A stretch of DNA of 46,922 bases. Origin: a virus. Made by a program: the position numbers and the translations under genes. The stretch lies in the IMG/VR virus record IMGVR_UViG_3300010388_000235, positions 1 to 46,922 of that record; one strand, written 5' to 3'. This document shows, piece after piece, positions 1 through 46,922 of this stretch. Positions within the stretch are counted from its first letter, which is position 1; every line of letters begins with the position of its first letter. Below the pieces are notes generated by a model. The model did no database searches, was not told where the DNA came from, and worked only from the letters and a program-made list of their open reading frames with translations.

Positions 1-3000
1 AGCTATTTTCGATCACCGACTCAATGTCAGGTACGATCTTTAGCGTCAACGATATTTCTGGTATTCCTTCAATCGAAGTTATTGACACTGGTGCTGTTAA
101 GATTGCCGAAACTTTTGGCTCTGTTGCTATTGGTGCGAATACACTAATAAACCACAAGCTATATGTCAATGGAAATACTCTGTTCACTAATGCTACATTT
201 AATAATGGAGCTACACTTACAAATAAATCTCGTTTAAGTTTTAAAACACTTAACGGCAACACAGTGTTCATGGAACAACAAGACGATGACAATTTCGTCT
301 TGTATACAACAACGCCAACTGGTGCTTCTAGGCCAGTATTTGCTGTATATGCCAATACAAACACATCAAACCTGAATATTGTCATTCCACTACAATTGAG
401 TGACAAACTTGTTGCTAATGGCTCTACTGGTTCTGCTGGTCAAGTATTGACTTCAAGTGGTAGTGGTGTATATTGGGGCGCTGCTGGATCAGGCGGTGGT
501 TCATATACCTTCAGCACTGGATTGACAAACACCTCAAATACCATTACAGTTAATGCTGCCTATATCGCAACGATTACATCAAACAATGCTTCGTTCGCAA
601 ATAGTGCTTCGTTTGTATACGGTAAGCAAGAGAGTCAACTGAGTGTTGCTGCGGCTACAACTGCTAACAACTCGACATACCTTGATGGTCGTACATGGGC
701 AACACCATTTGCTATCGGCTCTACAGTAGCAAACACTGGTGCCTTCACAACTCTCACTGCTTCAGCTAATGTCAATCTTGACAGTGGTACTCTGTTTGTT
801 GATGCAACCACAAATCGTGTTGGTATCGGTATAACCACTCCTAATACACAATTCCATATAAGTTCTGTAGGTGCCAATGGCACAACATTAATGATAGAAC
901 ACCCAGATGCAAACAAATATCCAGCTATCGTTTTTAATAGTTTTGGTGGTGCTGCTGGTGATTTATCATGTATTGTTGCCGATACAAGAAGAACTACTGG
1001 TGATTTTGGATCAGCACTTCATGGTTTGATTTATCGTAGCGGTAGATCAACATTAGGAAATCATTCATTCTTGAATTCTGCCAATACCGTGCAGATGGTT
1101 ATTACAGAAGCTGGCAATGTCGGTATCGGAACCACATCGCCAGCAGGTGAGTTGGATGTTTCAAGTTCTGGTGAACCTGATATCTATCTATCTAGACGTG
1201 GGCTTGCTAATAACCATGGTGCGTCTGGTGTTGGTCAGATTTATTTTAGAGATGCTAATAACGCATATAATACTGCTTCGATTCAATCTGTTGGTTATAT
1301 GCCGGGTAATAATGGCGTTTTAACATTTAAGACTACGAACGCTGGTACTCTTACTGAACGTATGCGTATCAATGAAGATGGCAATGTTGGTATTGGTTCT
1401 ACATCTGCTCCTACCAAGCTATTCGTCAACGGTCATATGTCTGTTGCTAATGGTTTCGGTATCTATGCAAACGGTGTGCTTGGTGCTAATGGTCTAGTCT
1501 TGACTTCAAATGGCACATCTCTATATTGGGGATCAGTTAGTGCTTCTGGTGGCGGTGGTTTCACTGGCAACACAGTATCTGCTAACTCGACAATTGTCAA
1601 GAACCAAAGCTATGCGGTAAACGCAACTGCTGGTTGGGTTACAATGTCGTTGCCAAGCACAGTTGCAACTGGTGATATCTTTATTGTACACACATATGGC
1701 GGCAACACAAGAATTCTAAACAACTCTATCAATATCATGGATATTGGTACTGGTAATGATCTTGTGCTTGAGAACGGTGAAACCGTGTGGCTTCAGGCTG
1801 TCAATGCAACTTCTGTTGATATTCTATTCACATACCCTGCTGGCGGCACACCAACAATGGTAGCTAATGCAGTATTTGCAACAACTGCGAACAACTCTTT
1901 GTTTGCCTATGGTAAGCAAGAAAGTCAACTGTCTGTTGCATCTGCTGTTACAGTGAGTGGCACTGTTGCAACATCAAACAATGCCTCATTCCTAAATGGT
2001 AGAATTTGGGAAACTGCTGGTGCTATTGGTTCAACAGTAGCTAACACTGGTGCCTTCACAACCCTAACAGCTTCTGCTAACGTCAACTTTGACAGTGGTA
2101 CTCTGTTTGTTAATGGTCCTTCTAATCGTGTTGGTATTGGTACCACAACACCAGCAACATCGCTAGATATTACTGGTGTACAGTCATTGCGTGGATATGG
2201 TAGTGCTACAGGCATTAACATGTACTCTTATCGTGGTACTGCTGTATCTCCTACGATAGTCCAAGCTGGTGATACTTTAGGTGCTATGGCTTTTTATGGT
2301 TGGGATGGCGATCAGGATACCCTTGGATCATTTATTATATCGACAGTGGAAGCAGGTGTTGGTAACAACGTCATGCCGTCTGATTTGCAATTCTGGACAA
2401 ATCAGGGATCAACATTACCATCACAAAGAATGACAATTGCTGGTTCTGGTAATGTTGGTATTGGTAACACAGTACCCGGTCAGAGACTTCAGGTTGACGG
2501 CTCTGTTGGTATCAAGAATGCTCTTATTGCTAATGGTGTAATTGGTGCTAATGGAACTGTTCTTACATCAAATGGTTCTACAATTTATTGGGGAACTGTT
2601 TCTGCTGGTGGTGGCACAACAACAAACGCTGTTACATTTAATAACGGTGGTACAGGAGATGCAAGTGGTACTACATTTAATGGTAGTGCTGCTAGAACTA
2701 TTAGCTATAATACAGTGGGCGCTCCATCAACAACAGGCACTGGTGCATCTGGTTCATGGTCTATTCTTGCTGCTAATGCTACATTCTCTACAACTGCTAA
2801 CAACTCTCTTCGTTTCAATGGTAAGCAAGAATCTCAGCTATCAGTAGCAAATGCTGTGTTCGCTACAACTGCTAACAACTCACTAAGATTTAATGGCAAG
2901 CAAGAATCTCAGTTGTCAGTTGCCAATGCTGTGTTCGCTGATACTGCGAACAATGCTCTTCGTTTCAACGGTAAACAAGAAGCTCAGCTAAGCGTTGCAT

Positions 3001-3812
3001 CTGCTGCACAATTAACAACAACAAGAGCTATTGGTGATGTTAACTTCAACGGCACTGCTGCTATTGTTCCTGAAAGAATTCTTTACAAGGATACTAGAGC
3101 CACAAATTACAATCCAGCAACTTATCCGGGTGTTACCGTTCATCTAAAAACAAACGGTACGGATGGATTGACTGATGGGGGCAGCTTCCACGGTGTTCTA
3201 AATGTAATGCAGTGGTCTGATACAACAGGTGGTAATGATCACCAATTGGCATTCACTGATAACAATAACATGTGGCTCCGTCAATCTACAAATAGCACTG
3301 CATGGGGCGCATGGGCACAAGTACTTACTTCTACAGTAACCAATCAAAACTTACGTGTGAATTCACTTGGTGTTGGTACTGCTGCTTCTGGTACTGCTGG
3401 TGAAATTCGTGCAACAGACAACATCACAGCGTACTACTCAGATGAACGTCTGAAGAATATTGAAGGTACTATACCAAATCCAATTGAAAAGATAAAGCAA
3501 CTTTCTGGTGTGTATTATCGTGCAAATGAGATTGCTGCTTCATATGGATACACAAATGACAAAAAGCAAATTGGTGTAATTGCACAAGAAGTAGAGGCTG
3601 TTCTTCCAGAAATCGTGGTTGCGGCACCATTTGATATCGGTCAAGATGATGACGGTAATGAATATAGCATATCAGGTGAGAACTACAAGACTGTTCAATA
3701 TGAAAAAATGGTACCACTTCTTATCGAAGCAATCAAGGACCAACAATCACAGATTGATGAGTTGAAACAACTGGTCAAAACTTTAATAAATAAGGAAGAT
3801 AATAATGCCTGA
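1..3812 (+). CDS. Tail fibre protein with C-terminal S74 chaperone (5' partial)
   Basis: Trimeric tail-fibre/receptor-binding protein, cut at its 5' end by the window edge. The frame is open from base 3 and the residues before the first ATG (base 24) continue fibre-like sequence, so that ATG is probably internal. At least 1262 residues are present. Visible repeats are VGIGTTTP-type fibre motifs, three copies of a GxNGxxLTSNGxxxYWG motif, and five copies of GKQESQL (bases 621, 1911, 2820, 2895, 2970), the last three being 75-base tandem units. The final 124 residues form a peptidase S74 intramolecular chaperone (SDERLKNI at 3438, then GVIAQEVEAVLPE) ending in a short coiled coil. In that family the domain directs trimerisation and cleaves itself off just before the Ser of SDERLK. 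Which receptor it binds cannot be told. Confidence 0.9.
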   Translation, partial: LFSITDSMSGTIFSVNDISGIPSIEVIDTGAVKIAETFGSVAIGANTLINHKLYVNGNTLFTNATFNNGATLTNKSRLSFKTLNGNTVFMEQQDDDNFVLYTTTPTGASRPVFAVYANTNTSNLNIVIPLQLSDKLVANGSTGSAGQVLTSSGSGVYWGAAGSGGGSYTFSTGLTNTSNTITVNAAYIATITSNNASFANSASFVYGKQESQLSVAAATTANNSTYLDGRTWATPFAIGSTVANTGAFTTLTASANVNLDSGTLFVDATTNRVGIGITTPNTQFHISSVGANGTTLMIEHPDANKYPAIVFNSFGGAAGDLSCIVADTRRTTGDFGSALHGLIYRSGRSTLGNHSFLNSANTVQMVITEAGNVGIGTTSPAGELDVSSSGEPDIYLSRRGLANNHGASGVGQIYFRDANNAYNTASIQSVGYMPGNNGVLTFKTTNAGTLTERMRINEDGNVGIGSTSAPTKLFVNGHMSVANGFGIYANGVLGANGLVLTSNGTSLYWGSVSASGGGGFTGNTVSANSTIVKNQSYAVNATAGWVTMSLPSTVATGDIFIVHTYGGNTRILNNSINIMDIGTGNDLVLENGETVWLQAVNATSVDILFTYPAGGTPTMVANAVFATTANNSLFAYGKQESQLSVASAVTVSGTVATSNNASFLNGRIWETAGAIGSTVANTGAFTTLTASANVNFDSGTLFVNGPSNRVGIGTTTPATSLDITGVQSLRGYGSATGINMYSYRGTAVSPTIVQAGDTLGAMAFYGWDGDQDTLGSFIISTVEAGVGNNVMPSDLQFWTNQGSTLPSQRMTIAGSGNVGIGNTVPGQRLQVDGSVGIKNALIANGVIGANGTVLTSNGSTIYWGTVSAGGGTTTNAVTFNNGGTGDASGTTFNGSAARTISYNTVGAPSTTGTGASGSWSILAANATFSTTANNSLRFNGKQESQLSVANAVFATTANNSLRFNGKQESQLSVANAVFADTANNALRFNGKQEAQLSVASAAQLTTTRAIGDVNFNGTAAIVPERILYKDTRATNYNPATYPGVTVHLKTNGTDGLTDGGSFHGVLNVMQWSDTTGGNDHQLAFTDNNNMWLRQSTNSTAWGAWAQVLTSTVTNQNLRVNSLGVGTAASGTAGEIRATDNITAYYSDERLKNIEGTIPNPIEKIKQLSGVYYRANEIAASYGYTNDKKQIGVIAQEVEAVLPEIVVAAPFDIGQDDDGNEYSISGENYKTVQYEKMVPLLIEAIKDQQSQIDELKQLVKTLINKEDNNA

Positions 3813-3954
3813 TGTTACATTGAAAACAGTAATCGCAAGCGTGTCTGTTCCTATCGCTAATAATGCTACATTTGCATATGGCAAGCAGGAAAGTCAATTA
3901 GTAGTTAAATCAGCAACTGATAATATCGTATATAATGTTGCGATGGGTTCATAA
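3805..3954 (+). CDS. Tiny ORF carrying the fibre GKQESQL repeat
   Basis: A 49-residue ORF whose ATG lies inside the last codons of the fibre gene (8-base overlap) behind a good ribosome site (AAGGAAG). Its middle, NNATFAYGKQESQL, matches the repeat found five times in the upstream fibre. It ends 9 bases before the next gene's ATG. It may be a real small virion or fibre-associated protein, or the remnant of a fibre gene left after recombination. No known family is recognised. Confidence 0.6.
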   Translation: MPDVTLKTVIASVSVPIANNATFAYGKQESQLVVKSATDNIVYNVAMGS

Positions 3955-3963
3955 GAGGTAAAA

Positions 3964-6882
3964 ATGGCAAAGAAATTAATTAGAGATTATGTGTTTACTC
4001 CGGGTGTTGCTGGTGCTGGATTCATTAGAATTCCCGGCAGATATGCCATGGATCAAGTATTGGTTGTTACTAATGGTACAAGAAATATTACCAACTATTC
4101 CTTTGCTGATTCAACATACACAGGAACAACTGCTGTCTTTACTGCTGGTAACTTGGCAAACGTTTTCCCAACTATCACACAGAGAGAAGACGGATATACA
4201 ACTATCACGTTTGCCGTCTCTACTGTTGGACAGAATGCCGCTGATGACCTATTGATTTATGTCGAAGGTGCTGCTAATGAAGATGCAACATCATTCAGAC
4301 CATGGAATTTTGGTACAGACGCTATTGAGCGTATGCGTGTATCAAATCCAGAATCACTTATCGATGCTGACTTTGAATACGGTCTACAGCCAACTAAGTG
4401 GGCAGGTTTTGGTACTGTCAAGGGTTATCCTAGCGTTTATGAACTTCCCGGTGTCGATCTAGAAGTACAGCGAGTTAATACAGACTTCACCACAACTAGC
4501 ACAAACAACAGCCTTATCAATGTAACCTTTACTGGTCCTCACGGTTTGGCTAATGGACAAGCGGTCAACATATCTGGTCTACTGTCATCTGTTGCTGGTT
4601 TCAGTAAGGCAGATGGTACATTTGTTATTTTTAATGTTGGCGCAAACGTTGTTCAATACTTTGCCAGAGGACAAGTAGGTACTTCAAACGGACAATCACT
4701 ATTTACTCCTGATACCGTGGCCAAACGTGGTGGTATCTATACAAACGCATCTATTCCTGTTGCGAGTGCCGCAAGTAACGGTGCAAACCCATCAGTGATT
4801 ACTTTGAACTTCACAAACCCGCATGGTCTATTGCCCGGCACAACTATTCATGCTATTGTTGCTTCTGGTACAAACGCACCACTTGCAACAGGTCCATTCA
4901 TTGTACAGTCTGTTCCAACACTGACTTCATTGACATATGTTGCCCGTCCCGGCGCTGTTGTTACGTCACCTGCAACTGTTACTCTATATGCTGTTTCAAA
5001 TGCCACACTGACACATAGATATCAGGATGGTGGTGTTATTCTTGCAACCAAGTCACCAACATATGGTTCAACGGTTGTTAGACAGAGTAAGAAGTATTTC
5101 CGTTATCAGTCTGGTAAGGGCTTCCTATGGTCATCAGGTACTCTATTCAAGCCGAACTATGATGTTCGCTCAGTAACAGCTTCTGGTACTGCTGGTGGTT
5201 CGACCATTACGATTCAAACTGATGAAATCGATCATGGTGTACAGGTAGGTGCATATGTCACGCTATCAGGTGTTACAACTTCTGGATATAATGACACCTA
5301 CATCGTAAATGGTGTAGTTGATGACTATACCTTTACTGTTCTAGCAAAAACCACACTTGGCTCTGCAACACCAATTCTTGATACTGCTACTAACATTGCC
5401 GTTAATGCGTGGACAGGCTCTTCTGTTCGTGCTGGTATGTTTGATGATCAGAATGGTTTATTCTGGGAATATGATGGCAGAACATTGTATGTCGTGAGAC
5501 GTTCTTCTGTTCAACAAATCACAGGTACAGTTTCAGCTAATCAAAACTCAAGTCAAATTGTTGGATTAAACACAAGATTTTTATCACAAGTAAGAAACAA
5601 TGACAAGGTTGTTGTCAGAGGTATGACACACATGGTAACTCAGGTTGCCAATAACTCTCATATGTTTGTCACACCAGACTACAGAGGCGTTACCGCAGAC
5701 GGTATTAAGGCAAGCTTGGTGAGAGAGCAAAGAGTGCCACAATCACAGTTTAATCTTGACAAGCTTGACGGAACTGGTCCTAGTGGATTTAATGTCGATC
5801 TTAACAAGATGCAAATGATCGGTATGCAATTCTCGTGGTATGGTGCAGGTTTCATTGATTTCATGATGAGAGGACCAAACGGCAATTGGGTATTCGCTCA
5901 TAGAATGAAGAACAACAACGTAAATACAGAAGCATATATGCGTTCTGGTAACTTACCTGTTCGCTACTCAATTGAAAATGATAATCCATTTACATCTTTG
6001 ACTGCAAACGTAACCAACTCAGACACTTCTATTCCTGTTGCTGATTTGACTTTCTTCCCATCAAACGGAACTGTCTATATCGATAATGAGTTGATCAGCT
6101 ATACTGGTAGAAGCACAACTGCTGGTTCTGGAAACCTAACTGGTGCTACTCGTGCGGCTACAATGACACAGTTTGTATCTGGAAACAACTACGTTCTTTC
6201 ATGCGGTACTGCAAATGCTCACTACAGTGGTACAGGTGTTATTATCGTAAATAATACTTGTTCACCTACACTAAGCCATTGGGGTTCTGCTCTAGTTATG
6301 GATGGTGGATTTGATGAAGATCGTGGTTACATCTTTAACTATCAAAGAACAAGTATGAACTTGACAACCACTAACCAAACAGCATTCATGATTCGTCTTG
6401 CTCCATCAGTTAAGAACTCACAGGTTGGTGCTCTTGGTGCAAAAGACCTTCTAAATCGTTCTCAGCTACTCCTAAACGCTATTGGTATTGCTGTAAGTAA
6501 TGGTGCAAATACTGGTGCAGTTGTTGTTGAAGGTGTTCTTAATCCAAAGAACTATTCGGCAGCGGTTTGGACTTCACTTGCTAATGAATCACTTGGTGGT
6601 CAGCCAAGCTTCTCACAGGTAGCTAATAGCTTTACCTTTAGTACTGGTACTTTTGCTGTTCCCGGCGAACAGGTATTCGCTTTCACTGGTCCTACTGCAA
6701 ATGGTGCTGGTGCTGTTAATGACCGTCTTGATCTTACATCACTGAAAGAACTTACTGGTGCTCCACTTGGCGGCGACTTTAGATATCCAGATGGTTCTGA
6801 CGTTCTTGCGATTAATGTTCGTCTAACAAATGGTACTGCACAAGGACACGTTTTGCTTCGTTGGTCTGAAGCTCAGGCATAA
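3964..6882 (+). CDS. Large virion structural (tail/fibre-associated) protein
   Basis: A 972-residue protein starting at an ATG 4 bases after an AAGAGGT ribosome site. It has no enzymatic motif. It is rich in Asn/Thr/Gly/Val, with repeated beta-type modules: PHGLxxG-type motifs (TFTGPHGLANGQAV and NFTNPHGLLPGTTI), and a YIDNELISYTGR...LTGATRA motif common in large structural proteins of T4-like phages. The N-terminus (KLIRDYVFTPGVAGAGFIRIPGRY) also resembles such proteins. The position between fibre genes and the neck genes suggests a baseplate-peripheral or fibre-connecting role. The exact structure is not known to me. Confidence 0.75.
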   Translation: MAKKLIRDYVFTPGVAGAGFIRIPGRYAMDQVLVVTNGTRNITNYSFADSTYTGTTAVFTAGNLANVFPTITQREDGYTTITFAVSTVGQNAADDLLIYVEGAANEDATSFRPWNFGTDAIERMRVSNPESLIDADFEYGLQPTKWAGFGTVKGYPSVYELPGVDLEVQRVNTDFTTTSTNNSLINVTFTGPHGLANGQAVNISGLLSSVAGFSKADGTFVIFNVGANVVQYFARGQVGTSNGQSLFTPDTVAKRGGIYTNASIPVASAASNGANPSVITLNFTNPHGLLPGTTIHAIVASGTNAPLATGPFIVQSVPTLTSLTYVARPGAVVTSPATVTLYAVSNATLTHRYQDGGVILATKSPTYGSTVVRQSKKYFRYQSGKGFLWSSGTLFKPNYDVRSVTASGTAGGSTITIQTDEIDHGVQVGAYVTLSGVTTSGYNDTYIVNGVVDDYTFTVLAKTTLGSATPILDTATNIAVNAWTGSSVRAGMFDDQNGLFWEYDGRTLYVVRRSSVQQITGTVSANQNSSQIVGLNTRFLSQVRNNDKVVVRGMTHMVTQVANNSHMFVTPDYRGVTADGIKASLVREQRVPQSQFNLDKLDGTGPSGFNVDLNKMQMIGMQFSWYGAGFIDFMMRGPNGNWVFAHRMKNNNVNTEAYMRSGNLPVRYSIENDNPFTSLTANVTNSDTSIPVADLTFFPSNGTVYIDNELISYTGRSTTAGSGNLTGATRAATMTQFVSGNNYVLSCGTANAHYSGTGVIIVNNTCSPTLSHWGSALVMDGGFDEDRGYIFNYQRTSMNLTTTNQTAFMIRLAPSVKNSQVGALGAKDLLNRSQLLLNAIGIAVSNGANTGAVVVEGVLNPKNYSAAVWTSLANESLGGQPSFSQVANSFTFSTGTFAVPGEQVFAFTGPTANGAGAVNDRLDLTSLKELTGAPLGGDFRYPDGSDVLAINVRLTNGTAQGHVLLRWSEAQA

Positions 6883-6885
6883 ATA
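6878..6885 (+). promoter_or_regulatory. Possible T4-type late promoter (7/8)
   Basis: CATAAATA differs from the T4 late consensus TATAAATA only at the first base and lies 31 bases before the ATG at 6917. It overlaps the stop codon of the preceding gene, so chance cannot be excluded. Confidence 0.4.
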
Positions 6886-6916
6886 AACATAGAAATATAT
6901 TCGGAAAAGGTGGAAT

Positions 6917-7819
6917 ATGACATATACATTTGGTGGTGAAGTTACTGATAAATCGGCAGTTGTGCGTCTTGAAGATGATGTAGTGGTCAACGTAATTGTT
7001 GCGCCACCAACTGAACCTGCACAGGATGGCTGCTATCTTGTTGACATTTCTGATGGAAAGTTCTGCAACATTGGATGGGTATGGAATGGAACAGAATTTT
7101 ATGATCCTAATCCACAGCCATTTCCAGAGCCTGTTCAAACAGATGTTATAACAATTGGCGATACTATCAATGAATTAGTTTCATCAAATCCTGAAGCTGC
7201 TAAAATTCATGATCATGTTTATGTCAACGGTGTTATGGTTCGTGAGGACATTTCTATCTGCCTACCAGAAGCAGCCTCTGTATTATCATTACTTAAAGAG
7301 AACTTTCCAGATTCTGATGTGAACTTTGAGAGTGTACCAACAAACTTCATTGGAACATATGACGACTATAGGCCACCATATACCAATGAATCTATTAGTT
7401 GGTATGAAATGGCATCTCCATCAAAAGAACTCCTAGAGAAATATCAAGTCACTGAAGAAATGTATCCAGATATATACTCTTGGTATGGACTGAAGCATAA
7501 TATTGTCACAAAAGAAATTATGCTGAAAGTAGTTTTTAAAGGATCATCACTTGACGCTTCTTTACTACCAATAATTCCAAATATTGAAAATGCTTTCTTT
7601 GCAAGACTACACAGAATTAATGGCACGATTGAACCATATGTTGATTGTTATGTCAACTTAGAAGAACAACAGATTATTGATTTCTGTGCAACTCATAACA
7701 TTCCATACACTTCTGTTCAAGATAAGCCCGGTTTTACTTGGGTGTATGGTATTACATTTAATAGTGAAACCAAAGAAATTATCACGGTCAAAACATACAG
7801 AAGAGTTATCGGTGACTAA
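6917..7819 (+). CDS. Putative tail-fibre-region structural protein
   Basis: A 300-residue protein preceded by AAAGGTGG. The first ~75 residues (VVRLEDDVVVNVIVAPP, then DGCYLVDISDGKFCNIGWVWNG) resemble a short N-terminal module seen in tail-fibre-region proteins of T4-like phages. The rest is unfamiliar: a DHVYVNGVMV segment and an acidic, aromatic C-terminal half ending TYRRVIGD. No signal peptide or membrane segment is visible. Context suggests a tail accessory or fibre-assembly protein; this is inference. Confidence 0.7.
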   Translation: MTYTFGGEVTDKSAVVRLEDDVVVNVIVAPPTEPAQDGCYLVDISDGKFCNIGWVWNGTEFYDPNPQPFPEPVQTDVITIGDTINELVSSNPEAAKIHDHVYVNGVMVREDISICLPEAASVLSLLKENFPDSDVNFESVPTNFIGTYDDYRPPYTNESISWYEMASPSKELLEKYQVTEEMYPDIYSWYGLKHNIVTKEIMLKVVFKGSSLDASLLPIIPNIENAFFARLHRINGTIEPYVDCYVNLEEQQIIDFCATHNIPYTSVQDKPGFTWVYGITFNSETKEIITVKTYRRVIGD

Positions 7820-7943
7820 AAAATTGTCTGACAAAGATATTAAAGAAATAGACAAAAAATTTTGGAGCACTATTGCTTTAGAAAAAACATATCATAAGAT
7901 TTACGAATGCAACTATCAACCAAAAAGCGAAGATAAGAAGTAA
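7812..7943 (+). CDS. Tiny basic ORF, GTG start
   Basis: A 43-residue, lysine-rich protein (VTKKLSDKDIKEIDKKFW at its N-terminus). The GTG start lies 8 bases inside the end of the upstream gene, behind AGAAGAG, and the TAA stop overlaps the ATG of the next gene (TAATG). The frame is open further upstream, but that part is out of frame with, and fully inside, the preceding gene, so the GTG is the likely start. Function unknown. Confidence 0.6.
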   Translation: MTKKLSDKDIKEIDKKFWSTIALEKTYHKIYECNYQPKSEDKK

Positions 7944-10342
7944 TGGCAACAAAATATATCTTTCTACGTAGTGGAACAGTATGGCAAATACCTACTGATT
8001 ATGACCCAACAGTCGCAGCCACTTTTTGGTGTATTGGCGGCGGTGGCGGCGGTGGTAGAAGAACTAGTGGTACGGCAACAACTGGTGGCGGTGGCGGCGG
8101 TGGCGGCGCTCTATCTACATCATCAATTACACTAGTAGCTGGCGCACCTTTATTTTATTCAATTGGTGCTGCTGGTGCTGGTGCTTCGTCAAATTCTACT
8201 GATGGTGGAACTGGTGGCGACACTTGGATAAACTGGAATACTTCTACAAATACTTCTACAAATACTCCACCAACATCAACTGGAACTGGTATTCTTGCAA
8301 AAGGTGGTGCTGGTGGTAGTGGTGCTTCTAGCGGAAATGGTGGAGCAGGTGGCGCTGCTGCTAGTGGATTTGGTACTACAAAAACTAGTGGTGGCACTGG
8401 TGGAACAGCAACTTCTCATGGCGGCGGTGGCGGTGGCGCTGCTGGTAATGATTCTGGTAATGGTTCTAATGGCGGCGGCTCATCAAGTTACGGTGGCGGC
8501 GGTGGAGGTGGTATATTCAGTGGCGGCGGTACTTCTACATCAACGACAGGTGGTTTTGGCGGTCAAAGTCTTGCTGGCGCTTTTGCTTCTGGTGGTGCAG
8601 CTAATGCTAGTGGTGGTAGTGGTGCCGTAGGTGGCGGTGGCGGCGGTGGTGGTGGTTCTACTAACTCTACTACTGCTGGTAGTGGCGGCGCTGGTGGTGC
8701 TAATACAGCAACCTTTAGTACTATTAGTGGACAAATTGGACCGTCTGGTGGCGGTGGTGGCGGCGGCGGATCATTGACTGCTGCTACACAAGTCGGTGGT
8801 CAAGCTGATCTTGCTGGTTCTGGTGGCGGTGGTGGCGGTGGTTCTGCTGCTGCTGGTTCTAGTGCATCAAGTGGTGGCAGAGGTGGTGCTGGCGCAATTA
8901 TTGTACTTTACACAGTAAAACCAAGCGTAAAGACTGTTGTTCTTACTTCAGGTTCAACATGGACTGTTCCAAATGATTGGACCAATTCTGGTGCCAGTAT
9001 TATAGCAATAGGCGGTGGCGGCGGTGGTGCTCGTGCTGCTTTTGGTGGTGGCGCTGGTGGCGGTGGTGGCGGATTGTCTGCCGTTACTAATATGAATTTA
9101 TTTGGTGGACTATCAACAGGAAATACTCTTTACTATTCAATTGGTGCTGGTGGTTCTGGCGCAACTGCAAACAACACTTCTGGTGCTACTGGTGGTGATA
9201 CTTGGGTAAATAGAGTATCAGCATCAATACCTTCATCAGCTACTGATGGTGCTCTTGCAAAAGGTGGCGTTGGTGGTGCTGCTGGCACTGGTGGCGCTGG
9301 TGGCGCTGGTGGTGCTGCTGCATCTGGCGTAGGAACTATAAAGAAAAGTGGTGGTGCTGGTGGTAATGCTCAAGGAACAGCTTCGTTTAGTGGTTCTGGT
9401 GGTGGTTCTGCTGCATCTATTCTAAGTGATGGTGGTGCTGGCACTTCAGGAAGTATTAACTTATATGGTTATAATGGCGGTCAAGGTGGCGGCGTAAATG
9501 GTCCTGCAACTGGTCTGGCTGGATTACAAAGTGCTGGGGGTCTTGGATTTGATGGTAAACCACAAGGTACAAGTACTGGTGGTTTCGGTGCAACATTAAA
9601 CGCTGGTGGTGCTGGCGTAGCTGGTCCCGGCATAGAGTTCACAGCTACTATTGGTGGATCATCATATGGTTCTGGCGGTGGTGGTGCTGGCGGTGCTGTT
9701 AGTGGCGGCACTGGTAGTGCAGGTGCATTTATTGGCGGCGGCGGTGGCGGTGGCGGTGGTTCTGCTTCTGCTGGTACTAGTGGAAGTGGTGCTGCTGGTG
9801 CTGCTGGTGCTATTATCATTCAGTATATACCATATACATTACCACAATATACAGCAAATGGTTCAATAACATTGTATAATATCCAACAAGTATTTGGTGG
9901 TTCTACTCCTATCAGCTTAAGTGAATACTATGCTGGTGGTGTATACGTGTATGCTGGTGCTACTGGCACAAATGGTGCAATCCCAACAAGTGGAGCTATT
10001 AGCATTAGCAACTTCTATGGTGCATCTGCAACCCCACCACTATCAGTGAGCGCAACAAATGTTAGTGGTCAAAATCTTGGATTTCCACTATGTGGTTCGG
10101 TCTCTGGCTCAACATCTACTACAGTTACTGGCGGTGCCTCACCATTTACATATGCATGGTCACAGCTTTCTGGTGATTCGATGAGTATTAATAGTACTAC
10201 TGCACAAAATCCATCATTTTCAGCTACTGTATGTGATGGCGCTGGAATTGCAGCCGTATGGCAAGTTGTAGTGACAGATTCAAATAACAACACTGCATCT
10301 GATACAATTACAGTTGATCTTGATTACGTTTCTACACAATAA
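7943..10342 (+). CDS. Glycine-rich tail adhesin with two repeated modules
   Basis: A 799-residue protein. Two homologous modules follow each other: residues ~1-330 begin TKYIFLRSGTVWQIP and ~331-635 begin KTVVLTSGSTWTVPNDW. Each has a CIGGGGGGG or AIGGGGGGA strand followed by many poly-Gly blocks and ends GAGAIIVLY or GAAGAIIIQY. The poly-Gly layout is like phage tip adhesins that pack as polyglycine-II helices. Next comes a segment with YGASATPP, then a C-terminal Ig/PKD-like domain (SPFTYAWSQLSGDS, ending VTDSNNNTASDTITVDLDY). Likely a distal tail adhesin. The GGN-rich coding DNA is prone to recombination, which may vary host range. Confidence 0.75.
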   Translation: MATKYIFLRSGTVWQIPTDYDPTVAATFWCIGGGGGGGRRTSGTATTGGGGGGGGALSTSSITLVAGAPLFYSIGAAGAGASSNSTDGGTGGDTWINWNTSTNTSTNTPPTSTGTGILAKGGAGGSGASSGNGGAGGAAASGFGTTKTSGGTGGTATSHGGGGGGAAGNDSGNGSNGGGSSSYGGGGGGGIFSGGGTSTSTTGGFGGQSLAGAFASGGAANASGGSGAVGGGGGGGGGSTNSTTAGSGGAGGANTATFSTISGQIGPSGGGGGGGGSLTAATQVGGQADLAGSGGGGGGGSAAAGSSASSGGRGGAGAIIVLYTVKPSVKTVVLTSGSTWTVPNDWTNSGASIIAIGGGGGGARAAFGGGAGGGGGGLSAVTNMNLFGGLSTGNTLYYSIGAGGSGATANNTSGATGGDTWVNRVSASIPSSATDGALAKGGVGGAAGTGGAGGAGGAAASGVGTIKKSGGAGGNAQGTASFSGSGGGSAASILSDGGAGTSGSINLYGYNGGQGGGVNGPATGLAGLQSAGGLGFDGKPQGTSTGGFGATLNAGGAGVAGPGIEFTATIGGSSYGSGGGGAGGAVSGGTGSAGAFIGGGGGGGGGSASAGTSGSGAAGAAGAIIIQYIPYTLPQYTANGSITLYNIQQVFGGSTPISLSEYYAGGVYVYAGATGTNGAIPTSGAISISNFYGASATPPLSVSATNVSGQNLGFPLCGSVSGSTSTTVTGGASPFTYAWSQLSGDSMSINSTTAQNPSFSATVCDGAGIAAVWQVVVTDSNNNTASDTITVDLDYVSTQ

Positions 10343-10348
10343 TAAATA
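10341..10348 (+). promoter_or_regulatory. Possible T4-type late promoter (7/8)
   Basis: AATAAATA, one mismatch to TATAAATA, 21 bases before the gp13 ATG. It overlaps the stop codon of the adhesin gene. Confidence 0.35.
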
Positions 10349-10368
10349 CTAATAAACAAAGGTGTTAA

Positions 10369-11112
10369 ATGGCAGTACCAACAACAAGAAACGAATTCAA
10401 AGAGTATTGCTTACGCAAGCTAGGCAAACCTGTGATCGAAATCAACGTTGATGATGATCAGGTAGATGATCGTATTGATGAATCTCTTCGTTACTATTGG
10501 GACTATCACTTTGATGGTACTGAGAAAATTTACTATAAGCATCAAGTAACACAACAGAATATGACTGACAAATACATCACCATGCCAGAGAATATCATTG
10601 GTGCAGTGAGAGTGTTTCCTATTGCTGACCCTATGGTTCGCTCAGATGATCTATTCAACATTCGTTATCAGATTGCATTGAACGATCTATACACACTAAC
10701 TTCTGTTTCAATGGTTCCATATTATATGACCATGGAGCATCTTGCTCTTATTACAGAAATGCTTGTCGGTCAACAGCCAATTCGTTATAATAGACATAAG
10801 GACCGTCTATATGTCGATATGGATTGGGGTAAGATCAATGTCGGTGAATATCTTCTAGTTGAGGCATATGAAGTTATTGACCCTGATGAATGGACTGATG
10901 TTTGGGCTGATAGATGGCTTCAGAACTATGCTACTGCAAAGATCAAGTATCAGTGGGGATCAAACCTAACCAAGTTTAGTGGAATGTCATTGCCCGGCGG
11001 CGTACAGTTTAATGGTGAAAAGATTCTAGGTGACGCTCAGGCTGAAATCGAAAAGATGGAAGCAGAGATGATCAGTTCATATTCACTTCCGGTTTCAGAT
11101 ATGGTGGGATAA
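10369..11112 (+). CDS. gp13: Neck protein gp13 (head completion)
   Basis: A 247-residue head-completion/neck protein that, with gp14, forms the collar joining filled head to tail. The N-terminus TRNEFKEYCLRKLGKPVIEI followed by NVDDDQVDDRIDESLRYYWDYHFDGTEK is characteristic of T4-like gp13. The gene begins behind AAAGGTG and is followed 3 bases later by gp14, the same order as in T4. It is somewhat shorter than T4 gp13 (about 309 residues). Confidence 0.9.
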   Translation: MAVPTTRNEFKEYCLRKLGKPVIEINVDDDQVDDRIDESLRYYWDYHFDGTEKIYYKHQVTQQNMTDKYITMPENIIGAVRVFPIADPMVRSDDLFNIRYQIALNDLYTLTSVSMVPYYMTMEHLALITEMLVGQQPIRYNRHKDRLYVDMDWGKINVGEYLLVEAYEVIDPDEWTDVWADRWLQNYATAKIKYQWGSNLTKFSGMSLPGGVQFNGEKILGDAQAEIEKMEAEMISSYSLPVSDMVG

Positions 11113-11115
11113 TTC

Positions 11116-11781
11116 ATGCCAAGCGTATATTTCGACAACTTCAACAACTATGGCGAACAAGACCTTATCGAGTCTCTTGTTGTCGAATCCATCTCCATAT
11201 ATGGACACACTGTTTATTATCTTCCACGAACACTTGTGTCGAAGGATGATATTTACGGTGAAGACAAGCTTTCGACTTACACAGATATTTTTGAATTTGA
11301 TATGTACATCAAGTCATTTGATAGCTATGAAGGTGACGGCACATTTCTCTCTAAGTTCAATCTTGAAGTACGTGACAGCGCAACCTTCAGTATTGCACGT
11401 AGGTCATTTGGTAATGAGATTGCTTCTCAGCGTCCAGACATTCAAAGGCCACGTGAAGGCGACCTTGTATACTCTACTATGATGAAGAGAATGTTTGTCA
11501 TCAAGTTTGTCAACCCAAATGCTATTTTTTATCAGATGGGCGACCTTCAGATTTGGGATATTTCTTGTGATGTTTGGGAATACTCAAATGAGCGTTTTGA
11601 CACAGGTAATGCTGAGATTGATGCAATTGAACAACAATACTCTGTTGCCAATGTTACAGATGAGACAGCATATGAAGCAGCTATGCTTGATGTGTTTGCG
11701 ACCAATCAAGAGTTTCAACAAGAAGGCACTGGTATTCTTGACTGGTCAAATGTTGACCCTTTCAGCGGGGGTAATGTATAA
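11116..11781 (+). CDS. gp14: Neck protein gp14
   Basis: A 221-residue neck protein, partner of gp13 in closing the packaged head. The N-terminal pattern (VYFDNFNNYGEQDLIESLVVESI, given here as a family signature) and the FYQMGDLQIWDISCDVWEYS segment fit T4-like gp14. The gene sits between gp13 and gp15 as in T4. Its final A is shared with the gp15 ATG, indicating translational coupling. Confidence 0.9.
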   Translation: MPSVYFDNFNNYGEQDLIESLVVESISIYGHTVYYLPRTLVSKDDIYGEDKLSTYTDIFEFDMYIKSFDSYEGDGTFLSKFNLEVRDSATFSIARRSFGNEIASQRPDIQRPREGDLVYSTMMKRMFVIKFVNPNAIFYQMGDLQIWDISCDVWEYSNERFDTGNAEIDAIEQQYSVANVTDETAYEAAMLDVFATNQEFQQEGTGILDWSNVDPFSGGNV

Positions 11782-12839
11782 TGTTTGGTAACACTTTCGG
11801 TCATGGTACACTAAGAAAATATATCATTTACTTTGGTACACTATTCAATAACATTTGGATCAATCGTTACGATTCTAATGGTGCTCTAATTCAGAACATG
11901 AAGGTGCCATTGAACTATGGTCCTCGTGAAAAGTTTCTTGCACGTCTAGATGGCAATCCTGAATTGCAGCGACCTATTGCTATTCAACTTCCACGTATGT
12001 CATTCGAAGTTACAGGTATCACATATGATTCCAATAGAAAACTTCCTATGACAAATAAAATTACAACACCTGATCCAAATGATCCTACAGGCGTACTATA
12101 TCAGTACATGCCAGTGCCGTATAACATCGACATAACACTATCGATCATGGTCAAAAATGCTGAAGACGGCACATATATTGTAGAACAAATTCTACCATAC
12201 TTTAATCCAATGTGGTCTGCAACACTTAATCTTGTACCAGAGATGAATATCAAGCATGATATTCCTATCACATTAGACAACATTGTTTCTGAAGACACTT
12301 ATGAAGGCGACTTCCTGACACGCAGAGCAATTATATGGACTTTGAATTTCACTCTCAAAGGATATTTCTTTGGTCCATCAATCTCTGCAAATACTGGTAT
12401 TATCAAAGAAATCAATACAAATATCAGCATTCCACCGGGAAATGTTCTAATGGAATATGCAACACAAAACAATTCACCCGCACAGGTGAACTTGGATATA
12501 TTCCCTGCTCAGTATGCAAATGGACAACCTGCGTATTCAAACAATGCCATTTTTGAATATCGTATCAATAATGTTACCGGAGAGTTTATTACTACAGAAA
12601 AGATTACTGTAGATAATGACAACTTCATGTATCTGAAAGAAGGCAACACAACACATCTGAGAACTAGTGGAGTGTATGGAAATATTTCCAATAATGAATT
12701 GATATATGGAGAACAGTCAGGTGCCGTTGCTACCATAACAAAAATCAATAGAATACCCACATACAATTTGGCGAACACTGATGTAATTGCATCAAATAGT
12801 AACTACGGTTTCATTGTTAACTTATACGAGAATTACTAA
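11781..12839 (+). CDS. gp15: Tail sheath stabilizer/completion protein gp15
   Basis: A 352-residue protein that caps the tail and stabilises sheath and neck joining. The start (MFGNTFGHGTLRKYIIYFGTLFNNI) and RRAIIWTLNFTLKGYFFGP near residue 195 match gp15. It is longer than T4 gp15 (about 272 residues). The extra ~100 C-terminal residues after the core look like a small beta-rich extension (FEYRINNVTGEF and GVYGNISNNELIYGEQSGAV). It overlaps both neighbours by one base. Confidence 0.88.
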   Translation: MFGNTFGHGTLRKYIIYFGTLFNNIWINRYDSNGALIQNMKVPLNYGPREKFLARLDGNPELQRPIAIQLPRMSFEVTGITYDSNRKLPMTNKITTPDPNDPTGVLYQYMPVPYNIDITLSIMVKNAEDGTYIVEQILPYFNPMWSATLNLVPEMNIKHDIPITLDNIVSEDTYEGDFLTRRAIIWTLNFTLKGYFFGPSISANTGIIKEINTNISIPPGNVLMEYATQNNSPAQVNLDIFPAQYANGQPAYSNNAIFEYRINNVTGEFITTEKITVDNDNFMYLKEGNTTHLRTSGVYGNISNNELIYGEQSGAVATITKINRIPTYNLANTDVIASNSNYGFIVNLYENY

Positions 12840-13258
12840 TGTCAAAATACTTAGATGCCGCACTAGGGCTAAATCCAATGGCACAATTTGACGATAAGAA
12901 AGACCTTGTACCTGCCGTTGTTCAGACAGACAACGAACAGGTAGAGGGCGATATTGAGCAAGCTCGTGATAACTTATCGAATGCAATTGAACTTAGTCAG
13001 ACAGCGGTTCAAGACATGCTTTCGATTGCTCAACAGTCACAACATCCTAAAGCATATGAAGTGCTTAATTCAATGATCAAAACATATGCTGATATTAGCA
13101 TGGGTCTGGTCGATCTACAAGCCAAAAAAGCAAAGCTGGTGGCTAAGAAACCAGAAGGTGAAGGTCAGACAATTAATAATAATTTGTTTGTTGGTTCGAC
13201 TGCTGAACTTCAGCAAATGCTTGAAAACATGAAGAGTAAAGATGATGCTGCCGATTAA
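12839..13258 (+). CDS. gp16: Small terminase subunit gp16
   Basis: A 139-residue small terminase subunit that recognises DNA and regulates the large-subunit ATPase. The central helical segment (EQARDNLSNAIELSQTAVQD, then AYEVLNSMIKTYADISMGLVDLQAKK) is the coiled-coil oligomerisation core typical of gp16. It overlaps gp17 by 17 bases in another frame. The order gp15-gp16-gp17 is as in T4. Confidence 0.85.
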   Translation: MSKYLDAALGLNPMAQFDDKKDLVPAVVQTDNEQVEGDIEQARDNLSNAIELSQTAVQDMLSIAQQSQHPKAYEVLNSMIKTYADISMGLVDLQAKKAKLVAKKPEGEGQTINNNLFVGSTAELQQMLENMKSKDDAAD

Positions 13259-14870
13259 AGGCTATAATGGTAATCCATTACTAAAGAAGGCCAGAAGACA
13301 AATTCAATGGACTGCTGAAATGCTTCAGGAGTTCATCAAGTGTAAAGAAGACCCAATTTATTTTGCTGAAAAGTACATTCAAATTGTTCACGTTGACCGT
13401 GGTCTAATTCCTATTGCCTTGTATGATTATCAAAAAGAAATTATCACAAAGCTTATGAACAATCGTCGTGTTACGGTTGTTACCTCTAGACAGGCTGGTA
13501 AGACTACCACAGCGGCCACAATCATTCTACACTACATTCTGTTCAACGAGCACAAGACAGTTGCTCTCCTAGCTAACAAGGGTGATGCTGCACGTGAAAT
13601 CCTTGATCGTATCAAGCTATCATATGAAAGTCTTCCCGAATGGCTTCAGCAAGGCGTTGTGGAGTGGAATAAAGGCTCTATCGAACTAGAGAACGGTTGC
13701 AAGGTTCTTGCGGCTGCTACAAGCTCTTCAGCCATTCGTGGTAAGTCAATCTCACTTCTATACATCGATGAAGCTGCGTTCGTTGAAAATTGGGATGAGT
13801 TCTTCGCTTCAGTTTTCCCTACCATCTCATCTGGTGAAACAACAAAGATTCTCTTTACATCTACGCCAAATGGTCTAAACCACTTCTACAAGACATGCAA
13901 TGGCGCTAAGAATAATACCAATGGATATCAGTACGTTGAAGTGCCTTGGCAACGTGTTCCCGGTCGTGGTGAAGCATGGTACAAGGAAACCATCGCTGCT
14001 ATGGACTTCGATCTTGAGAAGTTTGCTCAGGAATTCGAATGTCAGTTCCTTGGTTCATCTGGTACCCTCATTTCAGGTGCGGTGCTCAAAACACTCGTAT
14101 CGCAGAATGCTCTAGCGTCACATGATGGATTGAATAAATACTATGATCCAGTAAGAGAACATAGTTACGTTATTGTTGTCGATGTGTCAAGAGGAAAAGG
14201 ACTAGATTATTCTGCTTTCCAAGTGATTGATGTTACCACAATGCCATACCAACAGGTATGCACGTACAAGAATAATATGGTAACACCCCTTGATTACAGC
14301 GGGACTATATATAGGACTTCGAAAGCATATAACAATGCTACGATACTAGTAGAAATTAATGATGTAGGCGCACAAGTTGCAGACTCATTATACTATGATT
14401 ATGAATGTGAGACAATAGTATATACTGAAAATGCTGGTGCAAGAGGAAAAAGAATATCAACGGGTTTCGGTAAAGGAAGCGGTATTGATAGAGGAATTCG
14501 AACAACAAAGACTGTTAAGGCAATCGGTTGTTCTATGCTCAAGCTTTTAGTCGAACAGCGTCAATTGATTATCAATGACCATGATACTATCCACGAATTG
14601 TCAAGATTCTCTAAGAAGGGTGTATCATATGAGGCTGAAGCTGGATGTAATGATGATCTTGTGATGGGTCTTGTTCTTTTTGCTTGGATGACTGATCAAC
14701 AGTACTTCAGAGAATTGACAGATATTAATACCTTAATGAAACTAAGAGATAAGTCGGAAGAAGAACTAGAAAACGATTTGGTACCATTTGGATTTATGGA
14801 CGATGGTCAACCAGATGACGAAATTATAGATTTGGTTCGAAATCCAGATCGCAATTTGATGTTCTTCTAA
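13242..14870 (+). CDS. gp17: Large terminase subunit gp17
   Basis: A 542-residue DNA-packaging motor and headful nuclease. N-terminal ATPase: Walker A SRQAGKTT (82-89), Walker B LLYIDEAAF (172-180, catalytic Glu 177), coupling motif TSTPN (206-210). C-terminal RNase H-like nuclease: IVVDVSRGKGLDYSAF with Asp 314, an acidic VEINDVG segment, and CNDDLVMGLVLFAW supplying the remaining metal ligands. An alternative ATG one codon later (13245) is equally possible. Slightly shorter than T4 gp17 (about 610). No intron is seen. Confidence 0.95.
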   Translation: MMLPIKGYNGNPLLKKARRQIQWTAEMLQEFIKCKEDPIYFAEKYIQIVHVDRGLIPIALYDYQKEIITKLMNNRRVTVVTSRQAGKTTTAATIILHYILFNEHKTVALLANKGDAAREILDRIKLSYESLPEWLQQGVVEWNKGSIELENGCKVLAAATSSSAIRGKSISLLYIDEAAFVENWDEFFASVFPTISSGETTKILFTSTPNGLNHFYKTCNGAKNNTNGYQYVEVPWQRVPGRGEAWYKETIAAMDFDLEKFAQEFECQFLGSSGTLISGAVLKTLVSQNALASHDGLNKYYDPVREHSYVIVVDVSRGKGLDYSAFQVIDVTTMPYQQVCTYKNNMVTPLDYSGTIYRTSKAYNNATILVEINDVGAQVADSLYYDYECETIVYTENAGARGKRISTGFGKGSGIDRGIRTTKTVKAIGCSMLKLLVEQRQLIINDHDTIHELSRFSKKGVSYEAEAGCNDDLVMGLVLFAWMTDQQYFRELTDINTLMKLRDKSEEELENDLVPFGFMDDGQPDDEIIDLVRNPDRNLMFF

Positions 14871-14881
14871 TTCTCTTATTT

Positions 14882-14889
14882 TATAAATA
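14882..14889 (+). promoter_or_regulatory. T4-type late promoter of gp18
   Basis: Exact TATAAATA in the 64-base gap between gp17 and gp18, 45 bases upstream of the sheath ATG. Such promoters are read by host RNA polymerase with gp55 and the DNA-loaded gp45 clamp; both genes are present in the window. Confidence 0.85.
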
Positions 14890-14934
14890 TATTCATGCAA
14901 TAGAACATGCAAAAATCTTTCAAAGGAGATATAA

Positions 14935-17073
14935 ATGGCCGTACAAAATTTTGGTTCAGGTGGTGGTTTTCAGACTAGTCCCGGCATCAATGTTTCAGAA
15001 ATTGATCTTACAACAGTTACTCCTTCTGTAGACACTACAGTTGGTGCTTTTGCTGGTGTATTTCGTTGGGGTCCAGTGGGCGTTCGCACACTCGTGACTT
15101 CAGAAAATGATCTAGTCGCTAAGTTTGGTAAACCAACTTCGATTAACCCAGAAACATTCTTCACCGCAGCAAACTTCCTATCATACTCAAACGCACTATA
15201 CATTAGTCGTGCTGCGAATTCAAGCGTTACTACATCAGCTATTGCTGTTGCTAATGCTGCCGCAGTTATTGGTGCAAACTCAATCTACACAGTCTTGAAC
15301 GTTTTTGACTTTGATACAAAATCAAACACAATCAATTCTTCAGAAGTTACTTATATCGCTCGTTGCCCGGGTGAATTGGGCAACAGCCTAAAGGTATCTG
15401 TATGTGACAACTCAAGTCAGTATACATCAAACGTTGCTCTAGTAGATGCAAACTTCACTACTGCAAACACAAAGTTTACCCTTTCTGTTGGTAGCACAGA
15501 AGGTGTTATTAATCTTTATAACCCTTCTATGACTAACTTCACTGGTAACACTCCAATTGTTCAGGCAACAACTACCGCAAATAAGTTTAACATTGGCGAT
15601 TATATTGTTGTTGGTGACAATAACATTGGTAAGCAGTCACTAAAAATTCTAAACAAGACAATTATTGTAAGCAACACTGCTGGTGTAAACACTGGTTCTG
15701 CTTCGATTACACTTAAGTTCGACCAACCATTGAAGCTATCTAGCGATATCAGTGTACAAAGCCTTAATCGTTATTGGGAATATTATTCACAATTTGATAG
15801 TGCTCCCGGTCGCTCATTGTTCGTTGAAGCTAACGGAAACACTGCTCTACAGACTACCTCTGCAACAGCACAGCAAGACGAACTTCATGTGGTTGTCGTT
15901 GATGAAGATGGTGGCTTCACTGGTTCACCCGGTGCCGTCCTAGAAACATTCTCAGGCGTATCACGTGCAACAGACGCTAAGCTATCAGATGGTTCTTCAA
16001 ACTACTACAAGAATGTTATCAATGATCGCTCACTATACATTTGGGCTGGTGCTGATCGTTTTGGTGCCGAATCAAACACTGCACTTAACATAACATCTTC
16101 AAACACTGTTGCAATTCCTGCACCACTAACATTGTCATTTGTCAATGGTAATGATGTAGATGAAGGCGAAGGCGCTTCAAGTGTTGCTTTCTCTGATATT
16201 GCAAGAGCATATGACTTGTTCAACTCACCAGAAGATTCTGATATCTCACTAGTGATTACTGGTAAGGCACGTGGTGGTGTAAATAAGGAACAGCTAGCAA
16301 ATTACGTAATCGACAATATTGTTGAAGTTCGTAAGGATTGTGTTGCATTTATTTCACCAGATTACAATGATGTTGTCAACAATGCACTTAATGCGGCTGA
16401 CGATGTTGTTGCATTCAGAAATTCTGTAAGATCAACATCATTCGCAGTTATGGATTCTGGTTACAAGTATCAGTATGACAAGTACAATGACGTATATCGT
16501 TATATCCCACTAAATGGTGATATCGCTGGTCTATGTGTTCGTACAGATGCTACACGTGATCCATGGTTCTCACCTGCTGGTTCAACACGTGGTCAGATTA
16601 AGAATGTAATTAGACTGCCATTCAATCCGAATAAAGCACAGAGAGACTTGCTTTACAGAAATGGTGTAAACCCTGTAATTTCACAGCAAGGTCAAGGAAC
16701 AATGCTATTTGGAGATAAAACTCTTCTAGCTAAGCCAAGTGCATTTGATCGCATCAACGTGCGTAGACTGTTCATTGTTCTTGAAAAGACAATCTCTATT
16801 GCTGCTCAGTCATCAATGTTCGAATTCAATGATGAATTCACACGTTCACAGTTTGTCAATCTTGTAGAGCCTTTCCTAAGAAATGTTCAAGGTCGTCGTG
16901 GTATCTACGACTTCAAGGTAGTATGTGATTCAACTAACAACACATCTGAAGTGATTGATGGCAATCGTTTTGTTGGTGACATTTATGTCAAGCCAGCACG
17001 TTCTATCAATTATATTCAACTTAACTTTGTGGCTGTTAGAAGTGGCATTGAATTCTCTGAGATTGTTGGCTAA
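14935..17073 (+). CDS. gp18: Tail sheath protein gp18
   Basis: A 712-residue contractile tail sheath subunit. N-terminal SPGINVSEIDLTTVTPSVDT, then GAFAGVFRWGPVG, is the hallmark of phage sheath proteins. The C-terminal half has the conserved core (VNPVISQQGQGTMLFGDKT, RINVRRLFIVLEKTI, and a terminal VDGNRFVGDIYVKPARSINYI-type strand) that forms the inter-subunit handshake. It has a strong AAAGGAGAT ribosome site and its own late promoter, as expected for an abundant protein. Length is close to T4 gp18 (about 659). Confidence 0.95.
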   Translation: MAVQNFGSGGGFQTSPGINVSEIDLTTVTPSVDTTVGAFAGVFRWGPVGVRTLVTSENDLVAKFGKPTSINPETFFTAANFLSYSNALYISRAANSSVTTSAIAVANAAAVIGANSIYTVLNVFDFDTKSNTINSSEVTYIARCPGELGNSLKVSVCDNSSQYTSNVALVDANFTTANTKFTLSVGSTEGVINLYNPSMTNFTGNTPIVQATTTANKFNIGDYIVVGDNNIGKQSLKILNKTIIVSNTAGVNTGSASITLKFDQPLKLSSDISVQSLNRYWEYYSQFDSAPGRSLFVEANGNTALQTTSATAQQDELHVVVVDEDGGFTGSPGAVLETFSGVSRATDAKLSDGSSNYYKNVINDRSLYIWAGADRFGAESNTALNITSSNTVAIPAPLTLSFVNGNDVDEGEGASSVAFSDIARAYDLFNSPEDSDISLVITGKARGGVNKEQLANYVIDNIVEVRKDCVAFISPDYNDVVNNALNAADDVVAFRNSVRSTSFAVMDSGYKYQYDKYNDVYRYIPLNGDIAGLCVRTDATRDPWFSPAGSTRGQIKNVIRLPFNPNKAQRDLLYRNGVNPVISQQGQGTMLFGDKTLLAKPSAFDRINVRRLFIVLEKTISIAAQSSMFEFNDEFTRSQFVNLVEPFLRNVQGRRGIYDFKVVCDSTNNTSEVIDGNRFVGDIYVKPARSINYIQLNFVAVRSGIEFSEIVG

Positions 17074-17079
17074 TAAATA
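17072..17079 (+). promoter_or_regulatory. Possible T4-type late promoter of gp19 (7/8)
   Basis: AATAAATA overlapping the gp18 stop region, 21 bases upstream of the gp19 ATG. One mismatch to TATAAATA; chance occurrence in a TAATAAATAA stop context is possible. Confidence 0.4.
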
Positions 17080-17100
17080 AACTAAAGGAGAATAAAAGAC

Positions 17101-17646
17101 ATGTCATTTAACATTGATCGCTTCAAAGGTGCTTTGCCAAGTGGTGGTGCTCGTCCTACTCTTTTCAGAGTAGACCTAGCAACTCCATTTGACGGAGGAT
17201 TAAATACAATCACAGGATTTCTAGTCCAAGCAACATCATTGCCCGGTTCATCTATTGGTAATATTCCACTTCCTTATATGGGTCGTAAGGTAAATTTTGC
17301 TGGTGACAGAACATTTGATGCATGGGACGTGACAGTAATCAATGACGAAGACTTCCGTATTCGTGATGCTATGGAAACATGGCAGAGTAGGTTGAACTCG
17401 TTAGAAGAAAACATCAGTACCACAGTTGCTGCTCAATATAAAATTGATGCAACCGTACATCAATTCGGAAAAAATAATGCGGACGTTCCTATTCGCAGCT
17501 ATAATTACCGTGGTTTGTTCCCTGTAGAAATATCACCAATCGAACTAGACTGGAATTCTACTGATGAAATTGAAAGATTTAACGTAAGATTTATTTACGA
17601 TTATTATGAAGTATCCGGTACTACTGCACTCGGTGGTGTTGTTTAA
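17101..17646 (+). CDS. gp19: Tail tube protein gp19
   Basis: A 181-residue subunit of the inner tail tube through which DNA passes. The sequence (GGARPTLFRVDLATPF near the start, VQATSLPGSSIGNIPLPYMGRKV, DRTFDAWDVTVINDEDF) is typical of the T4 gp19 family. It follows the sheath gene directly, with an AAAGGAG ribosome site. Length is close to T4 gp19 (163). Confidence 0.93.
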   Translation: MSFNIDRFKGALPSGGARPTLFRVDLATPFDGGLNTITGFLVQATSLPGSSIGNIPLPYMGRKVNFAGDRTFDAWDVTVINDEDFRIRDAMETWQSRLNSLEENISTTVAAQYKIDATVHQFGKNNADVPIRSYNYRGLFPVEISPIELDWNSTDEIERFNVRFIYDYYEVSGTTALGGVV

Positions 17647-17667
17647 TTGATAGGAATATAAAATATT

Positions 17668-19254
17668 ATGGATTTATTTGGTTTTGAAATTAAGAAAAAG
17701 ATAGCGGAACCCATCTCTTTTGCTCCAAAGCAAACAGACGATGGGGCCGTTGTCGTAGCTGAAGGTGGCGTTTACGGCACCTATGTTGATCTAGATGGCT
17801 CTATCAGAACAGAGGCAGAGCTTGTAAACAAATACCGTGAAATGTCAATGGTCCCTGAAGTGGATATGGCTATTGACGATATCGTGAATGAGGTTATCAC
17901 ACAGGAACCAGAAACAGAACCTGTTGAACTTATTCTTGATGATATACCAGAACTACCAGAAAAAGTCAAGAAGATTTTTATTGAAGAATTCAAGGAAGTA
18001 CTCAATCTTCTAGAATTCAATCAGTTGTCATATGAAGTATTTCGTCGTTGGTACGTTGATGGTAGACTATACTATCACGTAATCATCGATGAGAAGGCAC
18101 AAAATCTTGGTATCCAAGAGTTGCGATATATCGATCCACGTAAAATTCGTAAGGTTCGTGAAGTAAGAAAGAAGAAGCTTCAGGACAATCAGACAGCAAA
18201 TAAAACAAGTGCTGAGTATTACATCTATAATGATAAGGGATTTGCTAAGACTGCTGGCAACTCTTCTATCCCAACAAACAATATTGGCGGTCTAAAGATC
18301 GCTAAGGATTCGATTGTTCATTGTACATCAGGCGTAACTTCGCTAAATGGTGACTTGGTTCAATCATATCTACACAAGGCAATTAAGCCACTAAACCAAC
18401 TCCGTTCTATGGAAGACTCGCTAGTAATTTATCGTATTAGTCGTGCACCAGAACGCCGTATTTTCTATATTGACGTAGGCAACCTTCCTAAGATGAAGGC
18501 TGAGCAATATCTACGTGATATCATGACTAAGTTCAAGAACAAACTGGTCTATGACAGCGCCACAGGCGAAATCAGAGATGATCGTAAGTTCATGACCATG
18601 CTAGAAGACTTTTGGCTACCTCGTCGTGAAGGTGGCAAGGGCACTGAAATTACAACTCTTCCCGGTGGACAGAACCTTGGTCAGATGGATGACGTTCTGT
18701 ATTTCCAGAAGAACTTGTATAAGTCTCTAAACGTTCCTGTCAGTCGCCTTGATCCAGACACTCAGTTTGGTTTCGGTAGAGCAACTGAAATTACTCGTGA
18801 CGAAGTGAAGTTCGCAAAGTTTATTAACAGACTTCGTATTAAGTTTGCAACTCTTTTCGCAAAAATTCTTGAGCGTCAACTTATTCTAAAGGGTATCATT
18901 ACACCTGAAGAATGGGAAGAAATTAAAAATCGTATTCGCTTTAAGTTTGCTCAGGACAACTACTTTGCTGAGCTTAAAGAGACAGAAATTTTAAATAATC
19001 GTTTGGCGGCATTGCAACAAATCGATCCTTTTGCTGGTAAGTATTATTCACACGAATGGATTAGACGTAAGGTTCTAATGCAGACTGATGAAGAAATCGA
19101 AGAGATTGATGAGCAGATTATGGCAGAAATGGAAAATCCTCAGTATTATCCACCAGAACCTGTTGATCCTAATGCTGAACAACAAGGCGATGAGTATGCA
19201 TATGATCCATCGCAGAATGAGAATAATGCATTCGTTAAATCGCCGCCTAAATAA
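17668..19254 (+). CDS. gp20: Portal protein gp20
   Basis: A 528-residue dodecameric portal that nucleates prohead assembly and is the docking site for terminase and neck. Family signatures: YVDLDGSIRTEAELVNKYREMS, VDMAIDDIVNEVI, RRWYVDGRLYYHVIID, RISRAPERRIFYIDVGNLPKMKAEQYL, and DFWLPRREGGKGTEITTLPGG. The length nearly equals T4 gp20 (524). The acidic C-terminus (VDPNAEQQGDEYAYDPSQNE) is likely flexible. Confidence 0.96.
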   Translation: MDLFGFEIKKKIAEPISFAPKQTDDGAVVVAEGGVYGTYVDLDGSIRTEAELVNKYREMSMVPEVDMAIDDIVNEVITQEPETEPVELILDDIPELPEKVKKIFIEEFKEVLNLLEFNQLSYEVFRRWYVDGRLYYHVIIDEKAQNLGIQELRYIDPRKIRKVREVRKKKLQDNQTANKTSAEYYIYNDKGFAKTAGNSSIPTNNIGGLKIAKDSIVHCTSGVTSLNGDLVQSYLHKAIKPLNQLRSMEDSLVIYRISRAPERRIFYIDVGNLPKMKAEQYLRDIMTKFKNKLVYDSATGEIRDDRKFMTMLEDFWLPRREGGKGTEITTLPGGQNLGQMDDVLYFQKNLYKSLNVPVSRLDPDTQFGFGRATEITRDEVKFAKFINRLRIKFATLFAKILERQLILKGIITPEEWEEIKNRIRFKFAQDNYFAELKETEILNNRLAALQQIDPFAGKYYSHEWIRRKVLMQTDEEIEEIDEQIMAEMENPQYYPPEPVDPNAEQQGDEYAYDPSQNENNAFVKSPPK

Positions 19255-19262
19255 TAACATGG

Positions 19263-19270
19263 TATAAATA
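19263..19270 (+). promoter_or_regulatory. T4-type late promoter of gp67
   Basis: Exact TATAAATA in the gap after gp20, 30 bases upstream of the ATG at 19301. It would drive the prohead-core gene string. Confidence 0.8.
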
Positions 19271-19300
19271 TAAAGTATAATTGATTAGAAGGAAAAAATT

Positions 19301-19576
19301 ATGACAGACACTACTGATTTAATTGGTTTAGCCATTGATAAAAATCCTGTAGACTTCGCTGATGTACTTGATACATTACTGCGCCAAAAAGCTATGGACA
19401 CGCTTGAAACTCATAAGGTTGAGCTAGCGCAGAGCATTTACGGTGAAGACCCTGAAGATAATTTAAACGATGACGATTCAGACTTAGAAATTGATAATCT
19501 CGACTTGGACGATATTGATCTGGACCTTGATGATTTAGACTTAGAAACAAAGGACGGAACAAATGAAGACGCTTAA
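19301..19576 (+). CDS. gp67: Prohead core protein gp67
   Basis: A 91-residue, extremely acidic protein with a C-terminal run of alternating Asp/Leu (NLDLDDIDLDLDDLDLE). Position between portal and gp68/gp21, size and acidity agree with T4 gp67, a small internal scaffold protein cleaved by gp21 during maturation. The ribosome site is GAAGGAAAA, and it overlaps the next gene by 14 bases. Confidence 0.8.
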   Translation: MTDTTDLIGLAIDKNPVDFADVLDTLLRQKAMDTLETHKVELAQSIYGEDPEDNLNDDDSDLEIDNLDLDDIDLDLDDLDLETKDGTNEDA

Positions 19577-20261
19577 AGATATGTTTGAGGTCTATAGACC
19601 GAAATCACCAGACGAACAGAAGTTCGTTGATAAACACGTGGTTGTCAAACAAAAAGATCGTAACGAAGTTAATGGTAAGGCCAATGGCGACGATGTTTTC
19701 AATGCTACAAACGTCAAGACTGTAAACCACAAAGCAACACGTCATGGTTATGATATTGGCGATGATGCTAAGGTATACGAAGAAAACCAATTTGTCAATG
19801 AAGAAGAGCTTGTTGACGAAGGTATGCTTGGCGGATTGTTTAAGAAGAAGCCAAAGGTTACTGTTGGTAAGATGACACGTGTACAAGACCTTCCTGATGG
19901 CGAAAAGCCATTCCAGAAGATGACAGGTCAGGGTGCTCGTAAGCCACAACCAGAAGTTCAACGTGATGAAAAGGGTGATACTCTTTATCAGAGAGTTCAA
20001 AAGTCTCGTATGACTAAAGAAGATATCATCAATCGCACAATCGAAAAGTACATGCCTGAAGTAGCTGATATCAAGCCACTTACCATGGAACAGCGTTTGG
20101 CTAAGAAGCTTGATGGTCTTTCAGAAAGCCACACCACACTTCTTTTCTCTCTATTCGCAAATCTCAACGAAGACAATCAAATGAAAATGATTGACACATG
20201 TTCAGATAGAGATGGTATTAATGAGCTTATTGACTTCGCTCTAGAAAATAGAGGTGAATAA
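19563..20261 (+). CDS. gp68: Putative prohead core protein (gp68 position)
   Basis: A 232-residue charged protein in the place of T4 gp68. Features: MKTLKDMFEVYRPKSPDEQ start, a NEEELVDEGMLGGLFKKKPKV stretch with possible gp21 cleavage sites of LxE type, and a helical C-terminal domain (TLLFSLFANLNEDNQMKMI). It is longer than T4 gp68 (about 141). Assignment is by synteny and composition; the N-terminal pattern is one I associate with T4-like phages outside the enterics. Confidence 0.65.
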   Translation: MKTLKDMFEVYRPKSPDEQKFVDKHVVVKQKDRNEVNGKANGDDVFNATNVKTVNHKATRHGYDIGDDAKVYEENQFVNEEELVDEGMLGGLFKKKPKVTVGKMTRVQDLPDGEKPFQKMTGQGARKPQPEVQRDEKGDTLYQRVQKSRMTKEDIINRTIEKYMPEVADIKPLTMEQRLAKKLDGLSESHTTLLFSLFANLNEDNQMKMIDTCSDRDGINELIDFALENRGE

Positions 20262-20653
20262 TGGCTGTAACTATTACATCGAATAAAAAAGGCACTTCTG
20301 CAACAATTCATGTTACGAATGCTAATACAACATTAAATATGGCAGGTAATAGTTCTGTTAGCGCAATTGCTTTAGGTGGTGAAGTGCTAACAGGTGCTTA
20401 TATTACACAGCTTTACTTTGGCCATGATGGAAGTTCTGCTGATGGTGGCGTTGCTATCTATAGAGGCGCTAACCTTGTAGCTGCATTTGATACCTCTGCA
20501 TACGTCGATTATGCTGGTTCTGGTATGGCATTAACTGTCGATCAAACAGCAAATCTGGCTATTAAATTTATTGGCACAAATAATGCATATTGTTTCCTTG
20601 AAGTGCAGAAGGTTGGTAATCTAACTGCTAACTCTGAATATTTCCAGAATTAA
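20261..20653 (+). CDS. Hypothetical protein in prohead gene string
   Basis: A 130-residue protein, stop/start overlapped with the gene before (TAATG) and 11 bases before gp21. It looks like a beta-rich, Gly/Ala/Thr protein (YITQLYFGHDGSSADGG, VAIYRGANLVAAFDTS, FLEVQKVGNLTA) with no signal peptide or catalytic motif. There is no T4 counterpart at this place that I know. A minor capsid or decoration role is plausible from position only. Confidence 0.7.
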   Translation: MAVTITSNKKGTSATIHVTNANTTLNMAGNSSVSAIALGGEVLTGAYITQLYFGHDGSSADGGVAIYRGANLVAAFDTSAYVDYAGSGMALTVDQTANLAIKFIGTNNAYCFLEVQKVGNLTANSEYFQN

Positions 20654-20664
20654 GGGACAATTAA

Positions 20665-21342
20665 ATGAAACTGATTACAGAAACAATTGACGAACTAAAG
20701 TACGTCACAGAAGCCAAGGAAGACGGTTCAAAGAACCTTTATATTGAGGGTGTCTTCCTTCAATCAGCAATTAAAAATCGTAATGGCCGCATGTATCCAG
20801 AAGAAATTATGGATCGTGAAGTTGCACGTTACATGAAAGAAAGCGTTGAGTCAAATAGTGCTCTAGGTGAGCTAGGCCATCCAAATGGTCCACAGATTAA
20901 CCTAGATCGTGTCTCACATCGCATCGTTTCCCTTCGTAAAGAAGGTACCGATTATATCGGTAAAGCTTTGATCACCAATACTCCAATGGGTGGCATTGCT
21001 AAAGGTCTCATTGAATCTGGTGCACGTCTAGGCGTTTCGTCACGTGGCATGGGTTCTATAAAGCTTAACAGCGAAGGTGTCAATGAAGTTCAAAGCGATT
21101 TCAGACTAGCTACGGCTGCTGATATTGTTGCTGATCCTTCAGCACCAAACGCATTTGTTAACGGCATCATGGAGTCTGTTGATTGGGTTTATGATGAGAG
21201 AATGGGGTGGAAGGCTGTTGAGTTGGCTGAACAAACCAAGAAAGTAATTGAGAAATCAGTTAAGTCAAGATCACTTGATGAAGCAAAAAGACTCAAGATT
21301 TTCGAGAATTATTTGGCAAAATTGTCAAAAATCACGTTTTAA
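20665..21342 (+). CDS. gp21: Prohead core scaffold protein and protease gp21
   Basis: A 225-residue maturation protease of the T4 type (peptidase family S77, herpesvirus-assemblin-like fold). Motifs: KNRNGRMYPEEIMDREVARY, ALGELGHPNGPQINLDRVSHRI with His 72, and GARLGVSSRGMGS with Ser 125/126 as the nucleophile region. It digests scaffold after (I/L)xE sites and trims gp23. Length is close to T4 gp21 (212). It directly precedes gp22, its main substrate. Confidence 0.93.
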   Translation: MKLITETIDELKYVTEAKEDGSKNLYIEGVFLQSAIKNRNGRMYPEEIMDREVARYMKESVESNSALGELGHPNGPQINLDRVSHRIVSLRKEGTDYIGKALITNTPMGGIAKGLIESGARLGVSSRGMGSIKLNSEGVNEVQSDFRLATAADIVADPSAPNAFVNGIMESVDWVYDERMGWKAVELAEQTKKVIEKSVKSRSLDEAKRLKIFENYLAKLSKITF

Positions 21343-21348
21343 TAAATA
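21341..21348 (+). promoter_or_regulatory. Possible T4-type late promoter of gp22 (7/8)
   Basis: AATAAATA (one mismatch), overlapping the gp21 stop, 26 bases before the gp22 ATG. Confidence 0.4.
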
Positions 21349-21374
21349 ATATACACTATACAAAGGAGTAAAAG

Positions 21375-22466
21375 ATGGTCGATCTAAAGACTATGACTGA
21401 AGCGGAAATTCTAGAGTTTGCTCAAAATCTTTCGGAAGATGAGTTCAACGAACTAGACGAAGAGTCAAAAGCAATTATTTCAGAAGCCACTGCTGCCGAT
21501 ACCCTTAAGCCGGGTGCTGGTTCAGGTGGTACAGAATCAAAGGCTCAGATGCTTGCTACCTTTGCTGCGCTTGCTGCACAGCTTGGTAAGGAAGACCTTT
21601 CTGACCTATTCAACCGTACACTTGCCTCAATCGGTCAGGAAGCTGCAAACATTCCAAACGATGCTGCTGCTAAGAATGCCGCAACAATCGCTATGAAGGG
21701 CGCTGTCAAGGAAGATATCGATGATATGTTCGCTGCTGACGATCTTTCAGAAGAATTCAAGGAAAAGGCAACCACTGTATTTGAAGCTGCTGTAGCTGTT
21801 CGTGCAACTATCAAGGAAGCCGAACTACAAGAGCAATTTGAAGAAACAGTTGCTGCACTTGAAGAAGAGTTCGAAGAAAAGCTTCAAGAAGAAACATCTG
21901 CTATTTTTGAACAACTAGCAGAAAAGCTTGATCAGTACCTTGATTATGCAATCAAGGAATGGAAAGAAGAAAACAAGCTTGCCATTGATAATTCACTTCG
22001 TGCAGAAATTGCTGAAGACTTTATTCAGGGTCTACATGGTCTATTCTCAGAGCACTACATCCGTGTTCCAGACGAAAAGATTGATCTTGTTGCTGAAATG
22101 AAGTCTGAACTTGAAGAAGTTAAGGCTAAGCTAAACGAAACTGTTGATGCTAAGCTTGAACTAGAATCAATTATCAATGAAGCAACTCGTGAAGCTGCTA
22201 TTGATGAAATGGCAGAAGGTCTTTCTGCAATTCAAGCAGAAAAGCTTCGTACACTTGCTGAAGGCATCGAATTCACTGATGCTGAATCATACGGCAAGAA
22301 GCTAGCGATTCTTAGAGAAAACGTATCAGTCAAGAAAGCACCAAAGTCAACAGGATTTATTACTGAAGAGATTGATGGCGATCATGGCGAAGAAGATAGA
22401 ACAGCCGCTGTACCTGCACACATGCAGAACTACATAAAGGCAATTTCTAAGTCGGTCAAAAACTAA
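21375..22466 (+). CDS. gp22: Prohead scaffold protein gp22
   Basis: A 363-residue major scaffold protein. It is highly acidic and helical with long coiled-coil stretches (EAELQEQFEETVAALEEEFE, MKSELEEVKAKLNETVDAKL). Many LxE/IxE tripeptides are candidate gp21 cleavage sites. The C-terminus holds the conserved gp22-like segment (GFITEEIDGDHGEED, HMQNYIKAISKS). It is longer than T4 gp22 (about 269). Strong AAAGGAG ribosome site. Confidence 0.9.
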   Translation: MVDLKTMTEAEILEFAQNLSEDEFNELDEESKAIISEATAADTLKPGAGSGGTESKAQMLATFAALAAQLGKEDLSDLFNRTLASIGQEAANIPNDAAAKNAATIAMKGAVKEDIDDMFAADDLSEEFKEKATTVFEAAVAVRATIKEAELQEQFEETVAALEEEFEEKLQEETSAIFEQLAEKLDQYLDYAIKEWKEENKLAIDNSLRAEIAEDFIQGLHGLFSEHYIRVPDEKIDLVAEMKSELEEVKAKLNETVDAKLELESIINEATREAAIDEMAEGLSAIQAEKLRTLAEGIEFTDAESYGKKLAILRENVSVKKAPKSTGFITEEIDGDHGEEDRTAAVPAHMQNYIKAISKSVKN

Positions 22467-22471
22467 GATTT

Positions 22472-22479
22472 TATAAATA
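22472..22479 (+). promoter_or_regulatory. T4-type late promoter of gp23
   Basis: Exact TATAAATA just after gp22, 44 bases upstream of the gp23 ATG. A dedicated late promoter suits the most abundant virion protein. Confidence 0.85.
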
Positions 22480-22523
22480 TAATAGCTGAAATAGCTTTTA
22501 TACTCAAGGGAGAAGAAAACAAA

Positions 22524-23906
22524 ATGACATATCTAGCTGAAGAAATTCAAAACAAGTGGAAGCCAGTGCTTGAACACACTGATCTTCCAGAAATCAAGGA
22601 CAGTCACCGCCGTGCGGTTACTGCTCAGGTTCTAGAAAACACTGAGAACGCAATCCGTGAAGGTCGTGCGGCAATGAGTGGTTCAGGTTTCCTTAGTGAA
22701 GCTGCACCAGTTAACTCAATGGGCGCATCTTCATCAACTGCTGGTACAGGCGCAATTGACACATTCGATCCAGTGCTTATCTCACTAGTTCGTCGTGCAA
22801 TGCCAAACCTCGTTGCTTATGATATCTGCGGCGTTCAGCCAATGACTGGTCCAACAGGACTTATCTTCGCAATGAGAGCACGTTATGCAGCACAAGATGG
22901 TGCAGAAGCATTCTTCAATGAAGCAAACACTGCCTTCTCAGGTCGTGGTGGTTCATCAGGCATGTCACCTGCTGATGCTGGTTACACTAACGGTAACGCA
23001 ATGGGCGGCGCTGCTAACAACGTTGGTCTATATCCTTCAACACTTAACAACGCTTCTGGCGACCTTTACAACTTTGGTGGTGGTATCAAGACTTCCGCTG
23101 CTGAAGGTCTAGGCTCAGGTACAGTATTCCCAGAAATGGCTTTCTCAATCGAGAAGGTTAGTGTTACTGCTAACAGCCGTGCACTAAAGGCAGAATACTC
23201 ACTAGAACTAGCACAAGACCTTAAGGCAATTCACGGTCTTGACGCTGAGACAGAACTATCAAACATTCTGTCAACAGAAATTCTAGCTGAAATTAACCGT
23301 GAAGTTATCCGTACAGTAGTTATCTCTGCTGTTCGTGGTGCTGCTGAAGGTACAACTGCTGCTGGTATTTTCGATCTTGACACCGACTCAAATGGCCGTT
23401 GGTCAGTTGAAAAGTTCAAGGGTCTAATGTTCCAAGTAGAGCGTGAAGCTAACGCAATCGCTAAGGGTACCAGACGTGGTAAGGGTAACATCATCATCTG
23501 TTCATCAGACGTTGCGTCTGCTCTTCAGATGGCTGGTGTTCTTGACTACGCTCCTGCTCTTAACAGCAACAACCTAAACGTTGACGACACAGGCAATACC
23601 TTCGCTGGTGTTCTTAATGGTCGCCTACGTGTGTACATCGATCCATATGCTGGTGCTAACTACCTTGTAGTTGGTTACAAGGGTAGCTCAGCATTTGATG
23701 CTGGTCTGTTCTACTGCCCATATGTTCCACTACAGATGGTTCGTGCTGTAAATCCTGATACATTCCAGCCAAAGATCGGCTTCAAGACACGTTACGGTAT
23801 GGTAGCCAACCCATTCGCACGTGGTCTAACCGACACAGGCGCTGGTGCTATCGCTCAGGATACTAACCAGTACTATCGTCGTTTGATCGTTAACAACCTT
23901 ATGTAA
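22524..23906 (+). CDS. gp23: Major capsid protein gp23
   Basis: A 460-residue HK97-fold major capsid precursor. Family signatures: IDTFDPVLISLVRRAMPNLV, YDICGVQPMTGPTGLIFAMR, EMAFSIEKVSVTANSRALKAEYS, and GLDAETELSNILSTEILAEINRE. A likely gp21 maturation site is GFLSE|AAPVN after Glu 59 (an LxE site followed by Ala), which would leave about 401 residues. The AAGGGAGAAG ribosome site is strong, and a rho-independent terminator follows 30 bases after the stop. Slightly shorter than T4 gp23 (521). Confidence 0.97.
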   Translation: MTYLAEEIQNKWKPVLEHTDLPEIKDSHRRAVTAQVLENTENAIREGRAAMSGSGFLSEAAPVNSMGASSSTAGTGAIDTFDPVLISLVRRAMPNLVAYDICGVQPMTGPTGLIFAMRARYAAQDGAEAFFNEANTAFSGRGGSSGMSPADAGYTNGNAMGGAANNVGLYPSTLNNASGDLYNFGGGIKTSAAEGLGSGTVFPEMAFSIEKVSVTANSRALKAEYSLELAQDLKAIHGLDAETELSNILSTEILAEINREVIRTVVISAVRGAAEGTTAAGIFDLDTDSNGRWSVEKFKGLMFQVEREANAIAKGTRRGKGNIIICSSDVASALQMAGVLDYAPALNSNNLNVDDTGNTFAGVLNGRLRVYIDPYAGANYLVVGYKGSSAFDAGLFYCPYVPLQMVRAVNPDTFQPKIGFKTRYGMVANPFARGLTDTGAGAIAQDTNQYYRRLIVNNLM

Positions 23907-23936
23907 GTTTGGTTGTCTACGGACGAAAAAGATTTG

Positions 23937-23969
23937 GGGGAGGGTCGAAAGGCTCTCCCCTTTTTCTTT
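23937..23969 (+). terminator. Rho-independent terminator after gp23
   Basis: Ten-pair stem (23937-23946 with 23951-23960, two G-T pairs) closed by a GAAA tetraloop and followed by TTTTTCTTT. It ends the virion operon and faces the converging minus-strand genes. An A-rich run upstream of the stem gives T residues on the other strand, so it may also work in reverse. Confidence 0.9.
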
Positions 23970-24144
23970 AATGGTATAATGGAAAGTTTGGATCAAGATT
24001 AGTCATGCGGCGAGACAATTCCGCTTCTTCATCTTTAATCCATTGGGGTGTACGAATTAAATCTTCGCCCATCCCTTCACATAGTTGACAAACAGAACGA
24101 TAGTCCATACAACGATTGCAAACCCATTCACCATCAGTAATCAT
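23968..24144 (-). CDS. Small Cys-rich (zinc-binding?) protein
   Basis: A 58-residue minus-strand ORF. I place the start at the ATG at 24144 because it overlaps the preceding gene's TGA (ATGA), although the frame offers an ATG nine bases earlier. Residues CNRCMDYRSVCQLC form two CxxC pairs, a likely zinc knuckle. Third and last gene of a small antisense island between gp23 and the gp3-like gene. Function unknown; probably an early host-interaction protein. Confidence 0.65.
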   Translation of the reverse strand: MITDGEWVCNRCMDYRSVCQLCEGMGEDLIRTPQWIKDEEAELSRRMTNLDPNFPLYH

Positions 24145-24482
24145 GGCCACCACTCCAATGCTTCAAGTTCTATCTTACGCTTAGCGTCTCTTTCTACTTG
24201 ACGCTGTTGCTCAATTTTCTCAGCATGATACTGAATAGGCCAAAGTTTCTCTTGCTCTTCTCGTGTAAGTTTGATATCGATAGATGAGTACTTATCAACA
24301 CGGCGTGAAAGTTTCACAACCTTTTTTGTCCAGAAGTTCTCTTTGCTAAAATATATACGGAATTCATGTGAACCAATATATCCATCTTGATACCAGCGAT
24401 AGCTGCATGGACCATGGAAATTATTTTTTTCCATCACTTCATTGAAGACGTATTCTGAGAAACGAATTTTTTCTTCACTCAT
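24141..24482 (-). CDS. Hypothetical protein, minus-strand island
   Basis: A 113-residue charged protein. The AAAGG ribosome site lies 8 bases before the ATG. The C-terminal third is a basic/acidic helix (REEQEKLWPIQYHAEKIEQQ) ending in ALEWWP. It shares the ATGA overlap with the next gene, so they are translationally coupled. No recognised family. Confidence 0.65.
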   Translation of the reverse strand: MSEEKIRFSEYVFNEVMEKNNFHGPCSYRWYQDGYIGSHEFRIYFSKENFWTKKVVKLSRRVDKYSSIDIKLTREEQEKLWPIQYHAEKIEQQRQVERDAKRKIELEALEWWP

Positions 24483-24493
24483 AACAAATACCT

Positions 24494-24679
24494 TTATGCA
24501 CTATAAAAGTTAACCAGATTACCCGAATCATCGATTGCTCTAACACGTCCTGTATAACCAGTCATTCTCTGTTTGGCAACTCTTTCCATCGTATGATTCA
24601 AAATAGAATCACTTGGATTGATGCATGTACTAACCTGAGTCCAGTTACCTGTGTCTCTCTGTCTTTGTATCCGAATCAT
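24494..24679 (-). CDS. Small hypothetical protein, first gene of minus-strand island
   Basis: A 61-residue basic protein (MIRIQRQRDTGNWTQVSTCI; later TGYTGRVRAIDDSGNLVNFY). AAAGGAACTAAAG precedes the ATG. A sigma70-type promoter lies about 50-80 bases upstream on the minus strand. Function unknown. Confidence 0.65.
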   Translation of the reverse strand: MIRIQRQRDTGNWTQVSTCINPSDSILNHTMERVAKQRMTGYTGRVRAIDDSGNLVNFYSA

Positions 24680-24695
24680 CTTTAGTTCCTTTCTA

Positions 24696-24703
24696 TATAA
24701 ATA
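24696..24703 (+). promoter_or_regulatory. T4-type late promoter for gp3-like gene
   Basis: Exact TATAAATA on the plus strand, 71 bases before the ATG at 24775. It sits within the leader of the divergent minus-strand transcript, so late transcription would run across the early minus-strand promoter. Confidence 0.75.
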
Positions 24704-24730
24704 CTAGTAATATTTCATACCGACAAACGG

Positions 24731-24759
24731 ATTATATCCAGCTTCACCCATAGAGTCAA
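24731..24759 (-). promoter_or_regulatory. Sigma70-type promoter for the minus-strand island
   Basis: Read on the minus strand: TTGACT (24759-24754), 17-base spacer, TATAAT (24736-24731). The -10 is perfect, the -35 is 5/6 and the spacing is ideal. It would start transcripts near 24724, heading into the three small minus-strand genes. Confidence 0.8.
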
Positions 24760-24774
24760 CAGGAAAAGTTCATA

Positions 24775-25248
24775 ATGTACAATCCAGATCAAAATAATTT
24801 ATCGCAACTGAATTTTAGGTTCAAACTCACTGCCACACCTGAGTTAGAGTATCGTGCACAGAAAGTCAATATCCCCGGTTTAAACCTTGGTACAGCACCA
24901 ATCCCAACACCCCTAGTGCCATACTTCAATCCGGGCAACCTAACGTATGATGAGCTTAGCATTGAGTTTATGATAGGTGAGAAGATGGCGGATTACCTTG
25001 AAATCTTCAACTGGATGGTCGGACTAGGACACCCTGACACGCTTGACCAATATAGGTTTCTCAAGAGTGATTGTTCAGTGTATATTTTGAACAACAATCT
25101 TCAGCCACAAATCCACGTAAGATTCACTGATGTGTATCCAGTATCACTAACGCCTGTTGAGTTTGATAGCACATTGCCTGAAATCCAATACGCAACTTCT
25201 ACTGTTGGCTTCAAGTTCAATCGATATTATTTTGATATTGTCGGTTGA
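24775..25248 (+). CDS. gp3: Tail completion protein, gp3-like (tail-tube fold)
   Basis: A 157-residue protein with the pattern of the T4 gp19/gp3 tail-tube family: NFRFKLTATPELEYRAQKVN at the start, IPGLNLG, YDELSIEFMIGEKMADYLEIF followed by NWMVGLGHP, and a C-terminal VGFKFNRYYFDIV strand. T4 gp3 (about 176 residues) ends the tube at the head-proximal side, and in many T4-like genomes it lies between gp23 and uvsY, as here. Another tube-related minor tail protein is possible. It has a late promoter, as expected for a virion gene. Confidence 0.65.
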   Translation: MYNPDQNNLSQLNFRFKLTATPELEYRAQKVNIPGLNLGTAPIPTPLVPYFNPGNLTYDELSIEFMIGEKMADYLEIFNWMVGLGHPDTLDQYRFLKSDCSVYILNNNLQPQIHVRFTDVYPVSLTPVEFDSTLPEIQYATSTVGFKFNRYYFDIVG

Positions 25249-25273
25249 CAATCAAACGAATCACTGTTATGAT
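25245..25273 (+). promoter_or_regulatory. Sigma70-type promoter of uvsY
   Basis: TTGACA (25245-25250), 17-base spacer, TATGAT (25268-25273). It starts inside the last codons of the gp3-like gene and would give a ~30-base leader before uvsY. It is one of the best host-type promoters in the window and drives the recombination/replication block. Confidence 0.85.
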
Positions 25274-25274
25274 C

Positions 25275-25291
25275 GTCTCAATCACTGAGAC
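25275..25291 (+). promoter_or_regulatory. Hairpin in uvsY leader
   Basis: Inverted repeat GTCTCA-ATCAC-TGAGAC directly after the -10 box, so at or next to the transcription start of the uvsY mRNA. It may stabilise the 5' end of the RNA or be an operator. No T-run follows, so it is not a terminator. Confidence 0.55.
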
Positions 25292-25308
25292 GCATTGAAG
25301 GATATACT

Positions 25309-25743
25309 ATGAAACTTGATTCGATATACGCACTATGGGCTGAAGACAGTAAGATTGATCGCATGGACCTTGGCGAAGAATCGCTAAAAATTTCATCCCT
25401 CCATCAAAAATACATGGAGATATATACTAACGAAAAGATCATACTTCGCAAGTATGATTCTGATCTAAAGGTTCTGAAGTTGGAGAAGTATGAATTCTAC
25501 ACTCAGGGACCGACAAATGAGACCCAAGAAAAGGGCTGGGAACTACCTGCAATCGGCAAGGTAATTCGTTCTGATGTTCAGCAATATGTTGAAGCAGACA
25601 AGGATATCATTCAGCTAACACTGAAGATCGGTATCCAAAACGAAAAGGTTTCTCTGCTCGAATCTATTATCAAAAACCTTTCTAATCGTGGCTTCCAGAT
25701 CAAGAACGCAATCGATTGGATCAAATATGCAAGTGGTGGCTAA
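25309..25743 (+). CDS. uvsY: UvsY recombination mediator
   Basis: A 144-residue mediator that loads the UvsX recombinase on gp32-covered single strands. The size (T4: 137), basic/acidic helical composition, the C-terminal SRGFQIKNAIDWIKYASGG-type end (T4 ends in a similar SRGFAIKH motif) and linkage to uvsW support it. The GAAGGATATACT ribosome site is of the recurrent local type. The last A of its stop codon begins the uvsW ATG. UvsX itself is outside this window. Confidence 0.85.
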   Translation: MKLDSIYALWAEDSKIDRMDLGEESLKISSLHQKYMEIYTNEKIILRKYDSDLKVLKLEKYEFYTQGPTNETQEKGWELPAIGKVIRSDVQQYVEADKDIIQLTLKIGIQNEKVSLLESIIKNLSNRGFQIKNAIDWIKYASGG

Positions 25744-27224
25744 TGAGTGACGTACATCTTGAATACATAAATGACGTTCATTGTAGAGTAAGAGCCGAAC
25801 CGGGTATCTTAATGGAGCTAGCTGACAAGCTCACATTCTTCGCAGAGAACTATAAGTACCATCCAAAATTTAAGAATAAATTTTGGGACGGTAAGATACG
25901 ACTAGTAAATACACTTACTGGTGTAGTATATGCTGGTCTTGCTCTTCGCATTAAAAAGTATTGTGATAGTATAGGTTACAGTTTTTCTTTTGATAAAGAG
26001 TTGACATACGATAACGTATCTGTTAACGAAGTCTTAGAACACATTAAAGCACTAGAGCTACCTGATTGGCTTGAAATCAGAGACTATCAGGTAGAAGCTG
26101 TTGTAAAGTGTTTGAGAACACGTAGAAGAACGCTTCTATCACCAACATCATCAGGTAAGTCTTTCATGATATACTTGATTGCTAGTTGGTATAGAGAAAA
26201 GACCCTTATCATTGTACCTTCAACTGGATTGGTGTCTCAGTTTGAAGATGATATTCGTTCATACGGTTTCAAAGGAAAAATATCAACATCAATCGGAGGA
26301 TTGGAGAAGAATAATGATATCGACGCTGATATTGTCATCACTACATGGCAGTCACTCGAAAATGGCAAATCGACTATGCCTAAGAGGTGGTACGACCAAT
26401 TCAAAGTGGTCTTCGGTGATGAAGCGCACGGCTGTAAAGCAACCTCACTCATCAAAATATTGTCTGCCATGGAAAACACTCCGTACAGATTCGGAACAAC
26501 AGGCACACTAGACAACATCGAACTTAACAAAGCGACAATCGAAGGATTGTTTGGTCCACCACATACAACGACAACAACAAGAGAGTTGATCGATGATGGA
26601 CATGCATCAGATATCAAGATCAAGTGTATCGTTCTTGAATATCCTGATGAAGTAATCAAGGAATTCCACAAGCCAATCTTTGATCCGGTTGCACAGAAGA
26701 ACAGAAAAAAGACATACGCAGAAGAAGTGGAATTCTTGATCAATTACCAAAAGAGAACCAAATTCATTAAGAACTTGGCTCTATCTCTGAAGGGTAATAA
26801 ACTACTATTCTTCCGTCTCGTGAACCATGGTAAAATTCTCCATGAAGCACTGAAAGACCAGAGCAACGCCTTCTACATTGATGGTGGCGTAAAGGATAGA
26901 GAAGCTATCCGTAAGGCAATGGAAGACGAAGAAAATGCAATTCTTATCGCATCACTTGGTACCACAAGTACAGGTGTCTCCATTAAGAAGTTGCATCACA
27001 TGATCGCTGCTGGACCTCTGAAGTCCAAGATCAAAGTCCTACAGTCCATTGGACGTATGTTGAGACAACACAAGGACAAGGAAGAGGCATATCTATACGA
27101 TATTGTCGATAACCTTTCTAAGGGAAATAATAAGAATTTTGCCCTAAAGCACTTTGAGGAGCGTGTCAATATATACGACCAAGAAAAATTTGATTATAAA
27201 ATTTATAAGGTGAAATTGAAATGA
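25743..27224 (+). CDS. uvsW: UvsW helicase
   Basis: A 493-residue SF2 helicase/ATPase that unwinds R-loops and D-loops and moves branch points, switching replication from origin- to recombination-dependent. The start is placed at the ATG overlapping the uvsY stop (TAATG), nine codons inside the longest frame. An N-terminal ~100-residue DNA-binding domain (HPKFKNKFWDGKIRLVN) is followed by Q-like motif EIRDYQVEAV, Walker A SPTSSGKS (133-140), DEAH box at 226-229, and a helicase C domain with SIGRMLRQHKDKEEAYLYDI (motif VI). Confidence 0.95.
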   Translation: MSDVHLEYINDVHCRVRAEPGILMELADKLTFFAENYKYHPKFKNKFWDGKIRLVNTLTGVVYAGLALRIKKYCDSIGYSFSFDKELTYDNVSVNEVLEHIKALELPDWLEIRDYQVEAVVKCLRTRRRTLLSPTSSGKSFMIYLIASWYREKTLIIVPSTGLVSQFEDDIRSYGFKGKISTSIGGLEKNNDIDADIVITTWQSLENGKSTMPKRWYDQFKVVFGDEAHGCKATSLIKILSAMENTPYRFGTTGTLDNIELNKATIEGLFGPPHTTTTTRELIDDGHASDIKIKCIVLEYPDEVIKEFHKPIFDPVAQKNRKKTYAEEVEFLINYQKRTKFIKNLALSLKGNKLLFFRLVNHGKILHEALKDQSNAFYIDGGVKDREAIRKAMEDEENAILIASLGTTSTGVSIKKLHHMIAAGPLKSKIKVLQSIGRMLRQHKDKEEAYLYDIVDNLSKGNNKNFALKHFEERVNIYDQEKFDYKIYKVKLK

Positions 27225-27631
27225 TTTATATTTTTAAGCTAATATCAGGAGAAGAACTGATTGGTGCAATTGACAGTGAAGATACCACAGAATTTTATAA
27301 TATCGCAAGCCCAATGGCAATCGTTGATGGTTTAGATGAGTATGGTGGTGTCATTATGAAGCTGCGTGATGGTATGATGCTATCCGATGAAATTCTAATG
27401 ACTATACCAAAAAGATCAGTGATAACATACTACGAAGCATCAAAGGTCATGAATGATTATTATCAAAAGGCAATCGTGTATGCCAAGCAATACACCAAGA
27501 AGAAGATCGAAAGACAGATAAAAGAAGCCACTGAGCAACTTGATGAGGTTATGTCCGAAAACAACATCGAAAAAGTCCTTAGAGAACTCCGTCTCCGCAA
27601 CGTCAATCCCGGCAACGGCACAGTTAACTAA
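27221..27631 (+). CDS. Hypothetical protein between uvsW and gp55 (Sm-like N-terminus?)
   Basis: A 136-residue protein starting in an ATGA overlap with uvsW. The first ~65 residues (FKLISGEELIGAIDSED, then GGVIMKLRDGMML) have the strand pattern and SGEE(L/I)IG motif of small Sm-like beta-barrels found in T4-like phages. The rest is a long amphipathic helix (AKQYTKKKIERQIKEATEQL). An RNA-binding role would fit the fold but is inference. Confidence 0.6.
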   Translation: MIYIFKLISGEELIGAIDSEDTTEFYNIASPMAIVDGLDEYGGVIMKLRDGMMLSDEILMTIPKRSVITYYEASKVMNDYYQKAIVYAKQYTKKKIERQIKEATEQLDEVMSENNIEKVLRELRLRNVNPGNGTVN

Positions 27632-27640
27632 GGAAAAAAT

Positions 27641-28198
27641 ATGGCTACGAATGAAGACAACCACTATGTAGACAACAAGCGTTTATATGCTGAGATGGTG
27701 ACATACACCCAAAAATATAAGGAAGCAGTGGCGGCAGGTCTTGAACCTCCTAGAGCAAATGATTATATTGGAAAGTGCATATGGCTGATTGCAAACCGCT
27801 TGTCAACCAATCGAAACTTCATTGGATACACCTATCGTGAGGATATGGTAGGCGATGCAATCGAAAATTGTTTTAGATACCTACATAATTTTGACCCTGA
27901 AAAGTCAACAAACCCGTTCGCATATTTTACACAGATAATGTATTATGCGTTCCTAAGGCGTATTGACAAAGAGAAGAAACAATCGTACATTAGATACAAG
28001 TCGATGGAAAATTCTCTCGTTATGAATACGTTGGTTGAAATGGCACCTGATGATCAAAGCCATTTCAATGCTTTCATGGTGACGATGGACATGGATAAGC
28101 TATCCGCTCTATCTGAAAAGTATGAAGCAAAAGCAACAACCAAAGCCACAAAAAAGAAGGGGCTAGAGAATTTTTTTGGAGATGAAGAAAATGAGTAA
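27641..28198 (+). CDS. gp55: Late sigma factor gp55
   Basis: A 185-residue sigma70-family protein (the same length as T4 gp55) that recognises TATAAATA late promoters and works with the gp45 clamp. Region-2-like sequence: NRNFIGYTYREDMVGDAIEN, then CFRYLHNFDPEKSTNPFAYF and TQIMYYAFLRRIDKEKKQ. The exact TATAAATA sites in front of gp18, gp67, gp23 and the gp3-like gene are its expected targets. The C-terminus is basic and short. Confidence 0.95.
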   Translation: MATNEDNHYVDNKRLYAEMVTYTQKYKEAVAAGLEPPRANDYIGKCIWLIANRLSTNRNFIGYTYREDMVGDAIENCFRYLHNFDPEKSTNPFAYFTQIMYYAFLRRIDKEKKQSYIRYKSMENSLVMNTLVEMAPDDQSHFNAFMVTMDMDKLSALSEKYEAKATTKATKKKGLENFFGDEENE

Positions 28199-28367
28199 GT
28201 ACAATTCGGTTCCTGCCATCATTCAGCAGATGGTAGAGACACTTAAAGATAGTCGTACTTCGCAAAATGAAAAGTTTAATAGAGCGCAAGTTTTGGAAGT
28301 GACTAAAGAATATTGTGAACAGGCTCTTGCCTCATGGAAGAAAGAGCAAGATAAAAGAAAAAGGTAA
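28191..28367 (+). CDS. Small hypothetical protein between gp55 and gp47
   Basis: A 58-residue helical, charged protein (SKYNSVPAIIQQMVETLKDS). I choose the ATG at 28191, overlapping the gp55 stop, with GGAG 8-9 bases upstream; the frame is open a few codons earlier. It ends 3 bases before gp47. Function unknown. Confidence 0.65.
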   Translation: MSKYNSVPAIIQQMVETLKDSRTSQNEKFNRAQVLEVTKEYCEQALASWKKEQDKRKR

Positions 28368-28370
28368 ATT

Positions 28371-29417
28371 ATGAAAATTGCAGTACTAGGTGATACTCAC
28401 TTCGGAGTAAGAAACGATTCAGAGCACTTTCATGCTCATATGAAGAAGTTCTACTCTGAAGTGTTTTTTCCATATTTGGAAGAGAACTGCATCGATAGGG
28501 TACTTCAGGTTGGCGACTTGTTTGATAATAAGAAGCAAATCAACCTGAAGTCCCTTACCTTGGCCAAAGAATATTTCTTTGATGTTCTACACGATAAAGA
28601 TATTGAACTCTTTACGTTTGTAGGTAATCATGATAGTTTCCACCGCAATAGCATCAAGATCAATACCCAAGAGAGCCTTCTTTATGGGTACCGTAAGATT
28701 CGTGCCTTCTCTTCTCCTACTCTATGGGGATTTGAAGACCTTCCTGTATTGATCCTGCCATGGATTTGTCAGGAAAACTATGATGAATGTATGAAGATGA
28801 TTGATGCCGCTGATCCTAATGGTGTTGTATTCGGACACCTAGAGCTAGCTGGTTTTGAGATGCATCGTGGCTCTGTTATCAACAAGGGTATGGACAGCAA
28901 AATCTTTAGTAAGTTTCGTGCTGTATATTCTGGTCACTATCATCACCGCTCTTCAAAGGGCAACATCACATACCTTGGTACTCCATATGAGATGACATGG
29001 GCTGATTACGAAGATCAGAAGGGCTTCCATGTGTTCGACACAGATACCCTTGAACTGACCTTCATTCCTAACCCATTCCATATGTTCCACATCATTGCAT
29101 ATGATGACAGTAAGGATATGGACATTGACTTTGGTGCACTTGAAGGTACAGTGATCAAGCTTGTTGTTGAACGTAAGGACAATGAGACAGCGTTTGAACA
29201 ATTTGTTCACAAGATTGAAGAGCAAAATCCCTTTAAGTTCAACATCATAGAACAGAAGACTGTTCTGAATATGGACGAAGAAGATGAGATGGTTGACGCT
29301 GAGAGCACACTAGGTATTCTACGCAAGGTGATTAATTCTTCGGATGTTACCGTGGATAAAACAGAGCTTGACGAATACCTTACAGGGCTGTACACTGAAG
29401 CTTTATATATGGGGTGA
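28371..29417 (+). CDS. gp47: Recombination nuclease subunit gp47 (Mre11-like)
   Basis: A 348-residue metallophosphoesterase nuclease (T4: about 339), partner of gp46 in resecting double-strand ends. Phosphoesterase motifs in order: GDTHFG (7-12), GDLFD (48-52), GNHDSF (85-90), FGHLELAG, and SGHYHHRS. The C-terminal portion mediates gp46 binding in the family. It is separated from gp46 here by two small genes. Confidence 0.95.
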   Translation: MKIAVLGDTHFGVRNDSEHFHAHMKKFYSEVFFPYLEENCIDRVLQVGDLFDNKKQINLKSLTLAKEYFFDVLHDKDIELFTFVGNHDSFHRNSIKINTQESLLYGYRKIRAFSSPTLWGFEDLPVLILPWICQENYDECMKMIDAADPNGVVFGHLELAGFEMHRGSVINKGMDSKIFSKFRAVYSGHYHHRSSKGNITYLGTPYEMTWADYEDQKGFHVFDTDTLELTFIPNPFHMFHIIAYDDSKDMDIDFGALEGTVIKLVVERKDNETAFEQFVHKIEEQNPFKFNIIEQKTVLNMDEEDEMVDAESTLGILRKVINSSDVTVDKTELDEYLTGLYTEALYMG

Positions 29418-29420
29418 TTT

Positions 29421-29774
29421 ATGATTTTTGTGTTTGGATCAAATTTGGCTGGAAGGCATGGTAGAGGGGCAGCAAAGTTTGCCCTTTTAAATCATGGTGC
29501 TATCTATGGTCAAGGATGGGGATTACAAGGAAATTCGTTTGCTATTCCTACCAAAGATGCAAACATTAAAACTCTACCACTTCCGTTCATCAGAACGTAT
29601 GTTGAAAAGTTTAAGGCATATGCTAGAGAGCATCCTGAGATGAAATTCCAGCTAACCCCTATTGGATGTGGGTTAGCTGGTTACAAGCATTCAGACATTG
29701 GCCCTATGTTTAAAAACTCTCCGCCAAATGTACTCATTCCAGAAGAATTTAGAGGATACATCAATGAAATTTGA
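29421..29774 (+). CDS. Macro-domain-like hypothetical protein
   Basis: A 117-residue protein of a family recurrent in phages and bacteria with FVFGSNLAGRHGRGAAKFAL at the start and TPIGCGLAGYKHSDIGPMFK near the end. These Gly-rich loops resemble ADP-ribose-binding macro domains, so a nucleotide or ADP-ribose ligand is plausible but unproven. Inserted between gp47 and gp46. Its stop overlaps the next small gene. Confidence 0.7.
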   Translation: MIFVFGSNLAGRHGRGAAKFALLNHGAIYGQGWGLQGNSFAIPTKDANIKTLPLPFIRTYVEKFKAYAREHPEMKFQLTPIGCGLAGYKHSDIGPMFKNSPPNVLIPEEFRGYINEI

Positions 29775-29949
29775 AAATTGGTTCGATGAGCCTGAGGTTT
29801 TTAGCCTTAGATCAGAACGCTTTTATGATGACTTGATCACGTATAAGCTTGAAGGTATAGAGGCAGAGCATCTTGTCAAATGGCTCAGAGCAGCATATGA
29901 TGCAGGACATGAACATGGTCAAAACTGGTATGTGGATGATGGAAGATAA
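29764..29949 (+). CDS. Small hypothetical protein
   Basis: A 61-residue acidic protein (MKFENWFDEPEVFSLRSERF; ends HGQNWYVDDGR). The ATG is placed at 29764, inside the end of the previous gene with AGAGGA upstream, rather than the more distant start of the open frame. It abuts gp46. Function unknown. Confidence 0.65.
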   Translation: MKFENWFDEPEVFSLRSERFYDDLITYKLEGIEAEHLVKWLRAAYDAGHEHGQNWYVDDGR

Positions 29950-31653
29950 ATGATAATTTTTAAGAAACTACGATATCAAAACTTCCTGTCATCTGGTAAT
30001 CAGTTTACTGAAATTGATTTGATTCGCAATGATCTAACTCTTATCTCAGGCAAGAATGGTAGCGGCAAGTCTACTATTCTTGACGCACTTTGCTATGTGC
30101 TTTTCAACAAGCCATTCCGCAACATCACTCTCAAGCAGCTAATGAACACTATCACCAATAAGGGTTTGATGGTGGAACTTGACATGTCTATCAATGGTAC
30201 AGAGTATCAAATTCGTCGTGGTATGAAGCCTAACGTTTTTGATATCACATGCAACGGTAAGCTGTTGGACAAAGAAGGTGCCAGAGAAGATCAAGAGAAC
30301 TTCGAAAAGAATCATATCAAGATGAACCATAAGACCTTCACACAGGTGGTGGTACTTGGCTCTGCTAACTACATTCCTTTCATGCGTTTGACAACTCCTG
30401 ATCGTCGCAAGATCGTGGAAGATTATCTTGACATTCAAATCTTTTCTGTTATGAATGGCATTCTGAAGTCACGTATTTCAGAAAACAAAGCCAAGCTTAA
30501 AGATGCTGAGTATGCTGTTGAACTATGTGAGCAGCGTATTGACCTTCATAAGAAGCACATTGATTCGCTCAAGGCAAACAATGAAGAGTTAATCGCTCAG
30601 AAAGAAATCAAGATACAAGAGCTTGAAGCAGACTGTTGCTTTTTGAATGTCGGTATTTCTGGATATCAGTCTCAAGTTGATGAACTTCTAGAACAGATCA
30701 CCGACGAAGATAAGGTATCAAAGCGTAAGAACAAAATCATTGAGATGGGTTCTGCTTTGAATGAACGTATTCGTGCACTGAGAAAAGAAGTTGAATTCTT
30801 CAATAATCATGACGAATGTCCTACATGCAAGCAAGACATTGATCCTGAATACAAGGGTAGTGTGGTAGAAAAGCGTAGTAACAAGCTTGAAGAAATCACT
30901 GGTGGCGTATCTGACCTTCAGCAAAAGCTTAAGGATGTGAATGATCGTATCAAGCAGATTGAAACGACTAACACACAGATAACCATGTTCAATCGTTCTA
31001 TTCAGGACAACAACACCAAGATCACTCTGTACAACCGTAGCATTGCTGAGTTGAACAGAGAGATTGTTGCTTTACGTAATGTCGCCAACACGATTGAAGA
31101 TGACAGCGACTATGAGAACGCCAAGATTGAACTGGTAGAGCATAAGGACGAATTGTCTAAGTTAAAAAAACACAAGGAAATCCTTGACGTGTCTGCCGTG
31201 TTCCTTAAGGACAGTGGTATCAAGACAAAGATCGTACAGCAATATATCCCGATCATCAATAAGACGATCAACAAATATCTTGCTGATATGGACTTTTTAT
31301 GTGAGTTTAACCTTGACGAAGAGTTCAATGAAGTGTTAAAGTCTCGCTTCAGAGATACCTTCTCATACGAGTCGTTCTCTGAAGGTGAGAAGTTTCGTAT
31401 CGACTTGGCGCTAATGTTTACATGGCGTGAAGTGGCAAGACTACGCAATTCAGTGGCAACAAATCTGTTGATCCTAGATGAAGTGTGTGATGGTCCTGCT
31501 GATGACGAAGCAGAAGATGCGTTGTTTGAAATCCTTAATAAACAGGAAGATTCTAACGTGTTTGTTATCTCACATAATAGCCGTGTCAAGGATCGTTTCG
31601 ATCACGAGATTAAGTTCAAGAAAGTCAAAAACTTTAGTAGGATTGTATGGTAA
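29950..31653 (+). CDS. gp46: Recombination nuclease subunit gp46 (Rad50-like)
   Basis: A 567-residue SMC/Rad50-type ATPase (T4: about 560). Walker A GKNGSGKST (34-42), long coiled coil with a central zinc hook CPTC (290-293), signature FSEGEKFRIDLAL, and Walker B NLLILDEVCDGP followed by the D-loop and VISHN switch. With gp47 it makes 3' single strands for UvsX/UvsY. Starts one base after the previous stop. Confidence 0.96.
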   Translation: MIIFKKLRYQNFLSSGNQFTEIDLIRNDLTLISGKNGSGKSTILDALCYVLFNKPFRNITLKQLMNTITNKGLMVELDMSINGTEYQIRRGMKPNVFDITCNGKLLDKEGAREDQENFEKNHIKMNHKTFTQVVVLGSANYIPFMRLTTPDRRKIVEDYLDIQIFSVMNGILKSRISENKAKLKDAEYAVELCEQRIDLHKKHIDSLKANNEELIAQKEIKIQELEADCCFLNVGISGYQSQVDELLEQITDEDKVSKRKNKIIEMGSALNERIRALRKEVEFFNNHDECPTCKQDIDPEYKGSVVEKRSNKLEEITGGVSDLQQKLKDVNDRIKQIETTNTQITMFNRSIQDNNTKITLYNRSIAELNREIVALRNVANTIEDDSDYENAKIELVEHKDELSKLKKHKEILDVSAVFLKDSGIKTKIVQQYIPIINKTINKYLADMDFLCEFNLDEEFNEVLKSRFRDTFSYESFSEGEKFRIDLALMFTWREVARLRNSVATNLLILDEVCDGPADDEAEDALFEILNKQEDSNVFVISHNSRVKDRFDHEIKFKKVKNFSRIVW

Positions 31654-31982
31654 TGAGAAATCTATATAGCTTTTTTTGGGATTGTGGGCGCATGGGTAGC
31701 CTAGATGGTTTGTTTGTTGCTTCTCCTGAAGAGATAGCGGCTGCTATTGGTAGAGAAGCTTACTTTGGAGAAGTCCTTGGTAAGCATTCTGAAATCAGTG
31801 GCACTATCAGCGAGAGCGATATCACACTTGTTTCTGATGATCAGGAAAAGGTTGAGTGGCTGTTAGAAGTTACTGGCAACTTCCCAACTATCAGTGGGTT
31901 TAATCCACTTGAATACATCGAAGAATATGCTGAAGATGAAAATGATTGGCTTCCAGAGGATGAAGACAATGACAACTCATAA
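31653..31982 (+). CDS. Hypothetical acidic protein
   Basis: A 109-residue protein, TAATG-overlapped with gp46 (an ATG two codons earlier is also possible). The N-terminus RNLYSFFWDCGRMGSLDGLF is followed by an acidic tail (EYAEDENDWLPEDEDNDNS). The family is not recognised, though DCGRMGxLxGxFxA-type starts occur in proteins of T4-like phages. Confidence 0.7.
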   Translation: MRNLYSFFWDCGRMGSLDGLFVASPEEIAAAIGREAYFGEVLGKHSEISGTISESDITLVSDDQEKVEWLLEVTGNFPTISGFNPLEYIEEYAEDENDWLPEDEDNDNS

Positions 31983-32241
31983 GGTAAAGAGTTGGGTTCC
32001 TTTTTTTCAGGCATTTAAAACAGGCGAAAAAAAGCACGACATGCGTGACATGATTGATCGTGACTACAAGGTGGGCGATGAGCTTATTCTTGAAGAGTAC
32101 GATCCTTTCAAGGGCGACTATACTGGTGATTTTCTACGCATGAAGATTACCTATATCACATCACGTGATACACCATGTGCCTTTTCAAGTGCTGCGCTTG
32201 ATCGTAATTACTGCATTCTATCATTGGAGATGGTCAAGTGA
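31969..32241 (+). CDS. DUF3850/ASCH-like protein
   Basis: A 90-residue protein from the ATG at 31969. HKVKSWVPFFQAFKTGEKKH, then RDMIDRDYKVGDELILEEYD, and a C-terminal YCILSLEMVK match the DUF3850 family, a PUA/ASCH-type RNA-binding fold common in phages. An RNA-related regulatory role is inferred from the fold only. It overlaps both neighbours by a few bases. Confidence 0.75.
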   Translation: MTTHKVKSWVPFFQAFKTGEKKHDMRDMIDRDYKVGDELILEEYDPFKGDYTGDFLRMKITYITSRDTPCAFSSAALDRNYCILSLEMVK

Positions 32242-32507
32242 GAAAGTTTTACTACACAGTAGATGATCCTGAGTTCGATGATTATTTCGAATGGGAACAT
32301 CCGTATGATTATGAAGATTACTCTAATATCATTGAAGATTGCGCTAAGCAATATGAAGATAATAGTAATTGGGAAGACGCTACAGAGCTAGACTTCTATC
32401 TGTGGAAGCGTGACGAACCAGAAGACGTACCTGAGTTGCTTGGTAAGTTCACTGTATTTCGTGAATGGACGCCATACTTTACTGCATACGAGAAGAAAGA
32501 TGACTAA
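32238..32507 (+). CDS. Hypothetical acidic protein, GTG start
   Basis: An 89-residue, strongly acidic and aromatic protein (YYTVDDPEFDDYFEWEHPYD). The start is GTG in a GTGA overlap with the preceding stop. Function unknown; acidity is compatible with a DNA-mimic or protein-binding role, which is speculation. Confidence 0.65.
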   Translation: MRKFYYTVDDPEFDDYFEWEHPYDYEDYSNIIEDCAKQYEDNSNWEDATELDFYLWKRDEPEDVPELLGKFTVFREWTPYFTAYEKKDD

Positions 32508-32751
32508 AGCACGTAGGGGAATCGTCACAATTGATGTTGATGTATATCTTGATGATATCGATGAATATGAATTGGTAGAAGAACTTAAGGCAAGGGGGTA
32601 TTTTGTTGGAAAAAAAGATGAGCGCCCCCTTCCAGCGCATATAAATAGTATTGTAACGAATGTTTATCTAGCCAGAGTTCTTAATGAACCTACTAAACTA
32701 GACGAACATCTGAACGAACTATTTAATGAAGTTTTGAACAGGAGTATATAA
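32500..32751 (+). CDS. Small hypothetical protein
   Basis: An 83-residue protein from the ATG at 32500, overlapping the previous stop. TIDVDVYLDDIDEYELVEEL, then KARGYFVGK, predicts a short strand-helix fold of a type (D-x-D-V...L-x-E-L-x-x-R-G-Y) seen in many phage small proteins. Contains an exact TATAAATA inside its coding part. Its last base starts def. Confidence 0.65.
   Translation: MTKARRGIVTIDVDVYLDDIDEYELVEELKARGYFVGKKDERPLPAHINSIVTNVYLARVLNEPTKLDEHLNELFNEVLNRSI
32640..32647 (+). promoter_or_regulatory. Intragenic TATAAATA
   Basis: Exact late-promoter octamer inside the preceding small gene, 104 bases before the deformylase ATG. It could give late transcription of def and downstream genes; chance is also possible because it encodes ordinary residues. 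Confidence 0.3.
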
Positions 32752-33293
32752 TGATCCATGATTTAGTGGATAAGCATCATCCAATTCTTAAGACAGAGTT
32801 GGAAAAGTTTGATTTCCAAAATCCCCAAACAGACCCTATTCAACTCGCCCACGATCTAGCAGAGACTATGATTGATAAGGGCGGGATTGGTATTTCTGCC
32901 AACCAAATTGGCTTGCCATATCGTGCATTCGCTATGATGGCAGAGCAAATCATTGTCTGTTTCAATCCCATTCTTCTATCAGTGTCTGATGAACAGATTT
33001 ACCTTGAAGAAGGTTGTCTCTCATATCCAAATCTTTTTGTCAAGATTAAGCGTCCCCAAAACATTCGTGTTCGTTACACTGAGCCTAACGGTAATGTTAT
33101 TACCGAAAAGTTCGGTGGTATGACTGCACGTATTTTTCAACATGAGCTTGACCATCTTAATGGTGTCGTGTATACCAAGAGGGCTAACAAGATTCACTTT
33201 GAACAGGCTAAAAAGAGTGCCAAGAAGGGCATTATTAAGCCAAAGATTTCAAATGAAACACGCATCTTCATGAACCAAATGGCTGGACAATAA
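32751..33293 (+). CDS. def: Peptide deformylase
   Basis: A 180-residue metal-dependent enzyme removing the N-formyl group from new proteins. All three motifs are present: GIGISANQIG (45-54, for GxGLAAxQ), EEGCLS (86-91, metal Cys 89), and QHELDHLNG with the HExxH-type His 131, Glu 132, His 135. The family is known from marine T4-like phages, where it may help high-rate translation of phage proteins. An AACAGGAG ribosome site precedes it. Confidence 0.93.
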   Translation: MIHDLVDKHHPILKTELEKFDFQNPQTDPIQLAHDLAETMIDKGGIGISANQIGLPYRAFAMMAEQIIVCFNPILLSVSDEQIYLEEGCLSYPNLFVKIKRPQNIRVRYTEPNGNVITEKFGGMTARIFQHELDHLNGVVYTKRANKIHFEQAKKSAKKGIIKPKISNETRIFMNQMAGQ

Positions 33294-33294
33294 T

Positions 33295-33594
33295 ATGAAA
33301 ATGAAAGAAATTGATTACAAGTACAACGAAGGGCAGTCTCTCAAGGAGATTACCGATTATATTGATGGCACCTATGGTGAGCATTATTCACGAAACAAGT
33401 TTCAGGCGACTGAGTTTATCATTGATAGTGGTCATGGAACTGGCTTCTGTATTGGCAACATGCAGAAGTATACTCAGCGTTATGGTAAGAAGGGCGATGC
33501 AACTGAATGGCGCAAAGACCTTATGAAAGTTATCCATTACGCAATCATCCAACTCCATGTTCACGATCTTGAACATCCAAAAGCAAAGGATTAA
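33295..33594 (+). CDS. DUF3310 protein
   Basis: A 99-residue protein. The C-terminal segment FCIGNMQKYTQRYGKKGDAT, then EWRKDLMKVIHYAIIQL, fits DUF3310 (the GNxxKYxxRxxxKGxxxDLxKxxxY pattern), a widespread phage family sometimes labelled nucleotide-kinase-like without firm proof. Starts one base after the def stop region. Confidence 0.7.
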   Translation: MKMKEIDYKYNEGQSLKEITDYIDGTYGEHYSRNKFQATEFIIDSGHGTGFCIGNMQKYTQRYGKKGDATEWRKDLMKVIHYAIIQLHVHDLEHPKAKD

Positions 33595-33596
33595 TT

Positions 33597-34247
33597 ATGG
33601 CAAAGAATAAAGACCTTTCAGTTTTCGTAGCACTAGACCGCTCAGGTTCTATGGGTGGTGAAAAGTGGACGAATGCTGTTGACTCTCTTAACGAATATGT
33701 TAAGGGTCTTCAGAATGAAAAGATCAACGGTGATATTACCATTATCGCTTTTGACAGTGACGGTATGTATGGTGGCACTTCTAGTGTTCGTCTAGTACCA
33801 CTTGCTGAAGCTGCTGATATTGCTTATTTTGAGCGTATTGATCCTAAGGCACTACATCCTGCTGGTGGCACACCACTATACGATGCTGCTGGTCACGTTA
33901 TCAATCTTGCATTGGAAAAGAATTCCAAGCGCACGGTTATTGTTATTCTAACTGATGGTGAAGAAAACACTTCAAAGGAATACACACAGGCAAAGATCAA
34001 GGAAAAGGTTGCTGAAGTAACCAAAAAGGGATGGGAAGTAATCTTCCTTGGTGCAAACTTCGATGCTGCAAAGTACAATGCTGGTTCTGGTCTAGCCGAT
34101 GGCAAGCTTCGCAACTTCGATCTAAACGATGTAAATTCACGTACAGCAATGTACGCTGATCTAACCAAGTCAACGGCTGCATATGCAACTGTTGGTGCTG
34201 CTATGAACCTAGCAGTCGATGTTAATGTTAATGTTAAGAAAGTATAA
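33597..34247 (+). CDS. von Willebrand factor A domain protein
   Basis: A 216-residue single-domain VWA protein. The complete MIDAS motif DRSGSMGG (Asp 14, Ser 16, Ser 18), the FERIDPKALHPAGGTPLYDA loop supplying the Thr, and ILTDGEENTS with the final Asp are all present. No membrane segment or partner ATPase is seen nearby. VWA proteins mediate metal-dependent protein binding; the partner here is unknown. Two bases separate it from the next gene. Confidence 0.85.
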   Translation: MAKNKDLSVFVALDRSGSMGGEKWTNAVDSLNEYVKGLQNEKINGDITIIAFDSDGMYGGTSSVRLVPLAEAADIAYFERIDPKALHPAGGTPLYDAAGHVINLALEKNSKRTVIVILTDGEENTSKEYTQAKIKEKVAEVTKKGWEVIFLGANFDAAKYNAGSGLADGKLRNFDLNDVNSRTAMYADLTKSTAAYATVGAAMNLAVDVNVNVKKV

Positions 34248-34249
34248 TT

Positions 34250-35113
34250 ATGGGAATTGAGATTAAGGTACCAATGGAAAAGCTACGTGAACGTAAGCTA
34301 TTCTTCGCCGCACCAATGTATGGTGGTCAGTGCGCTGGCATGTTTGCACGTTCAGTAGCAGACCTTTCAGCATTATGTACCCACTATGGCATTCAGATTC
34401 GTTTCTACTTCTTGTTCAACGAATCACTTATCACTCGTGCACGTAACTACTGCGCTGATGAGTTTATGCGTTCTGGTGACACACATATGATGTTTGTTGA
34501 CTCCGATATCGGTTTCAACGCACAGGACGTTATCGCTCTACTTGCACTACAGAGTGACAATGAAAACGACGATAAGTACGATGTTATCGCTGGTCCATAT
34601 CCTAAGAAGTGCATTTCATGGGAAAAGATCAAGACTGCGGTTGACAAGGGCTTTGCCGATGAAGACCCACAGAACCTTGAAAAGTATGTAGGCGACTACG
34701 TTTTCAATCCTGCTAATGGCACTGGTTCAATCCCACTAGGTGAGCCTGTTGAAGTTCTTGAAGCTGGTACTGGTTTCATGATGATTCGCCGTCAGACTTT
34801 CGAAAAGTTTGCTGCTACTTATCCACAACAGCTATACACACCTGATCATGTTCGTACAGAACATTTTGATGGCTCTAGACAGATCATGGCATTCTTTGAT
34901 ACACCTATCTGTCCAGACACGAATCGCTATCTGTCAGAAGATTACATGTTCTGTCAGTGGACTCGTAAGGCTGGTATGCATGTCTGGTTCTGCCCATGGA
35001 TGCAGCTACAGCACGTAGGTATGTATGTGTTTGGTGGTTCTCTAGTAGACCTTGCACAAATCGGTGCTGCTGCTACTGCTGATCCAACACAGCTTAAGAA
35101 GCTGAAGAAGTAA
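34250..35113 (+). CDS. Glycosyltransferase-like protein (GT-A fold)
   Basis: A 287-residue protein. KLFFAAPMYGGQCAGMFARS, a RNYCADEFMRSGDTHMMFVD segment leading into VDSDIGF (DxD-type sugar-nucleotide/metal motif), AGPYPKK, and VEVLEAGTGFMMIRRQTFEK are the typical core of family-2-like glycosyltransferases found in phages. The late YLSEDYMFCQWTRKAG segment supplies the (S)ED acceptor-side motif. The target (phage DNA, protein or host surface glycan) cannot be told. Confidence 0.75.
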   Translation: MGIEIKVPMEKLRERKLFFAAPMYGGQCAGMFARSVADLSALCTHYGIQIRFYFLFNESLITRARNYCADEFMRSGDTHMMFVDSDIGFNAQDVIALLALQSDNENDDKYDVIAGPYPKKCISWEKIKTAVDKGFADEDPQNLEKYVGDYVFNPANGTGSIPLGEPVEVLEAGTGFMMIRRQTFEKFAATYPQQLYTPDHVRTEHFDGSRQIMAFFDTPICPDTNRYLSEDYMFCQWTRKAGMHVWFCPWMQLQHVGMYVFGGSLVDLAQIGAAATADPTQLKKLKK

Positions 35114-35130
35114 TTGAAAGGTAATATATT

Positions 35131-35790
35131 ATGAAGTTTAGTGCAAAAACCCTACAGGTGATCCGCAATTTTGCATCGATCAACAATGGCATTCAGTTCA
35201 AGCAAGGAAACATGCTGAAAACTATGTCAGAATCAAAGAATGTGATGGCTAAGGCTACTCTTGACACAGAAGTCGAAGCCACATTCTGCATCCATGATCT
35301 ATCACAGTTCCTTGGTGCTGTATCAATGCTAGATGATCCTGATCTAATCCCTACCGATTTCTACCTACAGATTGGTAAGGGGTCAGAGAAGTTCAACTAT
35401 ATCTACGCTGATCCTAACATGATCCTTATCCCACCAGATAAGGATATCAAGCTTCCTACACGTGATGTGGAGTTCAAGCTTAATGGTGATGTTCTTACAC
35501 GTGTTATGAAGGCTCTTGGTGTTCTTGGTTCGCCACAGATTGCTGTCACAGGTGATCGTGAGAAGATTTATCTTCAGACCATGAACGTGAAGAATCCTAC
35601 TGACTCTTCATTCCGTGTTGAAGTTGGTGAAACGACAAGTGAATTCAACTTGATCTTTCTGACAGAGAACATTAGACTTCTACCCGGCGACTATGAAGTT
35701 GCCATCTCTGCCAAGGGATTTGCACATTTCTCTGGCGAAGATATTGACTACTGGATTACAATTGAGAAGGATAGCTTCTTCAACGAATAA
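35131..35790 (+). CDS. gp45: Sliding clamp gp45
   Basis: A 219-residue trimeric PCNA-like clamp (T4: 228), the processivity factor for gp43 polymerase and the mobile activator of late transcription with gp55. MKFSAKTLQVIRNFASINNG, the CIHDLSQFLGAVSMLDDPDL segment and GEDIDYWITIEKDSFFNE at the end match T4-like gp45. Followed by a strong terminator, which separates it from gp44. Confidence 0.93.
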   Translation: MKFSAKTLQVIRNFASINNGIQFKQGNMLKTMSESKNVMAKATLDTEVEATFCIHDLSQFLGAVSMLDDPDLIPTDFYLQIGKGSEKFNYIYADPNMILIPPDKDIKLPTRDVEFKLNGDVLTRVMKALGVLGSPQIAVTGDREKIYLQTMNVKNPTDSSFRVEVGETTSEFNLIFLTENIRLLPGDYEVAISAKGFAHFSGEDIDYWITIEKDSFFNE

Positions 35791-35803
35791 TCTAAGTTTT
35801 GTT

Positions 35804-35869
35804 GGTTTAAGAAATGTGCTAAAGGTACAGTGTGAATGTATCTTTTAGCCATTTCTTAAACCTTTTTTT
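35804..35869 (+). terminator. Long hairpin terminator after gp45
   Basis: GGTTTAAGAAATG (35804-35816) pairs perfectly with CATTTCTTAAACC (35850-35862). After one bulged base the stem continues with GCTAAA/TTTAGC, followed by seven T. This is an unusually long, A/T-rich stem for a terminator. It lies 14 bases after the gp45 stop. Confidence 0.85.
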
Positions 35870-35885
35870 ATTATGGAGAATTAAT

Positions 35886-36233
35886 ATGGGTGTTGATACT
35901 TATTTTATGACGATGTATGGCGTTAAGACTGATTGGTATGAGGATTTCAGTGACGCATACGAAGAAGCATATTCTGCTGATGGTTATCATGGTGCAAACC
36001 TACCACATGTCGTGCAAGATGGCATGATGGGTGAATATATGGTATTTGGTGTTTCTCTTCTAGAGACAGAGAGTATGCGTTGGGAAGCACCGTCTGGATT
36101 TGTCGAAGTGGACATTGGTGAACTTGACAAAGATCGTGAAGCGTATATAAAGCACTTCACTGAGACTTTCCCTGATTTTGCCCATGTGGTTGATAAACCA
36201 TGGAAAGTTATCTCGTTCGTCCATTACTCTTAA
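35886..36233 (+). CDS. Hypothetical protein between gp45 and gp44
   Basis: A 115-residue acidic/aromatic protein (MGVDTYFMTMYGVKTDWYED). The ATG at 35886 has GGAG 9 bases upstream; longer upstream starts would run into the terminator hairpin and are rejected. No recognised domain. It breaks the usual gp45-gp44 pair. Confidence 0.7.
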   Translation: MGVDTYFMTMYGVKTDWYEDFSDAYEEAYSADGYHGANLPHVVQDGMMGEYMVFGVSLLETESMRWEAPSGFVEVDIGELDKDREAYIKHFTETFPDFAHVVDKPWKVISFVHYS

Positions 36234-36242
36234 GGATATATT

Positions 36243-37184
36243 ATGTTAGAAGAATTTCTATGGACTGAGAAGCATCGCCCAAAAACCATTGACGAAACTA
36301 TCCTACCTGCTGAGATGAAAGAGACCTTTAAGGCTTTTGTCGAACAGAAAAATATTCCAAACCTTCTTCTCTCTGGTCCTGCTGGTTGCGGTAAGACCAC
36401 AGTAGCACGTGCTATGCTTGAAGAGCTTGGTGTTGATTATATTGTCATCAATGGTTCTATGAATGGCAACATCGATACACTACGTAATGAAATTATGAGG
36501 TTCGCTTCATCGATTTCGTTCACTGGTATGCGTAAGTATGTCATTCTGGATGAAGCAGACTACCTAAACCCTAACTCGACACAGCCAGCACTTCGTAACT
36601 TCATGGAAGAGTTTTCGAAGAATTGTGGCTTCATTCTGACATGCAACTTCAAGAACCGCATCATTGCTCCTATTGCCAATTCACGTTGTGTCAATATTGA
36701 CTTCAAGATTCCTAAGAAGGAACTTCCTGATCTTGCCAAGCAGATGATGAAGCGTTCATGCGCTATTCTTGAAGCTGAAGGCATTGAATATGACAAGCCT
36801 GTTATTGCTGAATTGCTCAAGAAGTATCACCCTGATTGGAGGCGTGTTATTGGTGAGCTACAGCGTTACAGCGCCACAGGACGCATTGACAGTGGTATCC
36901 TTGCTAATCTCAAGGAAACGTCTATCAAGACGCTTATTGGCTTCCTGAAGGACAAGGAATTCACCAATGCTCGTAAGTGGGTTGCAGAGAATTCTGACGC
37001 AGATAGTGTTGCTGTCTTCCGTACACTATATGATACTGCTAACGAACATGTAGCCAAGACTTCTGTACCACAGTTGGTATTGATCCTTGCTAAGTACCAG
37101 TATCAATCTGCATTCGTTGCTGATCATGAAATCAATCTGATGGCATGTCTAACAGAAATGATGGTTGAATTGGAATACCTATGA
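36243..37184 (+). CDS. gp44: Clamp loader large subunit gp44
   Basis: A 313-residue AAA+ ATPase (T4: 319) that opens and loads gp45. Motifs: WTEKHRPKTIDE N-terminus, Walker A GPAGCGKT (45-52), Walker B YVILDEADYL (99-108), sensor ILTCNF, and the SRC arginine-finger motif at 147-149. Preceded by AAGGATATATT, the recurrent local initiation signal. The TGA/ATG overlap with the next gene couples them. Confidence 0.95.
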   Translation: MLEEFLWTEKHRPKTIDETILPAEMKETFKAFVEQKNIPNLLLSGPAGCGKTTVARAMLEELGVDYIVINGSMNGNIDTLRNEIMRFASSISFTGMRKYVILDEADYLNPNSTQPALRNFMEEFSKNCGFILTCNFKNRIIAPIANSRCVNIDFKIPKKELPDLAKQMMKRSCAILEAEGIEYDKPVIAELLKKYHPDWRRVIGELQRYSATGRIDSGILANLKETSIKTLIGFLKDKEFTNARKWVAENSDADSVAVFRTLYDTANEHVAKTSVPQLVLILAKYQYQSAFVADHEINLMACLTEMMVELEYL

Positions 37185-37390
37185 GCTTCTGGAAGCGTAA
37201 GAAGTGTCCTCTATGCAAGAGCGTGATCAAGCCTAAGCATAAGACAACTACATTCCATATCGATACGGCTGAAGGTGTGTTGGAAATCCATGACGTATGT
37301 CCTAAGTGCACATACGTCATGGAGCAGTCTGCTAATGTCCTTGAAAAGAATGGAATGCTTGAAGAGGACGAAGATGATGATGACGATTGA
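37181..37390 (+). CDS. Small zinc-ribbon-like protein
   Basis: A 69-residue protein, ATGA-overlapped with gp44. Two CPxC knuckles (KKCPLCKS near residue 9 and DVCPKCTYV near 39) are spaced as in a zinc ribbon, followed by an acidic tail of Glu/Asp. It could bind nucleic acid or the clamp loader; not recognised further. Confidence 0.7.
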   Translation: MSFWKRKKCPLCKSVIKPKHKTTTFHIDTAEGVLEIHDVCPKCTYVMEQSANVLEKNGMLEEDEDDDDD

Positions 37391-37553
37391 AGAACGCAAC
37401 CGTATCATCATGGAAAATCTGCAAAAGTTTACTGAAGAAATGACTTCTGGTCCAGATGCAAAAGAAAAGTGTCGTGCTTATCTGATCGGGATTGGTATAT
37501 ATAACGAAGATGGTTCGTTACACAAAGACTATGGTGGTGAAGATGAATTATGA
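37377..37553 (+). CDS. Small hypothetical protein
   Basis: A 58-residue acidic helical protein (MTIEERNRIIMENLQKFTEE core). Three consecutive in-frame ATG codons (37374, 37377, 37380) stand behind GAGG; I choose the middle one for spacing. The C-terminus (GIYNEDGSLHKDYGGEDEL) resembles the 'GIxxxDGxLxxxYGGE' ends seen in other phage small proteins. Function unknown. Confidence 0.6.
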   Translation: MMTIEERNRIIMENLQKFTEEMTSGPDAKEKCRAYLIGIGIYNEDGSLHKDYGGEDEL

Positions 37554-37716
37554 TGATGAAATAATCGTAAAAGACCTCTTGTTCTTAATGCGTGAAAGAC
37601 GTATGCTAAACCGTAAGATCGAAGCTTTGAGCGTAAAGGTTCAGAAGCGTTTTGAAGAAGTTGATGGTCTCACCGAATACTTCATTGAGCAATCAAAAAG
37701 GATATTAGATGAGTAA
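37543..37716 (+). CDS. Small coiled-coil protein
   Basis: A 57-residue protein from the ATG at 37543 (NYDDEIIVKDLLFLMRERRM...), almost entirely one predicted helix with heptad-like hydrophobics. It overlaps its neighbours on both sides. It lies between clamp-loader genes gp44 and gp62; function unknown. Confidence 0.6.
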   Translation: MNYDDEIIVKDLLFLMRERRMLNRKIEALSVKVQKRFEEVDGLTEYFIEQSKRILDE

Positions 37717-38095
37717 CCCATTCGACTATGTGACTTCCATCACCTATGGAAAGAATGATATGATGACAGGCACAGAAAACGATGAGTTAGCTGAGTCTGG
37801 ATACAACCCATATCTAACAAACAAGTCATTGTCATATTTCCCAGACACCCTACTGTATGCAAACGAAATCAACGTGCTGAACCATGTTGATAACAGACTA
37901 CAATATTCATATCTACTAAATAGTATCAGGCCCAAAAAAAGATTTTCGAAATGGGTGAAGAAACAGGAAGATATCGATATTGAGGCTGTAAAACAGTATT
38001 ACAAGTACAGCACAGCGAAAGCTGAAGCCGCCTTATCCTTACTTTCGCCGCAACAGATAAATGAAATAAAAAGAAGGTTGAATAAAGGTGGATAA
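37709..38095 (+). CDS. gp62: Clamp loader small subunit gp62
   Basis: A 128-residue protein with NPFDYVTSITYGKND, YNPYLTNKSLSYFPDTLLYANEIN and RLQYSYLLNSIRPKKRFSKW, the pattern of the short gp62 of T4-like phages; T4 gp62 is longer (187). It completes the gp44/gp62 loader. It sits directly before regA as in T4. The AAAAAGGATATTAG ribosome site is of the local type. Confidence 0.85.
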   Translation: MSNPFDYVTSITYGKNDMMTGTENDELAESGYNPYLTNKSLSYFPDTLLYANEINVLNHVDNRLQYSYLLNSIRPKKRFSKWVKKQEDIDIEAVKQYYKYSTAKAEAALSLLSPQQINEIKRRLNKGG

Positions 38096-38097
38096 CA

Positions 38098-38496
38098 ATG
38101 GGAAATATTATTGACACTCTTTTAGAGGTAAAGCTAGGCGAAGAAGATGACTTCCTAAAGGTTAGAGAAACGCTTACTCGTATCGGCATCGCATCACGCA
38201 AAGACAAGACGCTATATCAGTCTTGCCACATCCTGCACAAGCAGGGAAGATTTTACATAGTTCATTTCAAGGAAATGTTTGCTATTGACGGCAAGCCAAC
38301 TAACTTTTCTGATGAAGACAAGGGACGTAGAAACACGATTGCTAATCTGCTACAAGATTGGGGATTGCTTAAGATCGTTGACCAAGATCAATCAGAAGAA
38401 GTTCGTTCTCCTATGAACCAGATCAAGATTCTTTCTCATAAAGAAAAGAACGAATGGCACTTGACACCAAAGTATAATATTGGTAAGAAAAAGTAA
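38098..38496 (+). CDS. regA: RegA translational repressor
   Basis: A 132-residue RNA-binding repressor (T4: 122) that blocks ribosome binding on early mRNAs. The ETLTRIGIASRKDKTLYQSC, HILHKQGRFYIVHFKEMFAI and RRNTIANLLQDWGLLKI segments are typical. It follows gp62, as in T4. Targets are A/U-rich start regions; the recurrent AAGGATATATTATG starts in this phage are candidate sites, by inference. Confidence 0.93.
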   Translation: MGNIIDTLLEVKLGEEDDFLKVRETLTRIGIASRKDKTLYQSCHILHKQGRFYIVHFKEMFAIDGKPTNFSDEDKGRRNTIANLLQDWGLLKIVDQDQSEEVRSPMNQIKILSHKEKNEWHLTPKYNIGKKK

Positions 38497-38514
38497 CACT
38501 AAAGGATTTTTGTT

Positions 38515-38679
38515 ATGACAACACCTAAAGAAGCCAGAGGCGGCACCTTTGCTCCTGCTGATATTAAACTGATCAAGATGTTGATCATGGCGCATGTGTC
38601 TGATTCTAGTCTGACCCTTACTCCGTCAGAGGAACAGCAAGCCATTAATTTATTGCATCGACTAAATCGTATCGGCTAA
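38515..38679 (+). CDS. Small hypothetical protein after regA
   Basis: A 54-residue ORF (MTTPKEARGGTFAPADIKLI; ends QQAINLLHRLNRIG). AAAGGA lies 7-8 bases before the ATG, which follows regA by 18 bases. No domain recognised. It ends immediately before the promoter of the tRNA-Arg gene. Confidence 0.65.
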   Translation: MTTPKEARGGTFAPADIKLIKMLIMAHVSDSSLTLTPSEEQQAINLLHRLNRIG

Positions 38680-38687
38680 AAAAACAC

Positions 38688-38716
38688 TTGACAATCTGAT
38701 GGCGAATCGCTAAATA
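38688..38716 (+). promoter_or_regulatory. Possible sigma70-type promoter for tRNA-Arg
   Basis: Perfect TTGACA (38688-38693), 17-base spacer, then TAAATA (38711-38716) as a weak -10. It ends 10 bases before the tRNA, so the transcript would begin nearly at the mature 5' end. Confidence 0.55.
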
Positions 38717-38726
38717 GATTGTCTAA

Positions 38727-38803
38727 GCTCCCATAGCTCAACTGGATAGAGTACGAGTCTTCTAAACTTGGGGTTGCAGGTTCGAACCCTGCTGGGAGCA
38801 CCA
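38727..38803 (+). tRNA. tRNA-Arg (anticodon TCT)
   Basis: A 77-base cloverleaf: acceptor GCTCCCA/TGGGAGC, D arm with AGCTCAACTGGATAGAGT, anticodon loop CTTCTAA with TCT, T arm with GGTTCGAACC, and an encoded CCA. It reads AGA codons, often enriched in A/T-richer phages compared with their hosts. Confidence 0.95.
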
Positions 38804-38819
38804 TTTTGAAAGATATATT

Positions 38820-39062
38820 ATGAAGCCTGTTCCGTGCATTGTTTGTGATAAAGTTCTTGAGGAAGCAATTCCCGATAGCAAAAATCAGCCATACAAGGCT
38901 ACATCATTCATGTCACAGGGACATTATGGATCAACCTTTTTTGATCCTATGGATGGCTCATATATCGAGATTAACGTATGTGACGATTGCCTGACAAAGG
39001 CAAAGTCAGAGAAAAAAATCGTACATTATGTTGGAAAGAAAGTCGTATATTATGATGAATAA
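38820..39062 (+). CDS. Small CxxC zinc-binding protein
   Basis: An 80-residue protein: PCIVCDK at the start and VCDDCLTKAK late form two CxxC pairs, with a GHYGSTFFDPMDGSYIEINV core between them. This layout is common in short phage proteins that bind zinc. Preceded by GAAAGATATATT. Overlaps the following lipoprotein gene. Confidence 0.7.
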   Translation: MKPVPCIVCDKVLEEAIPDSKNQPYKATSFMSQGHYGSTFFDPMDGSYIEINVCDDCLTKAKSEKKIVHYVGKKVVYYDE

Positions 39063-39342
39063 AGTGAAATTTTTGATTCCTCTAGGAATGCTTGTTGCAC
39101 TATCTGCATGTGATGGCGCTACTAAGGAACAACAAGATAGTTCCATGTATTATACACAGTCTCAGTTGCCTGAAGGCTGTAATCTGCACTTTGCAGGAAA
39201 AGTGATCCTTGAAGGTGAATATTACAAATCACGTATCTTCTATGTGAAATGTAATGACACTACTACTGTATCAAAAAGCCATGAAGTCCGTCAGGGCAAG
39301 AACACACATACAGAAACTGATGTTACTGTAAGTAACAATTAA
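39052..39342 (+). CDS. Predicted lipoprotein
   Basis: A 96-residue protein with a lipoprotein signal: KVKFLIPLGMLVALSAC, lipobox LSAC with Cys 20, then a DGATKEQQDSS linker. The mature part has a second Cys pair (EGCNLHF and VKCNDT) and a polar, Thr-rich end. Likely exported and anchored in the host envelope; a phage lipoprotein can act in superinfection exclusion or receptor blocking, which is inference. Start may be the second Met. Confidence 0.75.
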   Translation: MMNKVKFLIPLGMLVALSACDGATKEQQDSSMYYTQSQLPEGCNLHFAGKVILEGEYYKSRIFYVKCNDTTTVSKSHEVRQGKNTHTETDVTVSNN

Positions 39343-39352
39343 AGGATATATT

Positions 39353-39892
39353 ATGTTTGAAGAACATTTACCAAAGATGGTGCCATCTGTTATTTTCAAG
39401 ACACGTGTTCGTGATATTGCAGTAGGTGGCGACAATCCATATCGTTGGGAAGACGTAACCACGTTTGATCTATTCGCAAATAAGCGTGTAGTTCTATTCT
39501 CGCTGCCCGGCGCATTTACCCCAACATGTTCAACATATCAGCTACCAAATTTTGAAAAGAACGCACTTGATTTCTATCATCTTGGTATCGACAACATTTA
39601 CTGTATTTCAGTGAATGATGCATTCGTCATGAACGCATGGGCAAAGCAACAGTGTCTTGAAGAAGTTGTTGTAATCCCTGATGGTTCTGCTGAGTTCACA
39701 TCACAGATGCGTATGCTTGTTGCTAAGGACAATCTTGGTTTCGGTATTCGTTCATGGCGCTATGCTGCTATTATCAATAACGGCAAGATTGAAAAGTGGT
39801 TCATTGAACCAAACAAGGCAGACAACATTGATACTGACCCATACGGTGTTTCATCTCCTGAAAACATCTTGGAATGGTTGAAGAACAACTAA
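39353..39892 (+). CDS. Peroxiredoxin (Prx5 type)
   Basis: A 179-residue thiol peroxidase. The active-site motif LPGAFTPTCS holds Thr 56 and peroxidatic Cys 59, and GIRSWRYAAIINNGKIEKWF contains the catalytic Arg. The Prx5/AhpC-E type family reduces H2O2 or alkyl peroxides with thioredoxin or glutaredoxin. A second Cys (QQCLEE) may be the resolving one. Complete and probably active. An AAAGGATATATT start signal precedes it. Confidence 0.9.
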   Translation: MFEEHLPKMVPSVIFKTRVRDIAVGGDNPYRWEDVTTFDLFANKRVVLFSLPGAFTPTCSTYQLPNFEKNALDFYHLGIDNIYCISVNDAFVMNAWAKQQCLEEVVVIPDGSAEFTSQMRMLVAKDNLGFGIRSWRYAAIINNGKIEKWFIEPNKADNIDTDPYGVSSPENILEWLKNN

Positions 39893-39897
39893 GTAAC

Positions 39898-39990
39898 GCA
39901 CCCGTAGCTCAATGGTAGAGCGGTGGTTTTATAAACCATGATCCCCAGATTAGGGAACGGTTGTAGGTTCGAGTCCTACCGGGTGCACCA
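39898..39990 (+). tRNA. tRNA with TAT anticodon and long variable region
   Basis: A 93-base tRNA: acceptor GCACCCG/CGGGTGC, D stem GCTC/GAGC with AATGGTA loop, anticodon stem GTGGT/ACCAT around TTTATAA (anticodon TAT at 39930-39932, Ile AUA), T stem GTAGG/CCTAC with TTCGAGT, CCA encoded. The variable region is 23 bases (39940-39962) with a TCCC/GGGA stem, as in class II tRNAs (Leu, Ser, Tyr), which is unusual for Ile. Amino-acid identity is therefore uncertain. Confidence 0.85.
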
Positions 39991-39994
39991 TAAT

Positions 39995-40068
39995 GCTCTG
40001 GAAGCTTTAAAGTGAAGCCAGCCGCTCATAACGGCTAGAAGGCGGGGCAGTACCGTCACGGAGTACCA
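39995..40068 (+). tRNA. Degenerate tRNA with CAT anticodon
   Basis: Folds as a complete 74-base cloverleaf: acceptor GCTCTGG/ACGGAGT (four Watson-Crick pairs, two wobbles, one mismatch), D stem GCTT/AAGC, anticodon stem AGCCG/CGGCT with loop CTCATAA (CAT at 40027-40029), 4-base variable loop, T stem GGCGG/CCGTC, and A-CCA. But the D loop (TAAAGTG) lacks GG, the T loop (GGCAGTA) lacks TTC, and base 8 is A. It may be a diverged tRNA-Met/Ile2, or a tRNA-like element. The anticodon stem lacks the three G-C pairs of initiators. Confidence 0.6.
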
Positions 40069-40087
40069 TATCTTGAGAGCAAAAGTG

Positions 40088-40252
40088 ATGATTGACAAAG
40101 AAAATCTAAAACAACAAAGTGCCAAGTGGGGTAAGCGAGTAGCATTCTTTGCTGTCTTTGGCATCACTGGCACTGTTGCTCTTATTGGATATAACATGTA
40201 TCGTGTCTCTAAGGGACTTGATCAGATTGATTTGGATAATTTAAAGCTATGA
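40088..40252 (+). CDS. Small membrane protein
   Basis: A 54-residue protein with one membrane segment (residues ~18-38, VAFFAVFGITGTVALIGYNM) after a basic start (DKENLKQQSAKWGKR), so probably N-in. It lies 19 bases after the tRNA-like gene and overlaps the next gene by ATGA. Unknown function; no holin-specific feature beyond size. Confidence 0.65.
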   Translation: MIDKENLKQQSAKWGKRVAFFAVFGITGTVALIGYNMYRVSKGLDQIDLDNLKL

Positions 40253-40947
40253 AAGTCAATATCGGACCATACAGAAATGATCTAATTCCTGTTCGCCGTT
40301 GGGAACATAAATATGAGTTATGGCGTAAGCCTGATACCTACTATCTCCCTGAAGAAGAATACACAAAAATCGATAAGATTGTCTTCGGCTTTTTTGATAA
40401 GCTGAATGCACTTGTGCGCCCACTCAATCGCTGGTCAAATAATCGTGAACGTAAGATCGATATTCGTATTGACAAATATGATGCGTGGTCTGCTGATCAC
40501 ACTCTTGCTTTGATTATTCATCCTGTTCTTGTAGAGCTTCAAAAGCAAAAGCATGGTTCAGGAAATGTTGACGACGAAGATGTTCCCGAAAATCTAAGGT
40601 CAACTGCCGCTGCCCCTAAAGAAAATGAATGGGACATAGATGACAATTATCATCTTCGTTGGGAATGGGTTATGAGTGAAATGATTTGGGCATTCGAACA
40701 ATGCACCTATCCAGATCATGGCGACGATATTTTTCACCACAACTCTGATCAACTTGAAATGACTTTTCAAAGTACTGGTGATGAAGCTCTTGATGGTAAG
40801 GGCATGAAGTCACTTAAATTCAATCACCAGAAAGACCCAAGCAAGCCAGCTTATTGGGTTGACGAAGATGGTAAGAAAGCACACTATGAGCGCATTCAAA
40901 ATGGATTGCGTTTGTTTGCAAAATATTATTTTGGACTATGGGATTGA
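40249..40947 (+). CDS. Conserved phage hypothetical protein
   Basis: A 232-residue protein: RRWEHKYELWRKPDTYYLPE, then KIDIRIDKYDAWSADHTLAL, and a W-rich core (WDIDDNYHLRWEWVMSEMIW) followed by AFEQ and a YFGLWD end. I recall similar proteins in T4-like phages of aquatic bacteria, always without function. Soluble, no signal peptide. Confidence 0.7.
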   Translation: MKVNIGPYRNDLIPVRRWEHKYELWRKPDTYYLPEEEYTKIDKIVFGFFDKLNALVRPLNRWSNNRERKIDIRIDKYDAWSADHTLALIIHPVLVELQKQKHGSGNVDDEDVPENLRSTAAAPKENEWDIDDNYHLRWEWVMSEMIWAFEQCTYPDHGDDIFHHNSDQLEMTFQSTGDEALDGKGMKSLKFNHQKDPSKPAYWVDEDGKKAHYERIQNGLRLFAKYYFGLWD

Positions 40948-40953
40948 TATATT

Positions 40954-41415
40954 ATGTCTTTTGTTGAATATGCTGAAAAAGAACTTGACCTAATCGGTAT
41001 GACTGATGATAGTGAAGATGAAATGAACCTTGCCATGCGTGATCATATTCTTCGTATGATACGTGTATTTTCTCAAGAAGGCCACAGTGGCTTTTCTGCT
41101 TCCTATGCAGTTTCATGTCTTGAAAAGCTTCTTCGCTATGAACCACTTTCACCCCTAACTGGTGAGGATGATGAGTGGATGGAAGTTGGTATGGCACATG
41201 GTGGTGATCAGCCATTTTATCAGAACAAGCGTTGTGGGCGTGTTTTCAAGGATGAAAACGGCGCATACGATATCGATGGTATCATTTTCTGGGAATGGTA
41301 TACTGATCCAGAAACTGGTGAAAAATATAAGTCACATTTCACTTGCAAAGAGAGTCGTGTTCCTGTAGAGTTCCCTTATACACCAAAGACAGAGTATAAG
41401 GAACGAATCGGATGA
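40954..41415 (+). CDS. Conserved phage hypothetical protein
   Basis: A 153-residue member of a family frequent in phages. SFVEYAEKELDLIGM at the start, FSQEGHSGFSASYAVSCLEK, then LLRYEPLSPLTGEDDEW, RCGRVFKDENGAYDIDG and RVPVEFPYTPK are its fixed blocks. Function unknown. It has a TTGATATATT start signal and overlaps the HAD gene by four bases. Confidence 0.75.
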   Translation: MSFVEYAEKELDLIGMTDDSEDEMNLAMRDHILRMIRVFSQEGHSGFSASYAVSCLEKLLRYEPLSPLTGEDDEWMEVGMAHGGDQPFYQNKRCGRVFKDENGAYDIDGIIFWEWYTDPETGEKYKSHFTCKESRVPVEFPYTPKTEYKERIG

Positions 41416-41948
41416 TCCCTACTATTTTCATTGACATGGACGGCGTATTAGCTGACCTTCACACTGGTATCGTTGAATTCAGCGGTGATCCTACCATCAC
41501 GAATCAACGCAGCAAATTGTTCAAGACTTGGCTTCCTGCTTATGTAAATGCCAATGGTTTTCAAGACCAAGCTGCTATGAAAAATGCCGATCTTCTTGTA
41601 CATTTTCTTCTTAGACTTAAGGAGAAAAAAGAGGTAAAGCTTGCAATCCTAACCTCTCATGGTGACTTCTATACTCCTTTCAGTGAAGTGATTCGCCAGA
41701 AGAAGTCATGGTTGGAAAAGAACTTTCCACAGTTGAACAGAATTCCTTTTTGTGCAACATCGTCTGGTGCTGAAAAGAGTATTCTTGCAAATCCAAATTC
41801 TCTGCTGATTGATGATCATAGCAAAAACATTGATCGTTTCATTGAAGCAGGTGGAAATGGTATAGTTTATGATGCCAAAAACTTTGATGACCATGTTTTA
41901 GATGTTCTCAATTTTGTAGGTAAACAACTATTGACAAAGGAATTGTAA
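41412..41948 (+). CDS. HAD-family phosphatase (5'-nucleotidase-like)
   Basis: A 178-residue HAD-superfamily hydrolase. Motif I FIDMDGVLAD (Asp 8 nucleophile, Asp 10), motif II AILTSHG, a Lys in GAEKSILANP (motif III) and LLIDDHSKNID (motif IV) are all present. The size and lack of a large cap suggest a 5'(3')-deoxyribonucleotidase-type enzyme that could adjust nucleotide pools. The substrate is inferred. Confidence 0.8.
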   Translation: MIPTIFIDMDGVLADLHTGIVEFSGDPTITNQRSKLFKTWLPAYVNANGFQDQAAMKNADLLVHFLLRLKEKKEVKLAILTSHGDFYTPFSEVIRQKKSWLEKNFPQLNRIPFCATSSGAEKSILANPNSLLIDDHSKNIDRFIEAGGNGIVYDAKNFDDHVLDVLNFVGKQLLTKEL

Positions 41949-42022
41949 GGTACTACCTTACATGTTGGCTTGACTGAGCCAAAATGAATCAGTCATATCT
42001 TAAATAATATTGGAGTGAATAT
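41931..42022 (+). promoter_or_regulatory. Regulatory leader of outer-membrane protein gene
   Basis: It starts with TTGACA (41931-41936). At the -10 spacing lies a 17-base perfect palindrome GTAAGGTACTACCTTAC (41945-41961), operator-like. After it come two mutually exclusive hairpins: TTGGCT/AGCCAA (41965-41982) and TGACTGA/TCAGTCA (41971-41995). GGAG precedes the ATG at 42023. The -10 (TACCTT) is weak, compatible with regulated transcription. Confidence 0.5.
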
Positions 42023-42499
42023 ATGAAGAATTTTGTTATTGGTGTTGCACTAGCTCTTTCAGCAATTGTTGCTACCCCTGCGATGGCAAGTGATTTTGCT
42101 GGTCCTCGTGTAGAAGTCACTGCTGGTGCAGATGATGTTACTCGTGGTGTAGACCCAACTGACGTAACTTATGGTATTGGTGCTGGTTATGACCGCCAGT
42201 ATGGTAAGGTAGTCATTGGTGTTGAAGCTGGTATTGACAATGCATTTGATCGCCGTGACATTGCCGTTGGTGCACGTCTTGGCTACGTTCTAAACGAGAA
42301 CGTCCTTGCATACACCAAGATTGGATACTCAAACTTCAAGCCTACTGAACGCCTCACCCTTGAAGGTCTGCGTGTTGGTGGTGGACTTGAAGTCAATGTG
42401 GTCGGTCCCGTCTACACAAAGGTAGAGTACCGCTACACAGACTTTGAAGGTGTTTCTGGTAAGCACGGTGGTCTTGTTGGTGTAGGATATCGCTTCTGA
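42023..42499 (+). CDS. Outer-membrane beta-barrel protein with signal peptide
   Basis: A 158-residue protein with a clear Sec signal (MKNFVIGVALALSAIVATPA, cleavage AMA|SD after residue 22). The mature part is a series of alternating-pattern strands (VEVTAGADDV, YGIGAGYDRQYG, VGARLGYVL, VLAYTKIGYSNF, VYTKVEYRYTDF) ending in VGVGYRF with C-terminal Phe, the BAM targeting signature. It resembles small OmpA/OmpW/opacity-type eight-strand barrels of Proteobacteria. It has its own promoter region and terminator. Probably acquired from a host and inserted into the outer membrane during infection. Confidence 0.85.
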   Translation: MKNFVIGVALALSAIVATPAMASDFAGPRVEVTAGADDVTRGVDPTDVTYGIGAGYDRQYGKVVIGVEAGIDNAFDRRDIAVGARLGYVLNENVLAYTKIGYSNFKPTERLTLEGLRVGGGLEVNVVGPVYTKVEYRYTDFEGVSGKHGGLVGVGYRF

Positions 42500-42529
42500 T
42501 CAAATGACCATCGTTTGATTTAGAAGTTT

Positions 42530-42566
42530 GACCCCTCTGAATTAATTTTCAGAGGGGTCTTTTTTT
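42530..42566 (+). terminator. Rho-independent terminator after outer-membrane protein gene
   Basis: Perfect 12-pair stem GACCCCTCTGAA/TTCAGAGGGGTC with a TTAATT loop, then seven T. It isolates the outer-membrane protein gene as its own unit. Confidence 0.93.
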
Positions 42567-42569
42567 GTG

Positions 42570-42598
42570 TTGACACGAATCAATAATGATTCTAAAAG
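42570..42598 (+). promoter_or_regulatory. Possible sigma70-type promoter
   Basis: TTGACA (42570-42575), 17-base spacer, TAAAAG (42593-42598; weak -10). It lies just after the terminator and 28 bases before the ATG at 42627, the right place for the downstream small-gene operon. Confidence 0.5.
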
Positions 42599-42626
42599 AG
42601 GTTCAACAAGACGAAAGGAATACATC

Positions 42627-42851
42627 ATGAAGATTTTTGAAAAAGGTCTGGACCATCTCCTTGCTGTCATCGATGATGAAGTTTACAGCATGTTTTCTGA
42701 TGCAGAAGAAATTGGTAGCTCTGACATTAGCTGTTGTGTCCGGAATGTTCTTCGCAATTTCTACATCAATATTGATGAAGCCACTAACCCTGAATGTGTT
42801 GCTGTTCGCAATGCTGTTCAGAATAGCCTTGCTACTGTTTTGAGGGATTAA
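42627..42851 (+). CDS. Small hypothetical protein
   Basis: A 74-residue acidic protein (KIFEKGLDHLLAVIDDEVYS; later NPECVAVRNAVQNSLATVLR). The ATG at 42627 has AAAGGA upstream; the longer open frame starts inside the terminator and is rejected. First gene of a tightly packed string. Function unknown. Confidence 0.65.
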   Translation: MKIFEKGLDHLLAVIDDEVYSMFSDAEEIGSSDISCCVRNVLRNFYINIDEATNPECVAVRNAVQNSLATVLRD

Positions 42852-42853
42852 TT

Positions 42854-43108
42854 ATGGAAGACTTTTATATCAATGTTGCAACGTCTGGATATGAAAAGGT
42901 TTTTATTCGACCAAGTGATATCATGTATTTTAAAGATAGTGCATGGCCAAATAGGCATACTGAGGTTTTTTTAAAAGGTAAAAAAACTCCTGTTATTCTT
43001 AATGTTTCAGCTAATATGCTTTTGAAAAAGCTTCAAGCACACCATGATATGATGAAACTGCAAGAAGAAAAAACTTTGGAAGATAAGAAAGTAGAAGAAA
43101 ATGTTTAA
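42854..43108 (+). CDS. Small hypothetical protein
   Basis: An 84-residue protein. The strand pattern YINVATSGYEKVFIRPSDIM, YFKDS, HTEVFLKGKKTPVILNVSAN, followed by LLKKL, vaguely recalls LytTR-type DNA-binding domains (DIxYxE, then TxVxLxxG), though it is shorter. The C-terminal tail is charged. DNA binding is a guess. Confidence 0.6.
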   Translation: MEDFYINVATSGYEKVFIRPSDIMYFKDSAWPNRHTEVFLKGKKTPVILNVSANMLLKKLQAHHDMMKLQEEKTLEDKKVEENV

Positions 43109-43403
43109 GATTTGTGATCAGAAGGGATTTCACATCACCTTCGATAACGGATACACGGTGTCTGTGCAGTTTGGTGCTGGCAACTACTGCGACAACTATG
43201 ATGCTAATATCATGGATTATCTGGGTAAGCCTGTACCGCCATCACGTACTGCTGAGACTGCATTGATTGCACCTGATGGAAAGTTTGTCGAGTACAAGGG
43301 TGATGATGTTCAGGCTAGACAGACCCCTGAAGATGTGCTAGAGCTTCTTAACTATGCTGCTAGCCTTGCTCAGTATAATGAAGTTCTTATGATTGGAAAT
43401 TGA
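43101..43403 (+). CDS. Conserved phage hypothetical protein
   Basis: A 100-residue protein: KICDQKGFHITFDNGYTVSV, then QFGAGNYCDNYDA, and TPEDVLELLNYAASL. Its start (GFHITFxNGYTVSVQFGxGNYC) is a pattern I associate with short proteins of many phages. Function unknown. It overlaps the gene before by eight bases. Confidence 0.7.
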   Translation: MFKICDQKGFHITFDNGYTVSVQFGAGNYCDNYDANIMDYLGKPVPPSRTAETALIAPDGKFVEYKGDDVQARQTPEDVLELLNYAASLAQYNEVLMIGN

Positions 43404-43404
43404 T

Positions 43405-43611
43405 ATGATGATTGCTCATTGTTATTTCGGTGATGTTACTGTCCTAGAAGCTGCTAATGATTATGTTAACAGTGGTATGGCACATAGTTTACATGACTAT
43501 GCTGAGACTGCTGACGCAGACCCCGCTTGGGAACTTGAAGTAGTTGTGGCGTATATTGATCGCCAGAACGGTCTCAGTGCGCTATATCCAAAGATGCCTG
43601 ATATCATCTAA
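43405..43611 (+). CDS. Small hypothetical protein
   Basis: A 68-residue acidic protein (MMIAHCYFGDVTVLEAANDY). The start is the first of two ATG codons (43405, 43408), preceded by TTGGAAA; the open frame begins a little earlier at a TTG. Its stop overlaps the next ATG. No domain recognised. Confidence 0.6.
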   Translation: MMIAHCYFGDVTVLEAANDYVNSGMAHSLHDYAETADADPAWELEVVVAYIDRQNGLSALYPKMPDII

Positions 43612-44057
43612 TGGATATTACCGTCAAAGGTATTAAAGAAAATAAAACACAGAGGATGAAAGATGCCTCTGTGTTTTATTGTAATTTGATCATGGACCGC
43701 CGTATAGTCAAGAACCTCATCCTTGATATCGAAGTTGTTGATGATTACGAATTCCTTGGTCATTGTCTTCCTGATGATGTTGGAAAGAACCCAAGGTATT
43801 TTACAATCATTCTCAAGAGGAATGGCGACAATCTATACCGCACACTAGCACACGAGATTGTGCACCTAAAACAATATGCCAAGAATGAATTATCTATTGA
43901 CGATGATGGAATTTATTGGTATGATCAGCCATGGAAACCAAAAGGCAAGCAACACAAGTATTTTGATTCGCCATGGGAACTAGAAGCCTATGGTCGTGAT
44001 TTTGGGTTGTATTACCGCTGGATGGAATATGAAGAAAGTTTGAAAAATGGCTTTTAA
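43611..44057 (+). CDS. SprT-like HExxH metalloprotein
   Basis: A 148-residue protein with TLAHEIVHLKQYA (His 81, Glu 82, His 85), the zinc site of SprT/gluzincin-like proteases, and a later SPWELEAYG whose Glu may be the third ligand. The N-terminus ITVKGIKENKTQRM then forms a strand-helix unit. Likely a small metallopeptidase; substrate unknown. A 12-pair hairpin lies inside its first 25 codons. No clear Shine-Dalgarno before the TAATG start suggests coupling to the upstream gene. Confidence 0.75.
   Translation: MDITVKGIKENKTQRMKDASVFYCNLIMDRRIVKNLILDIEVVDDYEFLGHCLPDDVGKNPRYFTIILKRNGDNLYRTLAHEIVHLKQYAKNELSIDDDGIYWYDQPWKPKGKQHKYFDSPWELEAYGRDFGLYYRWMEYEESLKNGF
43644..43677 (+). promoter_or_regulatory. 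Terminator-like hairpin inside coding region
   Basis: AAAACACAGAGG (43644-43655) pairs perfectly with CCTCTGTGTTTT (43666-43677) around a 10-base loop; the 3' arm ends in TTTTATT. It has the shape of an intrinsic (A/U-flanked, bidirectional) terminator but lies within codons 12-23 of the metalloprotein gene. It may act as an attenuator or an RNA-processing site. Confidence 0.6.
44030..44049 (+). repeat. 20-base direct repeat, copy 1
   Basis: TGAAGAAAGTTTGAAAAATG, ending in the start codon of the gene at 44047. An identical copy is at 44391-44410. Confidence 0.9.
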
Positions 44058-44373
44058 TCTTGATGGGTTTAATCGTAGCGATAAGCGTGTAGGATACTTT
44101 GCCTACGCTTCGGGTGTTGACTTTATTGGTAACGAGTGTATGATGGTCGTCTCACATGATCCCACTGCAAGTGGGTGCAACCCGTTTTATTGGACCGATT
44201 CTCCGGAAAAACGATATGGATACGAGTTTTATTCACAGGAAGAGGCGGAAGTTGTCGCCAAATATGCTCGTGGATCGTGGTCAGTGAAGAGCGTTGACAC
44301 GGACAATATCAAGATCGGCGCAGTCCACTTCACTGTGGTAAAGACTGCGGTCAACATGGGAAATGTAGCATAA
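44047..44373 (+). CDS. Hypothetical protein
   Basis: A 108-residue protein (AFNLDGFNRSDKRVGYFAYA; FYWTDSPEKRYGYEFYSQEE, then AEVVAKYARG). It starts in the last codons of the metalloprotein gene, within the first copy of a 20-base repeat. No recognised domain; beta-rich and soluble. Confidence 0.65.
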   Translation: MAFNLDGFNRSDKRVGYFAYASGVDFIGNECMMVVSHDPTASGCNPFYWTDSPEKRYGYEFYSQEEAEVVAKYARGSWSVKSVDTDNIKIGAVHFTVVKTAVNMGNVA

Positions 44374-44390
44374 TACATTATATTTGTAAT

Positions 44391-44410
44391 TGAAGAAAGT
44401 TTGAAAAATG
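44391..44410 (+). repeat. 20-base direct repeat, copy 2
   Basis: Identical to 44030-44049, and again ending in a start codon (gene at 44408). It provides the same GAAAG-type ribosome site. Confidence 0.9.
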
Positions 44411-45037
44411 TCTAATCGTTTTGTAATCTCTGATACCCATTTCGGGCATACCAACAGTTGGGAGAAGTTTAAGCTTCCCAATGGTGATCCTCTGCGCCCA
44501 TTCACTTCCACTGAGGAAATGGATGAGACGATGGTTGAGCGTTGGAATGCCGTGGTTCGTCCACAGGATACTGTGTATCACCTTGGTGACGTTGTGATCA
44601 ACAAGAAGTCGCTGCATCATGTGAAGCGCCTGAACGGTAAGAAGCGTCTGATTCGTGGTAATCACGATATCTTCAAGGATGCTGAATACCGTGAAGTTGG
44701 TTTCGAGTCGCTGTATGGTGTTCGTGTGTTTGTGGATCAGTTCATTCTGAGTCATATCCCTCTTCACCCTGATTGTGTGACTGAGCGTTTCAAGGTTAAC
44801 GTTCATGGTCATCTTCATGCGAATGAGATTAAAATGCCATGGGGCGTTAATGCTGATAGAAACGAAATCATATATTCTGACATTCCCGATCCTCGCTATA
44901 TGTGCGTCTCTGTTGAGCACACTGACTATCGTCCTCTGTCCTTTGATGAGGTAGATGCTCGTATCAAGGCTCGTTGGGAAGCAACCGGATACACCAATCC
45001 AGTTCGTGCATGGGGTAATGGTAGTGGACCCAATTGA
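44408..45037 (+). CDS. Metallophosphoesterase
   Basis: A 209-residue calcineurin-like phosphoesterase. Motifs: ISDTHFGH (Asp 9, His 11), YHLGDVVINKK, RGNHDIF, and NVHGHLH. The compact size matches the single-domain phage/bacterial phosphodiesterases of this superfamily; possible substrates are nucleotides or RNA ends. Distinct from gp47, with no DNA-capping domain. Confidence 0.85.
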   Translation: MSNRFVISDTHFGHTNSWEKFKLPNGDPLRPFTSTEEMDETMVERWNAVVRPQDTVYHLGDVVINKKSLHHVKRLNGKKRLIRGNHDIFKDAEYREVGFESLYGVRVFVDQFILSHIPLHPDCVTERFKVNVHGHLHANEIKMPWGVNADRNEIIYSDIPDPRYMCVSVEHTDYRPLSFDEVDARIKARWEATGYTNPVRAWGNGSGPN

Positions 45038-45209
45038 TTATAAAGGATATGCCTACAAGAACCTTCCACAAAGGCTTGAAGCACAGGCTAGGAACGTGGA
45101 AAAAGATGGATGGTTGAATGCAGCACGTCTAATGCGAAATGCGGCTGACGTGCTGCTAGACCTACAGGAACGTGGTATTATTAAGTTGGAGATGGATGAT
45201 GAAACCTAA
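45018..45209 (+). CDS. Small hypothetical protein
   Basis: A 63-residue protein from the ATG at 45018 (VVDPIDYKGYAYKNLPQRLE; later GWLNAARLMRNAADVLLDLQ), behind GGGG. It is mostly helical. It overlaps both neighbours. Function unknown. Confidence 0.6.
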   Translation: MVVDPIDYKGYAYKNLPQRLEAQARNVEKDGWLNAARLMRNAADVLLDLQERGIIKLEMDDET

Positions 45210-45348
45210 GATTGGATATCTGGTTGACGAATCTGCTGGATGGGGCGAACCTCCATCTTGGACGTTCTATTCAGAAGAAGATGTACCTGAATATAGCACC
45301 AAGCACAGAAAAAGAATTGTTTATTGGGAGATAGACGATGAATCTTAA
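45199..45348 (+). CDS. Small hypothetical protein
   Basis: A 49-residue protein (MKPKIGYLVDESAGWGEPPS; ends RIVYWEIDDES). GGAG lies 7 bases upstream of the ATG at 45199; a Met one codon earlier is possible. Overlaps the stop of the gene before and the start of the next. Function unknown. Confidence 0.55.
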   Translation: MKPKIGYLVDESAGWGEPPSWTFYSEEDVPEYSTKHRKRIVYWEIDDES

Positions 45349-45622
45349 AGCACTAGTCAAAGCACTTACCCCAGATGTGAATGCTTTTTATTTTATTTCT
45401 GGAATCATTGCATTTTTTGCTGTGCTTGCTGCTATTGGCGCAGCTATGATTGGTGCTGTCCTTGGTATTACTTATATACTAAGTCTATTTCTATCAAATG
45501 AAACTATTGAAATAATCGGTTGGATTTTCTTCGGTTCGTACTGTATTTGGCTCATGTTCTATGATACAGTCAAGAGAAGGTATGAAGAGTTTTGTATTGA
45601 AGGAGATGATGATGTTCGTTAA
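45338..45622 (+). CDS. Small two-span membrane protein
   Basis: A 94-residue protein with two hydrophobic segments (~17-52, GIIAFFAVLAAIGAAMIGAV and onward; ~57-75, EIIGWIFFGSYCIWLMFYD) and a charged C-terminus (KRRYEEFCIEGDDDVR). Two spans and the size would fit a holin or envelope-modifying protein, but no endolysin is adjacent. Function unknown. Confidence 0.65.
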   Translation: MNLKALVKALTPDVNAFYFISGIIAFFAVLAAIGAAMIGAVLGITYILSLFLSNETIEIIGWIFFGSYCIWLMFYDTVKRRYEEFCIEGDDDVR

Positions 45623-46049
45623 TATACCAAAGGATGGTTTCTGGATCAAAGAAGCTGGTATCAAGAAGGCTGAAGAGACTTATGGTGCCAAGTACATGGG
45701 CTACTGGTGCACCAAGCGTCTCAATGGCGAATCATGGAATGATCACCCTGTAGACGTATTCTATCAGGAAAACCCCGATACTGAGAGGGGCCATAAGAAC
45801 TACTTTGGTCTGTTCATTCAGAACAACACACTTTACATCACTGATGCAACGTCTGCATTCTCTGAACCTATCACAGGTATTGAAACCAATGATGGTGAAG
45901 TGATTGTATCACGCTACCGCCATGATTATGTCGAGAAGGACGGATTTATGGTTGATGGTGGTCGTGATTATTTTCGAACAAGTGGTGGACCTTTCGTTCG
46001 TGTTCGTGTAGAAGGTCCAAAGTTTGTTATTGAAAGGATCGTGAAGTAA
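45612..46049 (+). CDS. Hypothetical protein
   Basis: A 145-residue soluble protein (NIPKDGFWIKEAGIKKAEET; DHPVDVFYQENPDTERGHKN; FVRVRVEGPKFVIERIVK). Three in-frame ATG codons (45606, 45609, 45612) follow AGGAG; spacing favours the last. No domain recognised. It overlaps the membrane-protein gene and abuts the next by TAATG. Confidence 0.65.
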   Translation: MFVNIPKDGFWIKEAGIKKAEETYGAKYMGYWCTKRLNGESWNDHPVDVFYQENPDTERGHKNYFGLFIQNNTLYITDATSAFSEPITGIETNDGEVIVSRYRHDYVEKDGFMVDGGRDYFRTSGGPFVRVRVEGPKFVIERIVK

Positions 46050-46282
46050 TGTTTTTTCTTGGATTTATTCTTGGCGGTATCGCAGGATTTTTGCTAATTG
46101 GAATCTTTGCAGCGGGTAAGCCACAGATTGACGCTATGGAAGCATTCGATGAGGGTGTGTCATATGGTCTTAATTTGAATAGGGAAAATGGTGCAATTAT
46201 TGCTATCAATGGTGATGAAATCATGGTACAATCCAAAGATGGTACACTGAAGCGTTTTCATGAAGTAAAGGTAGCAAAGTAA
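46049..46282 (+). CDS. Small membrane-anchored protein
   Basis: A 77-residue protein with an N-terminal membrane anchor (MFFLGFILGGIAGFLLIGIF) and a cytoplasm- or periplasm-facing domain (EAFDEGVSYGLNLNRENGAI). No typical signal-peptidase site is visible, so it is probably an anchor. Overlapped start and stop on both sides. Confidence 0.65.
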   Translation: MFFLGFILGGIAGFLLIGIFAAGKPQIDAMEAFDEGVSYGLNLNRENGAIIAINGDEIMVQSKDGTLKRFHEVKVAK

Positions 46283-46458
46283 TGGATCATCCTGACGCAA
46301 AAAAGCATTTTGTTGTAAGCCTAGCGAAGAGCAGTCTTCGTATTGCTGGTAGCATTGTCGCATTGCTTGCTTATAGCAATCCACAGACTGCTGTGATTAT
46401 CCTTGCTGCCACATATGGGCTTGCTGAGATTGTTGGTATCTACGAAGAGTTGGTGTAA
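46282..46458 (+). CDS. Small hydrophobic protein
   Basis: A 58-residue protein with a polar start (MDHPDAKKHFVVSLAKSS) and two short hydrophobic helices (IAGSIVALLAY, TAVIILAATYGLAEIVGI). TAATG overlaps on both sides. Possibly membrane-associated; function unknown. Confidence 0.6.
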   Translation: MDHPDAKKHFVVSLAKSSLRIAGSIVALLAYSNPQTAVIILAATYGLAEIVGIYEELV

Positions 46459-46685
46459 TGCCGATTAAGTATGAGCCGTGGCCAAATCGTCCGATTGGTG
46501 GACAACACGTTGGTACTGGACCTAGCGGTGTTAAGGGTGCTCACTATATTGGTGAGTACCCTACAGGCATAGAAGCTTTCTGTGAGTGTCATCGCAGCCA
46601 ACATAAGAATCGCATTGCTGTTCAAGAGATGATCGAATGGGCATTAGCCAGTGCAAACATAAAGGAACCGACTGATGGAACCTGA
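46458..46685 (+). CDS. Small hypothetical protein
   Basis: A 75-residue protein (PIKYEPWPNRPIGGQHVGTG; then PSGVKGAHYIGEYPTG). Many His, Gly and Cys (CECHRSQH) could give metal binding. Overlaps the next gene by 11 bases. Function unknown. Confidence 0.6.
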   Translation: MPIKYEPWPNRPIGGQHVGTGPSGVKGAHYIGEYPTGIEAFCECHRSQHKNRIAVQEMIEWALASANIKEPTDGT

Positions 46686-46878
46686 TGATAAAATCAGATA
46701 TCAATTGATGATAGAACTTGAAAATATTATTAATTTGACGGACAATCCTCTTTCTAATCCACTTGAAGTTGGGTTTCGTCATTCGCCACTTTCACCAAAA
46801 GAGCAAATTGACCGCTTGAAAGATGTGTGCTCTCATGTTAATCAGTGTGCACGTGCAGCATTGGGATGGAAACGATAA
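46675..46878 (+). CDS. Small hypothetical protein
   Basis: A 67-residue protein (EPDDKIRYQLMIELENIINL; ends QCARAALGWKR), mostly helical, AAGGAAC upstream. Its stop overlaps the next ATG. Function unknown. Confidence 0.6.
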   Translation: MEPDDKIRYQLMIELENIINLTDNPLSNPLEVGFRHSPLSPKEQIDRLKDVCSHVNQCARAALGWKR

Positions 46879-46922
46879 TGAACCTTGAACTTGAAGCCTA
46901 TGAAGGTGAGCTTAGAGAGCTT
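46878..46922 (+). CDS. 3'-truncated ORF at window end
   Basis: ATG in a TAATG overlap with the previous gene. The first 15 codons (MNLELEAYEGELREL) are open to the window edge. Only the start is visible, so nothing can be said of function. Confidence 0.5.
   Translation, partial: MNLELEAYEGELREL

Follow-up and report, generated by a model that had tools for sequence, protein, structure and literature searches.

Why does a stretch of 46,922 nucleotides (hereafter the window) contain no CCWGG on either strand, and is this the only word that it lacks? The stretch makes up part of the genome of a T4-like myovirus that has not been cultivated; its genes for capsid, terminase, portal, tail and replication are conserved in T4-like order, as follows.

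10369..23906, + strand: T4-like structural cluster, gene order matching Stenotrophomonas phage DLP6
11116-11781, + strand: neck protein (structural cluster)
13242-14870, + strand: terminase large subunit (structural cluster)
14935-17073, + strand: tail sheath (structural cluster)
17101-17646, + strand: tail tube (structural cluster)
17668-19254, + strand: portal (structural cluster)
20665-21342, + strand: prohead protease (structural cluster)
21375-22466, + strand: scaffold (structural cluster)
22524-23906, + strand: major capsid protein (structural cluster)
25716..38496, + strand: T4-like replication/repair cluster
25716-27224, + strand: UvsW-like helicase (replication/repair cluster)
28371-29417, + strand: gp47-like (replication/repair cluster)
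29950-31653, + strand: gp46-like (replication/repair cluster)
36243-37184, + strand: clamp-loader large subunit (replication/repair cluster)
37709-38095, + strand: clamp loader A subunit (replication/repair cluster)
38098-38496, + strand: RegA translational regulator (replication/repair cluster)

Judged from the T4-like gene content and gene order of this fragment, the phage is presumably a virulent dsDNA phage. Many small open reading frames (ORFs) of the window had no assigned function, and for most of the small proteins scanned there was no match.

By machine counting over the 46,922 bases, CCAGG and CCTGG were both 0, and CCSGG was 29. The number of CCWGG expected was 42.9 from a maximal-order Markov model, 56 from an order-2 Markov model, 41.3 +- 4.4 (minimum 24) from 500 synonymous-codon shuffles, and 32.5 +- 3.7 (minimum 23) from 200 stricter shuffles, in which both codon usage and the dinucleotide at codon boundaries were preserved. 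The complete absence of CCWGG, noted by eye in the original prediction, held up in the Markov and codon-shuffle test proposed with it (0 observed, 33-56 expected over the models), and its G+C estimate of about 40% agreed with the machine count of 40.9%. The absence was found in each of the three codon frames, for which 22.1, 4.3 and 15.0 sites were expected.

Within genes, 28 CCSGG were identified as compared with 7.8 +- 2.5 in codon shuffles, indicating a real excess.

1302..39983, no strand assigned: 29 CCSGG sites, in excess, the first at 1302 and the last at 39979

More than 25 CCSGG sites are thus present, as claimed before, and the ten positions quoted for them each lie within 0-6 bases of a real site. 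Proline before glycine was indeed always encoded by CCC or CCG (19 CCC and 8 CCG in 27 Pro-Gly pairs, with no CCA or CCT), and prolines elsewhere were mostly CCA or CCT (416 of 462). CCSGG is a synonymous replacement of CCWGG, chiefly at Pro-Gly codon pairs. CCSGG accounts for 8 of the 42 inferred replaced CCWGG positions and is only one escape route among several.

The effect had been said to look specific to CCWGG, but a full scan of the window indicated that at least eight site types are eliminated, CCWGG being one among them.

1..46922, both strands: zero CCWGG, RGATCY, CGCG, GASATC, SAGCTS, GCVTGC, CTSSAG and RCCGGY

For the eight words together, about 311 occurrences were expected (order-2 Markov) and 0 were observed, every 8-10 kb segment of the window being free of all eight. 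Seven of them, CCWGG, RGATCY, CGCG, GASATC, SAGCTS, GCVTGC and CTSSAG, were each expected 27-56 times (order-2 Markov); in the strictest codon null, the expectation was 12.9 for CGCG and 15-39 for the remaining six. The zeros hold against the Markov, synonymous-codon and stricter codon-boundary nulls. The word boundaries are sharp and Type II-like: AGATCC and AGATCT were 0 as against 45 AGATCA and 28 AGATCG, SAGCTS was 0 with 39 expected as against SAGCTW at 111 with 109 expected, and CTSSAG was 0 with 27 expected as against CTSWAG at 141 with 99 expected. Among the sites previously listed as not avoided, GATC (198 observed/235 expected), GGNCC (42/51) and CCGG (35/35) were so, but GANTC was moderately low (100/179). 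GTAC was also unavoided (154/171), and GGCC was clearly low (22/62).

Codon usage, codon-pair bias or a general avoidance of palindromes might produce such zeros as a side effect, given that the usage of proline, arginine and glycine codons is biased and that codon-boundary contexts such as KTAM depart from the plain shuffle. This is, however, highly improbable, because CCWGG and CGCG are zero in all three frames, the zeros survive the stricter shuffle, AT-rich palindromes such as CATATG, GAATTC and GATATC reach normal or high counts in the window, GASATC is non-palindromic, and the sites are present in relatives with similar proteins. Methylation hot spots are known to mutate in bacteria, and a mutational cause without selection, either deamination after the words had been methylated (in Dcm-like fashion at CCWGG) or some other mutation bias, would fit with this. 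Deamination predicts an excess of CTWGG, but 128 were observed in both orientations as compared with 172 expected, and the Dcm origin of CCWGG loss was rejected. At the 42 positions where CCWGG was replaced, the outcomes are diverse, with CCCGG the most frequent, and exact zeros at eight unrelated words are not expected from mutation bias, so that a mutational cause has hardly any likelihood.

Compact or interrupted palindromes, the orthodox Type II form, predominate among the purged words, the asymmetric GASATC excepted. Among the best listed bipartite Type I-like patterns (3+4 bases with a gap of 5-8 bases), no zero pattern was detected; the zero bipartite patterns were pieces of GGTNACC and GACNNNGTC. 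GCVBGC as a single motif, derived from the window alone, was discarded, as the pooled records were better described by a split into GCVTGC and GCABGC plus rarer G+C-rich words; more than one specificity may be hidden in the GCVTGC/GCABGC signal. The pooled relatives suggest about 10 further candidate purged sites, including GGTNACC, GACNNNGTC, ACTGGG, AGCGCT, CGATCG, CGTACG, AGGCCT and GACGTC.

The related records are metagenome contigs, mostly fragments, of up to 93 kb. RGATCY and SAGCTS were 0 in all 10 of these records, and CCWGG, CGCG, RCCGGY and CGNNCG were lost or present branch by branch, with CCWGG partly regained in one sub-branch (24 as against 75 expected) and the depletion of RCCGGY confined to the window and its sister branch. 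For five words, the window keeps 0 of the 1601 sites that non-avoiding relatives carry under identical amino acids, as compared with 33-73% kept for control sites. The lack of at least eight types of site is complete, sharply bounded, frame-independent and shared by related records, and the replacement took place under identical amino acids with branch-specific loss and regain. Among other T4-like loci, 46 of 61 were without any absent palindrome at the same threshold. Every record is a metagenome contig and most are fragmentary, and site-bearing fragments might have been lost in assembly or library preparation; but identical words are missing from records with different metagenome numbers, long, uninterrupted reading frames follow a conserved T4-like order, and these sites occur at normal levels in other contigs from the same collection, leaving almost no room for such an artefact.

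Counter-selection by restriction, as originally proposed, is well supported by a loss that is mostly synonymous, acts at the DNA level in all frames, is bound to the phage lineage and is reversible. Very probably, this lineage of T4-like phage was shaped by several Type II restriction-modification systems of its hosts. Several Type II restriction systems of the hosts would have cut the phage lineage over a long time, and escape would have come from mostly synonymous substitutions that removed the recognition sites, and not from protection of the DNA. Each site would be under separate selection, being purged while hosts with the matching enzyme matter and drifting back once such hosts cease to matter. 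That the agents are host restriction enzymes is inferred, as would be any assignment of particular enzymes or of a host carrying them; no specific EcoRII-type enzyme or host emerged from the analysis. No genes for a C5 methyltransferase (PF00145), a D12 methyltransferase (PF02086) or a thymidylate synthase/hydroxymethylase (PF00303) were detected in the records searched, all of which are fragments, and PF01555 gave no match within the clade of the window, the records again being fragments. The absence of methyltransferase and thymidylate synthase/hydroxymethylase genes makes site removal rather than DNA protection plausible, although a protecting enzyme could sit in the missing part of the genome because the records are fragments.

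T4-like phages break down host DNA with their own endonucleases. Sequence-specific nucleases of the phage, aimed at the DNA of the host or of rival phages, might drive avoidance of their own target sites, and many small ORFs of the window are without assigned function. The probability of this is small: at least eight distinct specificities would be needed, restriction-endonuclease families are absent among the scanned window proteins (most of the small ones matchless), and the list of purged words differs among close relatives. Moreover, methyltransferases specific for SAGCTS and for RGATCY have been documented elsewhere among bacteria (PMC4675945, PMC5920184, PMC6256690), which argues against phage nucleases and supports host restriction.

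Stenotrophomonas phage DLP6 is the closest cultured relative by capsid protein (67% identical), and the T4-like order is common to both. DLP6 has a fully missing site of its own, GGCC (0 observed/134 expected), but unlike the window it carries CCWGG, RGATCY, CGCG, SAGCTS and CTSSAG at normal counts. Beggiatoa leptomitoformis is a gammaproteobacterium. Its M.Ble402III is a methyltransferase of SAGCTS, exactly the six-base degenerate word missing in all ten records, and for this bacterium a predicted GCATGC system is described alongside methylation at CCNGG (PMC4675945, PMC5920184); the papers report methylation but not cutting. M.RsaIII of the alphaproteobacterium Rhodobacter blasticus 28/5 is a methyltransferase of RGATCY, and GTAC is methylated too (PMC6256690). 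RGATCY is shared with the window, and relative G002 is without both RGATCY and HGTACD; on the other hand, GTAC is unavoided in the window, and neither CCWGG nor SAGCTS methylation is reported for this strain. A literature search, with REBASE outside its reach, gave nothing relevant for CTSSAG or for GASATC/GATSTC.

Elimination of Type II sites by phages was surveyed by Rusinov et al. 2018 (PMC6286503), who found it strongest in non-temperate dsDNA phages, in about one-tenth of viral genomes, and mostly at orthodox Type II sites rather than Type I/IIG sites; earlier work on site avoidance (Sharp 1986; Rocha 2001) is cited therein. The survey speaks of elimination when more than 15 sites are expected and the observed/expected ratio is under 0.1, a level reached by the seven words under order-2 Markov expectations, even though the survey used a compositional-bias formula and the expectations here come from Markov models and codon shuffles. 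Different from the survey, exact zeros are reached in a single 47-kb fragment by seven words, one of them asymmetric, each of which was expected more than 15 times (order-2 Markov), and the set of purged words shifts between close relatives. The asymmetry of GASATC and the number of purged words, unusual against the survey, count against the restriction reading.

Restriction escape by site absence is already known in phages, discussed mostly for one or a few sites; what is unusual here is how broad it is, and that the words include GASATC, which is asymmetric, and CTSSAG, which is undescribed. In this large-phage lineage, seven or eight site types, and probably more, are fully lost, and loss and regain of single sites are visible between close relatives, so that the restriction history becomes readable from an uncultivated virus. 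The set of purged words is a fingerprint for host finding by methylome, and the words nominate directly testable enzyme specificities. The chances are about even that the list is a readable imprint of the restriction arsenal of the hosts, a group with an unusually large shared Type II set in which at least two cutting specificities, for the palindrome CTSSAG and for the asymmetric GASATC, would have no counterpart in the literature searched.

As to this host group, two genes give weak hints of Alphaproteobacteria.

39353..39892, + strand: peroxiredoxin, an auxiliary gene of host-like type that shares 71% identity with copies from Rhizobiales; weak host hint
42023..42499, + strand: outer-membrane beta-barrel protein, distant best matches on Sphingomonadales plasmids (30-38%); weak host hint

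Visual inspection of the longer non-shared ORFs in three relatives revealed no photosynthesis genes, leaving a cyanobacterial host unsupported. The outer-membrane beta-barrel protein had no match in the phage search, and its sole bacterial match in the search of genome contigs was a distant one (29%) in a Spartobacteria MAG.

Neither CCAGG nor CCTGG was found in the window, and CCSGG was counted 29 times. The chance expectation for CCWGG was 33-56 depending on the model, being 56 by order-2 Markov, 42.9 by maximal-order Markov, 41.3 ± 4.4 upon shuffling of synonymous codons within genes, and 32.5 ± 3.7 upon a codon shuffle that also preserved the codon-boundary dinucleotide. The minimum count in the shuffles was 23-24, none approaching zero, and CCWGG was missing from each codon frame (expected 22.1, 4.3, and 15.0). 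All 27 Pro-Gly pairs were coded with CCC or CCG for proline, and a total of 416 among the 462 prolines outside Pro-Gly with CCA or CCT. The original prediction that CCWGG is fully missing, with Pro-Gly written only as CCC-GG or CCG-GG, was thus borne out by Markov and codon-shuffle counts of the kind that it had proposed, with zero observed against the expectation of every null, and its CCSGG coordinates were matched to within 0-6 bases.

The absence had been predicted to be specific to CCWGG, but a scan of the window for absent IUPAC palindromes and asymmetric words identified seven further words at exactly zero.

Further words absent from the window (expected by order-2 Markov; by strict codon null)
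RGATCY: 0 observed; expected 50; 38.7
CGCG: 0 observed; expected 42; 12.9
GASATC: 0 observed; expected 41; 34.6
SAGCTS: 0 observed; expected 39; 33.1
GCVTGC: 0 observed; expected 42; 15.2
CTSSAG: 0 observed; expected 27; 20.4
RCCGGY: 0 observed; expected 14; 13.1

For the eight words combined, none was observed against about 311 expected, a total to be taken as a guide because the words overlap slightly. All segments of 8-10 kb were clean of the eight words, the accessory region at 38.8-46.9 kb included. The edges of the words were sharp (observed/expected, here and below): AGATCC (0/22) and AGATCT (0/23) versus AGATCA (45/58), AGATCG (28/22), and GGATCA (49/27); CAGCTC (0/17) and CAGCTG (0/17) versus CAGCTA (39/27); and CTCCAG (0/12) and CTGCAG (0/13) versus CTGAAG (72/46). 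The controls GGWCC, GATC, and GCWGC were equal to expectation or within about 10%. Codon bias was ruled out as the cause by the strict codon null, and a general dislike of palindromes by the normal numbers of AT-rich palindromes and the absence of an asymmetric word.

Sites present in non-avoiding relatives at identical amino acids were never kept in the window for CCWGG (0 of 269), RGATCY (0 of 315), SAGCTS (0 of 239), CGCG (0 of 504), and CTSSAG (0 of 274), and control sites were retained at 73% (GGWCC), 59% (GCWGC), 46% (GATC), and 33% (TCGA); these events are not independent, the positions being common to many homologues. At 42 distinct CCWGG positions the replacements were varied, with CCSGG in eight. 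Retention and replacement together therefore indicate that the loss acts at the DNA level and is largely synonymous. Deamination was ruled out, CTWGG being under expectation.

The window, of the same extent as the virus contig record of 46,922 bases, is T4-like in gene content and order; its capsid protein shares 67% identity with the Stenotrophomonas phage DLP6 counterpart and 65% with that of Pelagibacter phage Mosig. Genome sizes among the listed cultured relatives range over 141-252 kb, so the window is very likely a fragment. Metagenomic relatives were retrieved with UvsW-like, portal, and other proteins as queries. In core proteins, G015 (93 kb), G016 (72.5 kb), G019, G020, and L329 are about 90-94% identical to the window, the near-identical pair G017 and G018 70%, and the more distant G001 and G002 about 50%. 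G019 and L329 are identical over shared proteins; given these two pairs, the ten records (window included) represent fewer independent phages.

RGATCY and SAGCTS were absent from all ten records (about 490 and 290 expected in sum). CCWGG was zero in the window, G015 (0/81), G017 (0/113), G018, G020, and G001, present in G016 (24/75) and G019 (4/18), and normal in G002 (39/43); CCSGG was in excess in the records with zero CCWGG and not in G002. A tree built on nine concatenated proteins grouped G016 with G019/L329 amid records without CCWGG (76% support), and the simplest reading, with this moderate support, is that CCWGG was lost ancestrally and that its avoidance was later relaxed once. CGCG was zero in the window, G015, G016, G020, and L329 (33/87 in G017), RCCGGY was depleted in the window (0/14) and G016 (1/18) and present in G015 (28/20) and G017 (45/43), and CGNNCG was absent from G017 (0/89) and G018 (0/39). 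An artefact was ruled out by the same absence in several metagenomes. GANTC was moderately low, not eliminated, at 0.54-0.61 of expected in the window, G015, G016, and G019. G002 is a second such phage with a different multi-site purge (AGCT 0/109, HGTACD 0/102, RGATCY 0/53).

When the window, G015, G016, and G017 were pooled, ACTGGG (1/70), AGCGCT (0/34), CGATCG (0/22), CGTACG (0/25), AGGCCT (0/23), and GACGTC (0/25) were found as candidate further sites, and GGTNACC and GACNNNGTC likewise appear purged. Each is expected fewer than about 12 times in the window by itself and so rests on the pooled data, and certain of them may be chance or pieces of other words.

Among 61 other T4-like loci trimmed to 20 kb, 46 contained every palindrome that was expected 10 or more times; from the two pieces of the window, nine and six such palindromes were completely missing (overlapping words counted). 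The main window words occurred at normal numbers in same-length regions of DLP6 and Rhizobium phage RHph_I1_18; DLP6 has a purge of its own, GGCC (0/134 in its first 47 kb). Several absent palindromes were also observed in two other T4-like loci of 20 kb, L366 (GATC 0/70, TCGA 0/27, ACGT 0/20) and L323 (CGCG 0/28, RGATCY 0/21).

The best explanation is that several Type II restriction systems of the hosts have exerted selection on the phage DNA, to which the phage lineage has responded by removal of recognition sites. The restriction reading originally proposed for CCWGG was right in kind and too narrow, since multiple words are purged. Orthodox Type II sites and non-temperate dsDNA phages are the typical setting of site elimination, and none was seen with hydroxymethylated cytosines (PMC6286503). 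In line with the latter, the records searched, which are fragments, gave no match to PF00145, PF02086, or PF00303 (searched, with PF01555, for methyltransferases and thymidylate synthase/hydroxymethylase); a PF01555 methyltransferase match was found in G002 only, with internal stops. Site removal is a known strategy, unusually broad in the window. SAGCTS (PMC4675945, PMC5920184) and RGATCY (PMC6256690) are documented methyltransferase specificities in other bacteria, and undescribed specificities are implied among the purged words. We infer the step from avoidance to the enzymes of a host; by protein similarity, a peroxiredoxin (71% identity to Rhizobiales copies) and an outer-membrane beta-barrel protein (30-38% identity to Sphingomonadales) give weak hints of an alphaproteobacterium.

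Features of the accessory region and its border
38727-38803, + strand: tRNA-Arg (tct)
39898-39990, + strand: tRNA-Ile (tat)
40954-41415, + strand: match to Pfam Tad3 (E 7e-40), a Type I Thoeris inhibitor
42023-42499, + strand: outer-membrane beta-barrel protein

The beta-barrel protein, an unusual phage cargo with a signal-like N terminus, gave no match in the phage collection searched and has an 84% identical copy in L329. The Tad3 match is strong, and this anti-defence gene has a 75% identical copy in G015.

Follow-up and report, generated by a model that had tools for sequence, protein, structure and literature searches.

The literature closest to the present element comprises a review of non-canonical tRNAs (PMC7609411), a report on phage tRNAs that escape anticodon nucleases through the anticodon loop (PMC10264068), and work on tRNA provisioning by jumbo phages (PMC7824862). 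The elbow contacts G18-Psi55, G19-C56, and T54-A58 are nearly constant in cellular tRNAs (PMC7609411). Described exceptions are tRNA-Pyl, which is without G18 G19 and the TPsiC motif, and the Type II mitochondrial tRNAs, in which G18 G19 and TPsiC are unconserved (PMC7609411); the element described here resembles both in these respects. In the present study, we analyzed a window of 46,922 nucleotides (positions 1-46,922 of the IMG/VR virus record IMGVR_UViG_3300010388_000235) and a 74-base element on its plus strand at 39995-40068. We consider it probable (roughly 0.72) that the element is a translation-competent phage tRNA(CAT) with a rewired elbow, present in the window as a recently acquired copy.

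The sequence, coordinates, and arms of the element were all as the original prediction had listed them. The 5' acceptor strand GCTCTGG (39995-40001) is followed by A8 A9 (40002-40003), the D stem GCTT/AAGC (40004-40007 and 40015-40018) with the D-loop TAAAGTG (40008-40014), a single C, the anticodon arm AGCCG-CTCATAA-CGGCT (40020-40036; anticodon CAT at 40027-40029), the variable loop AGAA (40037-40040; 4 nt across the family), the T arm GGCGG-GGCAGTA-CCGTC (40041-40057), the 3' acceptor strand ACGGAGT (40058-40064), and the discriminator A73 with an encoded CCA (40065-40068). The D (4/4), anticodon (5/5), and T (5/5, one G-U) stems are complete, the first two as predicted. However, the acceptor stem has 6/7 pairs, with the wobbles G1-U72 and U5-G68 and a mismatch, G7 x A66, that the prediction of a full cloverleaf had passed over. 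The G-U at 1-72 is also present as predicted; however, it was wrongly taken for a defect, being the commonest first pair in the element's own subtype (13/27). U33, A37, CCA, and a discriminator consistent with the isotype agree with a general tRNA. In contrast, the canonical elbow bases (G18 G19; T54 T55 C56; U8-A14) are replaced: the D-loop is without GG, the T-loop is without TTC, as had been noted, and A8/U14 is found at 8-14. A8 and U14 (40008), which together appear to substitute for the usual U8-A14 pair, are invariant in the 27-member subtype, which was collected with a pattern that fixed A8/U14. The element fits a rewired-elbow class by its T-loop (GGCRGNA in place of TTCRANN), its A18 G19 D-loop, which is usual in CAT members, and A17/U59.

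The unconstrained minimum-energy fold of the element is the cloverleaf, with an energy that is itself unremarkable (z -1.5). In 200,000 base shuffles, its 20 pairs were never reached in the same geometry. The only other window position with at least 20 pairs, at 9648 (21 pairs), lies in a Gly-rich repeat that does not itself fold as a cloverleaf. A chance cloverleaf was rejected on the shuffles together with the covariation of relatives' stems. Universal elbow features are built into tRNA finders; ARAGORN made no call and Rfam RF00005 gave no report even at E<=10, in agreement with the low score that had been foreseen. Scores of 38-42 bits with RF00005 were obtained for some members of the class. 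The covariance model R1, which like the class GGCRGNA was defined in the present analysis, gave the element 65.6 bits (E 8.8e-18), the element itself being in the training set. The element is a real virus-encoded tRNA.

Pattern scans of IMG/VR retrieved approximately 130 relatives that share the T-loop GGCRGNA. Their D-loop is without GG and reads AAnAGTA, or TAAAGTG in the subtype of the window, and they cover about 20 anticodons. One of these, L019, was found with a pattern that fixed loop bases only; each of its stems differs in sequence, yet is re-paired. Wider scans gave 150 matches, 135 of which score at least 18/23 as a cloverleaf with CCA and the remainder 10-17; L017, L018, and the other matches below 18/23 were regarded as chance and dropped. 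The fetched loci contain 141 nonredundant tRNAs with this T-loop. The D-loop was left free in the search for CAT members, and nearly all of these have AG, not GG, near 18-19. Members, many of them from metagenomes, were sought with loop-fixing patterns and then filtered on cloverleaf score, and loop invariance within the class is therefore not itself evidence. The results given below for 17-59, 18-55, 19-56, and 54-58 either are independent of pattern-fixed bases or leave out the pattern class.

Class members occur mainly in virus contigs. The CAT pattern had no match in GTDB genomes, and an any-anticodon pattern had 15 real matches among the genomes of 84,980 bacterial and archaeal species, including the isolate Chthoniobacter flavus; where examined, these sit within or near tRNA arrays. 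There was also one half-length plasmid match. Isolate phages carry members annotated as plain tRNAs, such as the tRNA-His(GTG) of Streptomyces phage Jay2Jay, which is of the AAAAGTA/GGCAGTA type. Blastn with the element region, or with joined members in annotated phages, mainly returned ordinary tRNAs; one match, the tRNA-Gln of Pseudomonas phage EPA1, has an ordinary elbow. We found no description of a rewired-elbow class in the open-access literature searched (subscription papers lay outside the search), and the group is apparently large and undescribed. The class shows that finders miss or under-score many phage tRNAs.

The original prediction had made compensatory covariation among relatives its own test, and covariation was found. 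In a gap-free alignment of 82 distinct 74-mers, 95% of the cells of the cloverleaf plus 17-59 are paired, against 52% after shuffling. Two-sided changes occur in 785 cells (243 shuffled) and at 21/21 stem pairs. The covariation score of 1.08 drops to 0.24 on shuffling and to at most 0.16 when slid. Twenty-eight nonredundant sequences belong to the window's subtype, which is marked by A8 A9 and the D-loop TAAAGTG; most are Lys(TTT) or Trp(CCA). Among 27 subtype sequences, 97% of the cells are paired and 20/21 pairs show two-sided change; no shuffle was as high. The window copy is identical to its six kin and hence adds no covariation of its own. Comparison shows that the cloverleaf of the class is maintained through compensatory change. 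Among the options originally offered, a tRNA with unusual elbow chemistry is borne out by the same non-canonical D- and T-loops in the approximately 130 relatives, with all stems re-paired. In contrast, a decaying tRNA is contradicted by the stem covariation. Such a pseudogene could account for the acceptor mismatch, the failure of finders, and an overlap with the end of a reading frame in donor phages. However, it is very improbable given that distant phages have covarying stems and identical loops, that the same loops occur in many isotypes, and that a G1-U72 pair is the subtype norm; stems broken in relatives, which would be expected of a pseudogene, were not seen, 97% of cells in the subtype being paired.

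The strongest covariation outside the stems links D-loop position 17 with T-loop position 59 (A-T 38, C-C 23, T-A 11, T-T 8). For the other elbow contacts, we searched every fetched locus for generic cloverleaves (918 distinct tRNAs) and tabulated 777 neighboring tRNAs with the GGCRGNA class, the basis of locus fetching, left out. The T-loop is TTCRANN in 467 of these and something else in 310. Since the script places 18/19 ambiguously in longer (8-nt) D-loops, only tRNAs with a 7-nt D-loop were tabulated for 18-55 (G-U 170, A-G 60, G-C 11) and 19-56 (G-C 220, A-U 12, U-A 7). For 54-58, all 777 were used (U-A 612, A-U 80, A-A 35, G-G 19). Mutual information was 0.76 (18-55), 0.48 (19-56), and 0.69 (54-58), with cross terms of approximately 0. 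By comparison, the class is shown to swap its elbow bases jointly, with A18-G55 for G18-U55 and G54-G58 for U54-A58, while G19-C56 is kept. T-loops fall into discrete states, GGCRGNA (141), YGCRANN (98), and AGCRWNR (61), against TTCRANN (467). Rewired elbows were also present in L014 and L016, loci that were fetched by protein rather than by a tRNA pattern. Near-identical phages differ at one locus in their Gln(TTG): that of L003, L005, and L006 is ordinary, and that of L004 and L007 combines GGCGGGG with AG in the D-loop. At another, the CAT tRNA is ordinary in L009 and L012 and rewired in the window. Going by these loci, elbow type is switched between close relatives at a single locus.

These patterns may also be read as relaxed constraint. 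TrmA and TruB are host enzymes that modify the elbow at 54 and 55, respectively. Under relaxed constraint, the elbow contacts would be needed, whereas the bases required by host modification enzymes or other readers would not, and pairs would drift compensatorily without positive selection. Several pair types occur independently at each position, as drift under a pairing constraint would give, and types are mixed freely in many arrays. However, a few discrete T-loop states dominate instead of a continuum, and near-identical phages differ in all parts of the elbow set simultaneously. We regard this explanation as rather unlikely, although it deserves more weight than the other rivals considered in the present study.

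The window copy itself is probably a recent acquisition in the form of a 78-bp block (39991-40068, +). An exact scan of IMG/VR found this block with 100% identity in six phage contigs (L002-L007) with unrelated flanks; outside the block, their similarity to the window is patchy, at approximately 76% in the major capsid gene. In these contigs, the first 25 bases of the block form the end of a 67-residue reading frame, the stop of which lies inside the tRNA D arm, and the rest of this frame is missing from the window. The block in the window is placed between the CCA of an ordinary tRNA-Ile(TAT) (39898-39990, +), directly upstream, and the next gene. The same place is occupied by an ordinary tRNA-Met in the relatives L009 and L012. 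The identity of the block in otherwise dissimilar phages and the ordinary tRNA-Met of these relatives are the grounds for the proposed recent acquisition. The 20 bases around the element's anticodon arm are those of the ordinary tRNA-Met of L009. Since the anticodon arm matches this tRNA and the body belongs to the Lys/Trp-type subtype, the window tRNA may be a chimera of the two. An ordinary tRNA-Arg(TCT) lies at 38727-38803 (+); this and the tRNA-Ile(TAT) were detected in the ARAGORN/Rfam search. Approximately 0.9 kb downstream of the element, at 40954-41415 (+), a gene encodes a Tad3-family anti-Thoeris protein (Type I Thoeris inhibitor; Pfam PF25185, 135.9 bits against a cut-off of 27), and the neighborhood is thus an anti-defence one.

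Other unusual RNAs were noted in relatives. The relative L008 has a group I intron at 1251-1589 (98.8 bits). Elements similar to tRNA-Arg(TCT) at L004:1344-1419 (also in L005) and L008:5502-5581 have an ordinary T arm, seemingly no D arm, and a 20-23-nt stretch between the anticodon and T arms. ARAGORN missed them; the Rfam tRNA model gave 42 bits for the L004 element, and the L008 element, whose minimum-energy fold is not a cloverleaf, gave a weak match to tRNA-Sec alone. Inside tRNA arrays, at L119:9273-9386 and L134:9175-9292, YrlA (Y RNA-like) was matched weakly, below the cut-off.

The discriminator in each isotype is the one that its ordinary counterparts have (Ala A, Asp G, Asn G, Cys U, Trp G, and His mostly C). 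G-1/C73 is present in 17/31 tRNA-His with an alternative elbow, and a weak first pair in 28/38 alternative tRNA-Gln against 66/413 other alternative tRNAs. A partner with the same anticodon in the same locus was found for 44/402 alternative (11%) and 39/423 ordinary (9%) tRNAs. Since it is unusual for the two kinds to have the same anticodon within a locus, both are considered to contribute to one decoding set. Charging signals that fit the anticodons, together with rare duplication in the array, make these molecules look like working tRNAs rather than decoys. On the same two grounds, we infer that the element in the window is aminoacylated and used in translation during infection. The original prediction had allowed for a mimic or decoy, an uncharged element absorbing a host nuclease, formylase, or modification enzyme. 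The missing elbow bases, the weak first pair, and the anti-defence gene nearby would suit such a role. However, we consider it quite unlikely because the relatives, with about 20 anticodons, carry the discriminators and charging signals that match these, have U33 and an encoded CCA, and rarely duplicate an ordinary tRNA of the array. A formylase decoy in particular fails because the GGG/CCC run of initiators is absent from the anticodon stem, and because G1-U72 is no more than a common first pair within the family.

The working tRNA(CAT) that we favor is probably charged with methionine. The anticodon alone fits both methionine and the alternative, lysidine-Ile (TilS); methionine is the likelier because a tRNA-Ile(TAT) lies next door. 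An initiator tRNA-fMet was considered and rejected for the element, which has a G1-U72 wobble instead of a mismatch and a stem, AGCCG/CGGCT, without the G29-G31/C39-C41 run. Separately, the CAT members L023, L030, L042, L046, L047, and L026 have a 1-72 mismatch (C-C, A-C, or U-U), and L047 also has a GGG/CCC anticodon stem. CAT members with this mismatch are possible phage initiator tRNAs with a rewired elbow.

We speculate on the mechanism as follows. The phage tRNA would keep its L shape while exchanging the universal elbow contacts for other matching contacts; the covarying 17-59 contact would join the D- and T-loops, and the window subtype would add A8/U14 for U8/A14. Such a rewired tRNA would be charged and used in translation during infection, and the rewiring would hide it from some host factor that recognizes tRNAs by the consensus elbow, for example a tRNA-attacking defence effector. 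That the rewiring was selected because the tRNA is thereby hidden with its L shape kept is a tentative suggestion. Held more tentatively still is an arms race over the elbow, in which phages and mobile tRNA arrays rewire 18-55, 19-56, and 54-58 as interchangeable sets and spare their own tRNAs from an elbow-reading, tRNA-destroying host defence. The tRNA array of Chthoniobacter flavus, which has rewired members, adjoins genes for TROVE/Ro60 (L189:7635-8669), a Lon-like protease, and an IetA-like ATPase. This setting and that of Tad3 in the window fit an escape from tRNA-attacking defences, without proving it. No nuclease is known to read the elbow, and none was described in the literature searched. 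Cas12a3 binds the backbone of the T arm and the CCA tail, and still acts when the loops are lost; it is therefore not an obvious elbow reader. The ordinary elbow persists in approximately half of the tRNAs of the same arrays; for this reason, and because no elbow-reading nuclease was found, the escape motive is a conjecture.

RNase P also reads the tRNA elbow. Rewired tRNAs may be processed or used by phage-encoded partners, such as a phage RNase P RNA or a ligase, as an orthogonal system. RNase P RNA was detected in 6/42 array-bearing virus records (4 over the Rfam cut-off), and the Chthoniobacter array adjoins TROVE/Ro60. However, 36/42 records, many of them fragments, have no RNase P RNA, and an Rfam search covering 10.9 kb of the window returned none; we consider this system unlikely, if less so than a decoy. 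Rewired arrays together with a bacterial RNase P RNA were observed in L228-L231 (the records of L108, L074, L220, and L026).

Functional-looking tRNAs that swap elbow pairs by compensatory change across about 20 anticodons may serve as a direct test of elbow readers, and distinguish among modification enzymes, RNase P, the ribosome, and defence nucleases as candidates. The rewired class may also help explain why phages carry tRNAs.

Compared with the canonical bacterial elongator tRNA (RF00005), the class has the same 7/4/5/5 cloverleaf, U33, 7-nt anticodon loop, encoded CCA, and isotype-matching discriminator; it differs in having GGCRGNA for TTCRANN and AG for GG in the D-loop. The phage tRNAs that escape anticodon nucleases similarly have altered conserved positions, and evasion of host attack was proposed for them; however, their changes are in the anticodon loop, and the D- and T-loops are nowhere mentioned in that report (PMC10264068). 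In tRNA-Pyl, the acceptor and D stems are one base apart, the D-loop has 5 nt, the anticodon stem is elongated, and the variable loop has 3 nt (PMC7609411). The corresponding values for the element are two bases, 7 nt, 5 bp, and 4 nt, and with the anticodon CAT instead of CTA, assignment to tRNA-Pyl was rejected. The C16-C59 or U16-U59 contact between the D- and T-loops of tRNA-Sec (PMC7609411) resembles the 17-59 pairs of the rewired class, which include C-C and U-U, whereas the class has the ordinary 7/5 fold and a 4-nt variable loop. Type II mitochondrial tRNAs are without a D-/T-loop contact (PMC7609411). In contrast, the elbow contacts of the rewired class covary and are thus kept in an altered form.
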